The notes below the pieces were generated by a model. It saw only the letters and a list, made by a program, of their open reading frames with translations, had not been told where the DNA came from and ran no database searches. A program made the position numbers and the translations under genes. This document shows, piece after piece, positions 1 to 64,000 of a DNA stretch of 64,000 nucleotides (position 1 is the first letter of the stretch; each line of letters begins with the position of its first letter). Location of the stretch: contig NZ_VCNH01000008.1 of the NCBI RefSeq assembly GCF_024355225.1, positions 310,001 to 374,000 on the forward strand, read 5' to 3'. Source of the stretch: Roseovarius sp. M141 (lineage in GTDB: Bacteria; Pseudomonadota; Alphaproteobacteria; Rhodobacterales; Rhodobacteraceae).

Positions 1-569
1 TGCGCGATCGTCACGGTGCAGCTATCGCCCAGAAGCAGCTGCGCCATCGGCTTGCCGACGATATTGCTCCGTCCGATCACGACCGCGTTCATGCCGGACA
101 GCGATCCATGATGGTCACGCAGCATCATCAGGCAACCCAAGGGCGTGCAGGGGACCATGCTTTTCTGCCCCGTGCCCAACAGGCCCACATTCGAGATGTG
201 AAACCCGTCCACATCCTTGGCCGGATCAATGGAATTGATGACCAGATCCTCGTCCACATGCTTCGGCAGCGGCAACTGCACCAGAATGCCGTGAATGCTG
301 TCATCATTGTTCAACTGATCAATCAGCGCCAGCAGATCCGCCTCGGAGGTGTCCACATCCAGCTTATGCTCGACGCTTTTCATGCCGACCTCGGTCGTCT
401 GCTTGCCTTTCGAGCGCACATAGACCTGGCTGGCCGGATCCTCGCCCACCAAAACCACGGCAAGGCCGGGCACCAGATCGTGCTTATCCTTGAGGCGGGC
501 CACATGTTCCGCCACCTTGCCACGTACTTCGGCCGCAAAGGCCTTGCCGTCAATTACCTGAGCCGTCAT
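1..569 (-). CDS. folD: FolD, methylenetetrahydrofolate dehydrogenase/cyclohydrolase (3' end cut by window)
   Basis: Bifunctional cytosolic enzyme that interconverts 5,10-methylene-THF, 5,10-methenyl-THF and 10-formyl-THF using NADP. The frame stays open from the ATG at 569 to the window edge, giving 189 residues. I translated it directly: it begins [12 protein letters not shown] and shows the substrate-site signatures YVRSKGKQT (Tyr and catalytic Lys), QLPLPKH, a DVDGFH stretch and GRSNIVGKP, the NADP-domain loop. The family is about 290-300 residues, so roughly the last third lies outside. It follows fhs on the same strand after a 139-bp gap holding a strong hairpin. Together with fhs and formate dehydrogenase it makes a C1-folate block. 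Identity is near certain; only the C-terminus is unseen. Confidence 0.96.
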
Positions 570-668
570 CGCGCGCCCTTCCTATGCAACAAGGGGCATC
601 GCCCCCGCTTTCTTCTTGCTGAAAATATCCCCGCGCGGAGCGCAGGAGCCGCCCAACGGGCGGTGACC

Positions 669-701
669 GGATCGCCGGGGGCGGGGTGCCCCCGGCGATC
701 C
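669..701 (-). terminator. Perfect 14-bp hairpin between fhs and folD
   Basis: The arms GGATCGCCGGGGGC (669-682) and GCCCCCGGCGATCC (688-701) pair perfectly around a 5-nt loop, 8 nt downstream of the fhs stop. No T-run follows on the minus strand, so it is not a canonical intrinsic terminator. It could be a Rho-dependent or processing/stabilising 3' structure that lowers folD relative to fhs. A second small stem, CCGCCC-AAC-GGGCGG, lies at 649-663. Confidence 0.5.
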
Positions 702-708
702 GCGCTGT

Positions 709-2385
709 TTAAAACAGCCCTTCGATCTCGCCGCCATCGTTCAGGCGGATCGACTGTGCGGCAGGTGCGCGCGGCAGGCCCGGCATGGTCATGATCTCGC
801 CGCAGACGACGACGACAAAACCGGCACCGGCGCTCAGACGCACTTCGCGTACAGGCACCGAATGGCCCGTGGGCGCGCCGCGACGATTGGGATCCGTGGT
901 AAAACTGTACTGCGTCTTGGCCATGCAGATCGGCAGATTGCCATAACCCTGCTCTTCCCACAGCTTCAGCTGATCGCGGATCTTGCTGTCAGCCACCACA
1001 CCGTCGGCATGGTAGATGTTCTTGGCAATCGTTTCGATCTTTTCGAACAGCGGCATGTCGTCGGGATAGATCGGCTTGAACTTGGCCTCGCCGCTCTCCG
1101 CAATTTCGGCGACGCGGCGGGCCAGATCGGCGCTACCTTCGCTGCCCAGCTCCCAGTGACGCGACAGGATCGCCTCGGACCCCTGACCCTTGACGTAATC
1201 CTTGACCGCCTCAACCTCGGCATCGGTGTCGTTGACGAAGTGGTTGATCGCCACGACCACCGGCACGCCGAACGATTTGAGGTTGCCGATGTGACGCCCG
1301 AGGTTGGCACAGCCTTCCTTGACCGCATCGACATTCTCGGCACCCAAATCGCCCTTGGCGACGCCGCCGTTCATCTTCATCGCGCGCACCGTGGCGACCA
1401 GCACCACACAATCAGGCGCAAGGCCCGCCTTGCGGCACTTGATGTTCATGAACTTCTCGGCACCCAGATCCGCACCAAAGCCCGCCTCGGTGACCACGAA
1501 ATCCGCGATCTTCAAAGCAGTCGACGTGGCCGTGACCGAGTTGCAGCCATGTGCGATGTTGGCAAACGGGCCGCCATGCACGAAGGCCGGGTTGTTTTCC
1601 AGCGTCTGCACCAGGTTGGGCTGCATCGCGTCTTTCAGCAGGACGGTCATCGCGCCCTGTGCCTCGATATCGCGGCAGAAAACGGGGCTGCGGTCGCGGC
1701 GATAGGCCACGATCATGTCGCCCAGACGCTCTTCGAGATCCTTGAGGTTGTTGGCAAGGCAGAGGATCGCCATGACTTCGGACGCCACGGTGATGTCAAA
1801 GCCGGTCTCCCGCGGGAAGCCGTTGGAAACGCCGCCCAGCGATGCCGTGATCTGACGCAGCGCACGATCGTTCATGTCGACGACGCGGCGCCACACGACG
1901 CGGCGGATGTCGATCTCCAGCTCGTTGCCCCAATAGATGTGGTTGTCGATCATCGCCGACAGCAGCGAGTGGGCGCTGGTGATCGCGTGGAAGTCACCCG
2001 TGAAATGGAGGTTCATGTCCTCCATCGGAACGACCTGCGCATAACCGCCACCTGCGGCGCCGCCCTTCATGCCGAAGTTCGGCCCGAGCGATGCCTCGCG
2101 GATACACACCATCGCCTTTTTTCCGATCGCGTTCAGGCCATCGCCCAGACCAACCGTCGTCGTGGTCTTGCCTTCGCCCGCCGGGGTCGGGTTGATCGCT
2201 GTGACCAGGATCAGCTTGCCGTTCTTGTTGCCTTGAACGCTGTCGATATAGGCCTGAGATACCTTGGCCTTGTCGTGGCCATAGGGCAGCAGGTGTTCGC
2301 TGGGGATGCCCAGCTTGTCACCGACCTCCTGGATCGGTTTCTTGTTTGCTGCGCGCGCAATTTCGATATCGCTCTTGTAGGACAT
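709..2385 (-). CDS. fhs: Formate-tetrahydrofolate ligase
   Basis: ATP-dependent ligation of formate to tetrahydrofolate giving 10-formyl-THF, in the cytosol. The 558-residue product matches the usual length of the family (about 555-560). The ATP-binding loop [11 protein letters not shown] is at residues 66-76, and the conserved [20 protein letters not shown] and [11 protein letters not shown] stretches follow. The start is supported by an AGGAGAG ribosome site a few bases upstream of the ATG. It sits 29 bp downstream of formate dehydrogenase alpha, so formate in this cell can be oxidised to CO2 or captured on folate from the same transcript. folD follows beyond a hairpin. Nothing is missing from the protein. 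Confidence 0.97.
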
Positions 2386-2414
2386 TAAGGTACTCTCCTG
2401 GGGTTATTCGTTCG

Positions 2415-5195
2415 TCACTCAGCAGCGACGGATGAGGTGTTGTCCGCTTCGACCTTAACGGCAGAGAACTTGAACTCTGGGATCTTGCCATAAGGGTCGA
2501 TGGCCGGGTTGGTCAGGATGTTGGCTGCCGCTTCGACAAAGGCAAAGGGCAGGAACACCATGTCGGGGGCCACGGCGCGGTCGGCCCGCGCCATGATGCT
2601 GATGCTGCCACGCTTGGTGGTCAGTCTCACATGCTCGCCCGGCTCGACGCCCAGCTTGCGCAGGGTCGACGGGTGCAGCGAGCAGTTCGCCTCGGGCTCG
2701 ACAGCGTCCAGAACGCTGGACCGGCGCGTCATGGACCCGGTGTGCCAATGTTCCAGCTGGCGGCCCGTGGTCAGGATCATCGGATATTCCGCGTCCGGCA
2801 CGTCGTCCGGTGCGATGACCGATGCAGGCGTGAATCGCGCGCGCCCCTCGGGCCGAGGGAAGCCGTCGCCAAACACGATGGGCTGACCGGGGTCCGTCGG
2901 CGACAGCGACGGATAGGTCACCGCGCCCTCGTTTTCCAGCCGTTCCCACGTGATGTTGTCAAAGCTGCGCATGTTCAGCTTCATCTCGGCAAAAATATCG
3001 GCGGGCGTGTCATAGGACCAGCCCAGACCCAGACGGTTGGCCAGATCGATGGTGATCTTCCAATCCTCGCGCGCGTCGCCCATCGGCGGCACGGCGGGGC
3101 GGGCGATCTGCACCTGACGGTTGGTATTGGTAACCGTCCCCGATTTTTCCGCAAAGGCCGAGGCGGGCAGGATCACATCGGCATAGTTCGCCGTTTCGGT
3201 CAGGAAAATATCCTGCACGACCAGATGATCCAGCTTGGCCAGCGCGTCACGGGCATGTTCGACGTCGGGGTCGGACATGGCCGGGTTTTCGCCCAGAATA
3301 TACATCGCCTTGATGTCGCCATCATGGACCGCATCCATGATCTCGGTCACGGTCAGGCCCTTTTCAGCGCTGAAATCGCCGCTTTCCCAGACCTCGGTGA
3401 ACGCGCGGCGCACGCCGTCATCCGTCACGCTCTGATAGTCGGGCAGGAACATCGGCACGAGGCCCGCGTCGGACGCGCCCTGCACGTTGTTCTGGCCGCG
3501 CAGCGGGTGCAGTCCGGCACCGGGGCGCCCGACCTGACCGCACATCAGAGCCAGCGAAATCAGGCAGCGCGAATTGTCCGTGCCGTGGATGTGCTGCGAA
3601 ACGCCCATTCCCCAGAAGATCATCGCAGATTTCGCGCCCGCAAAGGTGCGCGCGACCTCGCGCAACTCATCCGCCGGGATGCCGCAGATACCTTCCATTT
3701 TCTCGGGGCTGAAATCGGCCAGATGGGCCTTTTCCGCCTCCCAGTTCTCGGTATAGGCGTCGATATATTGCTGATCGTACAGGTTTTCCTCGACGATCGT
3801 ATGCATGATCGCGTTCAGCATGCTGACATCCGCGCCGGGGCGGAATTGCAGCATGTGGGTGGCGAAACGCTTCATGCCCACGCCGCGCGGATCCATCACG
3901 ATCAGCTTGCCACCGCGTTTGGTGAACTGCTTGAAATAGGTGGCCGCAACGGGATGGTTCTCGATCGGGTTGGCGCCGATGATGATGGCGACATCGGCAT
4001 TTTCGATCTCGTTAAAGGTCGCGGTAACCGCTCCCGATCCGACGTTTTCAATCAGCGCGGACACCGACGACGCATGGCACAGCCGCGTGCAGTGGTCGAC
4101 GTTGTTATGACCAAAGCCCTGACGGATCAGTTTCTGGAACAGATACGCCTCTTCGTTGGTGCATTTGGCGCTGCCGAAACCAGCCACTTCGCGCCCGCGG
4201 CCCTTCAGGCCGTTCGCGGCGAAATCCAGCGCCTCGTCCCAGCTTGCCTCGCGGAAATGCGTGCTCCAGTTGCCGGGGTCGACGTTCAGCCCCTTGGCGG
4301 GGGCATCATCGCGGCGGATCAGCGGCTTGGTCATACGGTGGGGGTGGTGGATGTAGTCAAAGCCAAAGCGCCCCTTGACGCACAGCCGCCCCTCGTTTGC
4401 GGGGCCGTTGATGCCCTCGACATACTTGACCTTGCCATCCTTGACCTTCAGCGAAATCTGGCAGCCAACACCGCAGAACGGGCAGATGCTCTTGGTCTCA
4501 GAGTCGAAATCGGCGCTGTCACCGACCTGGTTCTCGTCAACCACACTCGACGGCATCAGCGCGCCGGTGGGGCAGGCCTGAACGCACTCACCACAGGCGA
4601 CGCAGGTTGATTCGCCCATGGGATCGTCGAAATCGAACACCGGGTAGGCGTCATGCCCGCGACCCGCCATGCCGATCACGTCATTCACCTGAACCTCGCG
4701 GCAGGCGCGCACGCACAGGCCGCACTGGATGCAGGCATCCAGATTGACGCTCATCGCGACGTGGCTGTCGTCCAGTAGCGGGATGCGCCCGTCTTCCAGT
4801 TTGGGAAAGCGGCTGGCCTCGACGCCCTGCATCGCGGCCATATCCCAAAGGTGGCTGGATTTATCGTGCGCGACATCCTGCTCAGGCTGGTCGGCGACCA
4901 GCATTTCCATCACCATCTTGCGGGCCTGCTTGGCGCGGGCGGTGTCGGTCTTGACCACCATCCCATCGCCCGGCTCGCGGATGCAAGAGGCAGCCAGCAC
5001 GCGCTCGCCCTCGATCTCGACCATACAGGCGCGGCAGTTGCCATCCGGGCGATAGCCCGGCTGCGGCTTGTGACACAGGTTCGGGATGATCAGGCCACGG
5101 CCATGGCTGATTTCCCAGATCGTCAGGCCCTTGGGTGCGGTAACTTCGGCGCCGTCGAGCGTGAAAGTGACTGTCTCCGTTGTGGTGTCGAGCAT
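2415..5195 (-). CDS. fdsA: NAD-dependent formate dehydrogenase, alpha (molybdenum) subunit
   Basis: Catalytic subunit oxidising formate to CO2 and passing electrons through Fe-S clusters to the NAD-reducing subunit. The start is the ATG at 5195, overlapping the stop of the upstream gene as ATGA; it gives 926 residues. N-terminal part: a plant-ferredoxin-like 2Fe-2S domain (cysteines in CHKP, CRAC and AASC, about residues 40-70), a NuoG-like His/Cys segment and two ferredoxin clusters (CIQCGLCVRAC and CVACGECVQACP). Then the molybdopterin domain starts with CPFCGVGC. The metal ligand is a cysteine in HCTRLCHASS, not selenocysteine. The C-terminal dinucleotide-binding domain includes TTGRQLEHWHTGSMT. 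The architecture matches FdsA of Rhodobacter capsulatus-type soluble formate dehydrogenases. No fdhD-type chaperone or FdsD gene is next to it. Confidence 0.95.
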   Translation of the reverse strand: MLDTTTETVTFTLDGAEVTAPKGLTIWEISHGRGLIIPNLCHKPQPGYRPDGNCRACMVEIEGERVLAASCIREPGDGMVVKTDTARAKQARKMVMEMLVADQPEQDVAHDKSSHLWDMAAMQGVEASRFPKLEDGRIPLLDDSHVAMSVNLDACIQCGLCVRACREVQVNDVIGMAGRGHDAYPVFDFDDPMGESTCVACGECVQACPTGALMPSSVVDENQVGDSADFDSETKSICPFCGVGCQISLKVKDGKVKYVEGINGPANEGRLCVKGRFGFDYIHHPHRMTKPLIRRDDAPAKGLNVDPGNWSTHFREASWDEALDFAANGLKGRGREVAGFGSAKCTNEEAYLFQKLIRQGFGHNNVDHCTRLCHASSVSALIENVGSGAVTATFNEIENADVAIIIGANPIENHPVAATYFKQFTKRGGKLIVMDPRGVGMKRFATHMLQFRPGADVSMLNAIMHTIVEENLYDQQYIDAYTENWEAEKAHLADFSPEKMEGICGIPADELREVARTFAGAKSAMIFWGMGVSQHIHGTDNSRCLISLALMCGQVGRPGAGLHPLRGQNNVQGASDAGLVPMFLPDYQSVTDDGVRRAFTEVWESGDFSAEKGLTVTEIMDAVHDGDIKAMYILGENPAMSDPDVEHARDALAKLDHLVVQDIFLTETANYADVILPASAFAEKSGTVTNTNRQVQIARPAVPPMGDAREDWKITIDLANRLGLGWSYDTPADIFAEMKLNMRSFDNITWERLENEGAVTYPSLSPTDPGQPIVFGDGFPRPEGRARFTPASVIAPDDVPDAEYPMILTTGRQLEHWHTGSMTRRSSVLDAVEPEANCSLHPSTLRKLGVEPGEHVRLTTKRGSISIMARADRAVAPDMVFLPFAFVEAAANILTNPAIDPYGKIPEFKFSAVKVEADNTSSVAAE

Positions 5196-6880
5196 CAGAT
5201 TTCCTCCGGGAAATGCTTCATCGTCGAGAGTATCGGATTCGGAGCCGCCTGTCCCAGACCGCAGATAGACGCATCGACCATGGCTGTGCACAGTTCGTCC
5301 AGCAAGGGCTGGTCCCACGTGTCAGCTTCCATCAGCTTGACGGCCTTTTCGCAGCCCACCCGGCAGGGGGTACACTGGCCGCAGCTCTCATCCTCGAAAA
5401 ACCGCAGCATGTTCAGCGCCGCCTGTTTGGCGCTGTCCTTGTCGCTGAGAACAACCACGGCAGCGGATCCGATAAAGGTGCCGTGCGGTTGCAGCGTGTC
5501 GAAATCCAGCGGAATATCGCTCATCGACGCGGGTAGCAGCCCCGAGGACGGTCCGCCCGGCTGATACGCCTTGAAGGCGTGCCCGTCCAGCATGCCATCG
5601 GCGGCCTCGATGATATCGGTTATCGTCGATCCGGCAGGCAGCAGATGCACGCCGGGATTTTTGACGCGCCCCGAAACCGAATAACTGCGCATACCCTTGC
5701 GGCCGTTCTTTTCAACGCCCGACAGGATCTCGCCGCCCTCGCGCAGGATGCGCGTGACCCAGTGCAGGGTTTCGATGTTGTTCACCAGCGTCGGGCGGTC
5801 AAACACGCCGACCTGCGCCACAAAGGGCGGGCGGTGGCGCGGGATGCCGCGCTTGCCTTCGATGGATTCGATCATCGCGCTTTCTTCGCCGCAGATATAG
5901 GCGCCGGCACCGCGGCGCACTTCGATATACCCTTTGGTCACGATCCCCGCATCTTCGAGCGCCGCGATTTCGCGGGCAAGGATTTCCAGCACGGCGGGAT
6001 ATTCATCACGCATGTAGATGAAACAGGTCTGCGCCTCGACGGCCCAGGCCGCGATCAGCATCCCCTCCAGGAAGGGGTGCGGCGTGCGTTCCAGATAATA
6101 GCGATCCTTGAACGTACCCGGCTCGCCCTCGTCGCCATTCACGGCAAGATAGCGCGGAGCGGGGGCGTCGCGGACAAAGCCCCACTTCCTGCCTGACGGG
6201 AATCCAGCGCCGCCAAGGCCGCGCAGGCCGCCATCCAGCAACGTCTGCTGGAGCGTCTCGAAATTGCCGTCCTTGCGCAGCTGCGCCAGCACTTCGTAGC
6301 CACCATCGGCGCGATAGGTCTCGAACGTTTCGTAATCGGGAATATGGGGGTGAGTATCACCGGCGGCAATCGCCGCGTTTACCTTTTCGGGAGTGGCGTG
6401 GTCGATATGGGCATGGCCCAGTTCCAGAACCGGCGCGGTATCGCAGCGCCCCATGCAGGGCGCCCGCAGCACGCGCACCTCGGCAGGGTCCAGTCCCTTT
6501 TCCAGCGCCGCCTTCAATTCCTGTGCGCCCGCCAGTTCGCAGCTGAGCGAATCGCAGACCCGGATCGTCAGCGCGGGGGGGGGTGTTTCGCCTTCCTTGA
6601 CCACGTCGAAATGCGCGTAGAAGGTTGCGACTTCGTAGACTTCAGCCATGCCCAGACGCATCTCCTGGGCCAGAGCGCGCAGATGCGCGGCCGACAGGTG
6701 GCCGAATTTGTCCTGAATCAAGTGCAAATACTCAATCAGATGGTCACGCCGGATGTCACGCCCGTCCAGAAGCGCCTGAACTTCGCTCCAGGCCTGATCG
6801 TCAAGCTGACGGCCCTTGGGCGTAACGCGACCTTTGCCGCGCCCGGATTTCCATACACCACTACCTTGATCTGCGCCCAT
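5195..6880 (-). CDS. Formate dehydrogenase, fused NuoE-NuoF-like NADH-reducing subunit
   Basis: Diaphorase part of the soluble formate dehydrogenase, reducing NAD with electrons from FdsA. Numbered from the ATG at 6880 (561 residues), the N-terminal 160 residues are NuoE/FdsG-like: a helical bundle, then a thioredoxin-like fold with 2Fe-2S cysteines C109-x4-C114 and C142-x3-C146. The rest is NuoF-like, with the FMN/NADH loop GLRGLGGAGFPSGRKW, YICGEESA, and the 4Fe-4S motif ESCGQCTPC at about 498. In R. capsulatus these functions are on FdsG and FdsB; here one polypeptide carries both. An alternative ATG at 6901 would add seven residues, but a GGGGA site and a weak promoter-like pair favour 6880. 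It is the first gene of the fds-fhs-folD block. Confidence 0.9.
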   Translation of the reverse strand: MGADQGSGVWKSGRGKGRVTPKGRQLDDQAWSEVQALLDGRDIRRDHLIEYLHLIQDKFGHLSAAHLRALAQEMRLGMAEVYEVATFYAHFDVVKEGETPPPALTIRVCDSLSCELAGAQELKAALEKGLDPAEVRVLRAPCMGRCDTAPVLELGHAHIDHATPEKVNAAIAAGDTHPHIPDYETFETYRADGGYEVLAQLRKDGNFETLQQTLLDGGLRGLGGAGFPSGRKWGFVRDAPAPRYLAVNGDEGEPGTFKDRYYLERTPHPFLEGMLIAAWAVEAQTCFIYMRDEYPAVLEILAREIAALEDAGIVTKGYIEVRRGAGAYICGEESAMIESIEGKRGIPRHRPPFVAQVGVFDRPTLVNNIETLHWVTRILREGGEILSGVEKNGRKGMRSYSVSGRVKNPGVHLLPAGSTITDIIEAADGMLDGHAFKAYQPGGPSSGLLPASMSDIPLDFDTLQPHGTFIGSAAVVVLSDKDSAKQAALNMLRFFEDESCGQCTPCRVGCEKAVKLMEADTWDQPLLDELCTAMVDASICGLGQAAPNPILSTMKHFPEEI

Positions 6881-6907
6881 GACGATTCCCCACTCTGACA
6901 TTCCCAG

Positions 6908-6934
6908 TGTTTAACTTATTTTCCCAGCAGTCAA
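6908..6934 (-). promoter_or_regulatory. Weak promoter candidate for the formate dehydrogenase operon
   Basis: On the minus strand TTGACT (6934-6929) and TAAACA (6913-6908) are separated by 15 nt, shorter than the preferred 17. A start site near 6900 would make the ATG at 6880, not 6901, the first usable start. This is only a pattern match in the 149-bp space between sdhB and the formate dehydrogenase gene. Confidence 0.25.
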
Positions 6935-7029
6935 CTGCCGGGTGCGCAGATTGTTCACAAGGTCTATGACCATGGCACAGAAAAGCAGGCCGCGATACGG
7001 CGTGCCATACTGTTTGCGTCACTTCAGGA

Positions 7030-7809
7030 TCAAACTGCGCGTTCTACCATCATCTTTTTGATGTTCGCGATCGCCTTGGCGGGGTTCAGCCCCTTGGGGC
7101 AGGTCTTGGTGCAGTTCATGATCGTGTGGCAGCGGTATAATTTGAACGGATCCTCCAGATCGTCCAGCCGCTCGCCGGTATTTTCGTCCCGAGAATCAAT
7201 GATCCAGCGATACGCGTGCAACAGGGCCGCCGGTCCCAGATACTTGTCGCCGTTCCACCAATAGCTGGGGCACGCGGTCGAACAGCAGGCGCACATCACG
7301 CATTCATAGAGGCCATCCAGCTTCTCGCGGTCCTCGATCGACTGCTTCCACTCTTTGGCGGGGGCGTTGGTTTGTGTCTCCAGCCACGGCTGGATGCTGG
7401 CGTGCTGCGCGTAGAAATGCGACAGATCGGTGATCAGGTCACGCACGACCGGCATATGCGGCAGCGGGTAGATTTTCACATCGCCCTTCACCTCATCCAT
7501 GCCATAGATGCAGGCCAGCGTGTTGATCCCGCCGATATTCATCGAGCAGCTGCCGCAGATCCCCTCGCGGCAGGACCGGCGGAACGACAATGTCGGGTCG
7601 ATGTCGGTCTTGATCTTGATCAGCGCATCCAGAACCATCGGACCGCAATCGTCCATGTCGACGAAATAGGTGTCGACGCGCGGATTTTTGCCGTCATCGG
7701 GCGTCCAGCGGTAAATGCTGAACTTGCGCAGGTTGGTGGCGCCCTCGGGTTTGGGCCACGTCTTGCCCGTCACCATGCGGCTGTTTTTCGGCAGTGTGAG
7801 TTGAACCAT
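7030..7809 (-). CDS. sdhB: Succinate dehydrogenase iron-sulfur subunit
   Basis: Electron-transfer subunit of complex II, bound to the cytoplasmic face of the inner membrane and carrying 2Fe-2S, 4Fe-4S and 3Fe-4S clusters. The 259-residue length is normal for alphaproteobacterial SdhB. Cluster cysteines are visible in [12 protein letters not shown] (2Fe-2S), [13 protein letters not shown] (4Fe-4S) and [15 protein letters not shown] (3Fe-4S). A GAGAGGAG ribosome site precedes the ATG. It is the last gene of the sdhC-D-A-lipoprotein-B order; the lipoprotein gene ends 12 bp upstream, an unusual insertion inside the operon. Confidence 0.98.
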
Positions 7810-7821
7810 CTTCTACTCCTC

Positions 7822-8142
7822 TCAACCCAAAAGGCTCAGGCCGTTTTGGGCAATGCATTGCAAGGCTTCGGGACGCCGGGCGATCCGGCTGATCTGTTCG
7901 GCCGTTCCCGCATCAAGGCCCGTCACCGTGGCGCTGGCGATTTGCAGGATCTCGCGGGCATCCGCCGCATCGATGATGCAATCTGTGATCGGCGCCGAGT
8001 TCAGGCCCGGATACCTGTCCCCGACATAGCCGTTGACCACGGCCTTGGCCCGGCCCCGCGCCAGATCGTCGGCCATGTCATTGGCCGTCGCGCAGCCGGT
8101 CAGCACCATCGCGCCGAGGCCCAATATGGCCAGCGCCTTCAT
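7822..8142 (-). CDS. Small lipoprotein encoded inside the sdh operon
   Basis: Predicted outer- or inner-membrane lipoprotein of 106 residues. The ATG at 8142 overlaps the sdhA stop as ATGA, so translation is probably coupled to sdhA. The N-terminus is a lipoprotein signal with the lipobox LTGC (Cys17): [17 protein letters not shown]. The mature part is mostly helical and contains two further cysteines (C55 and C96), which could form a disulfide in the periplasm. I do not recognise a family with a known function. Its position between sdhA and sdhB suggests co-expression with complex II, but I see nothing that demonstrates a role in it. Confidence 0.75.
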   Translation of the reverse strand: MKALAILGLGAMVLTGCATANDMADDLARGRAKAVVNGYVGDRYPGLNSAPITDCIIDAADAREILQIASATVTGLDAGTAEQISRIARRPEALQCIAQNGLSLLG

Positions 8143-9947
8143 CAGAACGTGCGCTCTTTCGGCGCGATCTTCTTCAACGAAATGCCGCCCTCGGCCTCGG
8201 TCGTCAGCGGGGTCTCGATGATCGGGCGATAGCTGAGATCGACGGTGGTGCCATGCACCCGCGCGATCGTGTGGACGCGCCAGTTTTCGTCGTCGCGCGT
8301 GGAGAAATCCTCGTGCGCGTGGGCACCGCGGCTCTCTTGGCGGGCCTCGGCGCCGTTGATTGTGGCCAGCGCGTTGGGCATCAGGTTCGTCAGTTCCAAC
8401 GATTCCATCAGGTCGGTATTCCACACCAGGCTGCGGTCGGTGACGTGCAGATCGTCCAGCTTGGCCGCGATGACCTTCATCTTCTCGACGCCCTCGGCCA
8501 GCGTTTTCGACGTGCGGAACACGGCGGCGTCCGCCTGCATGGTTTTCTGCATTTCCATGCGCAGCTCGGCGGTGGGGGTGCCGCCATCTGCGTTGCGAAT
8601 GCTGTCGAAACGCTCGAATGCCTTGTCAACGCCGACCTTGTCGGTGGCGGGAATGGCGGCATCGCGGTCCACGACCTTGCCGGCGCGAATCGCAGCGGCG
8701 CGGCCGAACACCACAAGGTCGATCAGCGAATTCGAGCCAAGGCGATTCGCCCCATGCACCGATGCGCAACCCGCCTCGCCCACGGCCATCAGGCCGGGAA
8801 CCGTGGCGGTCGGGTTATCCGCCGTCGGGTTCAGCACCTCGCCCCAGTAATTCGTGGGGATGCCGCCCATGTTGTAGTGCACGGTGGGCAGAACCGGGAT
8901 CGGTTCCTTGGTGACATCGACGCCCGCGAAAATCCGGGCAGATTCCGAAATGCCCGGCAGGCGCAGGTGCAGCGCCTCGGGCGGCAGGTGCGACAGGTTC
9001 AGGTGGATGTGATCCCCCTCCTTGCCGACGCCGCGCCCCTCGCGGATTTCCATCGTCATCGAGCGGCTGACATAGTCACGCGGCGCCAGATCCTTGTACT
9101 GGGGCGCGTAGCGCTCCATGAACCGCTCGCCCTCGGAGTTGGTCAGATAGCCGCCCTCGCCGCGCGCCCCCTCGGTGATCAGGCAGCCCGCGCCGTAGAT
9201 GCCGGTGGGGTGGAACTGGACGAACTCCATGTCCTGCAGCGGCAGGCCCGCCCGCGCCACCATGCCACCGCCATCGCCGGTGCAGGTATGCGCCGAGGTG
9301 GCGCTGAAATAGGCGCGCCCGTAGCCGCCGGTGGCCAGAACCACCGTCTTGGCGTTGAAGACATGCATCGTGCCGTCGTCCAGTTTCCAGCAAACAACAC
9401 CGGTGCAGGCGCCGTCATCGGACATCAGCAGGTCGATGGCAAAATATTCGATGTAGAACTCGGCCTTCTGCTTCAGGCTCTGACCATAGAGCGTGTGCAG
9501 AATCGCGTGGCCGGTACGATCGGCGGCGGCGCAGGTGCGCTGCACGGCGGGGCCTTCGCCAAATTCGGTGGTGTGGCCGCCAAAGGGGCGCTGGTAGATC
9601 TTGCCCTCTTCGGTGCGCGAGAACGGCACGCCGTAATGCTCTAGCTCGTAGACGGCCTTGGGCGCTTCGCGCGCCAGATACTCCATCGCGTCGGTATCGC
9701 CCAGCCAGTCAGAGCCCTTGACCGTGTCATACATGTGCCACTGCCAATGGTCCGGCCCCATGTTGCTGAGCGATGCGGCGATGCCGCCCTGCGCCGCAAC
9801 GGTATGCGAGCGGGTCGGAAAAACCTTGGTCACGCAGGCGGTGCGCAGCCCCTGTTCGGCCATGCCCAGCGTGGCGCGCAGGCCCGCACCGCCTGCCCCG
9901 ACGACCACGACGTCATAATCATGCGTCTCGTATTGGTATTCGGCCAT
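8142..9947 (-). CDS. sdhA: Succinate dehydrogenase flavoprotein subunit
   Basis: Catalytic subunit of complex II, oxidising succinate to fumarate with covalently bound FAD. The 601-residue product has the Rossmann motif [12 protein letters not shown] (about 14-25), the covalent-FAD histidine in [11 protein letters not shown] (His48), the substrate-binding HPTG segment (QFHPTGIYG) and the C-terminal THARE-like stretch [13 protein letters not shown]. It lies 20 bp downstream of sdhD and overlaps the following lipoprotein gene by 1-4 bases. Full length, no anomalies. Confidence 0.98.
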
Positions 9948-9967
9948 TCGTCGTCACTCCGGTCTGT

Positions 9968-10339
9968 TTACAGGGCGAGGCGGGCAATGGCGAAAACGCC
10001 CACCGCCATCGCAGCATAGGATAGGCAATACACCAGAAGGATCGTCACCTTCCGCGCCAGCCCATGAACATAATCCTCGATCATCACCTGACATCCGCCC
10101 GCGAAATGGCGAAAGCCCACGATCAGCGTCAGCGCGGCCACGATCGCCGGGAACGGGCGTCCGAAATAGGCCACCACCTCGGCATGGGGCGCGCCCAGGA
10201 TGGGGCCGAAGGTAAAGATGAACAGCGGGATCAGCACCAGCAGCGCGACCGAACTGAGGATCATCGACCAGTGGTGCTTGACCCCCGATTTTGCCGATCC
10301 CAGCCCCTCGGCCAGTTTGCGATCTGTCAGATAGCGCAT
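9968..10339 (-). CDS. sdhD: Succinate dehydrogenase membrane anchor subunit
   Basis: Small inner-membrane anchor of complex II (123 residues) that with SdhC binds haem b and ubiquinone. Three hydrophobic segments are visible (about 25-47, 63-80 and 97-118). The haem-ligand region is FRHFAGGCQVMIEDY, with His78 the probable axial ligand; the following Asp-Tyr pair is the typical quinone-site neighbourhood. It is 12 bp from sdhC and 20 bp from sdhA, within one operon. Confidence 0.93.
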   Translation of the reverse strand: MRYLTDRKLAEGLGSAKSGVKHHWSMILSSVALLVLIPLFIFTFGPILGAPHAEVVAYFGRPFPAIVAALTLIVGFRHFAGGCQVMIEDYVHGLARKVTILLVYCLSYAAMAVGVFAIARLAL

Positions 10340-10351
10340 GTGCCAGCTCCC

Positions 10352-10735
10352 TCAGATGATGATGATTGTCAGGATGGTCAGCACGACCGATCCACCGATG
10401 CAGATCCAGCCCAGCATTTCCGCCTTGTCGATTTCCAGCATCGATCCGGTATCCCAGATCAGGTGGCGGACGCCGGCCAGCGTGTGATACCAGATGCCCA
10501 GCAGCGACAGGACCATGACCAGATCACCGAACCAGCTGGTCAGAACGCCATTCGCTGTCGCGAAAGCCTCGGGCGATGTTGCGGCGGCAAGGAACCACCA
10601 CACGATCAGCAGCGCCGTGACCAGCAGGGCATTGCCCGTGATCCGCGTCAGGATCGACGTCATCGAGGTCAGCTGCGGGCGGTAGATGGAAATATGCGGT
10701 GAAAGCGGACGGTCGCCCCGGTTCACATCTGCCAT
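10352..10735 (-). CDS. sdhC: Succinate dehydrogenase cytochrome b556 subunit
   Basis: Haem-b binding inner-membrane subunit of complex II (127 residues) and first gene of the sdh operon. The start at 10735 gives MADVNRGDRPLSPHISIYRP, with the family's N-terminal signature (RPLSPHL-x-IYRP then SILTRITG) and an AAAGGA ribosome site 9 nt upstream. A longer frame reaching 10858 lacks family similarity and was not used. Three membrane helices follow; YHTLAGVRHLIWD carries the haem-ligand histidine His84, with His91 nearby. Confidence 0.95.
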   Translation of the reverse strand: MADVNRGDRPLSPHISIYRPQLTSMTSILTRITGNALLVTALLIVWWFLAAATSPEAFATANGVLTSWFGDLVMVLSLLGIWYHTLAGVRHLIWDTGSMLEIDKAEMLGWICIGGSVVLTILTIIII

Positions 10736-11062
10736 ATCGTTCAATCCTTTGCTTGGCACTTGCGTCGGGCGTGCACTGCACCGAAGCAATCTCTTACAGA
10801 TTGTTCTAGCTGTCCAGACGCGCTTGCCCAGCCCCAAATTGACTAAAACAACAGGCACGGTCCGAAGAACCGCTATTTGTGATCACACGCATCTGGCCGT
10901 GATCACAAATTCTGCAATCGCCGGTCACATGCGTGACGACAGTTGCACGTCGGGTAGAATCGCACAAGGCCCACACCGCATCAGCGGCAGAGCACTCTTG
11001 TTCTTGACGCGCGTTGGTCGCGATCACGCGCTGTCATTCAGAATACTTGCAACATGGATGCG
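10736..11062. other. 327-bp intergenic region upstream of sdhC
   Basis: No gene is supported here. It lies between the 3' end of coaBC and the start of sdhC, both on the minus strand, so it should hold the sdh promoter. The one clear structure is the inverted repeat at 10875-10910. A related GATCAC word recurs at 11023-11028. I could not identify a convincing -35/-10 pair. Confidence 0.6.
10875..10910. promoter_or_regulatory. Inverted repeat with two GTGATCAC cores upstream of sdhC
   Basis: The arms ATTTGTGATCAC (10875-10886) and GTGATCACAAAT (10899-10910) are perfect inverted repeats separated by 12 nt; centre-to-centre spacing of the two cores is about 20 bp, two helical turns. Each core is itself palindromic (TGTGATCACA on the left, GTGATCAC on the right), which is more like a pair of operator sites for a dimeric regulator than a terminator, and no T-run follows on either strand. 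It sits 140-175 bp before sdhC. The regulator is not identified. Confidence 0.5.
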
Positions 11063-12268
11063 CTATTGCGTTTCGGGCGCCAACGCGTCTGCGATACGCT
11101 GTGCCAGACGCGCCGCGACGCGGTCCTTCGGCATACGCGGCCATGCCTCGGTCCCGGTGTCCGTGATCAGCAATACGGCATTTTCGGTGCCACCCATGAT
11201 GCCGGTTGCCGCGCTGACATCATTGGCGACGATCCAGTCGCAGCCCTTGCGCAACCGCTTGGCTGTTGCGTTCGCCTCCAGATCGTCGGTTTCGGCGGCA
11301 AAACCGACGACGAGGGCGGGCCGACCTTGCGTGCGCTGCGACAGCGTGGCCAGAATATCGGGGTTTTCGGCAAACTCCAACTGCGGCAGGCCGCCTGCGG
11401 TCTTTTTCATCTTGGACATTGCGGCGCTGGCCATGCGCCAATCCGCGACAGCCGCCGCGCAGATGGCCGCATCGACCGGCAGCGCCGCCTCGCAGGCGGC
11501 CAGCATCTCACGCGCGGTCTCGACGCGGTGCAGATCGACCCCCTCGGGCGGGGCGATATCCGCAGGCCCGGTGACGAACACAACATCGGCGCCAAGGGCA
11601 CTCAGCGCGCGGGCAATAGCGGTGCCTTGCGCGCCCGAAGATCGGTTGGCGATGTAGCGCACCGGGTCTATCGGCTCGTGCGTCGGGCCGGACGTCACCA
11701 GAATGCGCCGCCCCTTCAGCGGCCCATCCGCCAGAGCGGTCTCGATTGCGGCGACGATCTCCAGCGGTTCGGCCATGCGACCGGGGCCATGTTCACCACA
11801 GGCCATGTCGCCGTCATTGGGACCAGCAAACATAATGCCGTCGCCACGCAAGGTATCGATATTGCGCTGTGTCGCCTTGTGCTGCCACATACGCACATTC
11901 ATCGCGGGCGCGATCAGGAGCGGCGTGTCGGTGGCCAACAGCAGGGTCGAGGCCAGATCACCCGCCTGCCCCTGCGCCATCTTTGCCATCAGGTCCGCCG
12001 TGGCGGGGGCGACGACGATCAGATCGGCGCTGCGGCTCAGCTCGATATGGCCCATCTCGGCCTCGTCGGTCAGATCGAACAGATCCGTGAACACCTTGCG
12101 CCCCGCCAGCGCCGACACCGACAGCGGCGTGACGAATTCGGCCCCGGCGCGTGTCAGAACCGGCGTGACGGTGGCGCCCCGTTCACGCAGACGGCGGATC
12201 AGATCCAGCGCCTTGAAGGCGGCGATGCCCCCCCCGATGATCAGCAAAATCCGTTTGGAAGCCAGCAT
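11063..12268 (-). CDS. coaBC: CoaBC, phosphopantothenoylcysteine synthetase/decarboxylase
   Basis: Bifunctional enzyme of coenzyme A synthesis: CoaB joins 4'-phosphopantothenate to cysteine with CTP, CoaC then decarboxylates the product using FMN. The 401-residue protein starts MLASKRILLIIGGGIAAFK; the ATG at 12268 is six nt from a GAGGAG site, better than the ATG three bases earlier. The N-terminal CoaC flavin domain includes GGGIAAFKALDLIR and the active-site cysteine stretch MACGEHGPGRMAEP. The C-terminal CoaB domain has SGPTHEPIDPVRYIANRSSG and the lysine cluster MSKMKK. It stands alone, with 327 bp to sdhC and 63 bp to the ChaN-like gene upstream. Confidence 0.96.
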   Translation of the reverse strand: MLASKRILLIIGGGIAAFKALDLIRRLRERGATVTPVLTRAGAEFVTPLSVSALAGRKVFTDLFDLTDEAEMGHIELSRSADLIVVAPATADLMAKMAQGQAGDLASTLLLATDTPLLIAPAMNVRMWQHKATQRNIDTLRGDGIMFAGPNDGDMACGEHGPGRMAEPLEIVAAIETALADGPLKGRRILVTSGPTHEPIDPVRYIANRSSGAQGTAIARALSALGADVVFVTGPADIAPPEGVDLHRVETAREMLAACEAALPVDAAICAAAVADWRMASAAMSKMKKTAGGLPQLEFAENPDILATLSQRTQGRPALVVGFAAETDDLEANATAKRLRKGCDWIVANDVSAATGIMGGTENAVLLITDTGTEAWPRMPKDRVAARLAQRIADALAPETQ

Positions 12269-12331
12269 CATATACTCCTCAAGCGCGCGGGGCGACACTA
12301 GGGCCGCCCCGCGCCCAAGACAAGGGCGCGG

Positions 12332-13096
12332 CTAGTTGAACACCGCGCAGGGATCGCCCCGTTCGGGCGCCGGGGCGTCCGTCACCTCGTCAAAACTGCC
12401 GCCCGGCGGGATGCCATCTTCACCCTGACCGAGGGCGCGCACCACCAGATCCGGCGCGGCCAGCGCCAGCAGCGCGGGCATGCCCCAATCCATGCGCGCA
12501 TGGCCGTTGCCGGTGATCACGGCAACCGGCCCGCCGGTCTGGTCAAACGCCTGCCGCGCGGCGCGGGCCAGGCTGGCGTCGCGCAAGCGCTGAACGTCGA
12601 CCATAGAGGGCAGCATTTCCGGCGGCAGGGCGCCGCAATGGGCGCGCGCCTGAAGCGCCTCGCGCGCCGTCTGCTGGTCATCGGGCAGCGGCGCATCCAG
12701 CCCGTACTCGGCGGCGCCCGCACCAAAAGCGGTCGCCAGACCCGTCTCCATCACGCCGCGCGCAGCATCGCGTGAAACGCCCGCGCCATACATGACGGCG
12801 TCCGGCGCCGCGGCGAAGATCGGGTAATAATATGAGAAATCCGGCCAGCCACTGTTGGCCCAGTCAAGCAAATCGGCCAGCGCATCGGCATCACCTATCA
12901 GGTCGGGCGATACGCGCGCGGCGTGATCGGGCGTCAGCATCTCAAACACGAGTGCCTTGGGCCTTAGCGCCGCGACCCGCTGCGCCTGCACGCGATGGTG
13001 GGCGGGGTTGTCATGCACTTCGCCCAAAACGATAACGTCCTGCGCTGCTGCCGGTCCAGCCAACAGCAGCGCAGCAACAATGGCGGCCAGCCTCAC
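12332..13096 (-). CDS. ChaN-like (DUF399) exported protein, possible haem-binding
   Basis: Exported 254-residue protein with an N-terminal signal peptide (MRLAAIVAALLLAGPAAAQ, no lipobox). The GEVHDNPAHHRVQ segment just after the signal and the GNGHARMDWGMP stretch near residue 195-207 are characteristic of the ChaN/DUF399 family. Campylobacter ChaN is a haem-binding, iron-regulated lipoprotein; haem binding here is inferred from the family, not shown. The ATG overlaps the stop of the upstream sigma-factor gene by four bases (13093-13096), so it is likely translated with it, an unexpected pairing. Confidence 0.8.
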   Translation of the reverse strand: MRLAAIVAALLLAGPAAAQDVIVLGEVHDNPAHHRVQAQRVAALRPKALVFEMLTPDHAARVSPDLIGDADALADLLDWANSGWPDFSYYYPIFAAAPDAVMYGAGVSRDAARGVMETGLATAFGAGAAEYGLDAPLPDDQQTAREALQARAHCGALPPEMLPSMVDVQRLRDASLARAARQAFDQTGGPVAVITGNGHARMDWGMPALLALAAPDLVVRALGQGEDGIPPGGSFDEVTDAPAPERGDPCAVFN

Positions 13097-13971
13097 GTCA
13101 GAAGGCTCTGAACTTCGGTACCGGTCGCCTCCAGCGTCCTGCGCATTTTCTGAAACGCCGCCGCCTCAAGCTGGCGCACACGCTCCTTGGACAGGTTCAG
13201 CTCGGTCCCGAGGCTCTCCAATGTGCGTGGCTCGTCGCGCAGCTTGCGCTCGCGCACGATAAAGCGCTCCCGCTCGTTCAGCTGGTCCATCGCGGCGCGC
13301 AGCCATTTGCGCAGCGCCGCCAGATCGTGATCGACCTCGACCAGCTCATCGCCGCGCGGCGCATCGTCCTGCAGCGCGTCGATCCACTCGCGACCCTCGT
13401 CATCGGAACTTTGTGTGGCGTTCAGCGAAAAATCGGACCCCGACAGCCGCCCCTGCATCATCTCCACATCGCGCAGCGGCACGCCCACCACTTGCGCGAT
13501 CATCTCGCGCAGTTGATAGCCGTCCAGTTCCGCGCCCTGCGCCATCGCCTCGCGTTCCAGCCGGGCCTGAACGCGGCGCATGTTGAAGAACAGCGATTTC
13601 TGCGAGGATGTGGAGCCGGTTCGCACCATTGACCAGTTGCGCATGACGTAATCCTGCACGCTAGCCTTGATCCACCAGACGGCATAGGTCGAAAACCGCA
13701 CACCGCGATCGGGATCAAACTTTTCCGCCGCCTTCATCAGGCCCAGACCTGCCTCTTGGATCAGGTCGTTCATCGGGGCGCCGTAGCGACGGAACTTGGA
13801 CGCCATCGATATGGCGAGCCGCATATAGGCCGTAATCAGGCGGTGCAGCGCCTCTTCGTCGCGCTGGTCGCGCCAGGCATAGGCCAGTTTCAGCTCGGTC
13901 TCGGCATCCAGCAATTCGGCCTTCATGGCCTTGCGCGACATCGAGCTGGTGTGGTGGACATCCAACGCCAT
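13093..13971 (-). CDS. rpoH: RpoH-family (sigma-32-type) RNA polymerase sigma factor
   Basis: Alternative sigma factor of the heat-shock/stress class. The start at 13971 (292 residues) has a GGGAGAAG site and avoids a nine-residue extension. Region 2 is clear: RLAISMASKFRRYGAPMNDLIQEAGLGLMKAAEKFDP with the -10 recognition stretch FSTYAVWWIKASVQDYVMRNWSMVR. The RpoH-box-like segment reads SQKSLFFNMRR instead of the canonical QRKLFFNLRR. Region 4 is a helix-turn-helix, TLESLGTELNLSKERVRQLEAAAFQKMR. Alphaproteobacteria often have two RpoH paralogues; the altered box fits the RpoHII type, but I cannot assign it firmly. It overlaps the ChaN-like gene and is divergent from cobU. Confidence 0.88.
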   Translation of the reverse strand: MALDVHHTSSMSRKAMKAELLDAETELKLAYAWRDQRDEEALHRLITAYMRLAISMASKFRRYGAPMNDLIQEAGLGLMKAAEKFDPDRGVRFSTYAVWWIKASVQDYVMRNWSMVRTGSTSSQKSLFFNMRRVQARLEREAMAQGAELDGYQLREMIAQVVGVPLRDVEMMQGRLSGSDFSLNATQSSDDEGREWIDALQDDAPRGDELVEVDHDLAALRKWLRAAMDQLNERERFIVRERKLRDEPRTLESLGTELNLSKERVRQLEAAAFQKMRRTLEATGTEVQSLLT

Positions 13972-14074
13972 CGATCTTCTCCCGGCTGGGCACGCCAATG
14001 CGCGCTCTTCCTCAGTGATTTGCTAGCTGTTACGAGAAAGATAACGTTTCGGATCATAAAAGGTTCATACTTAT

Positions 14075-14599
14075 ATGTTGCCAAGCCTGACATTGGTGCT
14101 AGGGGGCGCGGCCTCGGGGAAATCCGGCTTTGCCGAAGGGCTGGTGCGCCGCGCCAGCGACCGGCGGCTCTATCTGGCCACCGCCGAGGCGCATGACGAT
14201 GAGATGCGCGCTCAGATCGCGCGCCACCGGCAGGCGCGTGCGCGTGACGGTTGGGATACGGTCGAGGCGCCCATGGACCTTGGCCCGGCGCTGGCCAATG
14301 CAGGTGCGGAACAGGCGGTGTTGCTGGACTGCGCGACGCTATGGCTCAGCAATCACATGCTGGCCGGGACCACCGTTGCCAAAGCCGAGGCAAACCTGCT
14401 GCACGCGCTGGCCACCTGCGCCGCGCCGGTCGTCGTGGTCTCGAACGAGGTCGGGCTGTCCGTCGTGCCGGAAAACGCGCTGGCCCGGCGGTTCCAGCGC
14501 GCGCAAGGGGCGCTGAACCAGCGACTGGCCCAGCAGGCCGGACTGGTCGTCTTTGTCGCTGCCGGGCTGCCGATGACGCTGAAGGGAACGCTGCCTTGA
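14075..14599 (+). CDS. cobU: Adenosylcobinamide kinase/adenosylcobinamide-phosphate guanylyltransferase
   Basis: Cytosolic enzyme of cobalamin nucleotide-loop assembly: phosphorylates adenosylcobinamide and transfers GMP to it. The 174-residue product has the Walker A GGAASGKS at 10-17, the typical YLATAEAHDDEM segment, DCATLWLSNHM and VVVVSNEVGLSVVPENALARRFQ, all family hallmarks. Length is normal for CobU/CobP. It overlaps the next gene at TTGA (14596-14599). Cobalamin is needed by ethylmalonyl-CoA mutase encoded further along in this window. Confidence 0.95.
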   Translation: MLPSLTLVLGGAASGKSGFAEGLVRRASDRRLYLATAEAHDDEMRAQIARHRQARARDGWDTVEAPMDLGPALANAGAEQAVLLDCATLWLSNHMLAGTTVAKAEANLLHALATCAAPVVVVSNEVGLSVVPENALARRFQRAQGALNQRLAQQAGLVVFVAAGLPMTLKGTLP

Positions 14600-15168
14600 G
14601 CCGCTTTTTCTGGGTTCGTCACGGGCCGACCCATGCCCGCGCGATGGTCGGCTGGACGGATCTGCCCGCCGATCTGAGCGATACCGCGCAGCTGGCGCGC
14701 GTGTCGGCGCATTTGCCGCAGGATGCGCTGGTGGTGTCGTCCGACCTCATCCGCGCACATGATACCGCCACCGCCATTCAGGGCGCCCGCCTGCGCCTGC
14801 CCGACAATCCCCGCCTGCGCGAAATCAACTTCGGCGCGTGGGAAATGTCCAGTTTCGACAGCGCGCCGCAGCCCGAGCGCCTGCGCGCCTTCTGGGAAAC
14901 CCCCGGTGATCTGACTGCGCCCGACGGCGAATCCTGGAACGACGCCAGCGCCCGCGTGACGGCGGCGGTGGGCACTCTGCGCGCCGCCCATCCGGGGCGC
15001 GACATCATCGCCGTGGCGCATATGGGCGCAATCCTGACGCAGGTGCAGACCGCGCTGGGGATCAGCGCCTATCAGGCATTTGGGCACCGCATCGACAACC
15101 TGTCCATCACGGCCCTGCGCCATGACGGCAGGCGCTGGCATGCGGAGGGCATCAATTATCTGCCTTGA
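14596..15168 (+). CDS. Histidine phosphatase, probable CobC-like alpha-ribazole phosphatase
   Basis: Phosphoglycerate-mutase-fold phosphatase of 190 residues. The frame has no suitable ATG; the TTG at 14596 overlapping the cobU stop, with GAAGGGAA upstream, gives MSRFFWVRHGPTHARAM, placing the RHG catalytic histidine at its usual N-terminal position. Other family residues are SSDLIRAHDTA (second arginine), the glutamate in LREINFGAWE and the second histidine in AVAHMGAIL. Adjacent to and translationally coupled with cobU, it probably dephosphorylates alpha-ribazole phosphate or adenosylcobalamin phosphate in nucleotide-loop assembly. The exact substrate is inferred from context; the superfamily is certain. 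Confidence 0.85.
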   Translation: MSRFFWVRHGPTHARAMVGWTDLPADLSDTAQLARVSAHLPQDALVVSSDLIRAHDTATAIQGARLRLPDNPRLREINFGAWEMSSFDSAPQPERLRAFWETPGDLTAPDGESWNDASARVTAAVGTLRAAHPGRDIIAVAHMGAILTQVQTALGISAYQAFGHRIDNLSITALRHDGRRWHAEGINYLP

Positions 15169-15189
15169 TACTGCATTGTTCTACGGCTT

Positions 15190-15230
15190 CGTTAACCATT
15201 CTTAAATCCCTGTCACCGTAGCGTTAACCA
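15190..15230 (+). promoter_or_regulatory. CtrA-like half-sites upstream of comM
   Basis: The word CGTTAACCA occurs twice as a direct repeat, at 15190-15198 and 15222-15230, 32 bp apart (three helical turns). The first copy reads on to TTAACCAT (15192-15199), the half-site described for the CtrA response regulator in alphaproteobacteria, and is followed by a second TTAA (15202-15205) with a 6-nt gap where the full CtrA box has 7. Both lie within 60 bp of the comM ATG. Confidence 0.45.
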
Positions 15231-15249
15231 AAAGCCAGAGGGGCAGGAG

Positions 15250-16764
15250 ATGATCGCGCGCGCCTACACCGTCGCCTTCGAGGGGGTAGAGGCCCGCCAT
15301 GTCGAGGTGCAATGCGCCGTCACGCCCGGCGTGCCGACCTTCAGCCTTGTCGGCCTGCCGGACAAGGCGGTCAGCGAGGCGCGCGACCGGGTGCGCACGG
15401 CGCTGACCTCGATGGCGATCGCGTTGCCGTCCAAACGCATCACGGTCAATCTCAGCCCCGCCGACCTGCCCAAGGAGGGCAGCCATTTCGACCTGCCCAT
15501 CGCCTTGGCCCTGCTGGCCGCGCTGGACATCATCCCCAAGGACGCGATCGAGGGCACCACGTCACTGGGCGAGCTGTCGCTGGACGGCACCATCATGCCC
15601 GTGATCGGCGCCCTGCCCGCCGCCATGGCCGCCGCCGAGGAGGACCGCACACTGCTCTGCCCCAGGGCATCAGGGGCGGAGGCGGCCTGGGTCGGCGCCG
15701 CGCATGTGATCGGCGCGGCGACTCTGGCTGACGTCGTGCGGCACTATACCGGTCAGGCACCCCTGTCCCCCGCCCAGCCGGGCGAGGTGGTGGCGCCCCC
15801 GTTGGGCCGCGATCTGCGTGATGTCAAAGGCCAGGAGCGTGCAAAACGCGCGCTGGAAATTGCCGCCGCCGGGCGCCATCACCTGATGCTGGTCGGCACG
15901 CCCGGTTCGGGCAAATCCATGCTGGCCGCGCGCCTGCCCGGTATCCTGCCGCTGCTCAGCGCGCGCGAGGCGCTTGAAACCTCGATGATCCACTCGCTTG
16001 CCGGTCTGCTGGACGAGGGCGGGATCAGCCGCACCCGCCCCTTCCGCGCGCCGCATCACACCGCCTCCATGGCGGCCATGGTCGGTGGCGGACGCCGGGC
16101 CACCCCCGGCGAAATCAGCCTGGCGCATAACGGCGTGCTGTTCATGGACGAATTCCCCGAATTTTCCCGCAGCGTGCTGGAAACCCTGCGCCAACCCATC
16201 GAGACCGGCGAAGTCATGATCGCCCGCGCCAACGCGCATGTCACCTACCCTTGCCGTTTCATGCTGATCGCTGCGGCAAACCCTTGCAAATGCGGCTACC
16301 TCAGCGAACCCAGTCGCGCCTGTAGCCGGGCCCCGATCTGCGGCGAAGATTACCTGGGCCGGATCAGCGGGCCGCTCATGGACCGCTTTGATCTGCGGGT
16401 CGAGGTGCCCCCCGTCAGCTTTGCCGATCTGGATTTGCCCTCTTCCGGCGACAGCTCGGCCGATGTGGCAGCGCGTGTTGCGGCAGCCCACGCGCTGCAG
16501 ATGGCGCGCTACCAGGGCGCGCCGGACATCCGGCTCAACTCGGATGTCGAAGGCGCCGCACTCGACGCGGTGGCAACACCCGATGAAGAGGGCCGTGCCT
16601 TGCTGTCGCGCATGGCGGAACGCTTCGGTCTTTCGGCACGCGGCTATCACCGGGTGCTGCGCGTGGCCCGCACCATCGCCGATCTGGACGGGTCCAAAAC
16701 AGTGCGTCGCCCCCATGTGGCCGAGGCCGCCAGCTACCGCATCACAACCGCGAAAGAGATGTAA
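15250..16764 (+). CDS. comM: ComM/YifB family AAA+ ATPase
   Basis: Magnesium-chelatase-like AAA+ protein; ComM proteins are DNA helicases that promote branch migration during natural transformation. The 504-residue product has an N-terminal Lon-like fold (FSLVGLPDKAVSEARDRVRTAL), Walker A GTPGSGKS near residue 215-225, Walker B GVLFMDEFPEF, four cysteines in NPCKCGYLSEPSRACSRAPIC, and the C-terminal FGLSARGYHRVLRVARTIADLDG domain. The ATG has a GGGGCAGGAG site. Its 3' end overlaps the convergent hydrolase gene by 23 bp. In Rhodobacter capsulatus competence genes including comM respond to CtrA, consistent with the upstream half-sites. Confidence 0.94.
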   Translation: MIARAYTVAFEGVEARHVEVQCAVTPGVPTFSLVGLPDKAVSEARDRVRTALTSMAIALPSKRITVNLSPADLPKEGSHFDLPIALALLAALDIIPKDAIEGTTSLGELSLDGTIMPVIGALPAAMAAAEEDRTLLCPRASGAEAAWVGAAHVIGAATLADVVRHYTGQAPLSPAQPGEVVAPPLGRDLRDVKGQERAKRALEIAAAGRHHLMLVGTPGSGKSMLAARLPGILPLLSAREALETSMIHSLAGLLDEGGISRTRPFRAPHHTASMAAMVGGGRRATPGEISLAHNGVLFMDEFPEFSRSVLETLRQPIETGEVMIARANAHVTYPCRFMLIAAANPCKCGYLSEPSRACSRAPICGEDYLGRISGPLMDRFDLRVEVPPVSFADLDLPSSGDSSADVAARVAAAHALQMARYQGAPDIRLNSDVEGAALDAVATPDEEGRALLSRMAERFGLSARGYHRVLRVARTIADLDGSKTVRRPHVAEAASYRITTAKEM

Positions 16765-17641
16765 TCCATCCCGCCAGTCCGGACAGCGTCTGACGCGCTT
16801 CGGGCAGCAGCGCATGCATCAATGGCCAGACATGCGGCAGACCCGGCTCGATGATGCAGGTCACATCGACACCTTGCGTCAACAGGCGTTTCGCCATGCG
16901 GCGGGTATCGTCCAGCAGGATTTCGGTATCCCCGGCGGTCAGCCACACAGGCCCGGCCCCCGCGAAATCGGCGTATAGCGGCGACGCGCGCGGATCATCG
17001 GCGTCACCGTCCCGCAAATACATCTGCGCCATGTCCCGCGCCCGATGCGCCGGCAGCAGCGGATCGGCCTTTGCGTTGGCCGCAAAGCTATCCCCGGAAA
17101 ACGTCATGTCGGTCAGAGGTGAGAAACAGAACGTGCCCAGCGGCTGCGGCAATCCCAACCCGCCGATTTGCGCCAGAAGGGCCAGCGCCAGCCCCCCGCC
17201 CGCACTGTCGCCGCCCAGGATAACCCCGCCCGGATGATCCATCACAGCGCGATACGCGGTCAGCGCATCCTCGGGCGCCGCAGGAAAGGGATGCTCCGGC
17301 GCCAGCCGATAACGTGGCAGAACGGCGCAAAGCCGCGTGCGCGCCGCCAAGTGCGCCATCATGGCGCGGTGGGTGCGCGGGGAGCCGAAAATATACCCGC
17401 CGCCATGCAGATACAGGATCAGCGGGCCAACGCACGGATCCACCGGCGTTACGCGCGTCGCCGCCAGCGTCGAGTCGCCCAGCGTGATGTCATCAAATGT
17501 CACGCCCTTTGGCGGATGGAAAAACAGCCGCGCACTGCGCTCCATATGACGGCGCAGCTGCGCGGGCTGCTCCGCGCGGGCGATGATGCGCTTTTCGGTC
17601 TGGCGCAGCCAGCCGCACAGCAGCCGGGCGCGCAGGCTCAC
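16742..17641 (-). CDS. Alpha/beta hydrolase of the hormone-sensitive-lipase type
   Basis: Probable cytosolic esterase/lipase of 299 residues. The start chosen is the GTG at 17641, overlapping the gshB stop as GTGA; an upstream ATG at 17668 would extend 27 nt into gshB. HSL-family marks are the oxyanion motif LHGGGYIFG, nucleophile motif [11 protein letters not shown], the acid-residue region [11 protein letters not shown] and the catalytic histidine in GLPHVWPL. Substrate cannot be told from sequence. It is the last gene of the rsmI-yraN-gshB run on the minus strand and converges on comM. Confidence 0.88.
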
Positions 17642-18573
17642 CCGCGACGGGCCTCGATCGCGTCCCATATCTTGCCCGCAATATTGACCCCGTCAAAACG
17701 CTCCAGCTCCTGGATACCGGTGGGCGAGGTCACGTTGATTTCGGTCAGGTAGCGGCCAATCACGTCGATTCCCACGAATACCTGCCCCTTTTCGCGCAAA
17801 AGCGGGCCAATCGCGGCGCAAATCTCGCGGTCCCGATCGGTCAGCTCAACCTTCTCCGGCCGTCCACCCACATGCATGTTCGATCGCGTCTCACCCTTCG
17901 CGGGCACCCGGTTGATCGCGCCCACGGGTTCGCCATCGACGAGAATCACGCGCTTGTCACCCTTGGACACGTCGGGCAGGAATTTCTGCACGATCAGCGG
18001 CTCACGGCTGAACCCTGTAAACATTTCGTGCAGCGAGCTGAGATTGCTGTCGCCACCTTTCAGCAAAAACACGCCTGCGCCACCATTGCCATAAAGCGGC
18101 TTCAGGATGATGTCGCCGTGCCGGTCACGAAACGCGCGGATCGTCGCCAGATCGCGCGCGATGGCCGTGGGGGGCATCAGATCGGGGAAGTCGAGAATCA
18201 GCAGTTTTTCAGGAAAATTGCGCACCCAGAAGGGATCATTGACCACCAATGTGCCGGGCGCGAGGCGATCCAGCAGATGCGTTGTGGTGATGTAGAACAT
18301 GTCGAATGGCGGATCCTGCCGCAGCCAGACCACGTCGAAATCGGCCAGATCGACGGTCTGCATCTCGCCCAGAATGGCGTGATCCCCCTTCACGCGCTGC
18401 ACATTCAGCGACTGGCCGCGTGCGGTGATACGTCCCTCGTCAAAGGCAAGGTGCTGCGGCGTGTAGTAAAACAGCTCATGTCCGCGCGCCTGCGCCTCTT
18501 CGGCCAGGCGAAAAGTGCTGTCGGCGTTGATATCGATCGGACCGATCGGGTCCATCTGGAACGCAACTTTCAT
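17638..18573 (-). CDS. gshB: Glutathione synthetase
   Basis: ATP-grasp ligase that adds glycine to gamma-glutamylcysteine to make glutathione. The 311-residue product has the N-terminal [17 protein letters not shown] signature, [23 protein letters not shown], and the ATP-grasp motifs [17 protein letters not shown] and [24 protein letters not shown]. Length is standard for proteobacterial GshB. It follows yraN by 59 bp and is probably coupled to the hydrolase gene through a GTGA overlap. Confidence 0.97.
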
Positions 18574-18632
18574 GGCAATAGCCCCCGGTTTGCTGTCCAG
18601 CCTACATGCGCCATGGGCAGATGGGGCGCAAT

Positions 18633-19046
18633 TCAGAAATGCGAAAACGCGCCTTTCAGGATATCACAGCGCCCCGAACCATCGACCACCGCCAGATCGA
18701 ACCGTACATCTGTCAGCTGTCCCTTGGGGCAATGCGCGAGGTACTCCGACCCGGCGGCGTGAATGCGCCGCATCTGAGCGGGGCGCAGACTGGCGATGGC
18801 GGCGTCATGGGTGCGGGCCTGTTTGACCTCGGCAAAAACGATGTCGTCACCATCGGCGAAAATCAGGTCAATCTCGCCACTCTTGCCACGCCAGCGCGTT
18901 TCCAGCAGGCGCAATCCGGCGGCGGTGTAGAGCGCAACGGCACGCTCTTCGGCCGCAAGCCCGCTGTTATATGCGCGCTTGCCGCGATCCCGCCGCGCCG
19001 CCGAGGGTGCGCGCGCCGCATCGCGCTGATTCAGAATTTCAGTCAT
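18633..19046 (-). CDS. yraN: YraN family (UPF0102) endonuclease-like protein
   Basis: Small protein (137 residues) with the predicted Holliday-junction-resolvase-like nuclease fold of UPF0102. Visible motifs are [26 protein letters not shown], the metal-site [19 protein letters not shown] (Asp and Glu-x-Lys), and the RFDLAVVDG end. The ATG at 19046 overlaps the end of rsmI by eight bases, the neighbour it is usually found beside in proteobacteria. The biochemical role of the family is not established. Confidence 0.93.
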
Positions 19047-19917
19047 CGGCCCCTCCGTCACCGGCACCCAGACGCAGGGCAATCTGATAGACCTGACGCC
19101 GTTTCAGCCCCAGATCATGCGACACTGCATCCGCCGCGTCGCGTACCGACATATCACCCATCACAGCGCGCAGGGCCTGTTCTATATCAGACTGGTTAAC
19201 AGAAAGTTCCCCCGCCCTGTCTATCAGCACGACCATTTCGCCCTTGCGCGGGTTGCCTCGCAGTTCCTCCGCCAGATCGGACAGCGTGCCGCGCAGGACC
19301 TCCTCGAATTTCTTGGTCAATTCGCGGCACACCGCAGCAGGGCGGTCCGCGCCCAGAACCTCGGCGGCATCGCGCAGCATTGCGGCGACACGCTTGGGTG
19401 ATTCATAGAAGGCCAGCGTCGCGGGCACCGGGGCCAGCGTGCGAAGCGCGGTTTTTCGCGCAGAGCTGGTGTTGGGCAGAAACCCGGCAAAAAGAAACCG
19501 GTCCGTCGGCAGCCCCGACAGCGTCAGCGCCGCAATCACCGCCGACGGGCCGGGCGCCGAGATCAGTCCATGCCCCCCGGCAATCGCCGCGCGGGCGAGG
19601 TCAAAGCCGGGATCGGCCACCATGGGCGTGCCTGCCTCGGACGCATAAACGACTGACTTTCCTGCCTCCAACGCCGCCATCAGGCGGGGGCGGGCCTGTG
19701 CGCCGTTGTGATCGTGATAGGCGATCAGGGGGCGCCCCTCCAGCGCGATCCCGTGGATATCCATCAGTTTGCGCAGGCTGCGTGTATCCTCGGCAGCGAT
19801 CACATCGGCGCTGGCCAGTATGTCCAGAGTGCGCAGCGTGATGTCGCGCGCGGCCCCTATCGGGGTCGCGACCAGATAAATACCAGCCGCCAGGGCCTGC
19901 CTGTTCAGATTCACCAC
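19039..19917 (-). CDS. rsmI: 16S rRNA (cytidine-2'-O)-methyltransferase
   Basis: SAM-dependent methyltransferase that 2'-O-methylates C1402 in the decoding centre of 16S rRNA. The 292-residue product shows the tetrapyrrole-methylase-fold hallmarks: GIYLVATPIGAARDITLRTLDILASADVIAAEDTR, the YHDHN stretch, SEAGTPMVADPG, and SAPGPSAVIAALTLSGLPTDRFLFAGFLP. The C-terminal segment is a short helical domain. First gene of the rsmI-yraN-gshB-hydrolase run, divergent from the LppC-like lipoprotein gene across 87 bp. Confidence 0.97.
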   Translation of the reverse strand: MVNLNRQALAAGIYLVATPIGAARDITLRTLDILASADVIAAEDTRSLRKLMDIHGIALEGRPLIAYHDHNGAQARPRLMAALEAGKSVVYASEAGTPMVADPGFDLARAAIAGGHGLISAPGPSAVIAALTLSGLPTDRFLFAGFLPNTSSARKTALRTLAPVPATLAFYESPKRVAAMLRDAAEVLGADRPAAVCRELTKKFEEVLRGTLSDLAEELRGNPRKGEMVVLIDRAGELSVNQSDIEQALRAVMGDMSVRDAADAVSHDLGLKRRQVYQIALRLGAGDGGADD

Positions 19918-20004
19918 TGGACCCGCCCCACATGACGTTTATGATTGACCGGGAAACACGGGCGCCCCAACAGGCGCCTTTCATCCCGAAACGAGGTATC
20001 CCCC

Positions 20005-21189
20005 ATGTTCGCTGTTTTGCCAATCGCCCGCAAGCTGCTGGCCCGTATCATCGCGGTGCTGTCCATTCTCTGGATCGCCGCGTGCGAGCCTATGGGGCCG
20101 GGTAGTGGCGGCGGGCAAGGGCAGCCCATCGACCCCTCCGGGCCGGTCGCGGTGGCGCTGCTGGTGCCGCATGGCTCTTCCGCACCGGGCGAGGCGGCGC
20201 TGGCGCGCGACCTCGAAGCGGCGGCGCGCATGGCCGTGGCGGATCTGGGCGGCATCAAGATTGACCTCAGGGTATACGGCACCGCTGGCCAGCCCGGACA
20301 GGCGCAAAAGGCGGCGCTGAACGCCGTGGCAGACGGGGCCAAGATCATCATCGGGCCGCTGCATGCCGAATCGGCCAATGCCGTGGCTGTCGCGGTGGCG
20401 CCCTCGAATGTGAACGTGCTGGCCTTTTCGAACAACCCGACCATCGCGGGCGGCAACCTGTTCATCCTCGGCCAGACCTTTGACAACACCGCAGAGCGGC
20501 TGACGCGCTTTGCCGTGCGGCAAAACAAAAAACGCATCCTGACGGTGTATTCCAACAACCTCGCCGGTCAGTTGGGCCAGCAGGCCATTGCATCAGCCGC
20601 CTCGCGCGCGGGTGCGCAGATCGTCGGCAACATCGGCTATGATTTCTCGCAGGAGGGCGTCGTTGCCGCCGTGCCGCAGATCACCAGCACCGCCGACAGT
20701 ACCGCAGCCGATGCGATTTTCCTGACCGCGAACTCTGCTGGTGCGCTACCGCTGTTTTCGCAGATGCTGCCCGAAAACGGGCTGAGCCCGGCGTCGATCC
20801 AGTATATCGGCCTTGCGCGTTGGGATACCCCAGCGCAAACGCTGGACCTGCCCGGCGTCCAGGGTGGCTGGTTCGCCGTGCCCGACACAGGCAAGGCGGC
20901 GCGGTTCCAGGCGCGGTTCCAGCAGACAAATGGCAACCGACCCCATCCCATCGCCGGACTGGGCTATGACGGCATCGCCGCCATCGGTGCGCTGATCAAG
21001 ACCGGCAAGCGTGATGCGCTGTCCAAGTCGGGCCTGACGCAATCGGCGGGCTTTCAGGGCGTCGACGGCGTGTTCCGCCTGCGCAGCGACGGCACCAACC
21101 AGCGCGGTCTGGCCGTGGCCACGGTGCGCAACAGCAAGGTCGTGATCCTTGATCCGGCGCCGCAAGGCTTTGGCGGTGCGGGCTTCTGA
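20005..21189 (+). CDS. LppC-family lipoprotein, probable penicillin-binding protein activator
   Basis: Periplasmic-binding-protein-like lipoprotein of 394 residues; relatives include LpoA, the outer-membrane activator of penicillin-binding protein 1A. The ATG at 20005 with a GAGG site was chosen over an upstream ATG at 19945 that adds a non-signal stretch. The lipoprotein signal ends LSILWIAACEP with the lipidated Cys in IAAC. The rest has a two-lobe fold: VAVALLVPHGSSAPGEAALARDLEAAARMAV, AKIIIGPLHAESA, and GLGYDGIAAIGALI. It leads into glnD and murJ on the same strand, and murJ also acts in peptidoglycan synthesis, which supports a cell-wall role. Confidence 0.85.
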   Translation: MFAVLPIARKLLARIIAVLSILWIAACEPMGPGSGGGQGQPIDPSGPVAVALLVPHGSSAPGEAALARDLEAAARMAVADLGGIKIDLRVYGTAGQPGQAQKAALNAVADGAKIIIGPLHAESANAVAVAVAPSNVNVLAFSNNPTIAGGNLFILGQTFDNTAERLTRFAVRQNKKRILTVYSNNLAGQLGQQAIASAASRAGAQIVGNIGYDFSQEGVVAAVPQITSTADSTAADAIFLTANSAGALPLFSQMLPENGLSPASIQYIGLARWDTPAQTLDLPGVQGGWFAVPDTGKAARFQARFQQTNGNRPHPIAGLGYDGIAAIGALIKTGKRDALSKSGLTQSAGFQGVDGVFRLRSDGTNQRGLAVATVRNSKVVILDPAPQGFGGAGF

Positions 21190-21210
21190 TCCGGCGGCAA
21201 GCGGCGCCAC

Positions 21211-24003
21211 ATGTCACAGCTGAGGAACACCACGCCGGCGCGTGATCCGGCCCCGGACGACCTGATCTGTCCGGCGCAGGATATCTTTGACCGGGGGGCG
21301 GTACAGGCTGCGCTGAACGACGGCATCTGCGTGCCCCCCGGCGATCTGCGCAAGATGGCGGTGGGCGTACTGAGCGATGCGATGCAGCGCGGGCGCGATG
21401 CCATCGCCGCCGCGCTGGCCGACAATCCGCTGCGCGCGCGCGAAGCCGTCCACAGCTATAGCTGGCTGACCGATTGCATTGTGCTGGCCGCCTATCGCCT
21501 GGCGACCGAGGTGCTGCACCCCCTGCCCACGCCGACCAGCGGCCAGCATCTCAGCGTGCTGGCGGTCGGTGGCTATGGGCGGGGTGACATGGCGCCGCAT
21601 TCGGACATCGATCTGCTGTTTCTCACCCCTTACAAGATTACCGGCTGGGCCGAGAGCGTGATCGAATCGATGCTGTATATCCTGTGGGATCTGCGGCTGA
21701 AGGTGGGCCATTCCAGCCGCACCATCCGCGATTGCCTGCGCCTTGGCGCCGAGGATTTCACTATCCGCACCGCCCTGCTGGAAAACCGCTGGCTGACCGG
21801 CGACAGGCGGCTGGCCGCCAAGCTGAACCATAGCCTGTGGAACGACCTTTTTTCCGGCACCCAGCGCGAATTCACCGAGGCCAAGCTGGAAGAACGCGAG
21901 ACCCGCCATGAAAAACAGGGCGGCCAGCGCTACATGGTCGAGCCCAACGTCAAGGAGGGCAAGGGCGGGCTGCGTGATCTGCAATCGCTGTTCTGGATCG
22001 CCAAATATATCTACCGCGTTCCCGACACCGCGCAGCTGGTGCACCACGGGCTGTTCACCGAAGAGGAATTCGGCACCTTCACGCAGGCCGAGAACTTTCT
22101 CTGGGCGGTGCGCTGCCAGCTGCATCTGATCACGGGCAGACCCGTTGACAAGCTGACGTTCGATCTACAGGTCGACGTCGCCGAGCGGATGGGATATTCC
22201 GACCGCGCCGGACGCCGGGGCGTGGAAATCTTCATGCAGGACTATTTTCGCCATGCCACAGCGGTGGGCGATCTGACCCGCATCTTCCTGAGCAAGCTGG
22301 AAGCGGCGCATGTCAAATCCCAGCCCCTGCTGCAACGCCTGCTGCGCCGCAGACGCAAGCTGAAGGACGGCTATACCCAGCTGCATGGGCGGCTTGCCAT
22401 CGTCGACGACGCGGCCTTTCTGGCCGACCCGCTGAACATATTGCGCGTCTTCGAAGAGGGCTTGCGCACCGGCCTGCTGATCCACCCCGACGCGATGCGG
22501 CTGGTCACGGCGAATCTTGACCTTATTACCGACGATGTGCGCAATGATCCGGACGCGCAAAAGCTGTTCCTCGGCCTGCTGCTGAAACACGGCAACCCCG
22601 AGCGCGCGCTGCGCCGCATGAACGAGCTGGGCGTGCTGTCCGCCTTCATCCCCGAATTTGAACCCATCGTCGCGATGATGCAGTTCAACATGTATCACCA
22701 CTACACGGTCGACGAACACACGATCCAATGCATCAGCCACCTTGCCCGGATCGAGCGCGAGGAACTGATCGAAGAGCTGCCCATCGCCTCGTCCATCCTC
22801 AAACACGGGGTAAACCGGCGCATCCTTTATGTCGCGTTGCTTCTGCATGACATCGGCAAGGGCCGCCCCGAGGATCATTCGATCCTGGGCGCCAAGATCG
22901 TGCGCAAGGTGGCGCCGCGTCTGGGGTTGAAGCCGCGCGAGGTGGACACGGTCGAATGGCTGGTGCGCTATCACCTGCTGATGTCGGACATGGCGCAGAA
23001 ACGCGACATTGCCGACCCGCGCACCGTGCGCGATTTTGCAAAGGCGGTGCAGGTGCGCGAGCGGCTGGACCTGCTGTGCGTGCTGACGGTCTGCGACATT
23101 CGCGGCGTCGGGCCGGGGACGTGGAACAACTGGAAGGCGTCGCTCTTGCGCGCGCTCTACCGTCAGACGCTGGGCGCGATGGAAAACGGGCTGGAGGATA
23201 TCAACCGCGAACAGCGCGGCTCGGACGCCAAGAACGGCCTGCGCAAGGCCCTGAAAGGATGGGACGTCAAGGCGCTGAAGGCCGAGACGGCGCGCCATTA
23301 CCCCCCCTACTGGCAGGGCCTGCACGTCACCGCGCATGTCATTTTCGCCAATCTCCTGCGTGAGATCGACCACGAGGGAAACCGTGACAACATCGGCATC
23401 GACATGCACCCCGACGAGGACCGCGATGCCACCCGCGCCTGTTTCGTGCTGGCCGACCATCCCGGTATCTTTTCGCGCCTTGCCGGCGCGCTTGCACTGG
23501 TGGGGGCCAACGTGGTCGACGCGCGCACCTATACGTCCAAGGACGGGTTTGCGACCGCCGTGTTCTGGATACAGGACAGCGAAGGCCACCCCTTCGCGGA
23601 CGAGCGCCTGCCGCGCCTGCGCCGGACCATCCTGAAAACGCTGCGCGGCGAGGTGGTGGCGCGCGACGCGATCAAATCGCGCGACAAGCTGAAGAAGCGC
23701 GAGCGCGCCTTTCGGGTGCCGACGCATATCACCTTCGACAATGACGGATCCGAGATCTATACGATCATCGAGGTCGATACACGCGACCGGCCCGCGCTGC
23801 TCTATGACCTGACCCGCACATTGGCGGCAAACAACGTCTATATCGCCAGCGCGGTCATCGCGACATTCGGAGAACAGGTCGTCGACACCTTCTATGTCAA
23901 GGACATGTTCGGATTGAAATTCTACTCGGAGGCCAAGCAGAAATCGCTGGAAGCGAAGCTGCGCGCGGCCATTACCGAAGGCACGCAAAGGGCCATTGAG
24001 TGA
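21211..24003 (+). CDS. glnD: GlnD, bifunctional uridylyltransferase/uridylyl-removing enzyme
   Basis: Primary nitrogen sensor that uridylylates PII proteins under nitrogen limitation and removes the group when glutamine is high. The 930-residue product has the nucleotidyltransferase domain with GGYGRGDMAPHSDIDLLF, a central HD domain (HTIQCISH and LLLHDIGKGRPEDHS) and two C-terminal ACT domains (CFVLADHPGIFSRLAGALALVGA and IIEVDTRDRPALLYDLTRTLAANN). Length is typical. It is 21 bp from the lipoprotein gene and overlaps murJ at GTGA. Confidence 0.97.
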   Translation: MSQLRNTTPARDPAPDDLICPAQDIFDRGAVQAALNDGICVPPGDLRKMAVGVLSDAMQRGRDAIAAALADNPLRAREAVHSYSWLTDCIVLAAYRLATEVLHPLPTPTSGQHLSVLAVGGYGRGDMAPHSDIDLLFLTPYKITGWAESVIESMLYILWDLRLKVGHSSRTIRDCLRLGAEDFTIRTALLENRWLTGDRRLAAKLNHSLWNDLFSGTQREFTEAKLEERETRHEKQGGQRYMVEPNVKEGKGGLRDLQSLFWIAKYIYRVPDTAQLVHHGLFTEEEFGTFTQAENFLWAVRCQLHLITGRPVDKLTFDLQVDVAERMGYSDRAGRRGVEIFMQDYFRHATAVGDLTRIFLSKLEAAHVKSQPLLQRLLRRRRKLKDGYTQLHGRLAIVDDAAFLADPLNILRVFEEGLRTGLLIHPDAMRLVTANLDLITDDVRNDPDAQKLFLGLLLKHGNPERALRRMNELGVLSAFIPEFEPIVAMMQFNMYHHYTVDEHTIQCISHLARIEREELIEELPIASSILKHGVNRRILYVALLLHDIGKGRPEDHSILGAKIVRKVAPRLGLKPREVDTVEWLVRYHLLMSDMAQKRDIADPRTVRDFAKAVQVRERLDLLCVLTVCDIRGVGPGTWNNWKASLLRALYRQTLGAMENGLEDINREQRGSDAKNGLRKALKGWDVKALKAETARHYPPYWQGLHVTAHVIFANLLREIDHEGNRDNIGIDMHPDEDRDATRACFVLADHPGIFSRLAGALALVGANVVDARTYTSKDGFATAVFWIQDSEGHPFADERLPRLRRTILKTLRGEVVARDAIKSRDKLKKRERAFRVPTHITFDNDGSEIYTIIEVDTRDRPALLYDLTRTLAANNVYIASAVIATFGEQVVDTFYVKDMFGLKFYSEAKQKSLEAKLRAAITEGTQRAIE

Positions 24004-25568
24004 GCGCAGATATCCCCCAGACAGCGCGCCCCGTGCGGCTGATCAGCAGCATCTTCACCGTGGGCGGCTGGACCATGCTCAGCCGCGTACTGGGGTTTGT
24101 GCGCGACGTGATGATTGCGGGGCTGATCGGGCCGGGGCCGGTCATGGATGCGTTCGTCGCCGCGTTCCGCCTGCCCAACATGTTCCGCCGCTTTTTCGCC
24201 GAGGGCGCGTTCAACGCGGCCTTCGTGCCGATGTTTTCTAAACGGCTGGAGGCGGGCGAAGATCCGAACGGTTTTGCCTCTCTGGCGTTCAGCGGGCTGG
24301 CGCTGGTGCTGCTGTTCGTCGTGTCGCTGGCGATGATCTTCATGCCCGCGCTGGTCTGGGCCACCGCCGAGGGGTTTTCCGGGGACGAACGGTTCGACCT
24401 GACGGTCGAATTCGGGCGCGTCGTGTTTCCCTACATCTTTTTCATATCGCTGGCAGCGCTGCTGTCGGGCGTGCTGAATTCGGGCGGGCGGTTCGTTGCC
24501 GCCGCCGCCGCGCCGGTGCTGCTGAACGTCATCCTGTGCGGTGCGATGGGCGTGGCCGTCTGGACGGGGGGCAGCGTGCCGGGCGCGCTGGTCTGGTCGA
24601 TCCCGTTCGCGGGTGTCGCGCAACTGGTGCTGGTCTGGGTCGCGGCGCGGCGCGGCGGTCATTCGGTGCGCCCGGTGCGCCCGCGCTGGACGCCTGCGAT
24701 GCGCCAGCTGGTGCGCGTCGCAGTCCCCGCCGCGCTGGCGGGCGGGGTCATGCAGATCAACCTGCTGGTGGGCCAGCAGGTGGCCAGCAATTTCGAGAGC
24801 GCGGTCAGTTGGCTATACGCCGCCGACCGCCTGTACCAGCTGCCGCTGGGTGTGGTCGGCATCGCCGTGGGCATCGTGCTGCTGCCGGACCTGTCACGCC
24901 GCCTGCGCGCCGATGACAGCACTGGCGCGCGCATGGCCCTCAGCCGCGCGGGCGAGGTGTCCTTGGCCCTGACCATCCCTGCCGCCGTGGCGCTGGTGGT
25001 TATCCCGATCCCGCTGATCACGGTGCTGTTCCAGCGTGGCAATTTCGGCTATGACGATACCGCCGCGACGGCGCTGGCAGTGGCGATCTATGGCCTGGGC
25101 CTGCCGGCCTTCGTGCTGCAAAAGGTGCTGCAACCGATCTATTTCGCCCGCGAGGATACCAAGCGGCCGTTCTATTATGCGCTGGTGTCGCTGGTCGTGA
25201 ACGCAGGCCTGGCCATCGGCCTTGCCCCTGCCATCGGCTGGATAGCGGCGGCGCTCGGCACGACCATTGCCGGCTGGGCGATGGTATGGCTGCTGGCGCG
25301 CGGCGTGCGCCCATTTGGGGATGTCGCGCGGTTCGACGACCGGTTCCGCAGCCGACTGTGGCGGATCTGCGTGGCCTCGGCGGTGATGGGCGCCGCGCTT
25401 TGGGGGCTGATGGTGGCGCTGTCGCCCTTCTTCGGCATCCCCGGCTGGCGCGGGCTGGCGCTGCTGCTGCTGATCGTGCTGGGTTCGGTCGTCTACTACT
25501 ACGTAGGGCGCATGGTCGGCGCTTTCCGCAAATCCGAGCTGAAAGCAGCGCTGAAGCGTCAGCGCTGA
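24000..25568 (+). CDS. murJ: MurJ, lipid II flippase
   Basis: Multi-pass inner-membrane protein of the MOP superfamily that flips lipid II to the periplasmic side. The GTG at 24000 overlaps the glnD stop, giving 522 residues. Family features include the N-terminal TMLSRVLGFVRDVMIAGLIGPGPVMDAFVAAFRLPNMFRRFFAEGAFNAAFVP segment (shown as known signature regions DAFVAAFRLPN and EGAFNAAFVP) and about 14 hydrophobic helices. The C-terminus overlaps the convergent rhomboid-like gene by ten bases. glnD followed by murJ is a common alphaproteobacterial order. Confidence 0.96.
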   Translation: MSADIPQTARPVRLISSIFTVGGWTMLSRVLGFVRDVMIAGLIGPGPVMDAFVAAFRLPNMFRRFFAEGAFNAAFVPMFSKRLEAGEDPNGFASLAFSGLALVLLFVVSLAMIFMPALVWATAEGFSGDERFDLTVEFGRVVFPYIFFISLAALLSGVLNSGGRFVAAAAAPVLLNVILCGAMGVAVWTGGSVPGALVWSIPFAGVAQLVLVWVAARRGGHSVRPVRPRWTPAMRQLVRVAVPAALAGGVMQINLLVGQQVASNFESAVSWLYAADRLYQLPLGVVGIAVGIVLLPDLSRRLRADDSTGARMALSRAGEVSLALTIPAAVALVVIPIPLITVLFQRGNFGYDDTAATALAVAIYGLGLPAFVLQKVLQPIYFAREDTKRPFYYALVSLVVNAGLAIGLAPAIGWIAAALGTTIAGWAMVWLLARGVRPFGDVARFDDRFRSRLWRICVASAVMGAALWGLMVALSPFFGIPGWRGLALLLLIVLGSVVYYYVGRMVGAFRKSELKAALKRQR

Positions 25569-26245
25569 AGCAGTTTCATACGCAGCTTGGTCCAGCCACC
25601 GGGACGCAGGACAAAGGACGCGATGAACCCGGTCAGGAACCCGGTCCCGTCCGCGACCCAGCGCAGCGTGCCGCCGAACAGCAGCGAAAACAGCAGCTGC
25701 GCGCCCATCAGGAACCCGATCAGCACAAAGGCGCGTGACTGGCTGCCCCCCGTCTGGCCCAGCTGCAGCCAGAGCAGGTAGGTAAACGCGCCAATCAGGC
25801 CATAGATGCCGGGAAACGCACCATAGAGCCACGGATTGTCCCGCGCGATCAGCCCATAGGCCAGCGCTCCGCAGATGGCAGGGATGAAAAACGCCGCCAG
25901 CGTGGCGACGGGGCGGAAAACTTCGCCCACGAATTTACCCATCGCCAGCAGCAGCGCGGCGGCAAACAACATTTCGCTGAAACTGCCGTGCACGAATGGA
26001 TAGGTCACAAAACGCAACAGATGCTCGGGCGGGTAGATCCCGTTCGCGATCATCCAGCGCAGCAGATCGCCGCTGAATCCGTAGTCCTGAATGGCCGCCT
26101 GCCGCCAGCCCACGGCCTGCGGGCCGCCGATCAGCCCCTTGGAGCCGAGGAAGAACGCGATCTCGGGGATCGCGACGGCCAGAAACAGCACCACCACGAC
26201 GGGCGGCAACGGATTGAACGGGCTGGAATCGTCTGGATGGCTCAT
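25559..26245 (-). CDS. Rhomboid-fold membrane protein lacking the catalytic dyad
   Basis: Six-helix inner-membrane protein of 228 residues. The start at 26245 gives a cytosolic MSHPDDSSPFNPLPP leader. Rhomboid architecture is visible: FVTYPFVHGSFSEMLFAAALL (helix 2 with loop), GAFPGIYGLIGAF (position of GxSG in helix 4) and ADGTGFLTGF (position of the catalytic histidine in helix 6). The nucleophile Ser is replaced (GASG becomes GAFP) and the His is replaced (AH becomes AD), so protease activity is not expected. It is therefore a pseudo-rhomboid, perhaps an adaptor or chaperone for membrane clients. Convergent with murJ, divergent from trpS. Confidence 0.8.
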   Translation of the reverse strand: MSHPDDSSPFNPLPPVVVVLFLAVAIPEIAFFLGSKGLIGGPQAVGWRQAAIQDYGFSGDLLRWMIANGIYPPEHLLRFVTYPFVHGSFSEMLFAAALLLAMGKFVGEVFRPVATLAAFFIPAICGALAYGLIARDNPWLYGAFPGIYGLIGAFTYLLWLQLGQTGGSQSRAFVLIGFLMGAQLLFSLLFGGTLRWVADGTGFLTGFIASFVLRPGGWTKLRMKLLQR

Positions 26246-26327
26246 GGGGCTGCTCTGGCCTTTGCTTGACGGGACATTAGCGCATGGGTAAGCGAGGCGT
26301 GCACGGAAATCCAGACGGAGATGAGCA

Positions 26328-27347
26328 ATGAGCGATGCGGCCTTCACCCCAAGGGTGTTTTCGGGCATCCAGCCTTCGGGCGATCTGCATCTGGGCAACT
26401 ATCTGGGCGCGCTGAAGCGGTTCGCCGATGCGCAGGATCGCGGGGTGCAGTCGCTGTACTGCATGGTTGATCTGCACGCGATCACCGTCTGGCAGAACCC
26501 GGCCAAGCTGCGCCACGCCACGCGCGAGCTGACGGCGGGGTTCATCGCCTCGGGGCTCGATCCGGAAAAGTCGATCCTGTTCAATCAGAGCCAGGTGCCC
26601 GAGCACACGCAGATGGCGTGGATTTTCAACTGCGTCGCGCGCATGGGCTGGATGAAGCGGATGACCCAGTTCAAGGACAAGGCGGGCAAGAACGCCGAGA
26701 ACGCCTCGCTTGGGCTGTTCGGCTATCCCGCGCTGATGGCCGCCGATATTCTGGTCTATCACGCCACCCATGTGCCGGTGGGCGAGGACCAGAAACAGCA
26801 TCTGGAGCTGACCCGCGACATCGCGGCCAAGTTCAACCACGACTACGGCGTCGATTTCTTCCCCAGCCCCGAGCCGGTGATCGAAGGCGCCGCCACGCGC
26901 GTGATGAGCCTGCGGGACGGGTCGAAAAAGATGTCGAAATCCGACCCCTCGGACATGAGCCGGATCAACATGACCGATGACGCAGACACCATTTCCAAGA
27001 AGATCCGCAAGGCCAAGACCGACCCCGAGCCGCTGCCGTCGGATCTGGAGGGGCTGGAAGGACGCCCCGAGGCGCGCAATCTGGTCAACATCTATGCCGG
27101 TCTGGCCGGGATGAGCGCCGAGGAAGTGATGCGTGACATGGGCGGACGGGCATTTTCGGAGTTCAAGCCGCTGCTGGCCGATCTGGCCGTCGACCGCATG
27201 GCACCCATTTCCGACGAAATGGGCCGCCTGATGCAGGATGTCAGCGAAATCGACGCTATCCTGTGCCGCGGATCGGATCGCGCGCGCGAGATCGCAGCGC
27301 CGATCTTGCACAAGACCTACGAGATTGTCGGTATGGTCGGCCGCTAA
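26328..27347 (+). CDS. trpS: Tryptophanyl-tRNA synthetase
   Basis: Class I aminoacyl-tRNA synthetase charging tRNA-Trp. The 339-residue product starts [23 protein letters not shown], containing the HIGH-equivalent LHLGN; the KMSKS loop is present in [12 protein letters not shown], and [16 protein letters not shown] is the family's central signature. Length is usual for bacterial TrpS. It stands as a separate transcription unit with a palindrome-rich spacer after it. Confidence 0.98.
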
Positions 27348-27430
27348 AGCATTTCGCGAAACGCTTTAGTGAGAAAATTCGCGAATTTTCTCGGGCGCCT
27401 CCGGCGGGAGTATTTTTGGAACGATGAAAG
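27344..27430 (+). repeat. Two tandem palindromes plus a GC-rich motif between trpS and the aminotransferase gene
   Basis: First palindrome 27344-27369: CTAAAGCATTTCG followed by CGAAACGCTTTAG, with one mismatch, beginning at the trpS stop codon. Second palindrome 27371-27392: GAGAAAATTCG and CGAATTTTCTC, perfect. Directly after comes GGCGCCTCCGGCGGGAG then TATTTTTGGAACGATGAAAG. From memory, closely similar strings (CCTCCGGCGGGAG followed by TATTT and a GATGAAAG end) recur between genes in many Rhodobacterales genomes, which would make this a dispersed REP-like element. The first palindrome could also work as a trpS terminator, though no T-run follows. Confidence 0.6.
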
Positions 27431-27442
27431 CAGGGGCGCGCA

Positions 27443-28309
27443 ATGGCGACAGGCACTAACATTCGGACCTATTTCGAGGGCGCTTGGCGTGAGGGCGACG
27501 CGCCGATCATGCGGGCCGCCGATCATGGTATGTGGCTGGGCAGCGCCGTATTTGACGGCGCACGGCTGGCACATGGCCTGGTGCCGGATCTGGATCTGCA
27601 TTGCGCGCGGGTGAACCGGTCAGCGGAGGCGCTGATGCTGGACCCCACTGTCGCGGTGGATGACATGGTAGAGATTGTTCGCGAGGGGCTGCGGGCCTAT
27701 GCACCGGGCGCCGCGGTTTATATCCGGCCGATGTATTGGGGGCAGGATACGGGCTATATGGCGATCATGCCCAATCGTTCCTCGACCGGGTTTGCCGTTT
27801 GCCTGGAGGAAATCCCGATGCCGCCGGAGGGTGCGGCGACGACGCTGACGCGCACCCGGTTCCGCCGCCCGGTTATGGAGGATGCCGTCGTCAACGCCAA
27901 GGCGGCCTGCCTTTATCCCAACAACGCACGCATGCTGGCCGAGGCGCAGGCCAAGGGCTTTGGCAATGTTCTGTGCGCTGACGCGCTGGGAAATGTGGCC
28001 GAAAGTGCGACCGCCAACGTCTTCATGGTCAAGGATGGCGAGGTGTTCACGCCTGCACCCAACGGGACGTTTCTGGCCGGAATCACGCGGGCGCGCCATA
28101 TCGTGAATATGCGCAAGGCGGGCATGGTTGTGCATGAGACAATGCTGAGCTTTGACGACTTTCACAGCGCCGACGAGGTGTTTTTATCCGGTAACATGGC
28201 CAAGGTGACGCCGGTGTCAGCCTTTGACACCACCACCTATCAGGTCGGCCCCGTCACACGTCGACTGCGCGAGATGTATTGGGATTGGGCAGCAGGCAGC
28301 CGACTATAA
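27443..28309 (+). CDS. Branched-chain-amino-acid-aminotransferase-like PLP enzyme (fold type IV)
   Basis: PLP-dependent transaminase, 288 residues, of the IlvE/aminodeoxychorismate-lyase superfamily. Visible marks are DHGMWLGSAVFDGAR near the N-terminus, the PLP lysine in VNAKAACLYPNNARM, and ESATANVFMVKDGEVFTPAPNGTFLAGITR. It is shorter and more divergent than housekeeping IlvE (about 305-310 residues) and keeps YIRPMYWGQ instead of the usual Y-x-RP-x-x-F/W-x-G. In roseobacters such paralogues are annotated as branched-chain aminotransferase-like; the donor could be another amino acid. An intrinsic terminator follows. Confidence 0.82.
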   Translation: MATGTNIRTYFEGAWREGDAPIMRAADHGMWLGSAVFDGARLAHGLVPDLDLHCARVNRSAEALMLDPTVAVDDMVEIVREGLRAYAPGAAVYIRPMYWGQDTGYMAIMPNRSSTGFAVCLEEIPMPPEGAATTLTRTRFRRPVMEDAVVNAKAACLYPNNARMLAEAQAKGFGNVLCADALGNVAESATANVFMVKDGEVFTPAPNGTFLAGITRARHIVNMRKAGMVVHETMLSFDDFHSADEVFLSGNMAKVTPVSAFDTTTYQVGPVTRRLREMYWDWAAGSRL

Positions 28310-28332
28310 GATCGCTTCTGGCAATGGACGCA

Positions 28333-28361
28333 AGCCGGGCCCGTTGGCCCGGCTTTTGCGT
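28333..28361. terminator. Intrinsic terminator shared by the aminotransferase and TRAP permease genes
   Basis: Stem AGCCGGGCC (28333-28341) with GGCCCGGCT (28346-28354), 4-nt loop CGTT, followed by TTTTGCGTTT on the plus strand. It lies 23 nt after the aminotransferase stop and ends just before the TRAP permease stop on the opposite strand. Flanking ACGCAA and TTGCGT extend the stem, so it may serve both convergent genes. Confidence 0.75.
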
Positions 28362-28362
28362 T

Positions 28363-30453
28363 TCAGATGGTGTTCCGCTCGGTCGGGGACATACGCAGCA
28401 TCGGCAGCTGGCGCAGGACAACCGGCGTGATCAGGGCAAGCCCTACAAGCGTCGCGTAAAGGTTTGGTGCAACCAGCAGGATCGCCGACACGGCCAATAG
28501 CGCACGCTCATAGCCGCGCATCGGGCCGATCAGCCAGTCGGCGAAGGCTGCCGACAGCATCCAGATACCCGCCATCGCGCCTGATACGCCAATGAAGAAC
28601 TGCGTCCAGGTGAACCCGTCGACCACCAGCAGCAGAGAGGGCGAGAAGACGAAGACGAACGGCACCAGTGCCTTGCCCATACCAAGACGGAAGGCCGTGT
28701 TGCCCGTCTTGAACGCGTTGGAATCCGCGATGCCCGCCGCCGCATAGGCGGCCAGCGCGACGGGCGGCGTGATATCGGCCATGACCCCATAGTAAAAGAC
28801 GAAGAAGTGGGCGACCAGCGGCTGCACCCCCAACATCCCCAGGATCGGCGCCGCGACGGCGATCATGATCAGGTAGTTCGCCGTCGTCGGGATGCCGCAC
28901 CCCATCAGGATGCAGACGACCGCCGTCATGATCAGCGTGAACAGCAGCGTAAGGGCGGACACCGACATCACCTCAAACGGCAGGAATGACAGGACGCCCC
29001 AGACATCCTCGGCCCAGCCCGCCGCCACGGATGTGACCATATAGGCGATCTTGAAGCCGACGCCGGTCAGGGTGACGACGCCGATGATGACCCCCACCAG
29101 CGCCGCAGCAGCCGTGACCGCCAGCGAGAATTTGGCGCCGGTGACGAAACTGTCCCACAGCTCGGACATGGTCTGTTTCGCAAACCCCGCGATGTCGGTT
29201 CCGTGGCGCAGCAGGTTCTGGATCACCAGCACAAGGATGCACGACAAGATACCGTAGTAGGCGGCCAGATAGGGCGTCTTGCCCGACAGCAGCGTCGCAA
29301 TCAGCACGAACAGCGGCAGGGTGGTCAGCCAGCCGGCCTTGAATACCGTCCACGCGACGGGCAGCTCGTCCTTGGTCATGCCGCGCAGGCCGCGACGGCG
29401 CGCCTCAAGGTGGACCTGCACCAGCACGCCGAAGAAGTGCATGAAGGCCGGGACCAGCGCCGCCGTCAGGATCGTGGTCAGCGGAACGCCCAGGTATTCG
29501 ATCATCAGGAACGCGACCGCGCCCATGACGGGAGGTGTTATCTGGCCACCGGTCGAACTGGCGGCCTCGACCGCTGCGGCGAAGTGGCGGGGGTATCCGA
29601 TGCGGATCATCGCGGGGATGGTCAGCGATCCGGTGGTGACCGTATTGGCGATGGACGAGCCCGAGATAGACCCCAGCATGGCCGAAGACACCACCGACAC
29701 CTTGGCCGGGCCGCCCGCGAACCGGCCCGCGAGCGCCGAGGCAAGGTCTATGAACAGCTGGCCAAGGCCGATGCGCGTTGCCATCACGCCAAACAGAACG
29801 AAGTGAAACACATAGGTCGCAATCACACCCAGCGCGGTGCCGTATATGCCCTGAGATGTCAGGTATAGGTGGTTGACGATGTTGGTCCAGCTGGCGCCGG
29901 GGTGGGTCAGCACGCCCGGCATTGAGCGGCCGAAATAGGCGTAGGCCATGAAAAGGATCGCGATGACCGGCAGGGGCCATCCCATGGCGCGGCGGGTCGC
30001 TTCCATCAGGACGACGATCAGGATGGTGCCCATCACCACATCGATCATCAGCGGGTTGCCGACACGGAATGCCAGATCGTTGAACACCCACGGCACATAG
30101 AGCGCGGCGGTGATGCCGGCGATGGCGAGGATCCAGTCAGGTAGCGAAACGCCCAACGGCGTCAGCAGAGTATTTCGTGGCTTTTCGGTATGGGAAAAAA
30201 CCGTAAAGGAGAAAAAGATCAGGCCCAAGGTGAACGCCAGATGCGCGCCCCGGTGCAGTGTCGCCTGCGGAATGCCGTGTCCGGCAGTGTAGAAGTGATA
30301 GCAGGACAGCGCAAACAGGACGCCGCCGACGACCCATCCCATGCCGGGCAAAAGGGGTCTGAACCGAACCTCCGGGTCGTATTTTTCTTCCAGAGCCTTC
30401 ATTTCCGCGTCGGTCATTGCCTTGACGCGTTCGGGCTCGGTTGTCTCGGACAT
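28363..30453 (-). CDS. TRAP transporter fused permease, TAXI type (small plus large membrane domains)
   Basis: Ion-gradient-driven importer component in the inner membrane, 696 residues, fusing the 4-helix small and 12-helix large TRAP domains as is usual for TAXI-TRAP systems. Features include the hydrophobic N-terminal bundle, the DctM-like loops GASWTNIVNHLYLTSQGIYG, SAMLGSISGSSIANTVTTGS and AVEAASSTGGQITPPVMGAVAFLM, and the second-half GCGIPTTANYLIM. The partner solute-binding protein gene lies upstream on the same strand, separated by a strong terminator. Ligand unknown; characterised TAXI systems take up small organic acids or amino acids. Confidence 0.92.
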   Translation of the reverse strand: MSETTEPERVKAMTDAEMKALEEKYDPEVRFRPLLPGMGWVVGGVLFALSCYHFYTAGHGIPQATLHRGAHLAFTLGLIFFSFTVFSHTEKPRNTLLTPLGVSLPDWILAIAGITAALYVPWVFNDLAFRVGNPLMIDVVMGTILIVVLMEATRRAMGWPLPVIAILFMAYAYFGRSMPGVLTHPGASWTNIVNHLYLTSQGIYGTALGVIATYVFHFVLFGVMATRIGLGQLFIDLASALAGRFAGGPAKVSVVSSAMLGSISGSSIANTVTTGSLTIPAMIRIGYPRHFAAAVEAASSTGGQITPPVMGAVAFLMIEYLGVPLTTILTAALVPAFMHFFGVLVQVHLEARRRGLRGMTKDELPVAWTVFKAGWLTTLPLFVLIATLLSGKTPYLAAYYGILSCILVLVIQNLLRHGTDIAGFAKQTMSELWDSFVTGAKFSLAVTAAAALVGVIIGVVTLTGVGFKIAYMVTSVAAGWAEDVWGVLSFLPFEVMSVSALTLLFTLIMTAVVCILMGCGIPTTANYLIMIAVAAPILGMLGVQPLVAHFFVFYYGVMADITPPVALAAYAAAGIADSNAFKTGNTAFRLGMGKALVPFVFVFSPSLLLVVDGFTWTQFFIGVSGAMAGIWMLSAAFADWLIGPMRGYERALLAVSAILLVAPNLYATLVGLALITPVVLRQLPMLRMSPTERNTI

Positions 30454-30479
30454 TAATGCCTCGCTGCCGTGATTTGGGG

Positions 30480-30512
30480 ATGGAAAAACCGGCCCGCGTG
30501 GGGCGGGCCGGT
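30480..30512 (-). terminator. Intrinsic terminator between TAXI binding-protein and permease genes
   Basis: Read on the minus strand, a perfect 10-bp stem (arms 30503-30512 and 30488-30497, ACCGGCCCGC on the plus strand) with a 5-nt loop is followed by TTTTTCC. It starts 9 nt after the binding-protein stop and lies 27 nt before the permease ATG. A terminator in this position should let binding protein greatly exceed permease, as in many binding-protein transport operons. Confidence 0.8.
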
Positions 30513-30521
30513 CAGGGCTGA

Positions 30522-31538
30522 TTACTCGATCAGGCCCTTTTCACGATAGAATTTTTCCGCGCCGGGGTGCAGCGGGATGCCAACGCCATCAAGGGCGGTT
30601 TCGGCCGTGATGACCTTGCCCTTCTGGTGCCCGGAATCCAGCAGCTTGCGGGTGCTGTCGTTCCACAGGGCCGCAGTGATGCCATAGATCAGGTCTTCGG
30701 GCTGATCGGCGCTGGTCACCCACTGGGCGCCGACGGACAGGGTGGTGACATCTTCGTCAACGCCCTCATACGTACCGCCGGGCACGACGTTCTCGGCAAA
30801 GAAGGTGTATTCGCCTGTCACTGCATCGGCCTCGGCACCGGTGATCGGGACGAGGCTGATGTCCTCTTGGCTGGCCAGTTCGGCGATGGCACCCGCAGGG
30901 AATCCCCCGACGAAGAAGAACGCATCCATTGCGCCGTCGCGCATACGGTCGGCAGCCTGATCGGGCTTGAGGAACGCGGCGTCGATGTCATCCTCGCTCA
31001 GGCCATAGGCGCCCAGGATGATACGGGCATCGACCAGCGTGCCCGACCCCGGCTCGTCCAGCGAAACGGTCTTGCCCTTGAGGTCGGCCACCGACGAGAT
31101 GCCAGAGGACGCGGAGGCGACCAGATGGATCGTCTCGGGGTAGAGGTTGGCGATGACGCGCAGCTTCTCGACGGGCTCGCGACCGTCCCAGATACCGGTG
31201 CCGGTCTGCGCCCATGTGGCGACGTCAGACTGCGAAAAACCCGATTCCAGCGTGCCACCGGCGATCGCGTTGATGTTAGCAACCGACCCGTTGGCCGACA
31301 GCGCCGAGGCGATCAGCCCCGGATAGCCACAGGATCCGCCCTCGTCGCAGGGGCGCGAGCCGGGCGGGTTTGAGATCGCGTTCGCGATCAGGCCGCCGAT
31401 GGGATAGTAGGTGCCGGATGTGCCACCGGTGCCGATGCGGAAAAACTGGGGTTCCTGCGCCACTGCGGCGCCGCCGGCCACGATCATCGCGGCACCGACT
31501 GTCGCAGCGCGAATGAGGCGTGCAAAATTCTCTTTCAT
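30522..31538 (-). CDS. TAXI family TRAP transporter solute-binding protein
   Basis: Periplasmic receptor of the TAXI-TRAP importer, 338 residues. The ATG at 31538 has a strong GAGGAGG site; the frame upstream is not protein-like. A signal peptide ends at GGAAVAQEP. The TAXI hallmark follows: FFRIGTGGTSGTYYPIGGLIANAIS, then SCGYPGLIASALSANGSVANINAIAGG, NLYPETIHLVA, the KTVSLDEPGSGTLVDARIIL segment and the DAFFFVGGFPAGAI loop. First gene of the unit. Ligand not predictable; glutamate/aromatic or organic-acid ligands are known in the family. Confidence 0.93.
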   Translation of the reverse strand: MKENFARLIRAATVGAAMIVAGGAAVAQEPQFFRIGTGGTSGTYYPIGGLIANAISNPPGSRPCDEGGSCGYPGLIASALSANGSVANINAIAGGTLESGFSQSDVATWAQTGTGIWDGREPVEKLRVIANLYPETIHLVASASSGISSVADLKGKTVSLDEPGSGTLVDARIILGAYGLSEDDIDAAFLKPDQAADRMRDGAMDAFFFVGGFPAGAIAELASQEDISLVPITGAEADAVTGEYTFFAENVVPGGTYEGVDEDVTTLSVGAQWVTSADQPEDLIYGITAALWNDSTRKLLDSGHQKGKVITAETALDGVGIPLHPGAEKFYREKGLIE

Positions 31539-31577
31539 CAGGGTTCCTCCTCGAACTCTTTGGTGATGTGAGACCCG

Positions 31578-31606
31578 ACTAAACAACGGCTGTTGTTTTA
31601 TTGCAA
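31578..31606 (-). promoter_or_regulatory. Promoter candidate overlapped by an inverted repeat, upstream of the TAXI gene
   Basis: On the minus strand TTGCAA (31606-31601) and TTTAGT (31583-31578) are 17 nt apart, a plausible sigma-70-type pair. The inverted repeat AAACAAC-GGCT-GTTGTTT (31581-31598) occupies the spacer and touches the -10, the placement expected of a repressor operator. The start codon is 40 nt downstream. Both elements are pattern matches only. Confidence 0.35.
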
Positions 31607-31882
31607 TGCGCAAGGTCGCACAGCGTTTCCCGGCGGTTTTACCCGGCTGAAGGACAGTACGCGCGGCATTGATCCTGTGCGTCGCGCGCAGGTTGTGTCG
31701 GGCGGGATCGGGTCTGCGCGCACGCCGGGTATCCATTCATTCTTCATGCCAGCCTCGCCGAGGTGGATTAAGGAAGCCCTAACGCAAGCCTGACTTGCAA
31801 AAGAATCCTGCGAACCTCACCGATTATGTTCCCCCGGAAACAGGGAAACGCGGCGCATATCCGGCATCATTTCAAATCGCCC

Positions 31883-31928
31883 GAAACAAAACGACCCCGC
31901 GAACCGATCTGGCGATTCGCGGGGCCGT
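31883..31928 (-). terminator. Terminator-like hairpin after ccr
   Basis: Arms 31891-31903 (ACGACCCCGCGAA) and 31916-31928 (TTCGCGGGGCCGT) pair over 13 positions with one mismatch. On the minus strand the stem ends in CGTTTTGTTTCGG, a T-rich tail, 27 nt after the ccr stop. This is a reasonable intrinsic terminator for ccr. Confidence 0.65.
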
Positions 31929-31954
31929 TCTGGCCAGATATCAGCCTTGCCTGA

Positions 31955-33247
31955 TCAGCCGCGCGCGGCCAGCGCATCCTCGACGGTGCGCAGCCCGGTG
32001 CGGGGCGATTGCACCAGCACGGCCATGTTGCCGGGCTTGTGCTCGTTGCGCAGCATCTTGGTGTGCGCGGCGGGGATATCGGCCCACGGGAACACCTCGG
32101 ACATGCAGGGGTCCAAACGACGCTCTACCATCAGGTTGTTCGCGGCGCTGGCCTGTTTCAGATGCGCGAAATGCGAGCCTTGCAGGCGCTTCTGGTGCAT
32201 CCACATGTAACGCACGTCGAATGTGCAGTTGAACCCGGTGGTGCCGGCGCAGATCACGACCATTCCGCCCTTCTTGCACACCAACGATGAGACGGGGAAC
32301 GTCGCCTCGCCGGGATGCTCGAACACCATGTCGACGCTGACGCCCTTGCCGGTGATCTCCCAGATCGCCTTGCCGAAACGGCGCGCTTCTTTCAGCCAGG
32401 TGTTGTATTCCGGCGTGTTCACCTTGGGCAGTTGCCCCCAGCAGGTGAAATCCTTGCGGTTAATCGCGCCCTTGGCGCCCAGATCCATGACGAACTGGCG
32501 CTTGTCCTCTTCGGAGATGACGGCGATCGCGTTCGCCCCGGCTGTATTGATCAGTTGGATCGCGTAGGAGCCGAGGCCGCCCGACGCCCCCCAGACCAAC
32601 ACGTTCTGGCCGGGCTTCAGGTCATGCGGTTCGTGCCCGAACAGCATGCGATAGGCGGTGGCCAGCGTCAGCGTGTAGCAGGCCGATTCTTCCCATGTCA
32701 GATGCTTGGGGCGCGGCATCAGCTGCTGGGCCTGCACGTTGGTGAACTGCGCGAATGAGCCATCCGGCGTCTCATAGCCCCAGATCCGCTGCGAGGTCGA
32801 GAACATCGGATCGCCGCCGTTGCATTCCTCGTCGTCGCCATCGTCCTGATTGCAGTGGATGACCACCTCGTCGCCCACCTTCCAGCGGCGCACCTTGTCC
32901 CCCACGGCCCAGACGATACCGGCGGCATCCGAGCCTGCGATGTGGTATTCGGCCTTGTGCACGTCGAACGGGCTGATCGGCTGGCCAAGGCCCGCCCAGA
33001 CGCCGTTATAGTTGACGCCAGCGGCCATCACCAAAACCAGCACTTCGTTGCTGTCCAGCACCGGAACGTCGACGATTTCCTGCTGAAACGCCTGCTCGGG
33101 TTCGCCATGCCGCTCGCGGCGGATCGCCCACGCGTACATCTGTTTGGGAACAAACCCCATCGGGGGCATTTCGCCCACCTCGTAAAGGTCCTTTTCCGGT
33201 GCGTCGTAGCTGGCGATGCCTGTGTCGATGTCGGTGTCCAGAGCCAT
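31955..33247 (-). CDS. ccr: Crotonyl-CoA carboxylase/reductase
   Basis: Key enzyme of the ethylmalonyl-CoA pathway: NADPH-dependent reductive carboxylation of crotonyl-CoA to ethylmalonyl-CoA. The 430-residue length equals that of characterised Rhodobacter Ccr. MDR-family motifs are present: MAAGVNYNGVWAGLGQP, HIAGSDAAGIVWAVGDKV, the nucleotide-binding LVWGASGGLGSYAIQL and the CO2-site region VFEHPGEATFPVSSLVCKKGG. A perfect AAAGGAGG ribosome site precedes the ATG. The next enzyme, ethylmalonyl-CoA mutase, is encoded 3.1 kb away on the other strand and shares a 13-bp upstream word with ccr. Confidence 0.97.
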   Translation of the reverse strand: MALDTDIDTGIASYDAPEKDLYEVGEMPPMGFVPKQMYAWAIRRERHGEPEQAFQQEIVDVPVLDSNEVLVLVMAAGVNYNGVWAGLGQPISPFDVHKAEYHIAGSDAAGIVWAVGDKVRRWKVGDEVVIHCNQDDGDDEECNGGDPMFSTSQRIWGYETPDGSFAQFTNVQAQQLMPRPKHLTWEESACYTLTLATAYRMLFGHEPHDLKPGQNVLVWGASGGLGSYAIQLINTAGANAIAVISEEDKRQFVMDLGAKGAINRKDFTCWGQLPKVNTPEYNTWLKEARRFGKAIWEITGKGVSVDMVFEHPGEATFPVSSLVCKKGGMVVICAGTTGFNCTFDVRYMWMHQKRLQGSHFAHLKQASAANNLMVERRLDPCMSEVFPWADIPAAHTKMLRNEHKPGNMAVLVQSPRTGLRTVEDALAARG

Positions 33248-33328
33248 GGGTGGCCTCCTTTCGCATATCGTTGCCGCGATGCAGAATCGCGAATATCCAC
33301 CCTGAGATACGCAAGCACACGCAACAAT

Positions 33329-33341
33329 GCAATGCCGCGAA
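33329..33341. promoter_or_regulatory. 13-bp word shared with the ecm upstream region (ccr copy)
   Basis: GCAATGCCGCGAA, 82-94 bp upstream of the ccr start, matches GCAATGCAGCGAA at 36255-36267 before ecm in 12 of 13 positions. The heptamer GCAATGC also occurs upstream of the TAXI gene (31603-31609). It could be a binding site of a shared regulator. Confidence 0.35.
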
Positions 33342-33357
33342 GTCGGCTTTTGTAACT

Positions 33358-34761
33358 TTATGACCCAGCAGGTGCAGAAATTTCCTTTGCACCCGCAGCA
33401 TCATCTGACGCATCCGCGTCGGGCAGGAAATGAGCGATGGAATTGGCGTAATATGTCAACAACGGCGCACCTTCGGGCGCAATCTGCCAACCGTCAACGC
33501 CCTCGATAATCGCATCGCGCGCCGCCAGCGTCGCGCTGGCGCGGGCGACACCGCTTGCGATATCCTCGGGCGGCGGGGGGTCCCCCTGAACGGTTTGCAG
33601 GATGTGCGCAACCTGCGCCGCCAGCGCGGTACTGTCCATCGCATCGCCGCTGCGCAGCAGGGTATGTGCCACCATCGGCACATAGAGCACCGGCATCGCT
33701 GCCTGAATGCTGCCCATCAGGTCACGACCCAGATCGCCCAGCCGGGGCGCATCGCCGTAATCGCTCAGCCGGATGGGCTGTGCAAAGACGACGGCGGCGG
33801 TCCCAAAGCGCACGAACCGCCCACGCAGACGCTGCCACACTATCCGCAGGGACGACCGCACGATCACAGATACACGCGCGTGAAACCTGCGACCGCCGCG
33901 CGCGCCTGCGGCGATCAGCACCCGGTCCTCCAGCACGCGGTCGTAATTGATGGCGATCGGCACGAACACCACATCCCGCCCGCCGGGCTTCCAGCCCTCG
34001 ACCAGATAGGTAAGCAGCCCCAGCTTGGCCGGTTTCACGAAGCCATCGACGGTCAACCCACCCTCGGGAAAGATTGCCTGCGTCACGCCACCCGTCGTCG
34101 CCATCTGCACATAGCGCGCCAACACCGTACGATAGAGCCCCCCGCGCGCCCTACGGCGGATGAAATAGGCGCCCATCGCCTTGATCAGGCGGCTCAGCGG
34201 CCAGACGCGCGCCCATTCCCCAACGGCATAGCTGAGGGCCGAGGATTGGGCCGCCAGCGTCGTCACCAGCACATAATCCATGTTGCTGCGGTGATTCATG
34301 ATGAAGATCATCGTCGCATCCTTGTCGATGCTCTGGATGATGGCGCTGTTTTGCGGGCTGGTCCTTACATCATACAGCATGTTGGCCAGCCAGTTCGCCG
34401 CACGCGTGCCAAAGCTGAAATAGGCGAAAGCGCTGAAACTGGGCACGATCTCGCGCGCGTATCTGCGCGCCTTCTCGAACGCCACGTCCTCGCGCACCTT
34501 GTTCTTGGCCGCATAGGCGACGATGGCCCGCGTCACGTCCGGATCATAGACCAGCCGCTGAATCAGGTCGTTGCGGCGGGCCAGCTTGAACGGTTCGATG
34601 GGCCGCGTCAGGCGAGTGTTCAACCGCGCCACCGCCCGCTCGAGCCGACGGCGAAAGAACCAGCGCACCGACGGAAACAGGAAATGCGACGCAAAGGTGA
34701 CAGCCGCAAAGGCCAGCAGCAACAGCAGCGCCCATAGCGGCATATGAACGGTCGAATTCAC
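33358..34761 (-). CDS. PlsB-like glycerol-3-phosphate 1-O-acyltransferase
   Basis: Membrane-associated acyltransferase of 467 residues that probably acylates glycerol 3-phosphate in phospholipid synthesis. An N-terminal membrane anchor (WALLLLLAFAAVTFASHFLF) is followed by the catalytic block I NHRSNMDYVLV (H-x4-D type), block III AIFPEGGLTVDG, and VVFVPIAINYDRVLEDRV as block IV. It is shorter than E. coli PlsB (about 800 residues). The frame starts at a GTG (34761); an ATG at 34743 is a possible alternative and neither has a strong ribosome site. It lies upstream of ccr on the same strand, separated by 110 bp. Confidence 0.82.
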   Translation of the reverse strand: MNSTVHMPLWALLLLLAFAAVTFASHFLFPSVRWFFRRRLERAVARLNTRLTRPIEPFKLARRNDLIQRLVYDPDVTRAIVAYAAKNKVREDVAFEKARRYAREIVPSFSAFAYFSFGTRAANWLANMLYDVRTSPQNSAIIQSIDKDATMIFIMNHRSNMDYVLVTTLAAQSSALSYAVGEWARVWPLSRLIKAMGAYFIRRRARGGLYRTVLARYVQMATTGGVTQAIFPEGGLTVDGFVKPAKLGLLTYLVEGWKPGGRDVVFVPIAINYDRVLEDRVLIAAGARGGRRFHARVSVIVRSSLRIVWQRLRGRFVRFGTAAVVFAQPIRLSDYGDAPRLGDLGRDLMGSIQAAMPVLYVPMVAHTLLRSGDAMDSTALAAQVAHILQTVQGDPPPPEDIASGVARASATLAARDAIIEGVDGWQIAPEGAPLLTYYANSIAHFLPDADASDDAAGAKEISAPAGS

Positions 34762-34819
34762 CGCGCCAGACCGGCCTGCCCCGCGCGACAGGCGCGTGGA
34801 ATGGGCGCGCGCGCAGGCA

Positions 34820-35614
34820 TCATCGCGGCTTCATCGTCTCTAGCAGCGCCGCCAGGGGCCGCTGATCCACCTCGATCAGACCGCGCCGGGGGCGGTCCAG
34901 ATCGATGATCATGAACACCAGCAGCACGATCAGCGCCAGCATCAGATACACCGGCGTCGCAGGCAGCGACCCGGCGAGGCCAGAGGAAAAGCCCAGCATC
35001 GCGCCCGACAGGATGAATGTGCCGAACAGCATGAACAGCACAATTTCGGGCACATGCCGTTCAATCGCAGCGTCGCGCGCGCCCAGCGCGTCAATCATGT
35101 CATTCAGCGACGCCGCATAGCTGACAGCGGCCGGCCCGCCCTTTTCCGCCGCATTCAGCGACGCCTGCGCCCACAGATCGGCAAAGGCCGCTTCGGCATT
35201 GGCGACCAGACGCTTGCGGCGCTGGTGTTGATCGGCAGGCACTTCGGACGCCTCCAGCCGCAGACGGGTGTAGCGGCGCAAATCTTCCTTCGCGGTCACG
35301 CGCAGATCTTCGGGCAGGAAATCAGCGCGCAGCCAAGCGGTGCCGATGGCGTTCGCCTCGCTCACCACGGCGACAGACCGGGCATCGTGCCGCGACAGGC
35401 CCAGCGAAAAGGTAAACCCCAGAAGCAGCGCCAACAGACCCAGCATCGAGCCCTGCACCGCCGTTGTCTGGCTGCGCCCCTCCTCGGACTGGTTGCGATG
35501 ACTGCGCCCGCCAATCAGATAGGCCGCGAACATGGCCAGCAGCATGGCAGCCAAAAGAGTCAGTGCGATAACGGCGGATGGTATATCGTAAAGCAATTCT
35601 TGCGGTCCTGACAT
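34820..35614 (-). CDS. DUF4239-like membrane protein
   Basis: Inner-membrane protein of 264 residues, start at 35614 (MSGPQELLYDIPSAV). Four hydrophobic helices are visible: about 12-34 and 55-75 near the N-terminus, 195-215 and 222-243 near the C-terminus, with a charged helical region between that is probably cytosolic or periplasmic. The segment GSMLGLLALLLGFTFSLGLSRHDARS, with ARxxxVxxEANAIGTAWLR, is the pattern of the bestrophin-like DUF4239 family. No experimentally supported function is known to me. It sits 58 bp upstream of the acyltransferase gene. Confidence 0.65.
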   Translation of the reverse strand: MSGPQELLYDIPSAVIALTLLAAMLLAMFAAYLIGGRSHRNQSEEGRSQTTAVQGSMLGLLALLLGFTFSLGLSRHDARSVAVVSEANAIGTAWLRADFLPEDLRVTAKEDLRRYTRLRLEASEVPADQHQRRKRLVANAEAAFADLWAQASLNAAEKGGPAAVSYAASLNDMIDALGARDAAIERHVPEIVLFMLFGTFILSGAMLGFSSGLAGSLPATPVYLMLALIVLLVFMIIDLDRPRRGLIEVDQRPLAALLETMKPR

Positions 35615-35792
35615 TAGAAGCCCTCGCAGCATAGGCGCGACGGGCACCATGGGGGTGTGGTTTCATCGACTTTTACGCCAAGCGCGGGGTTGGGACCAGC
35701 CTCAAGAGAGCCGCGCGCAGATCGGTGTGGAAATGCGGCATTGGTGCAATGGATGGGGCGGCATTGCGCGCCGCCCTCAAAAGCTCGTGTGT

Positions 35793-36107
35793 TTACTTTG
35801 GCAGGCAGACAAGTTCGCCCTGCTCGGAGGTCAGCGCGGCATAATAGCCGCCCGAGGCATTCTCGCACACAGCGGTGCCGCGCGGAAATTCGGTCTTGGC
35901 GGCGCGGCTCTCGCGTGCCGCGTTCACGGCGGCTGTGCCACCCTTGACAGCCAGCTTGCCCGCTCCGACGGCCGTCTTGCCGATGGTCTTGACGACGAAT
36001 ACTGTTCCATCAAACGTATTATCCGCGACATTCTCGCGCGAGCAGGCTTGCAGGGCAAGGCCCGAGCAGACGGCGATCAAAAGAGACTTACGAATAGAAA
36101 TATTCAT
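35793..36107 (-). CDS. Small conserved-type lipoprotein
   Basis: Predicted lipoprotein of 104 residues with the start at 36107. Signal MNISIRKSLLIAVCSGLALQAC ends in the lipobox LQAC. The mature part has a glycine/alanine-rich amphipathic stretch (VVKTIGKTAVGAGKLAVKGG) that resembles repeat segments of small envelope proteins, then a C-terminal domain with two cysteines (AVCENASGGYYAAL and ELVCLPK) likely disulfide-bonded. No known function. Divergent from ecm across 235 bp. A 7-bp stem (35756-35776) lies just after its stop, without a T-run. Confidence 0.7.
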   Translation of the reverse strand: MNISIRKSLLIAVCSGLALQACSRENVADNTFDGTVFVVKTIGKTAVGAGKLAVKGGTAAVNAARESRAAKTEFPRGTAVCENASGGYYAALTSEQGELVCLPK

Positions 36108-36254
36108 ATCAGCATCCTTTCCAGACGCAGGGTTTCGTTTGTCGTGAATTTGTATGTGCCCCCGCGCCCGGCAAGATGCGTCAGTGCGAAATATCGCCAG
36201 CGGCCCTGTTAGCGCTAAAATTGCCACAGGCGCGTTTGCGCTGTATGAAATGCC

Positions 36255-36296
36255 GCAATGCAGCGAATTGACATTGGCTCAATCTTTCGCATATCC
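36255..36296 (+). promoter_or_regulatory. Promoter of ecm with an adjoining shared 13-bp word
   Basis: TTGACA (36268-36273), 17 nt, then ATATCC (36291-36296): a good -35 box with a weak -10. The word GCAATGCAGCGAA (36255-36267) abuts the -35 directly, the position of an activator site; its near-copy lies upstream of ccr. The ecm ATG is 46 nt past the -10. Confidence 0.45.
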
Positions 36297-36342
36297 AGTC
36301 TGTAGCGCAATAATGTTACCAATCACAGCACGAGGCCGCCCG

Positions 36343-38312
36343 ATGTCACACCCTCAAAAAGACCGCCCCTGGCTGATCCGCACCTATGCCGGCCATTCGA
36401 CAGCCGCGGCATCCAACGCGCTCTACCGGGCGAACCTGGCCAAGGGGCAGACCGGCCTGTCGGTCGCCTTCGATCTGCCCACGCAGACAGGCTATGACAG
36501 CGATCACATTCTGGCGCGGGGCGAGGTCGGCAAGGTCGGCGTGCCGGTGTGCCATCTGGGCGACATGCGCCAGCTTTTCGCGGATATCCCGCTGGAACAG
36601 ATGAACACCTCGATGACGATCAACGCGACGGCGCCATGGTTGCTGGCGCTCTACATTGCCGTGGCCGAGGAGCAGGGCGTCGATCCCTCAACCCTGCAAG
36701 GCACCGTGCAGAACGATCTGATCAAGGAGTACCTGTCGCGCGGCACCTATATCTGCCCGCCGAAACCGTCGCTGAAGATGATCGGCGACGTCGCCGAATA
36801 CTGCTATAAAAACGTGCCGAAATGGAACCCGATGAACGTGTGTTCCTACCATCTGCAAGAGGCCGGCGCGACGCCCGAGCAGGAACTGTCCTTCGCGCTC
36901 GCCACCGCCATCGCCGTGCTGGACGAACTGCGCCCCCGCGTGCCAGAGGCCGATTTTCCGGTGCTGGCCGGGCGCATCAGCTTCTTCGTCAATGCTTCGG
37001 CATCCGCTTCGTGACCGAGATGTGCAAGATGCGTGCCTTCGTCGATTTGTGGGACGAAATCGTGCATGAGCGTTACGGCATCGAAGACCCCAAGGCCCGC
37101 CGCTTCCGCTATGGCGTGCAGGTCAACTCACTGGGTCTGACCGAGCAGCAGCCGGAAAACAACGTCTACCGCATCCTGATCGAAATGCTGGCCGTCACCC
37201 TCAGCAAGAAGGCCCGCGCCCGCGCCGTGCAGCTGCCCGCCTGGAACGAGGCGCTGGGCCTGCCCCGTCCGTGGGATCAGCAATGGTCGATGCGCATGCA
37301 GCAGATCCTGGCGTACGAGACGGATTTGCTGGAATTCGACGACCTGTTTGACGGCAACCCTGCCGTGGACCGCAAGGTCGAGGAATTGAAAGACGGCGCG
37401 CGCCACGAGCTGGCCACGCTGGAGGGGATGGGCGGCGCCATCGGCGCCATCGACTATATGAAATCGCGGCTGGTCGACAGCAACGCCGAACGCCTGAACC
37501 GGATCGAGCGGAACGAGACGGTCGTCGTCGGCGTCAACAAATTCACCACCGGCGAGCCATCGCCGCTGATGGACGCGGACGGCGGCATCATGACGGTCGA
37601 CCCGGCGGTCGAGGCCGAACAGATCGGTCGCCTGACCACCTGGAAGGCAGACCGCGACGCCGACGCCGTCAGGTCCGCACTGGCTGAATTGCGCGCCGCG
37701 GCGACCGAGGGGCGCAACATCATGCCCGCCTCGATCAACGCGGCCCGCGTGGGCGTGACCACCGGTGAATGGGCGCAGCAGATGCGCGCCGTCCACGGCG
37801 AATATCGCGGCCCGACGGGCGTCTCCTCCAGCCCCTCGAACAAGACCGAGGGGCTGGAGGAGATCCGCGAGCAGGTGGACGCGGTCAGCACGCAGCTTGG
37901 CCGCCGCCTGAAGTTTCTGGTCGGCAAACCCGGCCTTGACGGCCACTCCAACGGGGCGGAACAGATCGCCTTTCGCGCGCGCGATTGCGGGATGGACATC
38001 GACTATCAGGGCATCCGCCTGACCCCCGAGGAACTGGTACGCGCCGCGCAGGATGACGAGGCGCATGTCGTCGGCCTGTCGATCCTGTCGGGCAGCCACA
38101 TCCCGCTGGTCGAAGACCTGATGGAACGGATGCAGACGGCTGGGCTGTCGCACATCCCCGTCATCGTCGGCGGCATCATCCCCGAGGAGGATGCAAGACG
38201 CCTGCGCGCCATGGGCGTCGCCCGCGTCTACACCCCCAAGGATTTCGAGCTGAACACGATCATGCGCGACATCGTCACACTGGTTGACCCCGGCCCCGTC
38301 GCCGCCGAATAG
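36343..38312 (+). pseudogene. ecm: Ethylmalonyl-CoA mutase, interrupted by a frameshift
   Basis: Coenzyme-B12-dependent mutase converting ethylmalonyl-CoA to methylsuccinyl-CoA. The 5' frame (MSHPQKDRPWLIRTYAGHS on) reads through the substrate barrel, including SVAFDLPTQTGYDSDH, to FFVNA at about residue 218, then runs to a TGA at 37012-37014. The continuation IRFVTEMCKMRAFVDLWDEI is in another frame, open to 38312, and contains the B12-binding motif DGHSNGAEQ near the C-terminus. Between AATGC and GGCATCCGC the read has TTC where one base is expected (NAG-IRF), i.e. two extra bases, or one missing. Corrected, the product is 655 residues, normal for Ecm. No other damage is seen, so a sequencing error is as likely as a real, recent mutation. 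Confidence 0.9.
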
Positions 38313-38385
38313 GGCGGTCGGGGCTGGCGCGCCCGCTGCGCGCCGCTACCATGACGGGGAATCGAATCAGCCGAAAGCGCATGCC

Positions 38386-38832
38386 ATGTCCGATCCCATC
38401 ACGATCCGCCCCCTTCTGCCCGCGGACGAGGGCGAGTGGCGCCGCCTGTGGACCGGGTATCTGGAATACTACGAAACATCGGTGCCGGGCGAGGTCTATC
38501 AAACCACATTCCAGCGCCTTGTCAGCACCGATCACCCAAACCAGAACGGCCTGATCGCACTGCAAGGGGACCGGCCCGTCGGGCTGGTCCACTACATCTA
38601 TCATCCGCATAACTGGAAGATCGAGGATGTCTGCTATCTTCAGGATCTCTACGCAGATCCGGCGGCGCGCGGCACCGGCGTGGGCCGCAAGCTGATCGAA
38701 GCCGTGTACAAGGCCACCGACGCAGATGGCTGCCCGACGGTCTACTGGCTGACGCAGGATTTCAACGAAACCGCGCGCAAGCTCTATGACCGCATCGGCA
38801 CGCTGACGCCGTTCATCAAATACAGTCGATAA
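38386..38832 (+). CDS. GNAT family N-acetyltransferase
   Basis: Probable acetyl-CoA-dependent acetyltransferase of 148 residues; the ATG at 38386 starts MSDPITIRPLLPADEGEWRR. The GNAT core is clear: GLVHYIYHP then YLQDLYADPAARGTGVGRKLIEAV, with the acetyl-CoA pyrophosphate-binding R-x2-G-x-G/A pattern (RGTGVGRKL), and the C-terminal VYWLTQDFNETARKLYDRIG. Its substrate is not predictable; similar proteins acetylate small amines. It begins 73 bp after ecm on the same strand and converges on the injection-system operon. Confidence 0.88.
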   Translation: MSDPITIRPLLPADEGEWRRLWTGYLEYYETSVPGEVYQTTFQRLVSTDHPNQNGLIALQGDRPVGLVHYIYHPHNWKIEDVCYLQDLYADPAARGTGVGRKLIEAVYKATDADGCPTVYWLTQDFNETARKLYDRIGTLTPFIKYSR

Positions 38833-38904
38833 CGCGCGCCCTGCGGTGTCTTGCCCAAAGCATCCCTAGCGGGCAGCAAGCACACCACCCCCCCAATACG
38901 GGTA

Positions 38905-38928
38905 GAAGCGCAGGTTTCCCTGCGCTTC
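38905..38928. terminator. Perfect 10-bp hairpin between the GNAT gene and the injection-system operon
   Basis: GAAGCGCAGG (38905-38914) pairs with CCTGCGCTTC (38919-38928) around TTTC. It is central in the 257-bp convergent gap (38833-39089) and may end transcription from one or both sides, though neither strand has a T-run after it. A smaller stem GCCACG-ACAA-CGTGGC lies at 39043-39058. No gene is seen in this gap. Confidence 0.45.
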
Positions 38929-39089
38929 ATCCTAATCATCACGCTGATTCGAACAGGTTTGCCGCCACAGTAATCCCACGACGTCTACCCAAAACGATCA
39001 GACGACCGGATCAGATTGTCGCCACTTTAGCACGATTTTCCCGCCACGACAACGTGGCGAGGCAGGGTCGCGGCGGGTGTCGCGCGCGT

Positions 39090-41963
39090 CTAAAGCACCT
39101 CCACCCCGGTCGCCACCGCGAAGGGGCGCGGGCAGCCTTGGGTCGCGTTATCGCGCAGGCGCCAAATGCCGGTCACGTCGTCGTATAGCTCGGGAACCAC
39201 TGCATAGCCGTGGTAGAGGTTGGTCACGGTATTTTCGGTAACGGTGAACCGCGGGCCCCGATAGCCATACTGATAAAGCCCAAAATGCGGCATGATCACC
39301 TTGGAATTTGGCAGGGTTCCGCCCCCCGAAATGTCGTTCTGCCCGACCGTGACATTGTCGACATGGCCCAGATAAATACCGTGACCCTCGACCCCCGAGG
39401 CCACGGGTTGCAGGGTGATCACATTACCCTCGATCCGCGCGCGGCGCACCGTGTTGGGCGGGCGGCGCTGCCGCCAATCCGACGGGTTCGGGTCGCCCGA
39501 CGTACTGGCAGCAACGCGGATGGCATCGTTCGCGCCCTCGATACGGTTGGTCAGGATATGCAGATCCTCGATTTCGGCGCCGGCGACCGTGATGCCTTGC
39601 GCCATGTACCCTGTGCGCGCCAACATAAGGACTCTGGCACCCAGAATATTGACGCGGCGCGTTCCGACTACCGCACTGCCGCGCGGGTCGCGGATCGCTT
39701 CATCCACAAGGTTGGTCATGTGCTGGCGCAGTTCCTTTGGCACGGCGATCTGGCTGGCATCATTTTGCCGTAGCGCCTGCACCAGCTGACCCAGGATGCG
39801 CGGATCCGCGCGCACCTCGAGCCCGGAATCTCCACGCGGCAGCGGGACGGTCCCACGTTGCTTGGCACTAAAGGCCCCGTCCAGTGGCAGCACATGATCC
39901 CGCGCTCCGGCCCCTTTGATGGTCACATTGCCGGGGTTCTTTTGCGCGATGGGAAAATCCAGCAAGGACCGCCGTATGCGCCCGACCAGAACAGGATCGG
40001 CCAGAATGCGGCGGCGCACCTGTTCCGGGTCCATACTGATCGCAGAGATCACGTTGTCCTCGATCACGGCCCGGCGGGCGCCGATCACCTGCACGCCGAT
40101 CTGCGATTGCCCAACCTTCAGCGTGCAATCGCGCACCAGTACCCTGGCGACCCCATGACGCGCCTTTGGGCTGTCGTTGCGGGTCGAAATGCAGGCCGCC
40201 GTGCGGTCCAGCCCGGCCCGGCAGCGCGCGCGCACCCGCTCGAACGCCATGTCACCACAATCGACGGCGGTGATTGCCCCCAGCCTGCCACTTTGGACGA
40301 ACCGTCCGAGAACACCCGTCGGCCCGCCATTGACCGACAGGTCAACCACCCGCACCGACGCGCAATTGTGAAAGACAAGCGCCGGTTCGGTCCCGGCGAC
40401 GCTGATCACGGTCTGCGGGCCGGTACCCTCCACGGTGATGTGGCCGAGATTCTCGAACAGGACGGCGTCGTTCAGCGCAAAGTTTCCCGCCCGCAGGCAA
40501 ATCCGCGCGCTTTGATCCTGCCTTAGCTTGGCGACGACATCGGCCAGTTCGCGGGCATTGCGCACGACAAAGGTGCACAGACCGGACGCCGTGCGTCTGC
40601 ACAGGACATCCAGCGCCTCCTGCACCGTTTCGGCGCCCATGTTGCACTGGCTGTCATCATATTCGATGTCATCGGCGTGCAGGCATGTCAGCGTCGGAAA
40701 CTCGGCGCGCAGATCGGTGATGTTGCTCAGTCCCGCGCCCGCGATCCGCGCCAGCGCCAACGGCGCCCGGCGAAACCCCCAGCCCATCGGCGGAACCGGA
40801 TCGGTGGGATCCTCCATCGGGTATTGCGGCCAGACGATATTGCCGGTGGCGGCGCGAGCCTCGAACACCCAGTAGTCGCCCGTGCGATAGCTGCCGTTGA
40901 TGAACGACACCTCGATGCCGCGTTCCAGTTCGACCGGGGTCACGCTCAGCGTGCGTCCTTGCGGCACATTCCCGGTCTGATCCCAGCGCCGCACACGCGG
41001 GCGCACCATCTGGGTAAAGTCACCGATGGAGGCGCTGAACGTCACCACGTCGTCGGTCAGGGTGATCTGGCGTAAATCGCCGCTGCGCGCGTTATAGCTG
41101 TCTGCGGCATCATAGACTTCGACCCAATTGCCGGTCTGAAAGCCCAGCGCCTCGTCGTCGATGGCCCCTTGCAGGACAAAGTCGCCATCGGTGTTGCGCC
41201 CAAGGGTTGCCTCCACCGCCCCGTTCTCGCGCGACCAGACAAAGCGCGACTGCGCACGGGTGCCGCCGGTGATGATCTCGACCCGGTAGAGTTGGTTCTC
41301 CTGACTCAGATAGCCCGCCTCGGGGGGGATCTTGCAATCGCTGTCATCCGGCAGGGCACCCGCCGGAAGAGTGCGCGCCGACAGCGCACCTGTGGACGGG
41401 GACCAACCCGCAAGATCGGGAATATTGCCACACTGCGCGGCGTCGATCAGGGCGTCCCGCTCGGCTGCGGTCAGGGTGATTGCTTCGACCCCGACGCGCC
41501 ATGCGGCCTTGATCCGTGTCGCCGTATCGACCCCGGACAAGGCCGGATCGATCAGGCGCGAATCCTCCAGCCCTGTCACCTGCGCGCGGGTGGCTTCGAG
41601 ATAGATGATGACGTCTGTGCCGGTGCCGCCCGCGTCCGCCAATGGCGGCACGGCGACCCCGTCGCCCTGATCGTCATAGGTGACGCGCGCATCGTTCTGC
41701 ACCATCGCGCCGTCCAGATAATAGCGCCCCGCCCCAATCGCAAAGCCGCCTGCCCCCGCGGAGATGGCGAAACCGCCCTCGCCCTTTGGCGTTCCGGCCT
41801 GCCCGATGATGTCGCCCAACGCGGCTTCGGATCGCGCCAGCCCGATCTGGACCTGTTCGTTCCAGTCGGCATCGGTGTGCAGCCGTCCCTGTTGCATCAG
41901 CACGCCTGAATAGTGGCGCGCGGCGGCGTTCGGGGCCGTCCAGCGTGAGAAATCGCCTTTCAT
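39090..41963 (-). CDS. eCIS distal protein: DUF6519 domain plus right-handed beta-helix, fibre candidate
   Basis: 957-residue last gene of the contractile injection operon. The N-terminus MKGDFSRWTAPNAAARHYSGVLMQQGRLHTDADWNEQ is the signature of DUF6519, a domain found in eCIS and related phage-tail-like loci (quoted in parts: MKGDFSR, YSGVLMQQGR, DADWNEQ). From about residue 480 the chain becomes a parallel-beta-helix series (ICLRAGNFALNDAVLFENLGHITVEG, then repeated V/I-x-D/N-N-x-I turns such as AVIEDNVISAI, ARIEGNVITL, NVTVGQNDISG). Such folds form tail fibres or spikes that bind surface glycans. It is therefore the likeliest target-recognition protein here. No pectate-lyase active site could be identified. 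Confidence 0.78.
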   Translation of the reverse strand: MKGDFSRWTAPNAAARHYSGVLMQQGRLHTDADWNEQVQIGLARSEAALGDIIGQAGTPKGEGGFAISAGAGGFAIGAGRYYLDGAMVQNDARVTYDDQGDGVAVPPLADAGGTGTDVIIYLEATRAQVTGLEDSRLIDPALSGVDTATRIKAAWRVGVEAITLTAAERDALIDAAQCGNIPDLAGWSPSTGALSARTLPAGALPDDSDCKIPPEAGYLSQENQLYRVEIITGGTRAQSRFVWSRENGAVEATLGRNTDGDFVLQGAIDDEALGFQTGNWVEVYDAADSYNARSGDLRQITLTDDVVTFSASIGDFTQMVRPRVRRWDQTGNVPQGRTLSVTPVELERGIEVSFINGSYRTGDYWVFEARAATGNIVWPQYPMEDPTDPVPPMGWGFRRAPLALARIAGAGLSNITDLRAEFPTLTCLHADDIEYDDSQCNMGAETVQEALDVLCRRTASGLCTFVVRNARELADVVAKLRQDQSARICLRAGNFALNDAVLFENLGHITVEGTGPQTVISVAGTEPALVFHNCASVRVVDLSVNGGPTGVLGRFVQSGRLGAITAVDCGDMAFERVRARCRAGLDRTAACISTRNDSPKARHGVARVLVRDCTLKVGQSQIGVQVIGARRAVIEDNVISAISMDPEQVRRRILADPVLVGRIRRSLLDFPIAQKNPGNVTIKGAGARDHVLPLDGAFSAKQRGTVPLPRGDSGLEVRADPRILGQLVQALRQNDASQIAVPKELRQHMTNLVDEAIRDPRGSAVVGTRRVNILGARVLMLARTGYMAQGITVAGAEIEDLHILTNRIEGANDAIRVAASTSGDPNPSDWRQRRPPNTVRRARIEGNVITLQPVASGVEGHGIYLGHVDNVTVGQNDISGGGTLPNSKVIMPHFGLYQYGYRGPRFTVTENTVTNLYHGYAVVPELYDDVTGIWRLRDNATQGCPRPFAVATGVEVL

Positions 41964-41990
41964 GGTCAGAGCCTCCTTATTGAAATGTCG

Positions 41991-44084
41991 TCATGTTTCA
42001 TTGAACTGCCCGGCGGCATGGCCAAAGCGCAGAAAATCGTCGATGGAGCGGCGGATATTGGCGGCGCGTGCCTGGTGCGCGGCGCGATTGTAGGCCCCGA
42101 TCTCGCCACCGTTCTCTGCCCCGTCGGTGATGGCCGCATCGGTGCGCGAGGCCAGCAGCATGTAGTCGGCGCTGGCGTAGCGCGTGCTGTCAAAGATCGG
42201 CTCGGGCGTTTGGGCGCAGCGGTAAAGGCGCGGCGGCAGACTGCCTTCGGGCACATATGAGAAACGGATGCAGCCGATCTGGCGAAATTCGGCCGCCACC
42301 GGCGGTGCGGTGCGTCCAAAGAACAGGGTATCTGCGGTGGCCAGCCGCTCGTCGCTTTCGATGGCCACGCCAAAGCCGGCCGGGGCCGCGCGTGCGCCAT
42401 CGGCGAAGGCCCCGGTTGCGACCCGGCCCAGAATCGTGCATCGGTCGAAACCCACCGTGACACGGGCGGCCCCCGGCGCCGGTTGAAACGCCATGTCGGC
42501 GGGATCACCTGCATCAAGAATGGTCTCGCCGATGCGCACATCCATGTCCTGTACAACCTGAACCGGGCCACTGATGCAGCGGTCCATGCGCAGGGCGGCG
42601 CCCGCCGTGCGACAGTCCAGCGTCACCGCACCGGGGCTGGCAGGCATGCCGTCAATGTCCAGCGCCAGACCGGGCACCAGCGTGGAATCGCGGACATTTA
42701 TCATTGCCCCGGTGCCCATCACCGTCACCGCGCCGTTGTGCAAACGCAATCCGTTCAGTTCCAGTATGGCGTTATCGCCAAGGTCGACGGTCAACCCCGC
42801 GGCGCCGAGCCGGACCGTAGGAAACGCGCCGTCGCTTGCGACAATCCGCAGGATGCCGTCTGCGGGCACGGTGATTGCACCGTTGGCGTCGTAATGGCTG
42901 GATTGCGCCAGCAGGAACGTCCCCTCGCCGCCGACGCCGTTGATCGCGGTAACCAGATTGTTGGAGGGCGCGATGGTGACGCCATCCTCGATCGACCCGA
43001 TGCTGTTGACACGGCCATGCTCGCCGCCGCCGATCTCCAGCACGCGCGCGAAATGGCAGGTCACCCGGACCGGGCCGGCCAAGTCGGGGTCGATGACGAT
43101 CCGCCCCAGTTCGGGGTCGATCAGCGTCACGCCAGAAATGCCGCCACTGCGCGTCCAGTCCGGTTCAGGCGCAGCCGGGGCCGCGCGGCTGCCCAGGTTG
43201 GCGGCCTTGATGTTTTCAACCGGTATCGGGGTTCCCCCCACTTGGATCAGGATCGCCTTGCCGGGTCCGTAGAACCGCGACTCGTCCTCAGCCATGATAT
43301 TGCGCGTGATCGGTGCGGGCATATCGGCCTCAAGACTGGGGATTTCGACCCCGGCATCAATACCGCTGCGGGCATAGAGCTGGGCATCGCAGCCCAGGGG
43401 ATGGAACCGGAAATCGCGACGGGTGCCGACGGCGCGTGCGACATGGCCGCTGATCGAATAGGGCCGCAGCCGCCAGACGTGCAGGCCGATATTGCCAAGG
43501 TTCCAGCGCCCGTCGCCCGTCTCGATCCGACGCACTTCGACATTTCGCCCGTCGCGTTCAAAGGCCATGCCGATCCGCGCCATCGCCGGTTTGTCCCGCA
43601 TATTCACGGTGCGACCCATCGCCGGATGGGTCAGGCGCATTGACTGGGTGTGGACCAGCTTCTTCCAGTATTCGACGGCATAGACCGGCCAGCCCGAACT
43701 GTCGGCGGCGGCCTGTTCCAGCGCGCGCAGGGTGCCCTTGCGGCTGCGCAGCTCCAGCGCGTTGGCGACGCGGGCGCGCATGTCGATGCCGTCGGGGATA
43801 TCGGCCAGGCCGCGCATTCCCAGCAGGTCACCCAGATAGGGGATCGCCCAGGGCGCGCAGGTTTCGATAAACGCGTCGGCATAGTGCTGATCCAGCGTCT
43901 CGTCGACGATCTGCCCCTCGCGCGCGACCAGCGAGGCGAGCGTGCGCAGCGGGCCGAAATCCTCGATGTCGCGAGTGGTCGAGGTTGGATCGACCTCGCG
44001 CTTGATCCGGCGCCCCTGCTCGGCGTCGCGCAGACGCAGGAAGGCGGGCAGCAATTCAAACAACTGATCAGTGGTCAGGTTCAT
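41991..44084 (-). CDS. eCIS tail protein: gpI-like N-terminus fused to a beta-structured region
   Basis: 697-residue product overlapping the preceding baseplate gene as ATGA. The N-terminal ~150 residues (LFELLPAFLRLRDAEQG, LRTLASLVAREGQIVDETL, APWAIPYLGDLLG, RKGTLRALEQAAAD) resemble phage P2 gpI-type tail proteins that attach fibres to the baseplate periphery. The remainder is beta-rich with solenoid-like repetition (ILELNGLRLHNGAVTVMGTGAMINVRDSTLVPG, CISGPVQVVQDMDVRIGETIL). By position, next to the DUF6519 protein, it should be the adaptor holding the fibre. I infer this from fold and order only. Confidence 0.72.
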   Translation of the reverse strand: MNLTTDQLFELLPAFLRLRDAEQGRRIKREVDPTSTTRDIEDFGPLRTLASLVAREGQIVDETLDQHYADAFIETCAPWAIPYLGDLLGMRGLADIPDGIDMRARVANALELRSRKGTLRALEQAAADSSGWPVYAVEYWKKLVHTQSMRLTHPAMGRTVNMRDKPAMARIGMAFERDGRNVEVRRIETGDGRWNLGNIGLHVWRLRPYSISGHVARAVGTRRDFRFHPLGCDAQLYARSGIDAGVEIPSLEADMPAPITRNIMAEDESRFYGPGKAILIQVGGTPIPVENIKAANLGSRAAPAAPEPDWTRSGGISGVTLIDPELGRIVIDPDLAGPVRVTCHFARVLEIGGGEHGRVNSIGSIEDGVTIAPSNNLVTAINGVGGEGTFLLAQSSHYDANGAITVPADGILRIVASDGAFPTVRLGAAGLTVDLGDNAILELNGLRLHNGAVTVMGTGAMINVRDSTLVPGLALDIDGMPASPGAVTLDCRTAGAALRMDRCISGPVQVVQDMDVRIGETILDAGDPADMAFQPAPGAARVTVGFDRCTILGRVATGAFADGARAAPAGFGVAIESDERLATADTLFFGRTAPPVAAEFRQIGCIRFSYVPEGSLPPRLYRCAQTPEPIFDSTRYASADYMLLASRTDAAITDGAENGGEIGAYNRAAHQARAANIRRSIDDFLRFGHAAGQFNET

Positions 44085-46777
44085 GTCACGGCCTCCAGCT
44101 TGGTTGCGGCCATGTCGATGGTCAGCATCTCGGCTGGTGCGGGAATCGCCCCATCCAGCGAGGGCTGCGGCCGCGCCGAGCCCAGACGATGCTCCAGCGT
44201 CGGGGCGGCACCGCTGCGGTGAAAATGGTCGACATCGACGCCGGTGACGCCGACGACCAGTTGCAGAACCGCGATGACCTGCGCCCGGCTGACCCCCTGC
44301 CCCAGATCGCGGGCCTCAAAGCTGAAGCCCGCCTCAAGCGCCTGCCGCGCGGCGGCGATCACGTCGTCGGCCTCGAACGCCGCGTCGATGAACAGCCGCC
44401 CGACCACCACAAAGCTGGCGGCCTGATAGTTGCGCACCGAAATGGTGATATCGGCCTCGCCCGCGCCTTGCAGTGCGGCCAGCAGATTGGTCATGTCCTC
44501 GCCGCCGTCTGGCAGCAGCACGCCGCCCTCGCCCGCCACGGTGACGAAGATCGGGCGCCGGAAACCGTCAAACGTCCAATCGGCCCGCGCCTTGGCGATG
44601 CCTGCAAAGGCGCGCGCGTAATCCTCGTAGTCGCGCAAGGACACCACGCGGCCCAGCGTCAACACTTTCAGCGGTGCGTTGCGGCGGGCATCATCGATGC
44701 CTTCGGCATCTGCCGCCGCTGCTGGGGCCAACGGGTTGACGACGGATTTCAGCCCGGCGGGTTTGGTTGCCAGCAGCGACAATTGCCCCGCCTCCAGCAT
44801 CCCGTCACTACCCGCCCCCTTGCGATAGGCGGCTTCGACATTGTCCTGACCCGTGGGCGGGCGCAGGCCCTTTTCGCCGTCGCCAAAGACAATGCTCGCG
44901 GTGTCGTCCTCGGCAATCCGCAGGATATAAACCCGGTCCTCGGGGCCCGCATCGCGGAAATCCTCCACAAGGGTCCAGAGCACGCCGTTGACCCGCACCT
45001 CCAGCGCCGGGGCCATACCTGTTTCGGACTTGGCCGAAACATGTGTCAGCGGTTTGCTTTTCAGCGGATAGGTGGCAAAGCTGCGCGCGGCATCGCCGTC
45101 GCCGATGATCTCGGCCACGGTTTCACCATGGGTCGCCTCGGCGACGTTGGCGTTGAGGGTGACCGTGTCGCGCAGGTAGGCATGGGCGGGCTGCGCGGTG
45201 AAGGTCAGAACCGACAAGCCGTCGTTCAGGACATTGTCGGAAACGGTCAGGATCTCACTGGCAACCACACCCGCCAGATCGGCGCGTTCGCCTGTCAGCG
45301 CCACCGTCTTGCCGGGAAACAGTGACAGTTGCGCCGAACCCAGTTCGACCGAATCCGCGCCCAGCGCGCCATGCGCCGCACCGACATCGTGCGTGATGGG
45401 CAAGGCCGCCAGAGGCAGAGCCTGCGGCGCGGCATAGACGGTGGTTTTGCGCGTCAGAAATCCCGATGCCTGGACAGTGCCGGACGGCCCGGTGAGAGAC
45501 GCATTCACTTCCAGCCGGGTGACTTTGGTCGACAGACCATAAGCCTCAACCGACAGCAGTTCGACCCCGTGAACCACGGAATGCCCTTCGGAGAAGGCAT
45601 CGCGCACCAGCACGTATTCGCCTGCCACGATCTCGGGGTATTCGCGGTCCAGATAGATATAGACGTGGTTTGCGGGAGGGGCCGTATCGCCGGTATGCCC
45701 TTGCGTGTCGGTAATCGCACCCGGGGAGGCAACCGGAGTCGCTGGCGGGAACGCCGCGACGATATCGTCGATCAGTGGCGAGGGTTGGGTGATGGCGTTG
45801 TTGCCAAAGCAGCCTGCCTTGACCCTCATTTTCGCGGGCAGGATCGGATCGAAGGACAGATAGGGCACTGCGGTGATGGCGGTGGCCAGCGTGAAGTAGG
45901 ACACGTGGTTGATCGCGGTTGCCGTGGACAGCGCCGACACCGACCAACTGGCCTGCGACACCGTCGAGATCAGCGACAGGGTGGTCAGGGGGGCGCTGGG
46001 CGCCCACGCCATGACCGGCGTGTAGGCAAAGAAAAAATAGGGGAAGGTGCCGGTGGGCGCGGCGCTGAGCGTCATCAGCTTCTCGCCCGCGGCCAGTTCC
46101 GCGACGCCATTGACCGACCGCAGGAAACCGGCCTTGCTGGCGTCCTCGTATTTTACCGGCACCTTGCCTTGCAGGAACAGCACCGGATCGCCGGGGGTCA
46201 CGGCGGCACTGCCCGCCGCCAGCCGGACCGTATCGCTTTCGCCGTCCAGTTCCTGTGGATAGCTCATCCGCGGGGTCATTGCGTTCCAACCGGCATAAGC
46301 GGTCAGCGGCTCGATTGTTTCATATATCTGCGGGATTTCACCGTCGCGCGGGACCGACCGGACCTGTAGGCCCACATCATACTCCAGCACATCTTCGGGG
46401 GCGTCGTTTGCTTCGGCGATGAAGGCCAGATGCACCGATGCGGCCTTGGCCGGCGCCAGCTGGTAGCCGATCAGGCTGGCATGGGCGCGCAGGCTGGCGC
46501 GGTCGGTGGCAGTGCGCAGATAGGCCTCGTTCGCGGTGCGCTCGCCGTAGAAGGTCAGCGTGTCCAAAACGGCGGCCCAGGCATCCAGCACCCCCAGCGT
46601 GACATCGCCCTGCCCGCGCGCGCGCAGATCCGACAGGCCGGGGCGGTTGGCATCGGCAAGCCCCCGGCGCATCGACTCGTAGAATGTCTGATGGGTGCCG
46701 GCGCGGGCGGCGATCTGGGGCAGGCCGGGACGGTTATCGACATCCTTCGGGGTGGGTTTATCCAGTGAGCCGCTCAT
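44081..46777 (-). CDS. eCIS baseplate wedge protein, Afp12/Pvc12-like
   Basis: Large baseplate component of 898 residues. The N-terminal GVLDAWAAVLDTLTFYGERTANEAYLRTATDRASLRAHASLIGY segment is characteristic of the second baseplate-J-related protein of Afp/PVC-type systems, and the C-terminal third has the baseplate J-type core (DDARRNAPLKVLTLGRVVSLRDYEDYARAFAGIAKARADW and ITISVRNYQAASFVV). It overlaps both neighbours by four bases (ATGA). It probably forms, with the 827-residue protein upstream, the ring that triggers sheath contraction. Confidence 0.85.
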   Translation of the reverse strand: MSGSLDKPTPKDVDNRPGLPQIAARAGTHQTFYESMRRGLADANRPGLSDLRARGQGDVTLGVLDAWAAVLDTLTFYGERTANEAYLRTATDRASLRAHASLIGYQLAPAKAASVHLAFIAEANDAPEDVLEYDVGLQVRSVPRDGEIPQIYETIEPLTAYAGWNAMTPRMSYPQELDGESDTVRLAAGSAAVTPGDPVLFLQGKVPVKYEDASKAGFLRSVNGVAELAAGEKLMTLSAAPTGTFPYFFFAYTPVMAWAPSAPLTTLSLISTVSQASWSVSALSTATAINHVSYFTLATAITAVPYLSFDPILPAKMRVKAGCFGNNAITQPSPLIDDIVAAFPPATPVASPGAITDTQGHTGDTAPPANHVYIYLDREYPEIVAGEYVLVRDAFSEGHSVVHGVELLSVEAYGLSTKVTRLEVNASLTGPSGTVQASGFLTRKTTVYAAPQALPLAALPITHDVGAAHGALGADSVELGSAQLSLFPGKTVALTGERADLAGVVASEILTVSDNVLNDGLSVLTFTAQPAHAYLRDTVTLNANVAEATHGETVAEIIGDGDAARSFATYPLKSKPLTHVSAKSETGMAPALEVRVNGVLWTLVEDFRDAGPEDRVYILRIAEDDTASIVFGDGEKGLRPPTGQDNVEAAYRKGAGSDGMLEAGQLSLLATKPAGLKSVVNPLAPAAAADAEGIDDARRNAPLKVLTLGRVVSLRDYEDYARAFAGIAKARADWTFDGFRRPIFVTVAGEGGVLLPDGGEDMTNLLAALQGAGEADITISVRNYQAASFVVVGRLFIDAAFEADDVIAAARQALEAGFSFEARDLGQGVSRAQVIAVLQLVVGVTGVDVDHFHRSGAAPTLEHRLGSARPQPSLDGAIPAPAEMLTIDMAATKLEAVT

Positions 46778-49257
46778 CGTCCGCCCTCCGTATGAATTGT
46801 CAGGGTGCCCTGATCCGGGTGGTTCGGATCATTGGCGAGAATCGGAATTTCGCGCGGCCCGAAGGTCAGCACGCCCTCGTCAATCGCCGTGGACGCGGCG
46901 GCGCTGGCGCGCTGAAAACTGGTGACGTGGATATCCTCGACGCCGGGCACCTGCATCCCCGCCTCATAGATGCGCGACAGGTAGATCCGCGACGAGAATG
47001 TGATGTTGTCGGGGTGGAAAAACGCCCGCTCGCCATCCGTGCGCAGACCCGCCGAGAAAGCGTCGATCAAAGCGTTTGCCACATCGTCCGCGAAATGATC
47101 GGGCAGGACGCAGGCCGTCAGCGCCACCTCCAGCGGCACATAGATCGGCGCGTCGATGGTCAGATCGTGGCCCATCATGCGGTAGGGTTCCAGATAGTCC
47201 AGAAGTGCCTGCGCAAAGCCCGCGTCCACCTCCAGCCCGCCGACGCGGTCGACCGACAGGAAGATCGCCGACCAACTGCCCAGCCACCGTTTGCGGGCAT
47301 GGGCGCGCTGCACGTCGGGATGTCTGGTCAGCAGGGTTTCATAATCAGCCAGCGTCACCGCGCGGCGTTGCTCGAAAAAACTGACCGGGGCGCGCTGGCG
47401 TACCTCGGGGATCGTCTCACGGTTCAGGCCACCCGCTGCGGGCAACGGGTTGCGCACGGCGGTGACGTTGGCCAGCGCCAGACCAGAGGCCGCGACATGG
47501 GCCAGCGCATTGGCGCCGATATTGCCCGCGCGGCCCGTGCCGACGCGGTAATTGGCAAAGAAGCTGTCGCTGGCCACCGGCGTCTTGCCGTGGGTGCTGG
47601 CCCGCCCCTCGTGCCCTTCGCCAAAGCGCAGGGTGACGCTGCCGTCATGGGCAACCTCGGGGACAAAGACGCGATCTTCGGGTCCGGCAGGCAGCAGGTC
47701 GGGCAGCGGGTTCCACGCCTCGATCTTGCCATCGACGCTGAGGAACATATCGGCCATCGCCGCTGCCGGATCCATCGCGGTGATGCGCGCGGCGGGGGTC
47801 AGCGGGTCGAGCGTGGGGAACAGACCGGCGCTGAATGTCAGATCCTTATGCGCAAGCACCGGCGCAAAAGGATGCGGGCGGTCCAGACCGGCAAGCGGCT
47901 TGATTTCATCGGGCTGGCCCGGTGCCGGGGGCAGTTCCGGGTCCGTCATATCAGGGGCCACGCCCAGCGGTTCAGGCACCGGCAATGTCATGCCGTGGTC
48001 GGCGACGACGATGTTGCCAAGGGCGGTGGCCAGTTCTTCGCCCGCCGGGCGCGCGCCGACGCACAGCCTGAACGGCAAGGCATCGTCCGGTCCCCAGATC
48101 ACCCGGTGGACCTGTAGCAGCATGCCGGGTGCGACCATTTCCAGCGGATCCAGCACGGTTTCGGGATCGGCGATCAGGCGTACGGCCTGCCGGTGGCCGG
48201 GATCGGCGTCGGCACTGCGGCCTGTCGTCGGGTCGCGCTCCTCCGTCAAGATCAGCAGATCGCCCGCGCGCAGGTTCAGAACCCGGTCCGGGTCGCGCAG
48301 CCATGCCTCGGTTGCGCCCTTCGCCAGCGCCGCGTCCGGGTCGTCCCAGTGGTGCAGGCCGATCCGGTTATGCGCGTCGCTCAGCGCCATGTCATGCGCG
48401 GGTTCGAACACCATCGCGCCGCGCGCCGCCGCCATCGGCACCTGCGCCATCGGCACGACCGCGGCGTTCAGATCGTTGCTGCGCGTCAGAAAGGTCAGAT
48501 CGTTTCGCCCAAGGTTGACCACCGGGGCGGCGACCTCGACCTGCGCCAGAACGCGGGCGCTGACGCCATTGTGCATTCGGTAGCCGACCAGCCTTGCATG
48601 ACGCGCGGCAGAGCGGCGCAGTTGCGCGGTGTCCAGGCTGTATTCGGTGGCGACGCAGTCCAGCTTGTAGCTGAGGTGATCGCCCAGATAGGCGAGCCAC
48701 TCCACCAGCGCGATTTCCAGTGAGGCCGGATTGCGTTCGACCATATCCGGCGTCGTGACCGACATCCGGTCAAGGATCATGGTGCGGTAGCTTTCAAAAT
48801 CGCGGGCAAGGTAGTCGAGGCGCGGCTCGTTCGGCAGGTCTTCGAGAACGGTGGCAGGCGCTTCGCAATCCAGATCGGTGTCGCAATGCACGCGAAAGCG
48901 AAAGCGGATTTCCCGCAGGATCGGATCAAAGCCGGGCAGATCGGCGTCAATGGCCAGATCATAGGTCGAAAAATCGCCCTCGCGGTTCAGCGTCAGCAAC
49001 AGGTCACTGCCCTGCGGCGCAACCGACTCGACAGCGATGCCGCGAATACGATCGCCGCCGCTGATGCTGAAATCGCTGGCGCCAAGGGGGGCGGCAGGCA
49101 CGCCGCCCGGTCCGGGGCGCGGCTTGACGAAGCGCAGGATCAGGCGGGTGCCGTCGGTGGGATCGACCTCGATCCCGGCGATGCCGTTGAACGGCGCGCC
49201 CGAGGCGGCCAGCGCCTCGCGCCGTTCATCCAGGAAGGAGCGGGTTCGGACGGCCAT
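46774..49257 (-). CDS. eCIS baseplate wedge protein, gpJ/Afp11-like
   Basis: Baseplate J-like wedge protein of 827 residues. The ATG at 49257 overlaps the gp25 stop (ATGA); a GTG one codon earlier is an alternative. The family's N-terminal DYLARDFESYRTMILDRM and LEIALVEWLAYLGDHLSYKLDCVATEYSLDTAQLRRSAARHARLVGYRMHNG region and C-terminal PEVRQRAPVSFFEQRRAVTLADYETLLTRHPDVQRAHARK are diagnostic (shown by short cores such as WLAYLGDHLSY and AVTLADYETLL). Two long wedge genes in tandem are the normal arrangement in extracellular injection systems. Confidence 0.88.
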   Translation of the reverse strand: MAVRTRSFLDERREALAASGAPFNGIAGIEVDPTDGTRLILRFVKPRPGPGGVPAAPLGASDFSISGGDRIRGIAVESVAPQGSDLLLTLNREGDFSTYDLAIDADLPGFDPILREIRFRFRVHCDTDLDCEAPATVLEDLPNEPRLDYLARDFESYRTMILDRMSVTTPDMVERNPASLEIALVEWLAYLGDHLSYKLDCVATEYSLDTAQLRRSAARHARLVGYRMHNGVSARVLAQVEVAAPVVNLGRNDLTFLTRSNDLNAAVVPMAQVPMAAARGAMVFEPAHDMALSDAHNRIGLHHWDDPDAALAKGATEAWLRDPDRVLNLRAGDLLILTEERDPTTGRSADADPGHRQAVRLIADPETVLDPLEMVAPGMLLQVHRVIWGPDDALPFRLCVGARPAGEELATALGNIVVADHGMTLPVPEPLGVAPDMTDPELPPAPGQPDEIKPLAGLDRPHPFAPVLAHKDLTFSAGLFPTLDPLTPAARITAMDPAAAMADMFLSVDGKIEAWNPLPDLLPAGPEDRVFVPEVAHDGSVTLRFGEGHEGRASTHGKTPVASDSFFANYRVGTGRAGNIGANALAHVAASGLALANVTAVRNPLPAAGGLNRETIPEVRQRAPVSFFEQRRAVTLADYETLLTRHPDVQRAHARKRWLGSWSAIFLSVDRVGGLEVDAGFAQALLDYLEPYRMMGHDLTIDAPIYVPLEVALTACVLPDHFADDVANALIDAFSAGLRTDGERAFFHPDNITFSSRIYLSRIYEAGMQVPGVEDIHVTSFQRASAAASTAIDEGVLTFGPREIPILANDPNHPDQGTLTIHTEGGR

Positions 49258-49622
49258 CACACCCCTCCCCGGCTAAAGGTTTCGGTCTGCTGGTCCTCTT
49301 CGCCGACCAGCGAATAGGTGACGGTGATATGCAGCTCGCCCTCATCGCGGCTGACATCAAGGGCCGCCAGCACCAGAACATCCGACAGGTAGCGCTGCAC
49401 AGCCGAGCGGATCAGAAAATCCGCCGCCGTTTCAAGCGCGTCCGAGTTGCTGTCAAACAACATCTCGGGCACGCCCGAGCCGAAATCGGGGCGCATCACC
49501 CGTTCGCCCGGTGCGGTGAACAGGACCGCCTCCAGCAGGTTGCGGACCCGGCGCGCGTGGTCCGTAGTGGTCGCGGTGCGGCCGGAACCGTCGATGTGGT
49601 AGGGCAGATCAAGATAACTCAT
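49257..49622 (-). CDS. gp25-like baseplate protein (Afp9-like)
   Basis: 121-residue homologue of phage T4 gp25, the most conserved baseplate wedge component; in related systems it nucleates sheath polymerisation. RVRNLLEAVLFTAPGERVMRPDFGSGVPEMLFD is the family core (short motifs FTAPGERVMRPDFGSG), and the beta-rich C-terminus ends in the RSAVQRYLSDVLVLAALDV segment. It is 13 bp from the PAAR gene and overlaps the wedge gene that follows. Confidence 0.92.
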   Translation of the reverse strand: MSYLDLPYHIDGSGRTATTTDHARRVRNLLEAVLFTAPGERVMRPDFGSGVPEMLFDSNSDALETAADFLIRSAVQRYLSDVLVLAALDVSRDEGELHITVTYSLVGEEDQQTETFSRGGV

Positions 49623-49635
49623 GTCGATGCCTTTC

Positions 49636-49965
49636 CTATTGTCCCTTCACCCGGACCTGCTGAACCGTCGCCGTCGGGGTGCCTTGGGTTCCCAGCGGGC
49701 CGATGGTGATGCCCTGACTGGTCGATAGCAGCGCGGGCTGGCCTTCGATCCGCACGCGGGTGGCGGGGGTCGTCCATTGCACGCTGGAACACGGCTTGGG
49801 CGCGGGTTCCGGCGTGGAAAAGGGGCAGCCGCTGATAGAATAACTGTGCGCCATGGTGGTTGCAGGCTGCCCGCCCAGGGTGACGCGGCTGGAGGCGGAC
49901 GAGGGCGTCGCCTGCCCGCCATGGGTGCACATCACCGTCGCGCCCTGGTGCAGAAGAAAGCTCAT
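49636..49965 (-). CDS. PAAR-like spike tip protein (Afp10-like)
   Basis: 109-residue protein that probably caps the central spike as the piercing tip. The ATG at 49965 overlaps the spike gene stop; a GTG just upstream is an alternative. It starts MSFLLHQGATVMCTHGGQA and carries the metal-coordinating Cys/His positions expected of PAAR-like proteins (CTHGG, and a second cysteine in SGCPF, a third in KPCSSVQW). The pattern GQPALLSTSQGITIGP near the C-terminus is typical of PAAR/DUF4280-type tips. Metal binding is inferred. Confidence 0.82.
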   Translation of the reverse strand: MSFLLHQGATVMCTHGGQATPSSASSRVTLGGQPATTMAHSYSISGCPFSTPEPAPKPCSSVQWTTPATRVRIEGQPALLSTSQGITIGPLGTQGTPTATVQQVRVKGQ

Positions 49966-50462
49966 CACACCACCTCCAGTGCGCCGGAATTGACGCTGAC
50001 CTGCGGGCCGGTCATTTCTATCTTGGCCCCGCCCGAGGTTTCCAGCGTGATGCCGCTGGCGGTGATCGTGACCTTGTTGCCGGCAACCGTTTCGATGACG
50101 ACGGGGGCGGCGGGGTTGATTTCATCCAGCGTGATCGTGGCGGCAGGTGTCTTGATCAGTTTGGTCTGCGGTACGGTGCCCGGCGCCTCGCCCTGCCCCC
50201 AGAAACACCCCGACCAGATCGGGGCGTCGATTGCGCCGCCCTCGAACTCGACCCAGATTTTCGCCCCTACCGGCGGGATCATGTAGAAGCCCTGATCCGG
50301 GCCGGCATAAGGCACGCAGGGCATCGCCCAGTTCAGGGTGTTGGTGCCGTAGATCGCAGGCACCTCGACCTGAAGCCGCCCGATCTGATTGGGATCGATG
50401 TTGTTGGATACCGTGCCGCGATATTTGCCGAAAACCCTGTTGGTGGTGGTCATATCATTCAT
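49965..50462 (-). CDS. gp5/VgrG-type spike protein, OB-fold only
   Basis: 165-residue central spike component. The OB-fold signature of the VgrG/gp5 family is clear: YRGTVSNNIDPNQIGRLQVEVPAIYG, WAMPCVPYAGPDQGFYMIPPVGAKIWVEFEGG and PIWSGCFWG. A short beta-prism-like tail (VVIETVAGNKVTITASGITLETSGGAKIEMTG) follows, typical of the trimeric spike. Unlike VgrG or Afp8, the gp27-like hub portion is a separate gene immediately upstream, overlapping by ATGA. Confidence 0.9.
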   Translation of the reverse strand: MNDMTTTNRVFGKYRGTVSNNIDPNQIGRLQVEVPAIYGTNTLNWAMPCVPYAGPDQGFYMIPPVGAKIWVEFEGGAIDAPIWSGCFWGQGEAPGTVPQTKLIKTPAATITLDEINPAAPVVIETVAGNKVTITASGITLETSGGAKIEMTGPQVSVNSGALEVV

Positions 50463-51601
50463 GGCAGCACTACCGGCACCGTGGTGCCGACCCCCTCTCG
50501 GTTCAGTGTAAAGGATTGCACCCAGGCCCCGGGCGAAATTTTCTGGATCACGCTTTGCACGTAATACAGCCCGTCATGATCCAGCCCTGCGCCGCGCAGA
50601 CCGACCAGACCGCGCGGGGTCAGGATCGCCCCGTAAACCCCGGTATCCAGATCGCCGGTCACGGTGACGGTGTCCTGTGTGGCGTCGGACTGCGCCTGTG
50701 CCTCGCCCAGTGCCTGCGCGGCGGTGGGTGCGCCATTGGTGCGAAACAGGTTGCTGCGCGCGGTGGCCTGATTGGCGATGGCCGGCTGGCTGGCCAGGGG
50801 TGGGCGCAACGGGGCGGTGGATTGCACCGGGACGGTCTGGCCGCTCTGGCGGTCCTGCACCTGACCTTCGACGCTGGCGGCCTCGGCTTCGGCATTTTCA
50901 AAGCTCAGGCCCGTGGCATTGGTTTCCGGCCCCATGTCGGTGGTGATCGCCGATTGCGGGATGCCTATGCGCGGCAATGGCCCCCAATACGCGGTCGAGG
51001 TCAGCGGCACCGGACCGGGGATCAGGGTGAAGATCGCGTCATGCGCTTCGGCCAGTTCGGTGAGATAGGCGTAATCGGTGGCGCGCTGCATCGGCACGCG
51101 GTCAATCGGGTTGGGCCGTTCGGCAGTAAGGGGCGGGATCACCAGAGGCACGACGCCGTAGCTTGCATATTTCAGTAAGACGAGCGCCGCGATCTCACCC
51201 GGACCCTGCGCCGGGTGCTGCGCCTCGATTTCCGTGCGGTCCATCACAAAGCTCAGATCCTTGCCGCGCACATGCAGCTTGGCCGGGCCTTCGCCCTCGG
51301 AGGGCTTGAATTCGGCCTGCTCGATGATGCCGTCCATCAGGACATGCGGCCTGATACCCAGCGTCGCGGTGATGACGACGCGCGCACCCGCCTTCAGCCC
51401 CGGCTCGGCCATGATCGGGAACAGGCCGGCGATGGCCCCGGCGCGCACCGCCTCGAACACCAGTTCAAACCCCGACCGCTCGCGGTCCGATGACGCGATC
51501 TCGGCGGACACGAAATGCTCCATCACGGCCAAGGTGGCCGGACGCGGCACGCCCTGGCCGATCAGCAGTGTCAGATGTGCGCCAAGAAGCTGTTCCAGCA
51601 C
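50459..51601 (-). CDS. gpD/gp27-like tail hub protein
   Basis: 380-residue baseplate hub component of the phage late-control-D (gpD) type that forms the trimeric platform between tube and spike. Features include EIASSDRERSGFELVFEAV, the GIRPHVLMDGIIEQAEFKPSEGEGPAKLHVRGKDLSFVMDRTE region (core LHVRGKDLSFVMDR) and ERPNPIDRVPMQRATDYAYLTELAEAH. A Gln/Ala-rich linker at about 240-310 is unusual. It and the adjacent spike gene are together equivalent to one VgrG/Afp8 protein. Confidence 0.85.
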   Translation of the reverse strand: MLEQLLGAHLTLLIGQGVPRPATLAVMEHFVSAEIASSDRERSGFELVFEAVRAGAIAGLFPIMAEPGLKAGARVVITATLGIRPHVLMDGIIEQAEFKPSEGEGPAKLHVRGKDLSFVMDRTEIEAQHPAQGPGEIAALVLLKYASYGVVPLVIPPLTAERPNPIDRVPMQRATDYAYLTELAEAHDAIFTLIPGPVPLTSTAYWGPLPRIGIPQSAITTDMGPETNATGLSFENAEAEAASVEGQVQDRQSGQTVPVQSTAPLRPPLASQPAIANQATARSNLFRTNGAPTAAQALGEAQAQSDATQDTVTVTGDLDTGVYGAILTPRGLVGLRGAGLDHDGLYYVQSVIQKISPGAWVQSFTLNREGVGTTVPVVLP

Positions 51602-51606
51602 GAGGG

Positions 51607-51894
51607 CTACTCCGGTTTGATCTGGTTAAGCGCCAGCCGCCGTCCGGGCGGCTCGGTCAGCGTGGTGTGGTCGGCATTAGGGTTGGCATCGGCCACGCGC
51701 CAGAACTGGCGCGGTTCGCCGTAGGCACGGTCGGCAATCAGATCCAGCCGGTCGCCCGATTGCACCTTGATCGAGGCAACCGGCGCCTCGGGAGAGCGAA
51801 TGATCCGGCGCGCGACATAGGCAACACTGCGCCCGGCCGGATCGATGAATTCCCGCAAGGGCAGTTTCGCGTAGCGGCTGTCTTTGTCGAACAT
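51607..51894 (-). CDS. Small gpX/LysM-like tail protein
   Basis: 95-residue protein located 5 bp before the hub gene. The core VQSGDRLDLIADRAYGEPRQFWRVADANP is the LysM-type repeat of phage P2 gpX proteins, which bind the hub or tube. The N-terminus (RYAKLPLREFIDPAGRSVAYVARRIIR) matches the short adaptor seen before such repeats. Position between the long LysM adaptor and the hub fits a small inner-baseplate linker. Confidence 0.8.
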   Translation of the reverse strand: MFDKDSRYAKLPLREFIDPAGRSVAYVARRIIRSPEAPVASIKVQSGDRLDLIADRAYGEPRQFWRVADANPNADHTTLTEPPGRRLALNQIKPE

Positions 51895-51906
51895 GTTGAA
51901 ACTCCT

Positions 51907-52557
51907 TTATAAAAGACTGACGTCAGATCCCAGAACCGCACCCAGGCTGTTGGCACTGGCAATCGTCGCCATTGCCTCTTTGACCACCTGATGGGCGAGG
52001 AACATCGCATAGCCGGGATGGGTCACGCGCAGGTCCGAATAGCTGAGCACCGACAGATCCATCGCCACCTTGGCGCGGATCGGGTTGAGGTTGGGGTCAT
52101 ACGCCTCCTCGGTGATCGACAGGCTGGACAGCTTGACCGGCAGGATGCGATGGCGACCCCAGATGAAAACGGTGAACGGGCTTTTCATCGGCAGGATCTC
52201 GATGGTGCCGACGTTCATCAGGATCGAATTGGCAATCACCGTGGCCGATTGCGGGTATAGAAGCGTTTCCAGCGCGGCGAGGCGCGGATGCAGGCCGTTT
52301 TCAACGACCACGGCGTCCTGCACCTCCAGATCGTCGGCGGCATCCAGCATCGCCTCGACCTTGATCGTCTCTGTCGGGGCGCCGGCCAGACGAAAGGTCT
52401 CGGCGCCGCCCTCGCCCTCGGCAGACCGGGCTTCGACGGTGCGCGACAGGCTTTCGGGATTGAACTGGAACGGGATCACCGACGGGATCGGCACCGGCGG
52501 GCGAAAGGCCACGATGGCGCCTTTCAACAGCTTGGGAGAGCGCGTGTATCCGGTCAT
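51907..52557 (-). CDS. LysM-type baseplate adaptor (Afp7/Pvc7-like)
   Basis: 216-residue product; the ATG at 52557 overlaps the stop of the giant gene. It has the N-terminal PFQFNPESLSRTVEARSA motif that opens the Afp7/gp53-like family and the beta-rich core FTVFIWGRHRILPVKLSSLSITEEAYDPNLNPIRAKVAMDLSVL (cores FIWGRHRILPVKL and NPIRAKVAMDLSV). In Afp/PVC it sits between the inner tube and the hub. Here it is unusually separated from the tube genes and lies after the giant protein. Confidence 0.83.
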   Translation of the reverse strand: MTGYTRSPKLLKGAIVAFRPPVPIPSVIPFQFNPESLSRTVEARSAEGEGGAETFRLAGAPTETIKVEAMLDAADDLEVQDAVVVENGLHPRLAALETLLYPQSATVIANSILMNVGTIEILPMKSPFTVFIWGRHRILPVKLSSLSITEEAYDPNLNPIRAKVAMDLSVLSYSDLRVTHPGYAMFLAHQVVKEAMATIASANSLGAVLGSDVSLL

Positions 52558-55500
52558 TGCAGGACCCTCGTGATATCGGATTCCAATGCATCCACGGTCG
52601 CCGAGTAAGCCCGCCGCGAATTGTCCTTGAGCTGCCCGTAGGTGCGCCACTGGGCGTCGGACGATGAATAGTAAAAATCGAAATGCACCCGCTTTGGCGC
52701 GGGCAGCCGCTGCGCCCCCTGCCAGATCGTTTCACGGTAAAAGCCCAGGATCGCGTCCTTGATCGCCAGACCATCGGCGGTCGAGGCAATGTTGTCGTTG
52801 ATCGGGCCGTTCAGGCGATCGCCCAGTTGCCCGTGCCAGTCGGGGCTGGACCATTGCAGCTGCGCCCCGCGCGCGACCTGTCCGCCCGCCAGCGTCCCCG
52901 CGTCCAGACCACCGGCATGGGCCTGCAATACCGGCACCTGTTCCATATGCGCGGGTCCGGTCGCGGGGTAGAACTCGGTTTTTTGGTCTGCGCTCAGATC
53001 GTTATACGCCTCGCCGCTATTGACATGGGCCTTGGAAAAATAGGGGATCGTGCGGTCGGCATTGGCCAGCCCCGATTGCGGCTTGAACACCAGTTTGGAC
53101 GTGGGCGTGCGCACCTCGTGCTGGAATTTCAGCAACATGGCCAGACCGCTGGCACTGTCGACATCGCCGCCAGACTCGATCCGCGCTGCGGTGGCGGTCA
53201 GGATGGTCGCGGCCTTGCTGGCCGGAATCCATTCGTGATTGCCCGGATCCGCACCCCGCACCGCATCGGCCATGCGCGTACGGTTCTTGGACGCACGTTT
53301 GCTGTTCCCGTCGCGCAGGAAAAACACCAGCGCTTGTGGCACGCCGTGTCCCGCACCTGCCGTATTCTCGTTATCGTCATCGAAATACGGCCCGAAATTA
53401 CCATCAAGCAGCGCCGCCGGGTTCGGCACTATTACGGTTTTGTAGTAGCTGCCGGTGACGTCCTTGAACTTGAAATCATACTCCAGCTGGTTGGCGAACT
53501 TGCGATCCGCAGCCGCGCGAATGGCCGGGGCCACGGCATCGGCAACGGCGTTGCCGTCGCGGCCCTGAAGGATTTCGCCAAGGATCGCGGCCGGGTGCGG
53601 CGACCGGTTGAGATCGCCGGTCAGATAGTCGGACAGGAAGTCGTTCATCTTGTCGGATTGCGGGTCGAAATCCTCCTGCGGGCCAAGATGCGCCTCGACC
53701 ACACGTTTGACCCCGGCGCGGAACGTCGCGTCATGCAGACTGCGCAGGATCGCGTCCGAGGATGCCGGGCGCGACCACGTGCCGGGGATCGCGGTGTCGG
53801 CGGGAATCGCGGTGCGGGCCTGCGCCCAGCTCATCGTCAAATAGCGCGGCACGTCGAGACGGTTCAGCACGTTGGCGCGCAGGCGCGCGGCCAGTGCATC
53901 ATTGCCCAGCGCCGCCAGATCATCGGCAAAGTGATCGCCAAGGCCGCGATTGGGATCAATTCCAAAGAATTCCAGCACCTGCTCCAGTGCGCGCTTGGTC
54001 TGCTCGCCTTCCTGGGCTGTGGCCTGTTTTTCATCCGTGGCGGTGGCCGGGTCGGCGTTGTCCGCATCCTCGGCGGCCTCGGCGGCGCGGTCCAGTTCTG
54101 CCTCTTCCGTCTTGGCCCGATCGACGAGGGTTTCCAGTTCGGCCCTCTTGGTGGTCTTTGCCTCGCCTTCCCAGCCGCTGCTTGCTGCCAGATCCTCGAA
54201 CGGCGGGCCGGTGCGCCCATCCAGCCAGCTTTGCAGCGTCTGCGGGGTCGAGCGGATCATCGGCACCACGGTTTCGCCCTGATCTTCGATGCTGAGTGTA
54301 TGGCTCTCGCCGCCGCCGCGCACCGCGATCGGCGCCATGATCTGACCGCCTTCCGCCGCCTCGTCATCCTCATCCCCCGCCGTGCCGCCGACCCGTCCGC
54401 CGGTCAGCGCCGACAGCACCCGGTTGATCAGGTTGACGATGGCGTCCTCGATGCTCTGGCGGACGTTGTTGATGATCTCCTGCACCTTGCCCGCCACGTT
54501 GCCTAGCCCCAGCAGCCGTGCCAGCAGGTCGATGGCGATGGGCAACAGGCGCGACAACACCGATTCCACGCCCAGCATTGCAGGCTCCAGCACGCCGGTC
54601 GCGATTTCCCACATCGTGTTGACGATGGTCTGGACAACCTGAAAAATCCGGGCCAGCTGATCCTTTAGGAACATGATGAAGTTCCAGATCGTCATCACCA
54701 GTTTGACCAGCGCACCGACCGGGCTGAACAGCCCCGCCAACCAACTGATCGCGGCCATGATCACGCGCTCGACCAGGAACGACTTGATTGCGTCCAGCAC
54801 CATGTCCTTGAGGCTGGACAGATCGGCCATGATCCTTTCCCACAGGGCGCTGAAGCCGCCGGTGATCAGCTCGACCATGTAGCCCATGACGAACTCGATC
54901 CGCTCGACCGCCTCTTCGCCCAGCACCCGGACGGCGACGCGGCGGATCATGTCGACGGTCAGGCCCAGGATCTGCCGTGCCAGATCCAGCACGCCCATGA
55001 GATCGAACTTCTCTGGAATCTGGATGTCACCGCCCAGCGCGCCGGTCAGCCAGCCGATGATGCCCCTTTTCAGATGCTCCAGAAAATTGCCGCCGAATTT
55101 TCGCACGCCGCCGACGAAAGCCTCGACCAGGTTCGACAGGAACCCGATGGGATCGTCGATGATGATGTCCAGCGCCTCGACCGCCCTGGCGATCACCTCG
55201 TAGAACGCGGCGGGCTGGATGCCGAGCGCCATCAGCACCGGTTCGAGGATCAGCTTGGCAAGCGCGCCCCAGTCGCCGGTCAGCGCCGCCCGCGCGATGG
55301 CCAGCGCCGCATTTACCGCCGCCTGATAAACCGCGAGGATCGCGTCCAGCCCGGCCGCCAGCGCATCGAGCAGCGCCGAAACCGCCGCCTTCAGGCCCTC
55401 GGCCACGGCGTTGACGGCGTCGGTCGCGACCTGCACGGCGCTATCGATGGCGTCGTTCAGGGCGGCGGCGATAGCGGGGAAATGCTCGGCCAGCAGCGCG

Positions 55501-57620
55501 TTTACGGCAGCCTTCAACGCCTCGCCCAGCGCCTCGATCGCCGCAATGATGGCGCTGGCGGCAAGATCGATCAGCGCAAGCGCGGCCTCCTTGACCGCAT
55601 CGATGATGGCCGACACGGCCGAGCGCACCGCGTCAAACACGTCGTTGATGAACTTGGTCAGCTTGTCGAACTGGTCCGCCACCCAATTGGCTGCCCGCTC
55701 CCACCAGCTGAGGTTCTCGGCCTCGCGTTCCTGCCTGTTGCGCTCGTTTTCGGCCTCGGTTTCGCCGCTGGTCACCTCGGCCTCGGCGTCGGTTTCAGCC
55801 TGATCGAAATCAGCGGTGACCTGAGATTCCGCGGTGCTGACCTGCGTGTCGATTTCAGTCTGCGCAATGCCGCGTTGGGTGTCTGCCTCGGCTTCGACAT
55901 CCGAAACATGCTGCGCTTGGGCATCCACCGCTGTCTGGCGCGCGTCCTGCACCTCCTGGCGGCGCGTGCCAACCTCTGCGCGCTGCTGGTCGTCGGCCTC
56001 GGCGTTCAGGCGGTCCTTCTCGGCCTCGGCCTCAAGCAGCTTTGTGTCGCGTTCCGTGTTACGGGATTCGACTGCCGTGCCGACCTCGGCAGTCGCGGCG
56101 TCCATGCTGGAGGCCATGCTATCGTTGTGATGCGCGTCAAACAGCGCGATCACATCGTTGTCCAATTCCTTGTCACGGAAGTCTGCGGCGCCTTCGACCG
56201 GACCTGCGGCCTGCTCGATCTGCGGCGTTTCGCGGGGCTCCATGGTGAAGTCCTCGCGCACCTGTTGCAGTTCCACCTGCTCGGGGCCCGGCCCGTCCAG
56301 AACGCCCTGCGTCGCCTCTTGCCTCTTGCTTATCGCATCGGCGCGGGCGGCCTCGTCCTGATCGGCGACGCGCTGCGGATCGCTGGCCCCTTCCAGCGGC
56401 ACCTCGGGGCGTGCGCCTGCCGAGGTCTCCACCTCATTGTCATCGGTCGAAACATTGCTGAAGGCGCGGCCCAGCCCCTGTGCATCGCCTTCGCTGAACC
56501 AGCTTGAAACCAGCGCGTTGCCGCTGACATTCAGATTGGCCGTGCCGGCGTCCGGGGTCGGATCGACCTGCGGTTCGGGCGGCGGGGGCGGCGCGCCATC
56601 CTCCAACTGCGCCTCGCGGGCCTCGGGTGTCTGCACCGGCTCTGGCGCGGCCACTTCGTCGGTGCCGGACATCTGCGCCTGAAACTCGGGCAGGTCGGCC
56701 TCAAAGCTTGCCTGATCCTGCGCGGCCATCTCGCCGACTTCGCCCTCCAGCCGGTCATGGTGCATGGCCTTGACGGACGGAGGCGCGTCCTTGAACGCCA
56801 CCATCAGCCCATCGGCATCCTCGGCCCCTGCCAGCGCCTCCTCGGCCTCGGCGGTGGCGGCTTCGTCGATTTCGATATCCGGCATCGGCGCAGGCTCGAA
56901 TGTCGGCACCGGCTCGTCCGGTATCGGCTCTCCCAGATTGACGGGGGCCATTGCATCCGTGCCGCCCGGCTCTGCCCGGCTTTCGTCGGTCTGGGCGCCG
57001 GTTTGCGCGCTCGTAACGGCAGGGTCAGGCGCGGCGGGATCCTCGACCGAAGCCTCGAATTCCTGCGCCGCCTCGCGGTCGCTGCCAACCACGAGGTCGG
57101 CCTCGTCCAGTTCCTCGACCCGGCGAAAGGCGACCGCGCCGGGATAGAGCCCGGCGGACATGTCCGGCACCGGGCGACCGGCCGCCACCAGCGCCTCGGC
57201 CTGCGCGGCCTCGGCTTCGGCAGCGCCCTCCATGCCGCGCGGGCCGGTTGCGCGCTGTTGCAGGGTATGCGCGACCTCATGCGCCACGATCGGCTTGCCC
57301 GAGTTGGCCGAAAGCAACACCGCTTCGCCCTGCACTGCCGCCTGCGCGCCCTCGGCATGCAGCGCCGCATCCACCTCTGGGCCCTTGTAGACGCGGATAC
57401 CGCCAAGATCGGCGTTGAACTGCGCCTCAAGCTCTTGCCGATAGGGCAAGGGCTGTCCCTGCAACGCGGCCAGCCTCAGCCGGTCGACGCTGACATGGGT
57501 TTCGACCTTCTGCTTTTGCGGGGCCGCCTGATTGACATGCACGGCCCAGCGCTTGCCGGTCTTTGGCTTGGCCACCTTGTCAGGTGCAGCCTTGGGGGTT
57601 TTGGCGGCCCGCGCGCTCAT
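52554..57620 (-). CDS. Giant DUF4157 protein of the injection system, cargo or tape-measure candidate
   Basis: 1688 residues, the largest product here; ATG at 57620 overlaps the 81-aa gene stop. Domain order: basic leader (1-50); DUF4157 (about 52-126) with a zinc-peptidase-type HEVAH at 114-118, a domain known as a marker of eCIS cargo; Glu/Pro-rich disordered region (130-470); charged coiled coil (about 515-640); a 430-residue block of amphipathic and hydrophobic helices (about 645-1072) containing a GFLSNLVEAF...KFGGNFLEHLKRGIIGWLTG core also seen in other DUF4157 proteins; an acidic linker; then a C-terminal region (about 1100-1688) I do not recognise. No other gene here looks like a tape measure, so it may set tail length, be loaded cargo, or both. 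Confidence 0.75.
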   Translation of the reverse strand: MSARAAKTPKAAPDKVAKPKTGKRWAVHVNQAAPQKQKVETHVSVDRLRLAALQGQPLPYRQELEAQFNADLGGIRVYKGPEVDAALHAEGAQAAVQGEAVLLSANSGKPIVAHEVAHTLQQRATGPRGMEGAAEAEAAQAEALVAAGRPVPDMSAGLYPGAVAFRRVEELDEADLVVGSDREAAQEFEASVEDPAAPDPAVTSAQTGAQTDESRAEPGGTDAMAPVNLGEPIPDEPVPTFEPAPMPDIEIDEAATAEAEEALAGAEDADGLMVAFKDAPPSVKAMHHDRLEGEVGEMAAQDQASFEADLPEFQAQMSGTDEVAAPEPVQTPEAREAQLEDGAPPPPPEPQVDPTPDAGTANLNVSGNALVSSWFSEGDAQGLGRAFSNVSTDDNEVETSAGARPEVPLEGASDPQRVADQDEAARADAISKRQEATQGVLDGPGPEQVELQQVREDFTMEPRETPQIEQAAGPVEGAADFRDKELDNDVIALFDAHHNDSMASSMDAATAEVGTAVESRNTERDTKLLEAEAEKDRLNAEADDQQRAEVGTRRQEVQDARQTAVDAQAQHVSDVEAEADTQRGIAQTEIDTQVSTAESQVTADFDQAETDAEAEVTSGETEAENERNRQEREAENLSWWERAANWVADQFDKLTKFINDVFDAVRSAVSAIIDAVKEAALALIDLAASAIIAAIEALGEALKAAVNALLAEHFPAIAAALNDAIDSAVQVATDAVNAVAEGLKAAVSALLDALAAGLDAILAVYQAAVNAALAIARAALTGDWGALAKLILEPVLMALGIQPAAFYEVIARAVEALDIIIDDPIGFLSNLVEAFVGGVRKFGGNFLEHLKRGIIGWLTGALGGDIQIPEKFDLMGVLDLARQILGLTVDMIRRVAVRVLGEEAVERIEFVMGYMVELITGGFSALWERIMADLSSLKDMVLDAIKSFLVERVIMAAISWLAGLFSPVGALVKLVMTIWNFIMFLKDQLARIFQVVQTIVNTMWEIATGVLEPAMLGVESVLSRLLPIAIDLLARLLGLGNVAGKVQEIINNVRQSIEDAIVNLINRVLSALTGGRVGGTAGDEDDEAAEGGQIMAPIAVRGGGESHTLSIEDQGETVVPMIRSTPQTLQSWLDGRTGPPFEDLAASSGWEGEAKTTKRAELETLVDRAKTEEAELDRAAEAAEDADNADPATATDEKQATAQEGEQTKRALEQVLEFFGIDPNRGLGDHFADDLAALGNDALAARLRANVLNRLDVPRYLTMSWAQARTAIPADTAIPGTWSRPASSDAILRSLHDATFRAGVKRVVEAHLGPQEDFDPQSDKMNDFLSDYLTGDLNRSPHPAAILGEILQGRDGNAVADAVAPAIRAAADRKFANQLEYDFKFKDVTGSYYKTVIVPNPAALLDGNFGPYFDDDNENTAGAGHGVPQALVFFLRDGNSKRASKNRTRMADAVRGADPGNHEWIPASKAATILTATAARIESGGDVDSASGLAMLLKFQHEVRTPTSKLVFKPQSGLANADRTIPYFSKAHVNSGEAYNDLSADQKTEFYPATGPAHMEQVPVLQAHAGGLDAGTLAGGQVARGAQLQWSSPDWHGQLGDRLNGPINDNIASTADGLAIKDAILGFYRETIWQGAQRLPAPKRVHFDFYYSSSDAQWRTYGQLKDNSRRAYSATVDALESDITRVLQ

Positions 57621-57862
57621 AGCCACAACTCCGCGAACAGTGCCCGCGCCAGATCGCGCCCGATACCCTCGGGGGTCTGCGACACCACCTGCAGCTGCCC
57701 CAGATCAATGTCTTCCACGTCTTCGCGGGTCTTGCCGGGGGGCAGGCCATCGCGGGTCAACAGCTCTACCAGCGTATCCTCGAAGGCATTCGCCGTGCGC
57801 CGGCCTTCGTCTTCGGTCATGCCCTCCAGCCGCAGGGTGTCAATTTCGATGACAGCACTCAT
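57617..57862 (-). CDS. 81-residue protein of the injection operon
   Basis: Small acidic protein overlapping both neighbours by four bases. It starts MSAVIEIDTLRLEGMTEDEGRRTANAFE and has a repeated Asp/Glu-rich helical character, ending DLARALFAELWL. The IDTLxLEGMTxxEGRRxAxAF pattern recurs in small proteins next to the ATPase in other eCIS loci, as far as I recall; it might be a chaperone or loader for the DUF4157 protein that follows. No motif gives a function. Confidence 0.6.
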   Translation of the reverse strand: MSAVIEIDTLRLEGMTEDEGRRTANAFEDTLVELLTRDGLPPGKTREDVEDIDLGQLQVVSQTPEGIGRDLARALFAELWL

Positions 57863-59688
57863 CCCAGCGCCCTCAGCTGGCCTTCGGGTAGCGGCTTGCC
57901 CAACTTGGCAATCTCGCTGCGCGCGGCCCTTGCAATATGGCTCATGCGGACCGGGCCGCCCTCACCTGCGGCTAAAAAGGCGGCAGAGATCGCGATGGAG
58001 CGGATGTGACCGCCCGCCAGTGCCAGCTTGGACAGGGCCTGATAGTCCAGCGGCTCGACCGGCATCTGTTGCGGAAACACCACCTGCCAGATGCGCATAC
58101 GCAGGGCCGCATCGGGGAACGGAAAATCAAGGATGAACCGGAACCGGCGCAGAAACGCCTCGTCAACCGTCGCCTTGAGGTTGGTCGTGACGATGGCACA
58201 GCCGGAATAGGCCTCGAGCCGTTGCAGAAGATAGGCGGTTTCGGTGTTGGCGTGGCGGTCAAGACTGTCCTTGACGTCCGTGGTGCGCTTGCCGAACAGT
58301 GCCTCGCCTTCGTCGAACAGCAGCACCACGCCCGAATTTTCGGCGGCATCGAAAATGCGCGCCATGTTTTTCTCTGTCTCGCCGATGTATTTCGACACGA
58401 TGGCCGACAGGTCCACGCGGTAAAGATCGGCGGCTTCGCCGTCAGGGCCCAAGGTCGTGGCGACGACCTCGGCGGCCATGGTCTTGCCGGTGCCCGACGG
58501 GCCCGAAAACAGCGCCGCCAATCCCAGCCCGCGCGCCGATTTCGCGCGAAAGCCCCAATCGTCCAGAACCTGCCCGCGGTGCTTTTGAAACGCGGCTAGC
58601 TGGCGCAGAAGATCCATCTGTCCGTCAGGCAGCACCAGATCGCTCCAGCTGGCCTGTGGCTCGATGCGCTGCGCCAGCCCGTCAAGGCTGCGCGCGGCAC
58701 GGGTGCGGGCGGTGGCCCAGATACTGGGGGCAAGGCCCATATCATAGGTGGCGACGGCATCCCGCTGGGCGGTCGGGCTTAGGCGCAAACTGTCGGTCAG
58801 GAGGGTATCCCCGCCCGTTTCGGGCTGAAATTCAGCCACCGGACGGCGGGTGGCGGGCGTGTCCTTGCCCCAGATCAGCAATGGCGCGGTGACCAGATCG
58901 GCCAGCACGTCAGCGATGGCGCCGGATGACAGGACCAGCCCGGCCTTGAGCAAGACCAGATCGCGGTTCAGCATCGCCGCGATGCGCGCTGGCGGCAGAT
59001 CAATCGCGTCGGGGTCCAGCGCGAAGGCACGCAAACCCAGCCAGCCAAAGGCGGCAGTGGCCAGACGTTCAGCGCTCAGACGATCCTCCAGCCGCAGATG
59101 GATCAGCGGGAATCCCGGCTGTTCCCGCGCCGCGACCAGTGCATCGGACAGACGGTCGCGGTCCGCGTCGGGCACGCCTTCGCGATCGTGCAGCGCGGTC
59201 AGGGCATCGGCCAGCGCCTCACCCGGCTGGGCATGGCCGTGCAGCGCGTGGATCAGCCCGGTATCGACGGCCAGCAGACGCTGCGCCAGTCCCGGCCCAG
59301 GCACCAGATCGACCAGCCCGGCCTGCGCCAACAGGCCTTGTGGGGCCAATGCCTTCAACGCGCCTGCGCCCAGCACATGCGCCACCAGTCCCGGTGTCGC
59401 GCGGCCCTGCAAAGCCAACGGATGCGCGCCTATCGCAGCGGCGGCGGCGGTCCCAAGGTCCGGCGCAGCGGCCAGCAGAAAGGTGTCGCGCACCCGCCCC
59501 GCAAGGCCAAACCGCAAAAGCACCTCGGCCAATCCAACCGGCCCAAGGGCCACGAGCTGCTTCAGCCCGGCATCCAGGTCGGGCGGCGTCCCCTGCTGCG
59601 CGCCCAGCAACCACCCGATCCGCGCGGCCGCCAGTTCCAGCGCCTTCATCTGCAGGGCCTCTGCCGGGATGATCTCGGCGCGGCTCAT
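57859..59688 (-). CDS. AAA+ ATPase, Afp15/Pvc15-like
   Basis: 609-residue ATPase. The C-terminal AAA+ domain has Walker A GPSGTGKT (396-403), Walker B VVLLFDEGEALFG (454-466), the arginine-finger segment FLRRFRFILDFPFPD and the sensor-2 C-terminal helical bundle. The N-terminal ~380 residues are helical and unassigned. A single ATPase of this type is a near-universal member of Afp/PVC-type injection loci and is required for assembly in Afp; it may load cargo or act as a disassembly/assembly factor. It overlaps the DUF4255 gene and the 81-aa gene. Confidence 0.9.
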   Translation of the reverse strand: MSRAEIIPAEALQMKALELAAARIGWLLGAQQGTPPDLDAGLKQLVALGPVGLAEVLLRFGLAGRVRDTFLLAAAPDLGTAAAAAIGAHPLALQGRATPGLVAHVLGAGALKALAPQGLLAQAGLVDLVPGPGLAQRLLAVDTGLIHALHGHAQPGEALADALTALHDREGVPDADRDRLSDALVAAREQPGFPLIHLRLEDRLSAERLATAAFGWLGLRAFALDPDAIDLPPARIAAMLNRDLVLLKAGLVLSSGAIADVLADLVTAPLLIWGKDTPATRRPVAEFQPETGGDTLLTDSLRLSPTAQRDAVATYDMGLAPSIWATARTRAARSLDGLAQRIEPQASWSDLVLPDGQMDLLRQLAAFQKHRGQVLDDWGFRAKSARGLGLAALFSGPSGTGKTMAAEVVATTLGPDGEAADLYRVDLSAIVSKYIGETEKNMARIFDAAENSGVVLLFDEGEALFGKRTTDVKDSLDRHANTETAYLLQRLEAYSGCAIVTTNLKATVDEAFLRRFRFILDFPFPDAALRMRIWQVVFPQQMPVEPLDYQALSKLALAGGHIRSIAISAAFLAAGEGGPVRMSHIARAARSEIAKLGKPLPEGQLRALG

Positions 59689-60998
59689 GGATCAAGATCC
59701 GCCACAGGCCCGTCAAAGCCCGCCAGCCCCATCGACAGCGCGCTGGCGGCGCCGCCGATCTCGACACGGATCAGATAGGTATCTGCCGCCACATCGACGA
59801 CATCGGCGATGATCTCGGTGCCAACAGCAGACCGCGACCGGCAGCGCACCGAAAACGCGTCATTGCCACCGCCCGGTAGCGGATTGAACAGTAGCGCCGC
59901 CACCTGATCGTCGCCCACCGGATGCGCCAGCGTCGCGGCAACGGTTCCGCTGAAACGCCCTGACGCAGTGGTCCCGGTGACGACATGGCTGTCCAGCTGC
60001 GGCGTGATGACCAGCGGCGTGGCGTTCGACATCTCCCACAACCGGTCGCCGCCGCCGCCCTCGGGTGTGAACAGATGCTCGATCTGGAGCAGCGACAGCC
60101 CGGCCCGGATATCGGCAGGCAATTGCACATCGACGCGCAGGTTGGTGGCATTGGCCGGATCGACCGCCAATATACGGTCGCTGAGCCGCACCCGCATCTG
60201 GGCCGAGGCCAGTGCCGTCCCTTCAATGGCTACCCAGTCACCCGGTTCGATCCCCGCCATCAGGTCACGCGCTGTCCCGGCTCCGCCCGGCAGGCGTGCG
60301 ATGCGGCTGATTGTCGGGCTGCGCAACTGCGCGGTGCGCCCGCCCAGCGTCAGCACCGGCAAGGACGACCGAACCGGCGTACGGCTTTCGATCAGAACAC
60401 AGGACACTTGATAGAGCGACGAGGCCCGCAGCGGCGCCGAGAATGCCGACCACAGGTTCGACAGCCCCTCAAGCTGCATCGGATGCTCGGTATCGGGCAC
60501 GGCGGGGGTGATGCGGATCTGCTCGAACTGATCGGCCAGGTCCGAGGCGAGGATGGACCGCAAGCCCGCAGGCAGCAAAGAGGCATCGACCGGCGGCGTC
60601 ACACCGCCCAGCGCCGTGCGGATCGCGGCGCGGGTCAGCACCGGGGTTTCGTGCAGGATCTGCATCCCGTAGCCAAGGATGATTTCGGCGCTCAGTGTCT
60701 CGGCGCCCGTGGCAGTCAGGACAAAGTGCAGATCCAGCGCCAGAAACGGGCTGTCCAGACGGTTTCCCTGTTGGCCCCGCGCCGGCAGCCGTTCGCTGGA
60801 CCACGCGGCGTTGCGGGTGGCGTGCCACATATAGATATTCAGCCGGTTGGGTGCCGGATCCTCGGACGAGACTTGATCCAGCGGCATCGCGGTCACATCA
60901 ATCGGCCCGATCGCATCCAGATCGGCATTCGCCACGCCATCGTTCAGCATGTCCATCAGGACGGCAGTGACAGAGGCGATGGCGAGCGCGTTTGACAT
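59685..60998 (-). CDS. DUF4255 protein, tail terminator/cap (Afp16-like)
   Basis: 437-residue product with an N-terminal DUF4255 domain: IASVTAVLMDMLNDGV, the NIYMWHATRNAAWSSERLPARG stretch, LDLHFVLTATGAETLSAEIILGYGMQILHETP. DUF4255/Afp16 proteins terminate sheath and tube growth and cap the distal end of the particle. The C-terminal 200 residues are beta-rich and Pro/Gly-bounded, with no assignment, longer than minimal Afp16, so extra surface domains are possible. Four bp separate it from the proline-rich gene. Confidence 0.87.
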   Translation of the reverse strand: MSNALAIASVTAVLMDMLNDGVANADLDAIGPIDVTAMPLDQVSSEDPAPNRLNIYMWHATRNAAWSSERLPARGQQGNRLDSPFLALDLHFVLTATGAETLSAEIILGYGMQILHETPVLTRAAIRTALGGVTPPVDASLLPAGLRSILASDLADQFEQIRITPAVPDTEHPMQLEGLSNLWSAFSAPLRASSLYQVSCVLIESRTPVRSSLPVLTLGGRTAQLRSPTISRIARLPGGAGTARDLMAGIEPGDWVAIEGTALASAQMRVRLSDRILAVDPANATNLRVDVQLPADIRAGLSLLQIEHLFTPEGGGGDRLWEMSNATPLVITPQLDSHVVTGTTASGRFSGTVAATLAHPVGDDQVAALLFNPLPGGGNDAFSVRCRSRSAVGTEIIADVVDVAADTYLIRVEIGGAASALSMGLAGFDGPVADLDP

Positions 60999-61002
60999 GG
61001 GC

Positions 61003-61770
61003 CTATCTTTTCTTCCAGCCGAGGTAATCTGTCAGACCGCTTGGTGCCGGGGTGCGGGCGGCAGGCCCGCCCCGGCGCGGCGGCTCGGGGCGCGCCGGGG
61101 CTGGTGCCGGCGGCGGCGATGCAGGCGCAGCCGGGCGTGACACCTCGATGCGGCCGATGCGGATGACGGGGGGGGTAGACGCTGCCGTTGGGGCCGAGGC
61201 CGGTTCTGCTACAGGGTGCGTCGGCGGATCGGTCAGCCTGTCCATTTTCGATGCAGGAGGTTCGGCCTGCACGCTCGTTTCGATGATCCGTTCCGGCGGC
61301 GCCGACGGGATGTCGGGCGATTCGCCCGACGTATCGGGGCGCGGCTCAGGCATTCCCACTTGAGTCCGGCGCTGCGGTTGCGATCGGGGCTGTTGTTCGC
61401 TGTGCGTCCGGTCTAATCGCACCGGAATGTCCTGCGTTGCTGCGGCGGGGTCGCCGTCGCGCACCACCGGATGGAGGGGTGCGGATTGCACGCTGTCCAG
61501 TTTCGCGTCGGGTGGGGGCGGCGCGCGTGCAGGCGACGGTGTCGACTGCACCATGTCCGCCTGGCCTGATTTCCGCGGCAGGGAAGCCGGCGCTCTCTGC
61601 GGTTGGGGGGATGGAGGCCGGGGCGCAGGCCTTGCCACGGTCTGCGCCGCTTCTTCGCGCAGGCCCATGGCGTCCGTGCCGCCCTCAAAACGCGCCTGCG
61701 GGCGGGGCCGGATCGCGGGCTGCGCGCCGGGGGCAAAGCGCGCGGCAAGGCTGTCGAACAGGCCGGTCAT
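61003..61770 (-). CDS. Proline-rich injection-system linker protein
   Basis: 255-residue, mostly disordered protein (ATG at 61770, overlapping the preceding gene). The body is Pro/Ala/Arg-rich and low in aromatics. Two conserved patches stand out: the N-terminal MTGLFDSLAARFAP and, near the end, VIRIGRIEVSRPAAP followed by the C-terminal GLTDYLGWKKR. Small proteins ending in an IRIGRIEV segment plus L-x-DYL tail are a recurrent eCIS family in my recollection. It may act as a flexible chaperone or tether; no enzymatic motif. Confidence 0.6.
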   Translation of the reverse strand: MTGLFDSLAARFAPGAQPAIRPRPQARFEGGTDAMGLREEAAQTVARPAPRPPSPQPQRAPASLPRKSGQADMVQSTPSPARAPPPPDAKLDSVQSAPLHPVVRDGDPAAATQDIPVRLDRTHSEQQPRSQPQRRTQVGMPEPRPDTSGESPDIPSAPPERIIETSVQAEPPASKMDRLTDPPTHPVAEPASAPTAASTPPVIRIGRIEVSRPAAPASPPPAPAPARPEPPRRGGPAARTPAPSGLTDYLGWKKR

Positions 61771-62429
61771 TCGCCCAACTCCGCCAGCCAGATCGCACGG
61801 CGCGCGGGCGTCATTGCGGTCAGCTCGGCCTCGGACCAGCCAAAAGCGCGGGCCAGTTTCGCCACCTCCTGCACCACCCGGCGGGCGGCCTGTTCGATCC
61901 GCGCCCAGGCAAAGCCCGCAACATCCAGGGGTTGTACCTGCACCGCGCCGCACGCGGCGCATTCCAGTTTCAGATCGACCTGCAAGGCCGGGTCAGCCTC
62001 CAGCAGGGCCGCCTGCGCCGCCGCTTCGAATGCGGGATCGCCCCATGGGGCGTCTTTGGACAGGGCAGTGCGGGCCAAGTTACCCCCCCGGATGTCGGAC
62101 AGCCGTGGGAAGCGCACCGGATACCGCGCCCCGCCATAGGGCACGTGCAGCCCGTCGCCCAATTCACTGCGCGCGGGCAACGCGAAACCGGCAGGCAGGG
62201 CGAACTCCACGCCCTCGCCGCATTCTTCGCAGGTCATTACCGCCTCTTGCGGGCCGTCAAACAGCGCCGTCAACCACCCCCAGATCGTGCGATCCACATC
62301 GCCGATGGACAGCGCGTCGGCATCGCCGCCGCCCGCCGCACATAGCAGCGCAGCCCGGTCCGCGGGACCCGCCGCCATCCCCTGTCCGTAAATGTCGAGA
62401 ATGGCGGACCCTGTGGGCGCCGCCAACAT
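61767..62429 (-). CDS. eCIS assembly protein with two CxxC pairs
   Basis: 220 residues; ATG at 62429 overlaps the tube stop. Two cysteine pairs (CEECGEGVEF and CAACGAVQVQ) about 100 residues apart could bind zinc. The C-terminus ARAFGWSEAELTAMTPARRAIWLAEL resembles the end of T4-type baseplate-hub assembly and phage tail chaperones. In other injection loci a protein of this kind is encoded directly after the tube. Inferred role: chaperone or baseplate assembly factor; not a structural tube part. Confidence 0.65.
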   Translation of the reverse strand: MLAAPTGSAILDIYGQGMAAGPADRAALLCAAGGGDADALSIGDVDRTIWGWLTALFDGPQEAVMTCEECGEGVEFALPAGFALPARSELGDGLHVPYGGARYPVRFPRLSDIRGGNLARTALSKDAPWGDPAFEAAAQAALLEADPALQVDLKLECAACGAVQVQPLDVAGFAWARIEQAARRVVQEVAKLARAFGWSEAELTAMTPARRAIWLAELGE

Positions 62430-62956
62430 CAGCTTGCCGGTTCGAGGAACTCGACCTCGGCCGGTTCGCTCACGTCGTAATCCCGCTCCCAGCCCTCGTT
62501 TTCCAGCTTGATCATCTGGATCGCAACGGCGTTTGCGTTGGCGTCCAGTTCGGGCAAAGCCTGATACTCGGACACCCACGCCCGGAAAATCCGATAGCTG
62601 ATCGCCAGCTGCCCGGCCTCGTTGTAGAAATCGAGGATCACGTCCTTGCGGAAATCAGCCAGCGACACCTCGGCACCAAGCCCCGAGCCGAAATTCCAGA
62701 TCTTGTTGGCCCATTGTTCGAATTCGACGTCATGGGTCACGCCGCGCTCCAGCGTGATGCCCTCGAACATGGTGCGACCGGGGCTTTTGCGCGGGGTGGA
62801 GGGATCGCCCCCCTCGCGATGCTCGACGATCTCGGTGGTGCGCTTCAGCGGGCTGACCTTGGAAATACCCGCGACGTAGCGGCCATCCCATTTCAGGCGG
62901 AACTTGAAGTTCTTGTAGGGATCGAAGCGGTTGGTGTTGACGGTAAACTGTGCCAT
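62429..62956 (-). CDS. Inner tube protein (gp19-like)
   Basis: 175-residue tail-tube protein that polymerises into the hexameric inner tube. The chain opens MAQFTVNTNRFDPYKNFKFRLKWDG and has the family pattern KRTTEIVEHREGGDPSTPRKSPGRTMFEGITLERGVTHDVEFEQW (core RKSPGRTMFEGITLERG) and YRIFRAWVSEYQALPELDANANAVAIQMIKLENEGWERD. One tube gene is visible, where Afp has several. A TAGGAGG ribosome site overlaps the sheath stop codon. Confidence 0.93.
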   Translation of the reverse strand: MAQFTVNTNRFDPYKNFKFRLKWDGRYVAGISKVSPLKRTTEIVEHREGGDPSTPRKSPGRTMFEGITLERGVTHDVEFEQWANKIWNFGSGLGAEVSLADFRKDVILDFYNEAGQLAISYRIFRAWVSEYQALPELDANANAVAIQMIKLENEGWERDYDVSEPAEVEFLEPAS

Positions 62957-62968
62957 CTGAAAGTCCTC

Positions 62969-64000
62969 CTAGGCCGCGTTCGGGAAGCGCTGCTGAATAC
63001 GGATCACGACGAATTCTGCCGGGCGAACCGGGGCAAAGCCGACATAGACGTTCAGGATGCCAAGGTTGATGTCCGCCTGCGTCGTCGTCTCGCTGTCGCA
63101 TTTCACAAGGTAGGCATCGCGGGCAGACGCCCCCTGAAACGCGCCCTGGCGGTGCAGCTGGTTCATGAACCCGCCCACCGTCATGCGGACATTGGCCCAG
63201 AGCGGTTCATCATTGGGTTCGAACACCACCCATTGCAGACCGCGTTGCAGCGAGTTTTCGATATGAAGCGCCAGACGGCGGACATTGACGTAGCGCCACT
63301 CGGACGCCCGGGCATCGGCCCCGTCAAGCGTGCGCGCCCCCCAGATCACCGAATTGTAGACCGGAAACGTCCGGATCACGTTGACGCCCGAGGTGTTCAG
63401 CGGTCCCTGCTGGCGATCGGTCATCACATCGACCGGATTGCCACCCGAAACGCGGGCCTCGGTGCCTGCCGGGGCCTTCCAAATGCCGCGCGTGGCGTCG
63501 GTACGGGCGATCAGACCGGCGGCCATGCCGCTGGCCCCTATGACGCGCGGCGCCAGTGGGTTCAGCGGATCCGGCCCGGTCACGCGCGGATAGTACAGCG
63601 CGCCATCCGGCCCGGCAGCAGCCCCCAGCGCCGTCAGCCACGACTGCATGTTCCCCCGGTTCACGTCGGGCGGCGAATCAATCACCAGAAAGGCGAAATT
63701 GTTGCGACAGAAGGTCGTGGCCTCCTGATAGATCGCCGCCGAAGCGGAGTTGTCGGTGAAATTCGCCGCCCCCGGCAGGCACATCAGATTGAACACCTGC
63801 GGCACAATCGCGTTCAGTGCATACAGGCCGGTGCCGTTGGCCTCGGACCCGCGAATGGCGTTCGATGCCGCCGCCGCCCAGCCGGCGTCGCCCTCCATCG
63901 TGCCGTCGCCGCCGCCGGTCAGGGCCGTAAAATCCCCCGCCGCACCTTCCAGCAGCGCGTCAAGGTCCGTCGCGTCGACCGCACTGATCTGCGTGCGGGC
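62969..64000 (-). CDS. Contractile tail sheath protein (5' end beyond the window)
   Basis: The frame is open to the window edge (343 residues visible, N-terminus missing); an internal ATG at 63898 is not the start because in-frame coding continues to 64000. The visible C-terminal half includes ENSLQRGLQWVVFEPNDEPLWANVRMTVGGFMNQLHRQGAFQG and KCDSETTTQADINLGILNVYVGFAPVRPAEFVVIRIQQ, which is the classic C-terminal sheath domain (core LQWVVFEPNDEPLW). Assembles around the tube and contracts. The remainder of the locus continues to the right. Confidence 0.94.
   Translation of the reverse strand, partial: ARTQISAVDATDLDALLEGAAGDFTALTGGGDGTMEGDAGWAAAASNAIRGSEANGTGLYALNAIVPQVFNLMCLPGAANFTDNSASAAIYQEATTFCRNNFAFLVIDSPPDVNRGNMQSWLTALGAAAGPDGALYYPRVTGPDPLNPLAPRVIGASGMAAGLIARTDATRGIWKAPAGTEARVSGGNPVDVMTDRQQGPLNTSGVNVIRTFPVYNSVIWGARTLDGADARASEWRYVNVRRLALHIENSLQRGLQWVVFEPNDEPLWANVRMTVGGFMNQLHRQGAFQGASARDAYLVKCDSETTTQADINLGILNVYVGFAPVRPAEFVVIRIQQRFPNAA

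Follow-up and report, generated by a model that had tools for sequence, protein, structure and literature searches.

A contractile injection system operon of Roseovarius sp. M141 encoding a Tme-like candidate effector with an apparently exchangeable C-terminal segment

The 64,000-nucleotide stretch of Roseovarius sp. M141 DNA analysed here (the window) carries a contractile injection system (CIS) that is neither a prophage nor a classical type VI secretion system (T6SS). Its largest gene encodes a 1690-aa protein that is probably the injected cargo and is the sole DUF4157 cargo candidate of the system, and we consider it likely that the operon as a whole is a CIS of the type described for Tme of Streptomyces davawensis. 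Sequence comparison with related operons showed the C-terminal segment of this protein to behave as a replaceable cassette: it is recombined among relatives, whereas the chassis and the machine remain constant.

Results

Operon layout and component genes

The operon consists of 18 genes in an unbroken run on the minus strand, occupying positions 39090-64000 of the window and, with the sheath gene, another 537 bases to its right (all coordinates below are window positions on the minus strand unless noted). The original prediction of at least 18 same-strand genes was borne out, and the sheath, tube, DUF4255 cap, AAA+ ATPase, hub, spike, gp25, wedges and fibre that it listed were each recovered by a profile match or a conserved place; its list lacked the 1690-aa gene, which probably encodes the cargo. 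The C-terminal 343 of the 522 residues of the sheath lie in the window (62969..64000), and the N-terminus that had been expected upstream was found directly to the right, giving a complete ORF (L004:469-2037, minus strand) with subtilisin-like and C-terminal sheath domains. The rightward search for remaining genes yielded this N-terminus and nothing further, the next gene being FadL-like and on the plus strand.

Downstream of the sheath are the gp19 inner tube (62429..62956; 3e-41) and a 220-aa accessory protein with paired CxxC motifs (61767..62429), which was matched at the same place in 9/10 same-family loci, ends in a weak DUF6760-like match (12.5 bits, under the cut-off) and, judging from its position, may be tail-assembly-chaperone-like. 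These are followed by a 255-aa Pro-rich, low-complexity protein (61003..61770) with 70% identity in G852 and 31% in G800; the starts of both accessory genes were set by where homologues begin. The cap or tail terminator (Pvc16_N, DUF4255; 59685..60998; 4.5e-35) precedes an AAA+ ATPase (57859..59688; 2e-21) at what we take to be the Afp15/Pvc15 position, and an 81-aa protein (57617..57862; matches in G001, G125, G357, G800 and G852), possibly a small helper, stands upstream of the 1690-aa gene (52554..57626). The stop codon of the latter adjoins the inferred start, set by homologues, of a CIS_tube protein (51907..52557; 5e-6; 26.8 of 27 bits, 0.2 under the cut-off), which is a tube-end protein and tube-baseplate adaptor, presumably Afp7-like.

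Next come a 95-aa LysM/Phage_tail_X protein (51607..51894; 17.5 of 22 bits) and the hub (50459..51601), assigned from a PHROG tail protein match (8e-5) and its conserved place, the Pfam search having returned no match for it. The spike carries a gpV-type OB domain (49965..50462; 2e-22), and the predicted PAAR tip (49636..49968) was kept as PAAR-like, its DUF4280 (18.6 of 26.3 bits) and PAAR (14.9 of 27 bits) matches being weak and under their cut-offs. Next are gp25 (49257..49622; 1e-14) and two J wedges, both over the cut-off of NCBIfam TIGR02243 (46774..49260, 3e-76, solved relative 9gtp; and 44081..46777, 9e-53 with a second match at 4e-18), with Pfam Baseplate_J at 20.7 of 21.1 bits, under its curated cut-off. 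A Tail_P2_I wedge (41991..44084; 5e-4; 20.3 of 20.6 bits, 0.3 under the cut-off) and a tail fibre (39090..41963) complete the operon; the fibre has a DUF6519 N-terminus (8e-29), termed eBAP5 in the text available from PMC12923769, and a weak beta-helix match at its C-terminus.

Class of machine

The joint presence in one locus of sheath, tube, cap, AAA ATPase, spike, gp25 and J wedges, together with a DUF4157 core domain (eCIS_core, 46.4 bits against a cut-off of 22), supports the earlier reading of an eCIS-type operon in a Rhodobacterales host. The whole M141 genome holds a single eCIS_core protein and a single cap. In agreement with the earlier exclusion of a T6SS, DotU/TssL was not found in the genome (0/1, E. 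coli control positive; of the TssJLM membrane complex the search covered DotU/TssL). The operon has the sheath and other core parts in common with the Afp/PVC eCIS, and the M141 sheath is matched by Afp2-4 and Pvc2-4. Afp/PVC, however, have three sheath genes, whereas the M141 operon has one; M141 further differs in its separate hub and spike genes, its DUF6519 fibre, and a single protein that joins the tape measure to the effector.

Although its genes are tail-like, we regard a prophage remnant or an R-type tailocin as extremely improbable. An AAA ATPase, a DUF4255 cap, eCIS_core and DUF6519 all occur in the operon, and no capsid, portal or terminase gene was present among the subset of flanking genes tested, as had been claimed; 4/10 flanking proteins matched PHROGs of unknown function and 0/10 matched head genes. 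Also against a phage origin, the order of the detectable genes was common to 9/10 same-family loci, these being 10 of 38 carriers, for the most part the ones whose cap matched best. The same order was seen at 3/3 same-genus loci examined (of 6 other carriers). In both sets some genes went undetected in some loci; for example, the PAAR gene and effector in G250 and the effector in G386, both same-family loci, and the Pro-rich and 81-aa proteins in the same-genus locus of G802 gave no match. G035 was dropped as an operon of the same type, the AAA gene alone being in common.

The six flanking genes of the window that were tested had no match within the 40 kb examined at three same-genus CIS loci, so that the operon is located elsewhere in those genomes. 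An empty-site comparison was set aside, as the mutase and FadL-like flanks are at least 0.9 Mb apart in 8 same-genus genomes (those with the best matches to both flanks on one contig) versus 27 kb here. Within the window, GC content marked no island (0.63-0.68 in operon blocks, 0.61-0.67 in the rest), and no paper on a CIS of Rhodobacterales was found in the literature searched.

A tape-measure-like chassis behind an eCIS core

The 1690-aa protein is the longest ORF of the cluster, carries DUF4157 near its N-terminus (eCIS_core with HEVAH, residues 60-127, 57246..57449; 5e-12), and is encoded just upstream of the baseplate genes. As described in the portions of PMC11126660 that concern it, Tme of S. 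davawensis is likewise the largest ORF of its cluster with an N-terminal DUF4157, lies just upstream of baseplate genes, and combines a coiled coil, a hydrophobic tape-measure-like part and a C-terminal effector domain, as does the M141 protein; the kinship of the two was judged solely by layout, place and published description. The same portions place Proteobacteria and Chloroflexota in the clade of the Tme cluster. The two systems also differ: Tme has a cationic segment and, at its C-terminus, an EndA-like nuclease, whereas the M141 protein ends in what we call the HEW domain, and the last gene of the S. davawensis cluster encodes a peptidoglycan-binding protein rather than a DUF6519 fibre. 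Sle1/Sle2 of Streptomyces lividans, according to the accessible text of PMC13277306, likewise pair tape-measure-like cargo with DUF4157, but are separate proteins, whereas M141 has both in one.

Residues 604-1077 (54396..55817) form the tape-measure-like chassis. Tape-measure PHROGs accounted for 7/11 matches of the protein at E<=0.1 (best 7e-11), pointing to remote homology with phage tape measures, although Ala-rich helices can inflate such matches; the other 4/11 were an endolysin, a baseplate hub and two unknowns, and Pfam Tape_meas_lam_C reached only 0.014. A search with residues 640-1080 returned 328 homologues at E<=1e-10, the best 120 of which, at 52-100% identity, span several phyla and include Chloroflexus, Geodermatophilus, Microbacterium, Blastocatellia and Nostoc proteins. 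A PF13930 nuclease was present in 15 of these best 120 of 328, and the Chloroflexus proteins that carry it have the same chassis as the 1690-aa protein.

Exchange of the C-terminal segment

Relative to a same-genus operon, the C-terminal segment (approximately residues 1265-1690; 52557..53834) retained 23-38% identity while the other genes stood at 85-100%, with one at 70%, and identity recovered at the stop codon of the 1690-aa gene. Trees of chassis and warhead conflict. The grouping of warheads into three types leans partly on weak basal branches (78/75), and the tested clades were picked after identities or trees had been seen; the tree program flagged P0018, P0013 and P0017 for long branches, P0017 being grouped with P0021, and it flagged an unusual composition in P0021 and, for the chassis, in P0020, P0021 and P0016. 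The genes adjoining the 1690-aa gene did not change along with the warhead, and none of the genes beside the effector was immunity-like.

The folded part of this segment, the HEW domain (residues 1430-1690; 52557-53339), was modelled confidently and has no name. Neither a Pfam family nor a PDB or viral fold match was detected for it, and the C-terminus gave no Pfam nuclease at E<=1 and no clear PDB fold match, a result that excludes no fold. Its polar near-invariant residues are each present in at least 67/74 proteins. The domain occurs also in Paracoccus, an Azospirillaceae MAG, cyanobacteria and a Blastocatellia MAG; the Paracoccus and Azospirillaceae carriers came from the protein search, unlike the class-wide genome search, which scored a maximum of 3 candidates per genome and placed the C-terminus in this genome alone (1/385). 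Six short warhead-bearing proteins were found, 4/6 on contigs of <2.3 kb. A precomputed PF27499 annotation exists for P0058 and for P0087, which has the HEW domain, and a newer Pfam name may thus exist for part of the P0058/P0087-type proteins.

By analogy with Tme, the HEW domain is probably an enzyme that acts in the target. That the C-terminal domain is instead a structural plug or length module with no effector role would accord with its lack of a Pfam family or known-fold match, but we judge this very unlikely given the near-invariant polar residues, the exchange of the segment as a unit, and the nuclease domains that homologues carry at the same place.

Discussion

In the mechanism that we propose, the structural genes would build a sheathed tube and a baseplate bearing the fibre, and the AAA ATPase together with the DUF4157 end would load the tube with the 1690-aa protein, whose long helical part may double there as the tape measure. 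Contact through the DUF6519 fibre would trigger contraction and ejection of the spike and the 1690-aa protein, whereupon, if Tme is a guide, the hydrophobic tape-measure helices would enter the target membrane and deliver the HEW domain, probably an enzyme, to act within. The particle is most likely released and aimed at other organisms, with eukaryotes likelier than sister bacteria, since a change of cassette is not accompanied by a change in its neighbouring genes.

Sheath similarity brings in two other modes of action. The best-scoring solved sheath, 9EZM (8e-66), belongs to a haloarchaeal CIS that was observed attached to the cytoplasmic membrane; it was deposited with PMC11566945, which in its available sections deals with the Halogeometricum borinquense CIS, or archaeal T6SS. 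A machine anchored in the membrane of the producer and firing on contact, as in this T6SS-like system, would also suit the two cis11 genes and DUF4157 cargo reported in those sections, a likeness to M141, and a related Haloferax larsenii locus, in which hub and spike are encoded separately and two baseplate genes as well as DUF4157 genes are present. We nevertheless hold anchoring to be unlikely: in the same sections this mode goes with a six-helix membrane protein of the clade, and no such protein is apparent in the M141 operon, where a hydropathy scan showed the effector to have strong hydrophobic stretches and the AAA ATPase, the hub and the second J wedge to have short peaks only. The failure to find TssL in the genome and the presence of a fibre gene weigh in the same direction. 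The H. borinquense toxins are, in addition, described there as having downstream immunity partners, and none is apparent in the M141 operon.

The second-best solved sheath, 8BKY, comes from the cytoplasmic CIS of Streptomyces coelicolor, and Tme of S. davawensis is reported, in the part of PMC11126660 at hand, to be active in the development of its own producer. A cytoplasmic particle acting on the producer itself (stress death or development) would moreover be in keeping with the lack of an immunity-like gene beside the effector. It is decidedly improbable for M141, however, as a fibre gene is present here, whereas the S. coelicolor and S. venezuelae clusters are without a conventional fibre, and as the fibre is most variable in its C-terminal third (blocks of 76, 60, 88 and 74% identity, against 86-96% over residues 1-640), as expected for a receptor binder.

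The analysis gives the genus Roseovarius one chromosomal CIS whose only DUF4157 cargo candidate is named, and the main interest of the locus lies in this effector and its relation to Tme. The HEW domain may represent a new effector family, and the two near-identical operons with different warheads constitute a natural comparison that could reveal warhead function. More tentatively, and as a possibility that we would not yet favour, marine Rhodobacterales may possess a Tme-type syringe whose tape-measure chassis stays constant and bears alleles, exchangeable among relatives, of an undescribed enzyme family of new fold (HEW / VRT.T / QxHxG), with cassette recombination driven by resistant eukaryotic targets rather than by sister bacteria.

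Organization of the operon and its flanks

The original prediction of at least 18 same-strand genes for a contractile injection system (CIS) was borne out, in that 18 genes were counted in an unbroken row on the minus strand, from 39090 to a sheath start located 537 bases beyond the right edge of the window, on a 3.67-Mb contig of the 4.5-Mb genome. In order, they encode the sheath, the tube, a 220-aa CxxC protein, a Pro-rich 255-aa protein, the cap, an AAA ATPase, an 81-aa protein, a 1690-aa protein (52554-57626, minus strand; hereafter the effector), CIS_tube, LysM/tail-X, hub, OB spike, PAAR-like protein, gp25, a J wedge, a second J wedge, a P2-I wedge and a DUF6519 fibre. Matches of the PAAR-like protein were weak (PAAR, 0.03; DUF4280, 0.003), and three further matches, to CIS_tube, Tail_P2_I and the Pfam J model, fell 0.2-0.4 bits below the respective cut-offs; both J wedges scored well above the cut-off of the NCBIfam baseplate model TIGR02243. 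DotU/TssL was not found in the window's genome. The Pro-rich low-complexity protein (61003-61770, minus strand) occupied a fixed position (in 9 of the 10 family loci one of its matches, which are many and of low complexity, fell there) and was the least conserved non-effector gene (70% in genome G852 and 31% in G800, both of the same genus).

FadL-like, HlyD-like and dimethylarginine-dimethylaminohydrolase (DDAH)-like genes lay to the right of the operon, and a GNAT-like ORF (assigned by eye) and a CoA mutase to the left. In the fetched stretch L002, the DDAH-like ORF overlapped a 551-aa ORF (4643-5821 and 5574-7229, minus strand) that had no Pfam match at 0.01. Flanking genes at L002:14908-19509 and 33358-34761 (both minus strand) strongly matched phrog_3736, phrog_15577 and phrog_17452, phage protein families of unknown function, and are probably metabolic genes that phages also carry. 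The B12-dependent CoA mutase gene (36154-38312, plus strand) consisted of two ORFs that overlap and lie in different frames, covering profile positions 254-512 and 42-255; its best matches in 39 same-genus genomes were mostly a single open frame of about 650-740 aa. From the sequence, we read the split as a frameshift, either in the gene or in the assembly.

Distribution and gene order

The cap family was present in 38 of 394 sampled genomes of the host family; within the genus, 7 of 84 had it (the window's genome counted in both), so that its presence is patchy. The order of detectable genes was common to 9 of the 10 family loci fetched and was kept in all three same-genus loci fetched (out of six other carriers), near which the window's flanking genes were not found. 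A Streptomyces europaeiscabiei plasmid carried both structural blocks with internal order kept and one block inverted, matching 16 of the 18 operon proteins; the Pro-rich and 81-aa proteins had no match there. Three same-genus genomes (G854, G787 and G812; stretches L076-L078) had a short cap instead, with frames of 204-208 aa, which suggests a second CIS lineage within the genus.

Among papers that mention both CIS and Rhodobacterales, Roseobacter, Rhodobacteraceae or Roseovarius, PMC8320451, PMC10286705 and PMC11762876 named CIS in reference lists only, in the portions available, and PMC12205151 appears to have Algoriphagus as its subject. The word Rhodobacter did not occur in the available main text of the extracellular CIS surveys PMC8213781, PMC11297309, PMC12923769 and PMC12210884. 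The search covered the main text of open-access papers, so novelty in print is not proved.

The effector slot and its chassis

The slot between the ATPase/81-aa genes and CIS_tube held different DUF4157 genes in five other family loci; all eight ORFs tested from these slots matched eCIS_core (DUF4157), one of them (same-family genome G386) just below the cut-off. The window's slot is filled by the single 1690-aa protein, with eCIS_core at residues 60-127 including HEVAH, tape-measure PHROG matches at 604-1077 (the chassis), hydrophobic helices and then a C-terminal part. This layout agrees with the published Tme group (PMC11126660) and with the long DUF4157 proteins bearing various C-terminal toxins in an earlier report (PMC8213781), as described in the available portions of both.

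A chassis query (residues 640-1080, E<=1e-10) returned 328 proteins, of which the best 120 were 52-100% identical. Among these were proteins of Chloroflexus, Nostoc, Geodermatophilus, Microbacterium and Blastocatellia, and a PF13930 nuclease was present in 15 of the 120. The match was weaker in plasmid records (about 32-40%, mostly confined to residues 811-1074). Tails following the chassis were separable in 119 of the best 120, and the 118 of at least 200 aa fell into 13 clusters, one of which, with 74 members, contains the window's domain, a share biased upwards because the list was ranked by likeness to the window's chassis. A Nostocales cyanobacterium (L051:115-7696) encoded a DUF4157 protein of 1662 aa whose chassis and warhead are of the same type; LRR-like and YbjN-like genes come after it and could serve in immunity or regulation.

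Exchange of the C-terminal warhead

Within this conserved operon, the effector's C-terminal segment (the warhead, approximately residues 1265-1690, holding the folded HEW domain 1430-1690) has been exchanged. Other operon genes were 85-100% identical to those of G852, with the exception of the Pro-rich protein. Scored per 65-residue block, effector identity was 82-98% over residues 1-1235 (one block, 77%), 65% in the block starting at 1236 and 23-38% across 1301-1690; DNA identity dropped at about codon 1263 and returned to 98% in the first block past the stop codon. The fibre also had a low stretch (worst 80-residue block, 60%), and the effector end is thus the extreme but not the sole variable place.

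The chassis tree united the window's protein with its G852 homologue (P0014) at 100/100, whereas the warhead tree grouped P0014 with another homologue, P0015, at 100/100. Constraining the window and P0014 together was rejected for the warhead (lnL 235 lower, p 0.0004) and likewise for its folded domain by itself (lnL 182 lower, p 1e-37), and in the reverse test on the chassis P0014 plus P0015 was rejected (lnL 272 lower). A second pair, P0016 and P0023, was 80% identical in the chassis and 26% in the warhead, and its union was rejected in the warhead tree. Warhead type changed 9 times on the chassis tree, versus a mean of 10.5 with shuffled labels (36 of 200 shuffles gave 9 or fewer); warhead type and chassis are therefore nearly uncoupled, with the caveats that the types depend partly on weak branches and that the trees bear long-branch and composition warnings.

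Proposed mode of action and targets

The sequences themselves show the anatomy, the conservation and the exchange; beyond these, we infer that the effector would be loaded via DUF4157 and the ATPase, may control length, and would be ejected, insert into a membrane and act as an enzyme in the target. The fibre belongs to the eBAP5 type; according to the available text of PMC12923769, beta-helix folds are frequent at the C-termini of such proteins. The two best solved sheath relatives speak against free release: 9EZM, the best, belongs to a haloarchaeal CIS bound to the membrane, and 8BKY to a Streptomyces CIS located in the cytoplasm. The effector's neighbours, the 81-aa gene and CIS_tube, were 95-96% identical in G852 despite the different warhead. 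A toxin directed against sister cells would be expected to move together with its immunity gene, although an immunity gene may lie elsewhere in the genome; since the neighbours stayed constant while the warhead differed, targets other than sister cells are more likely.
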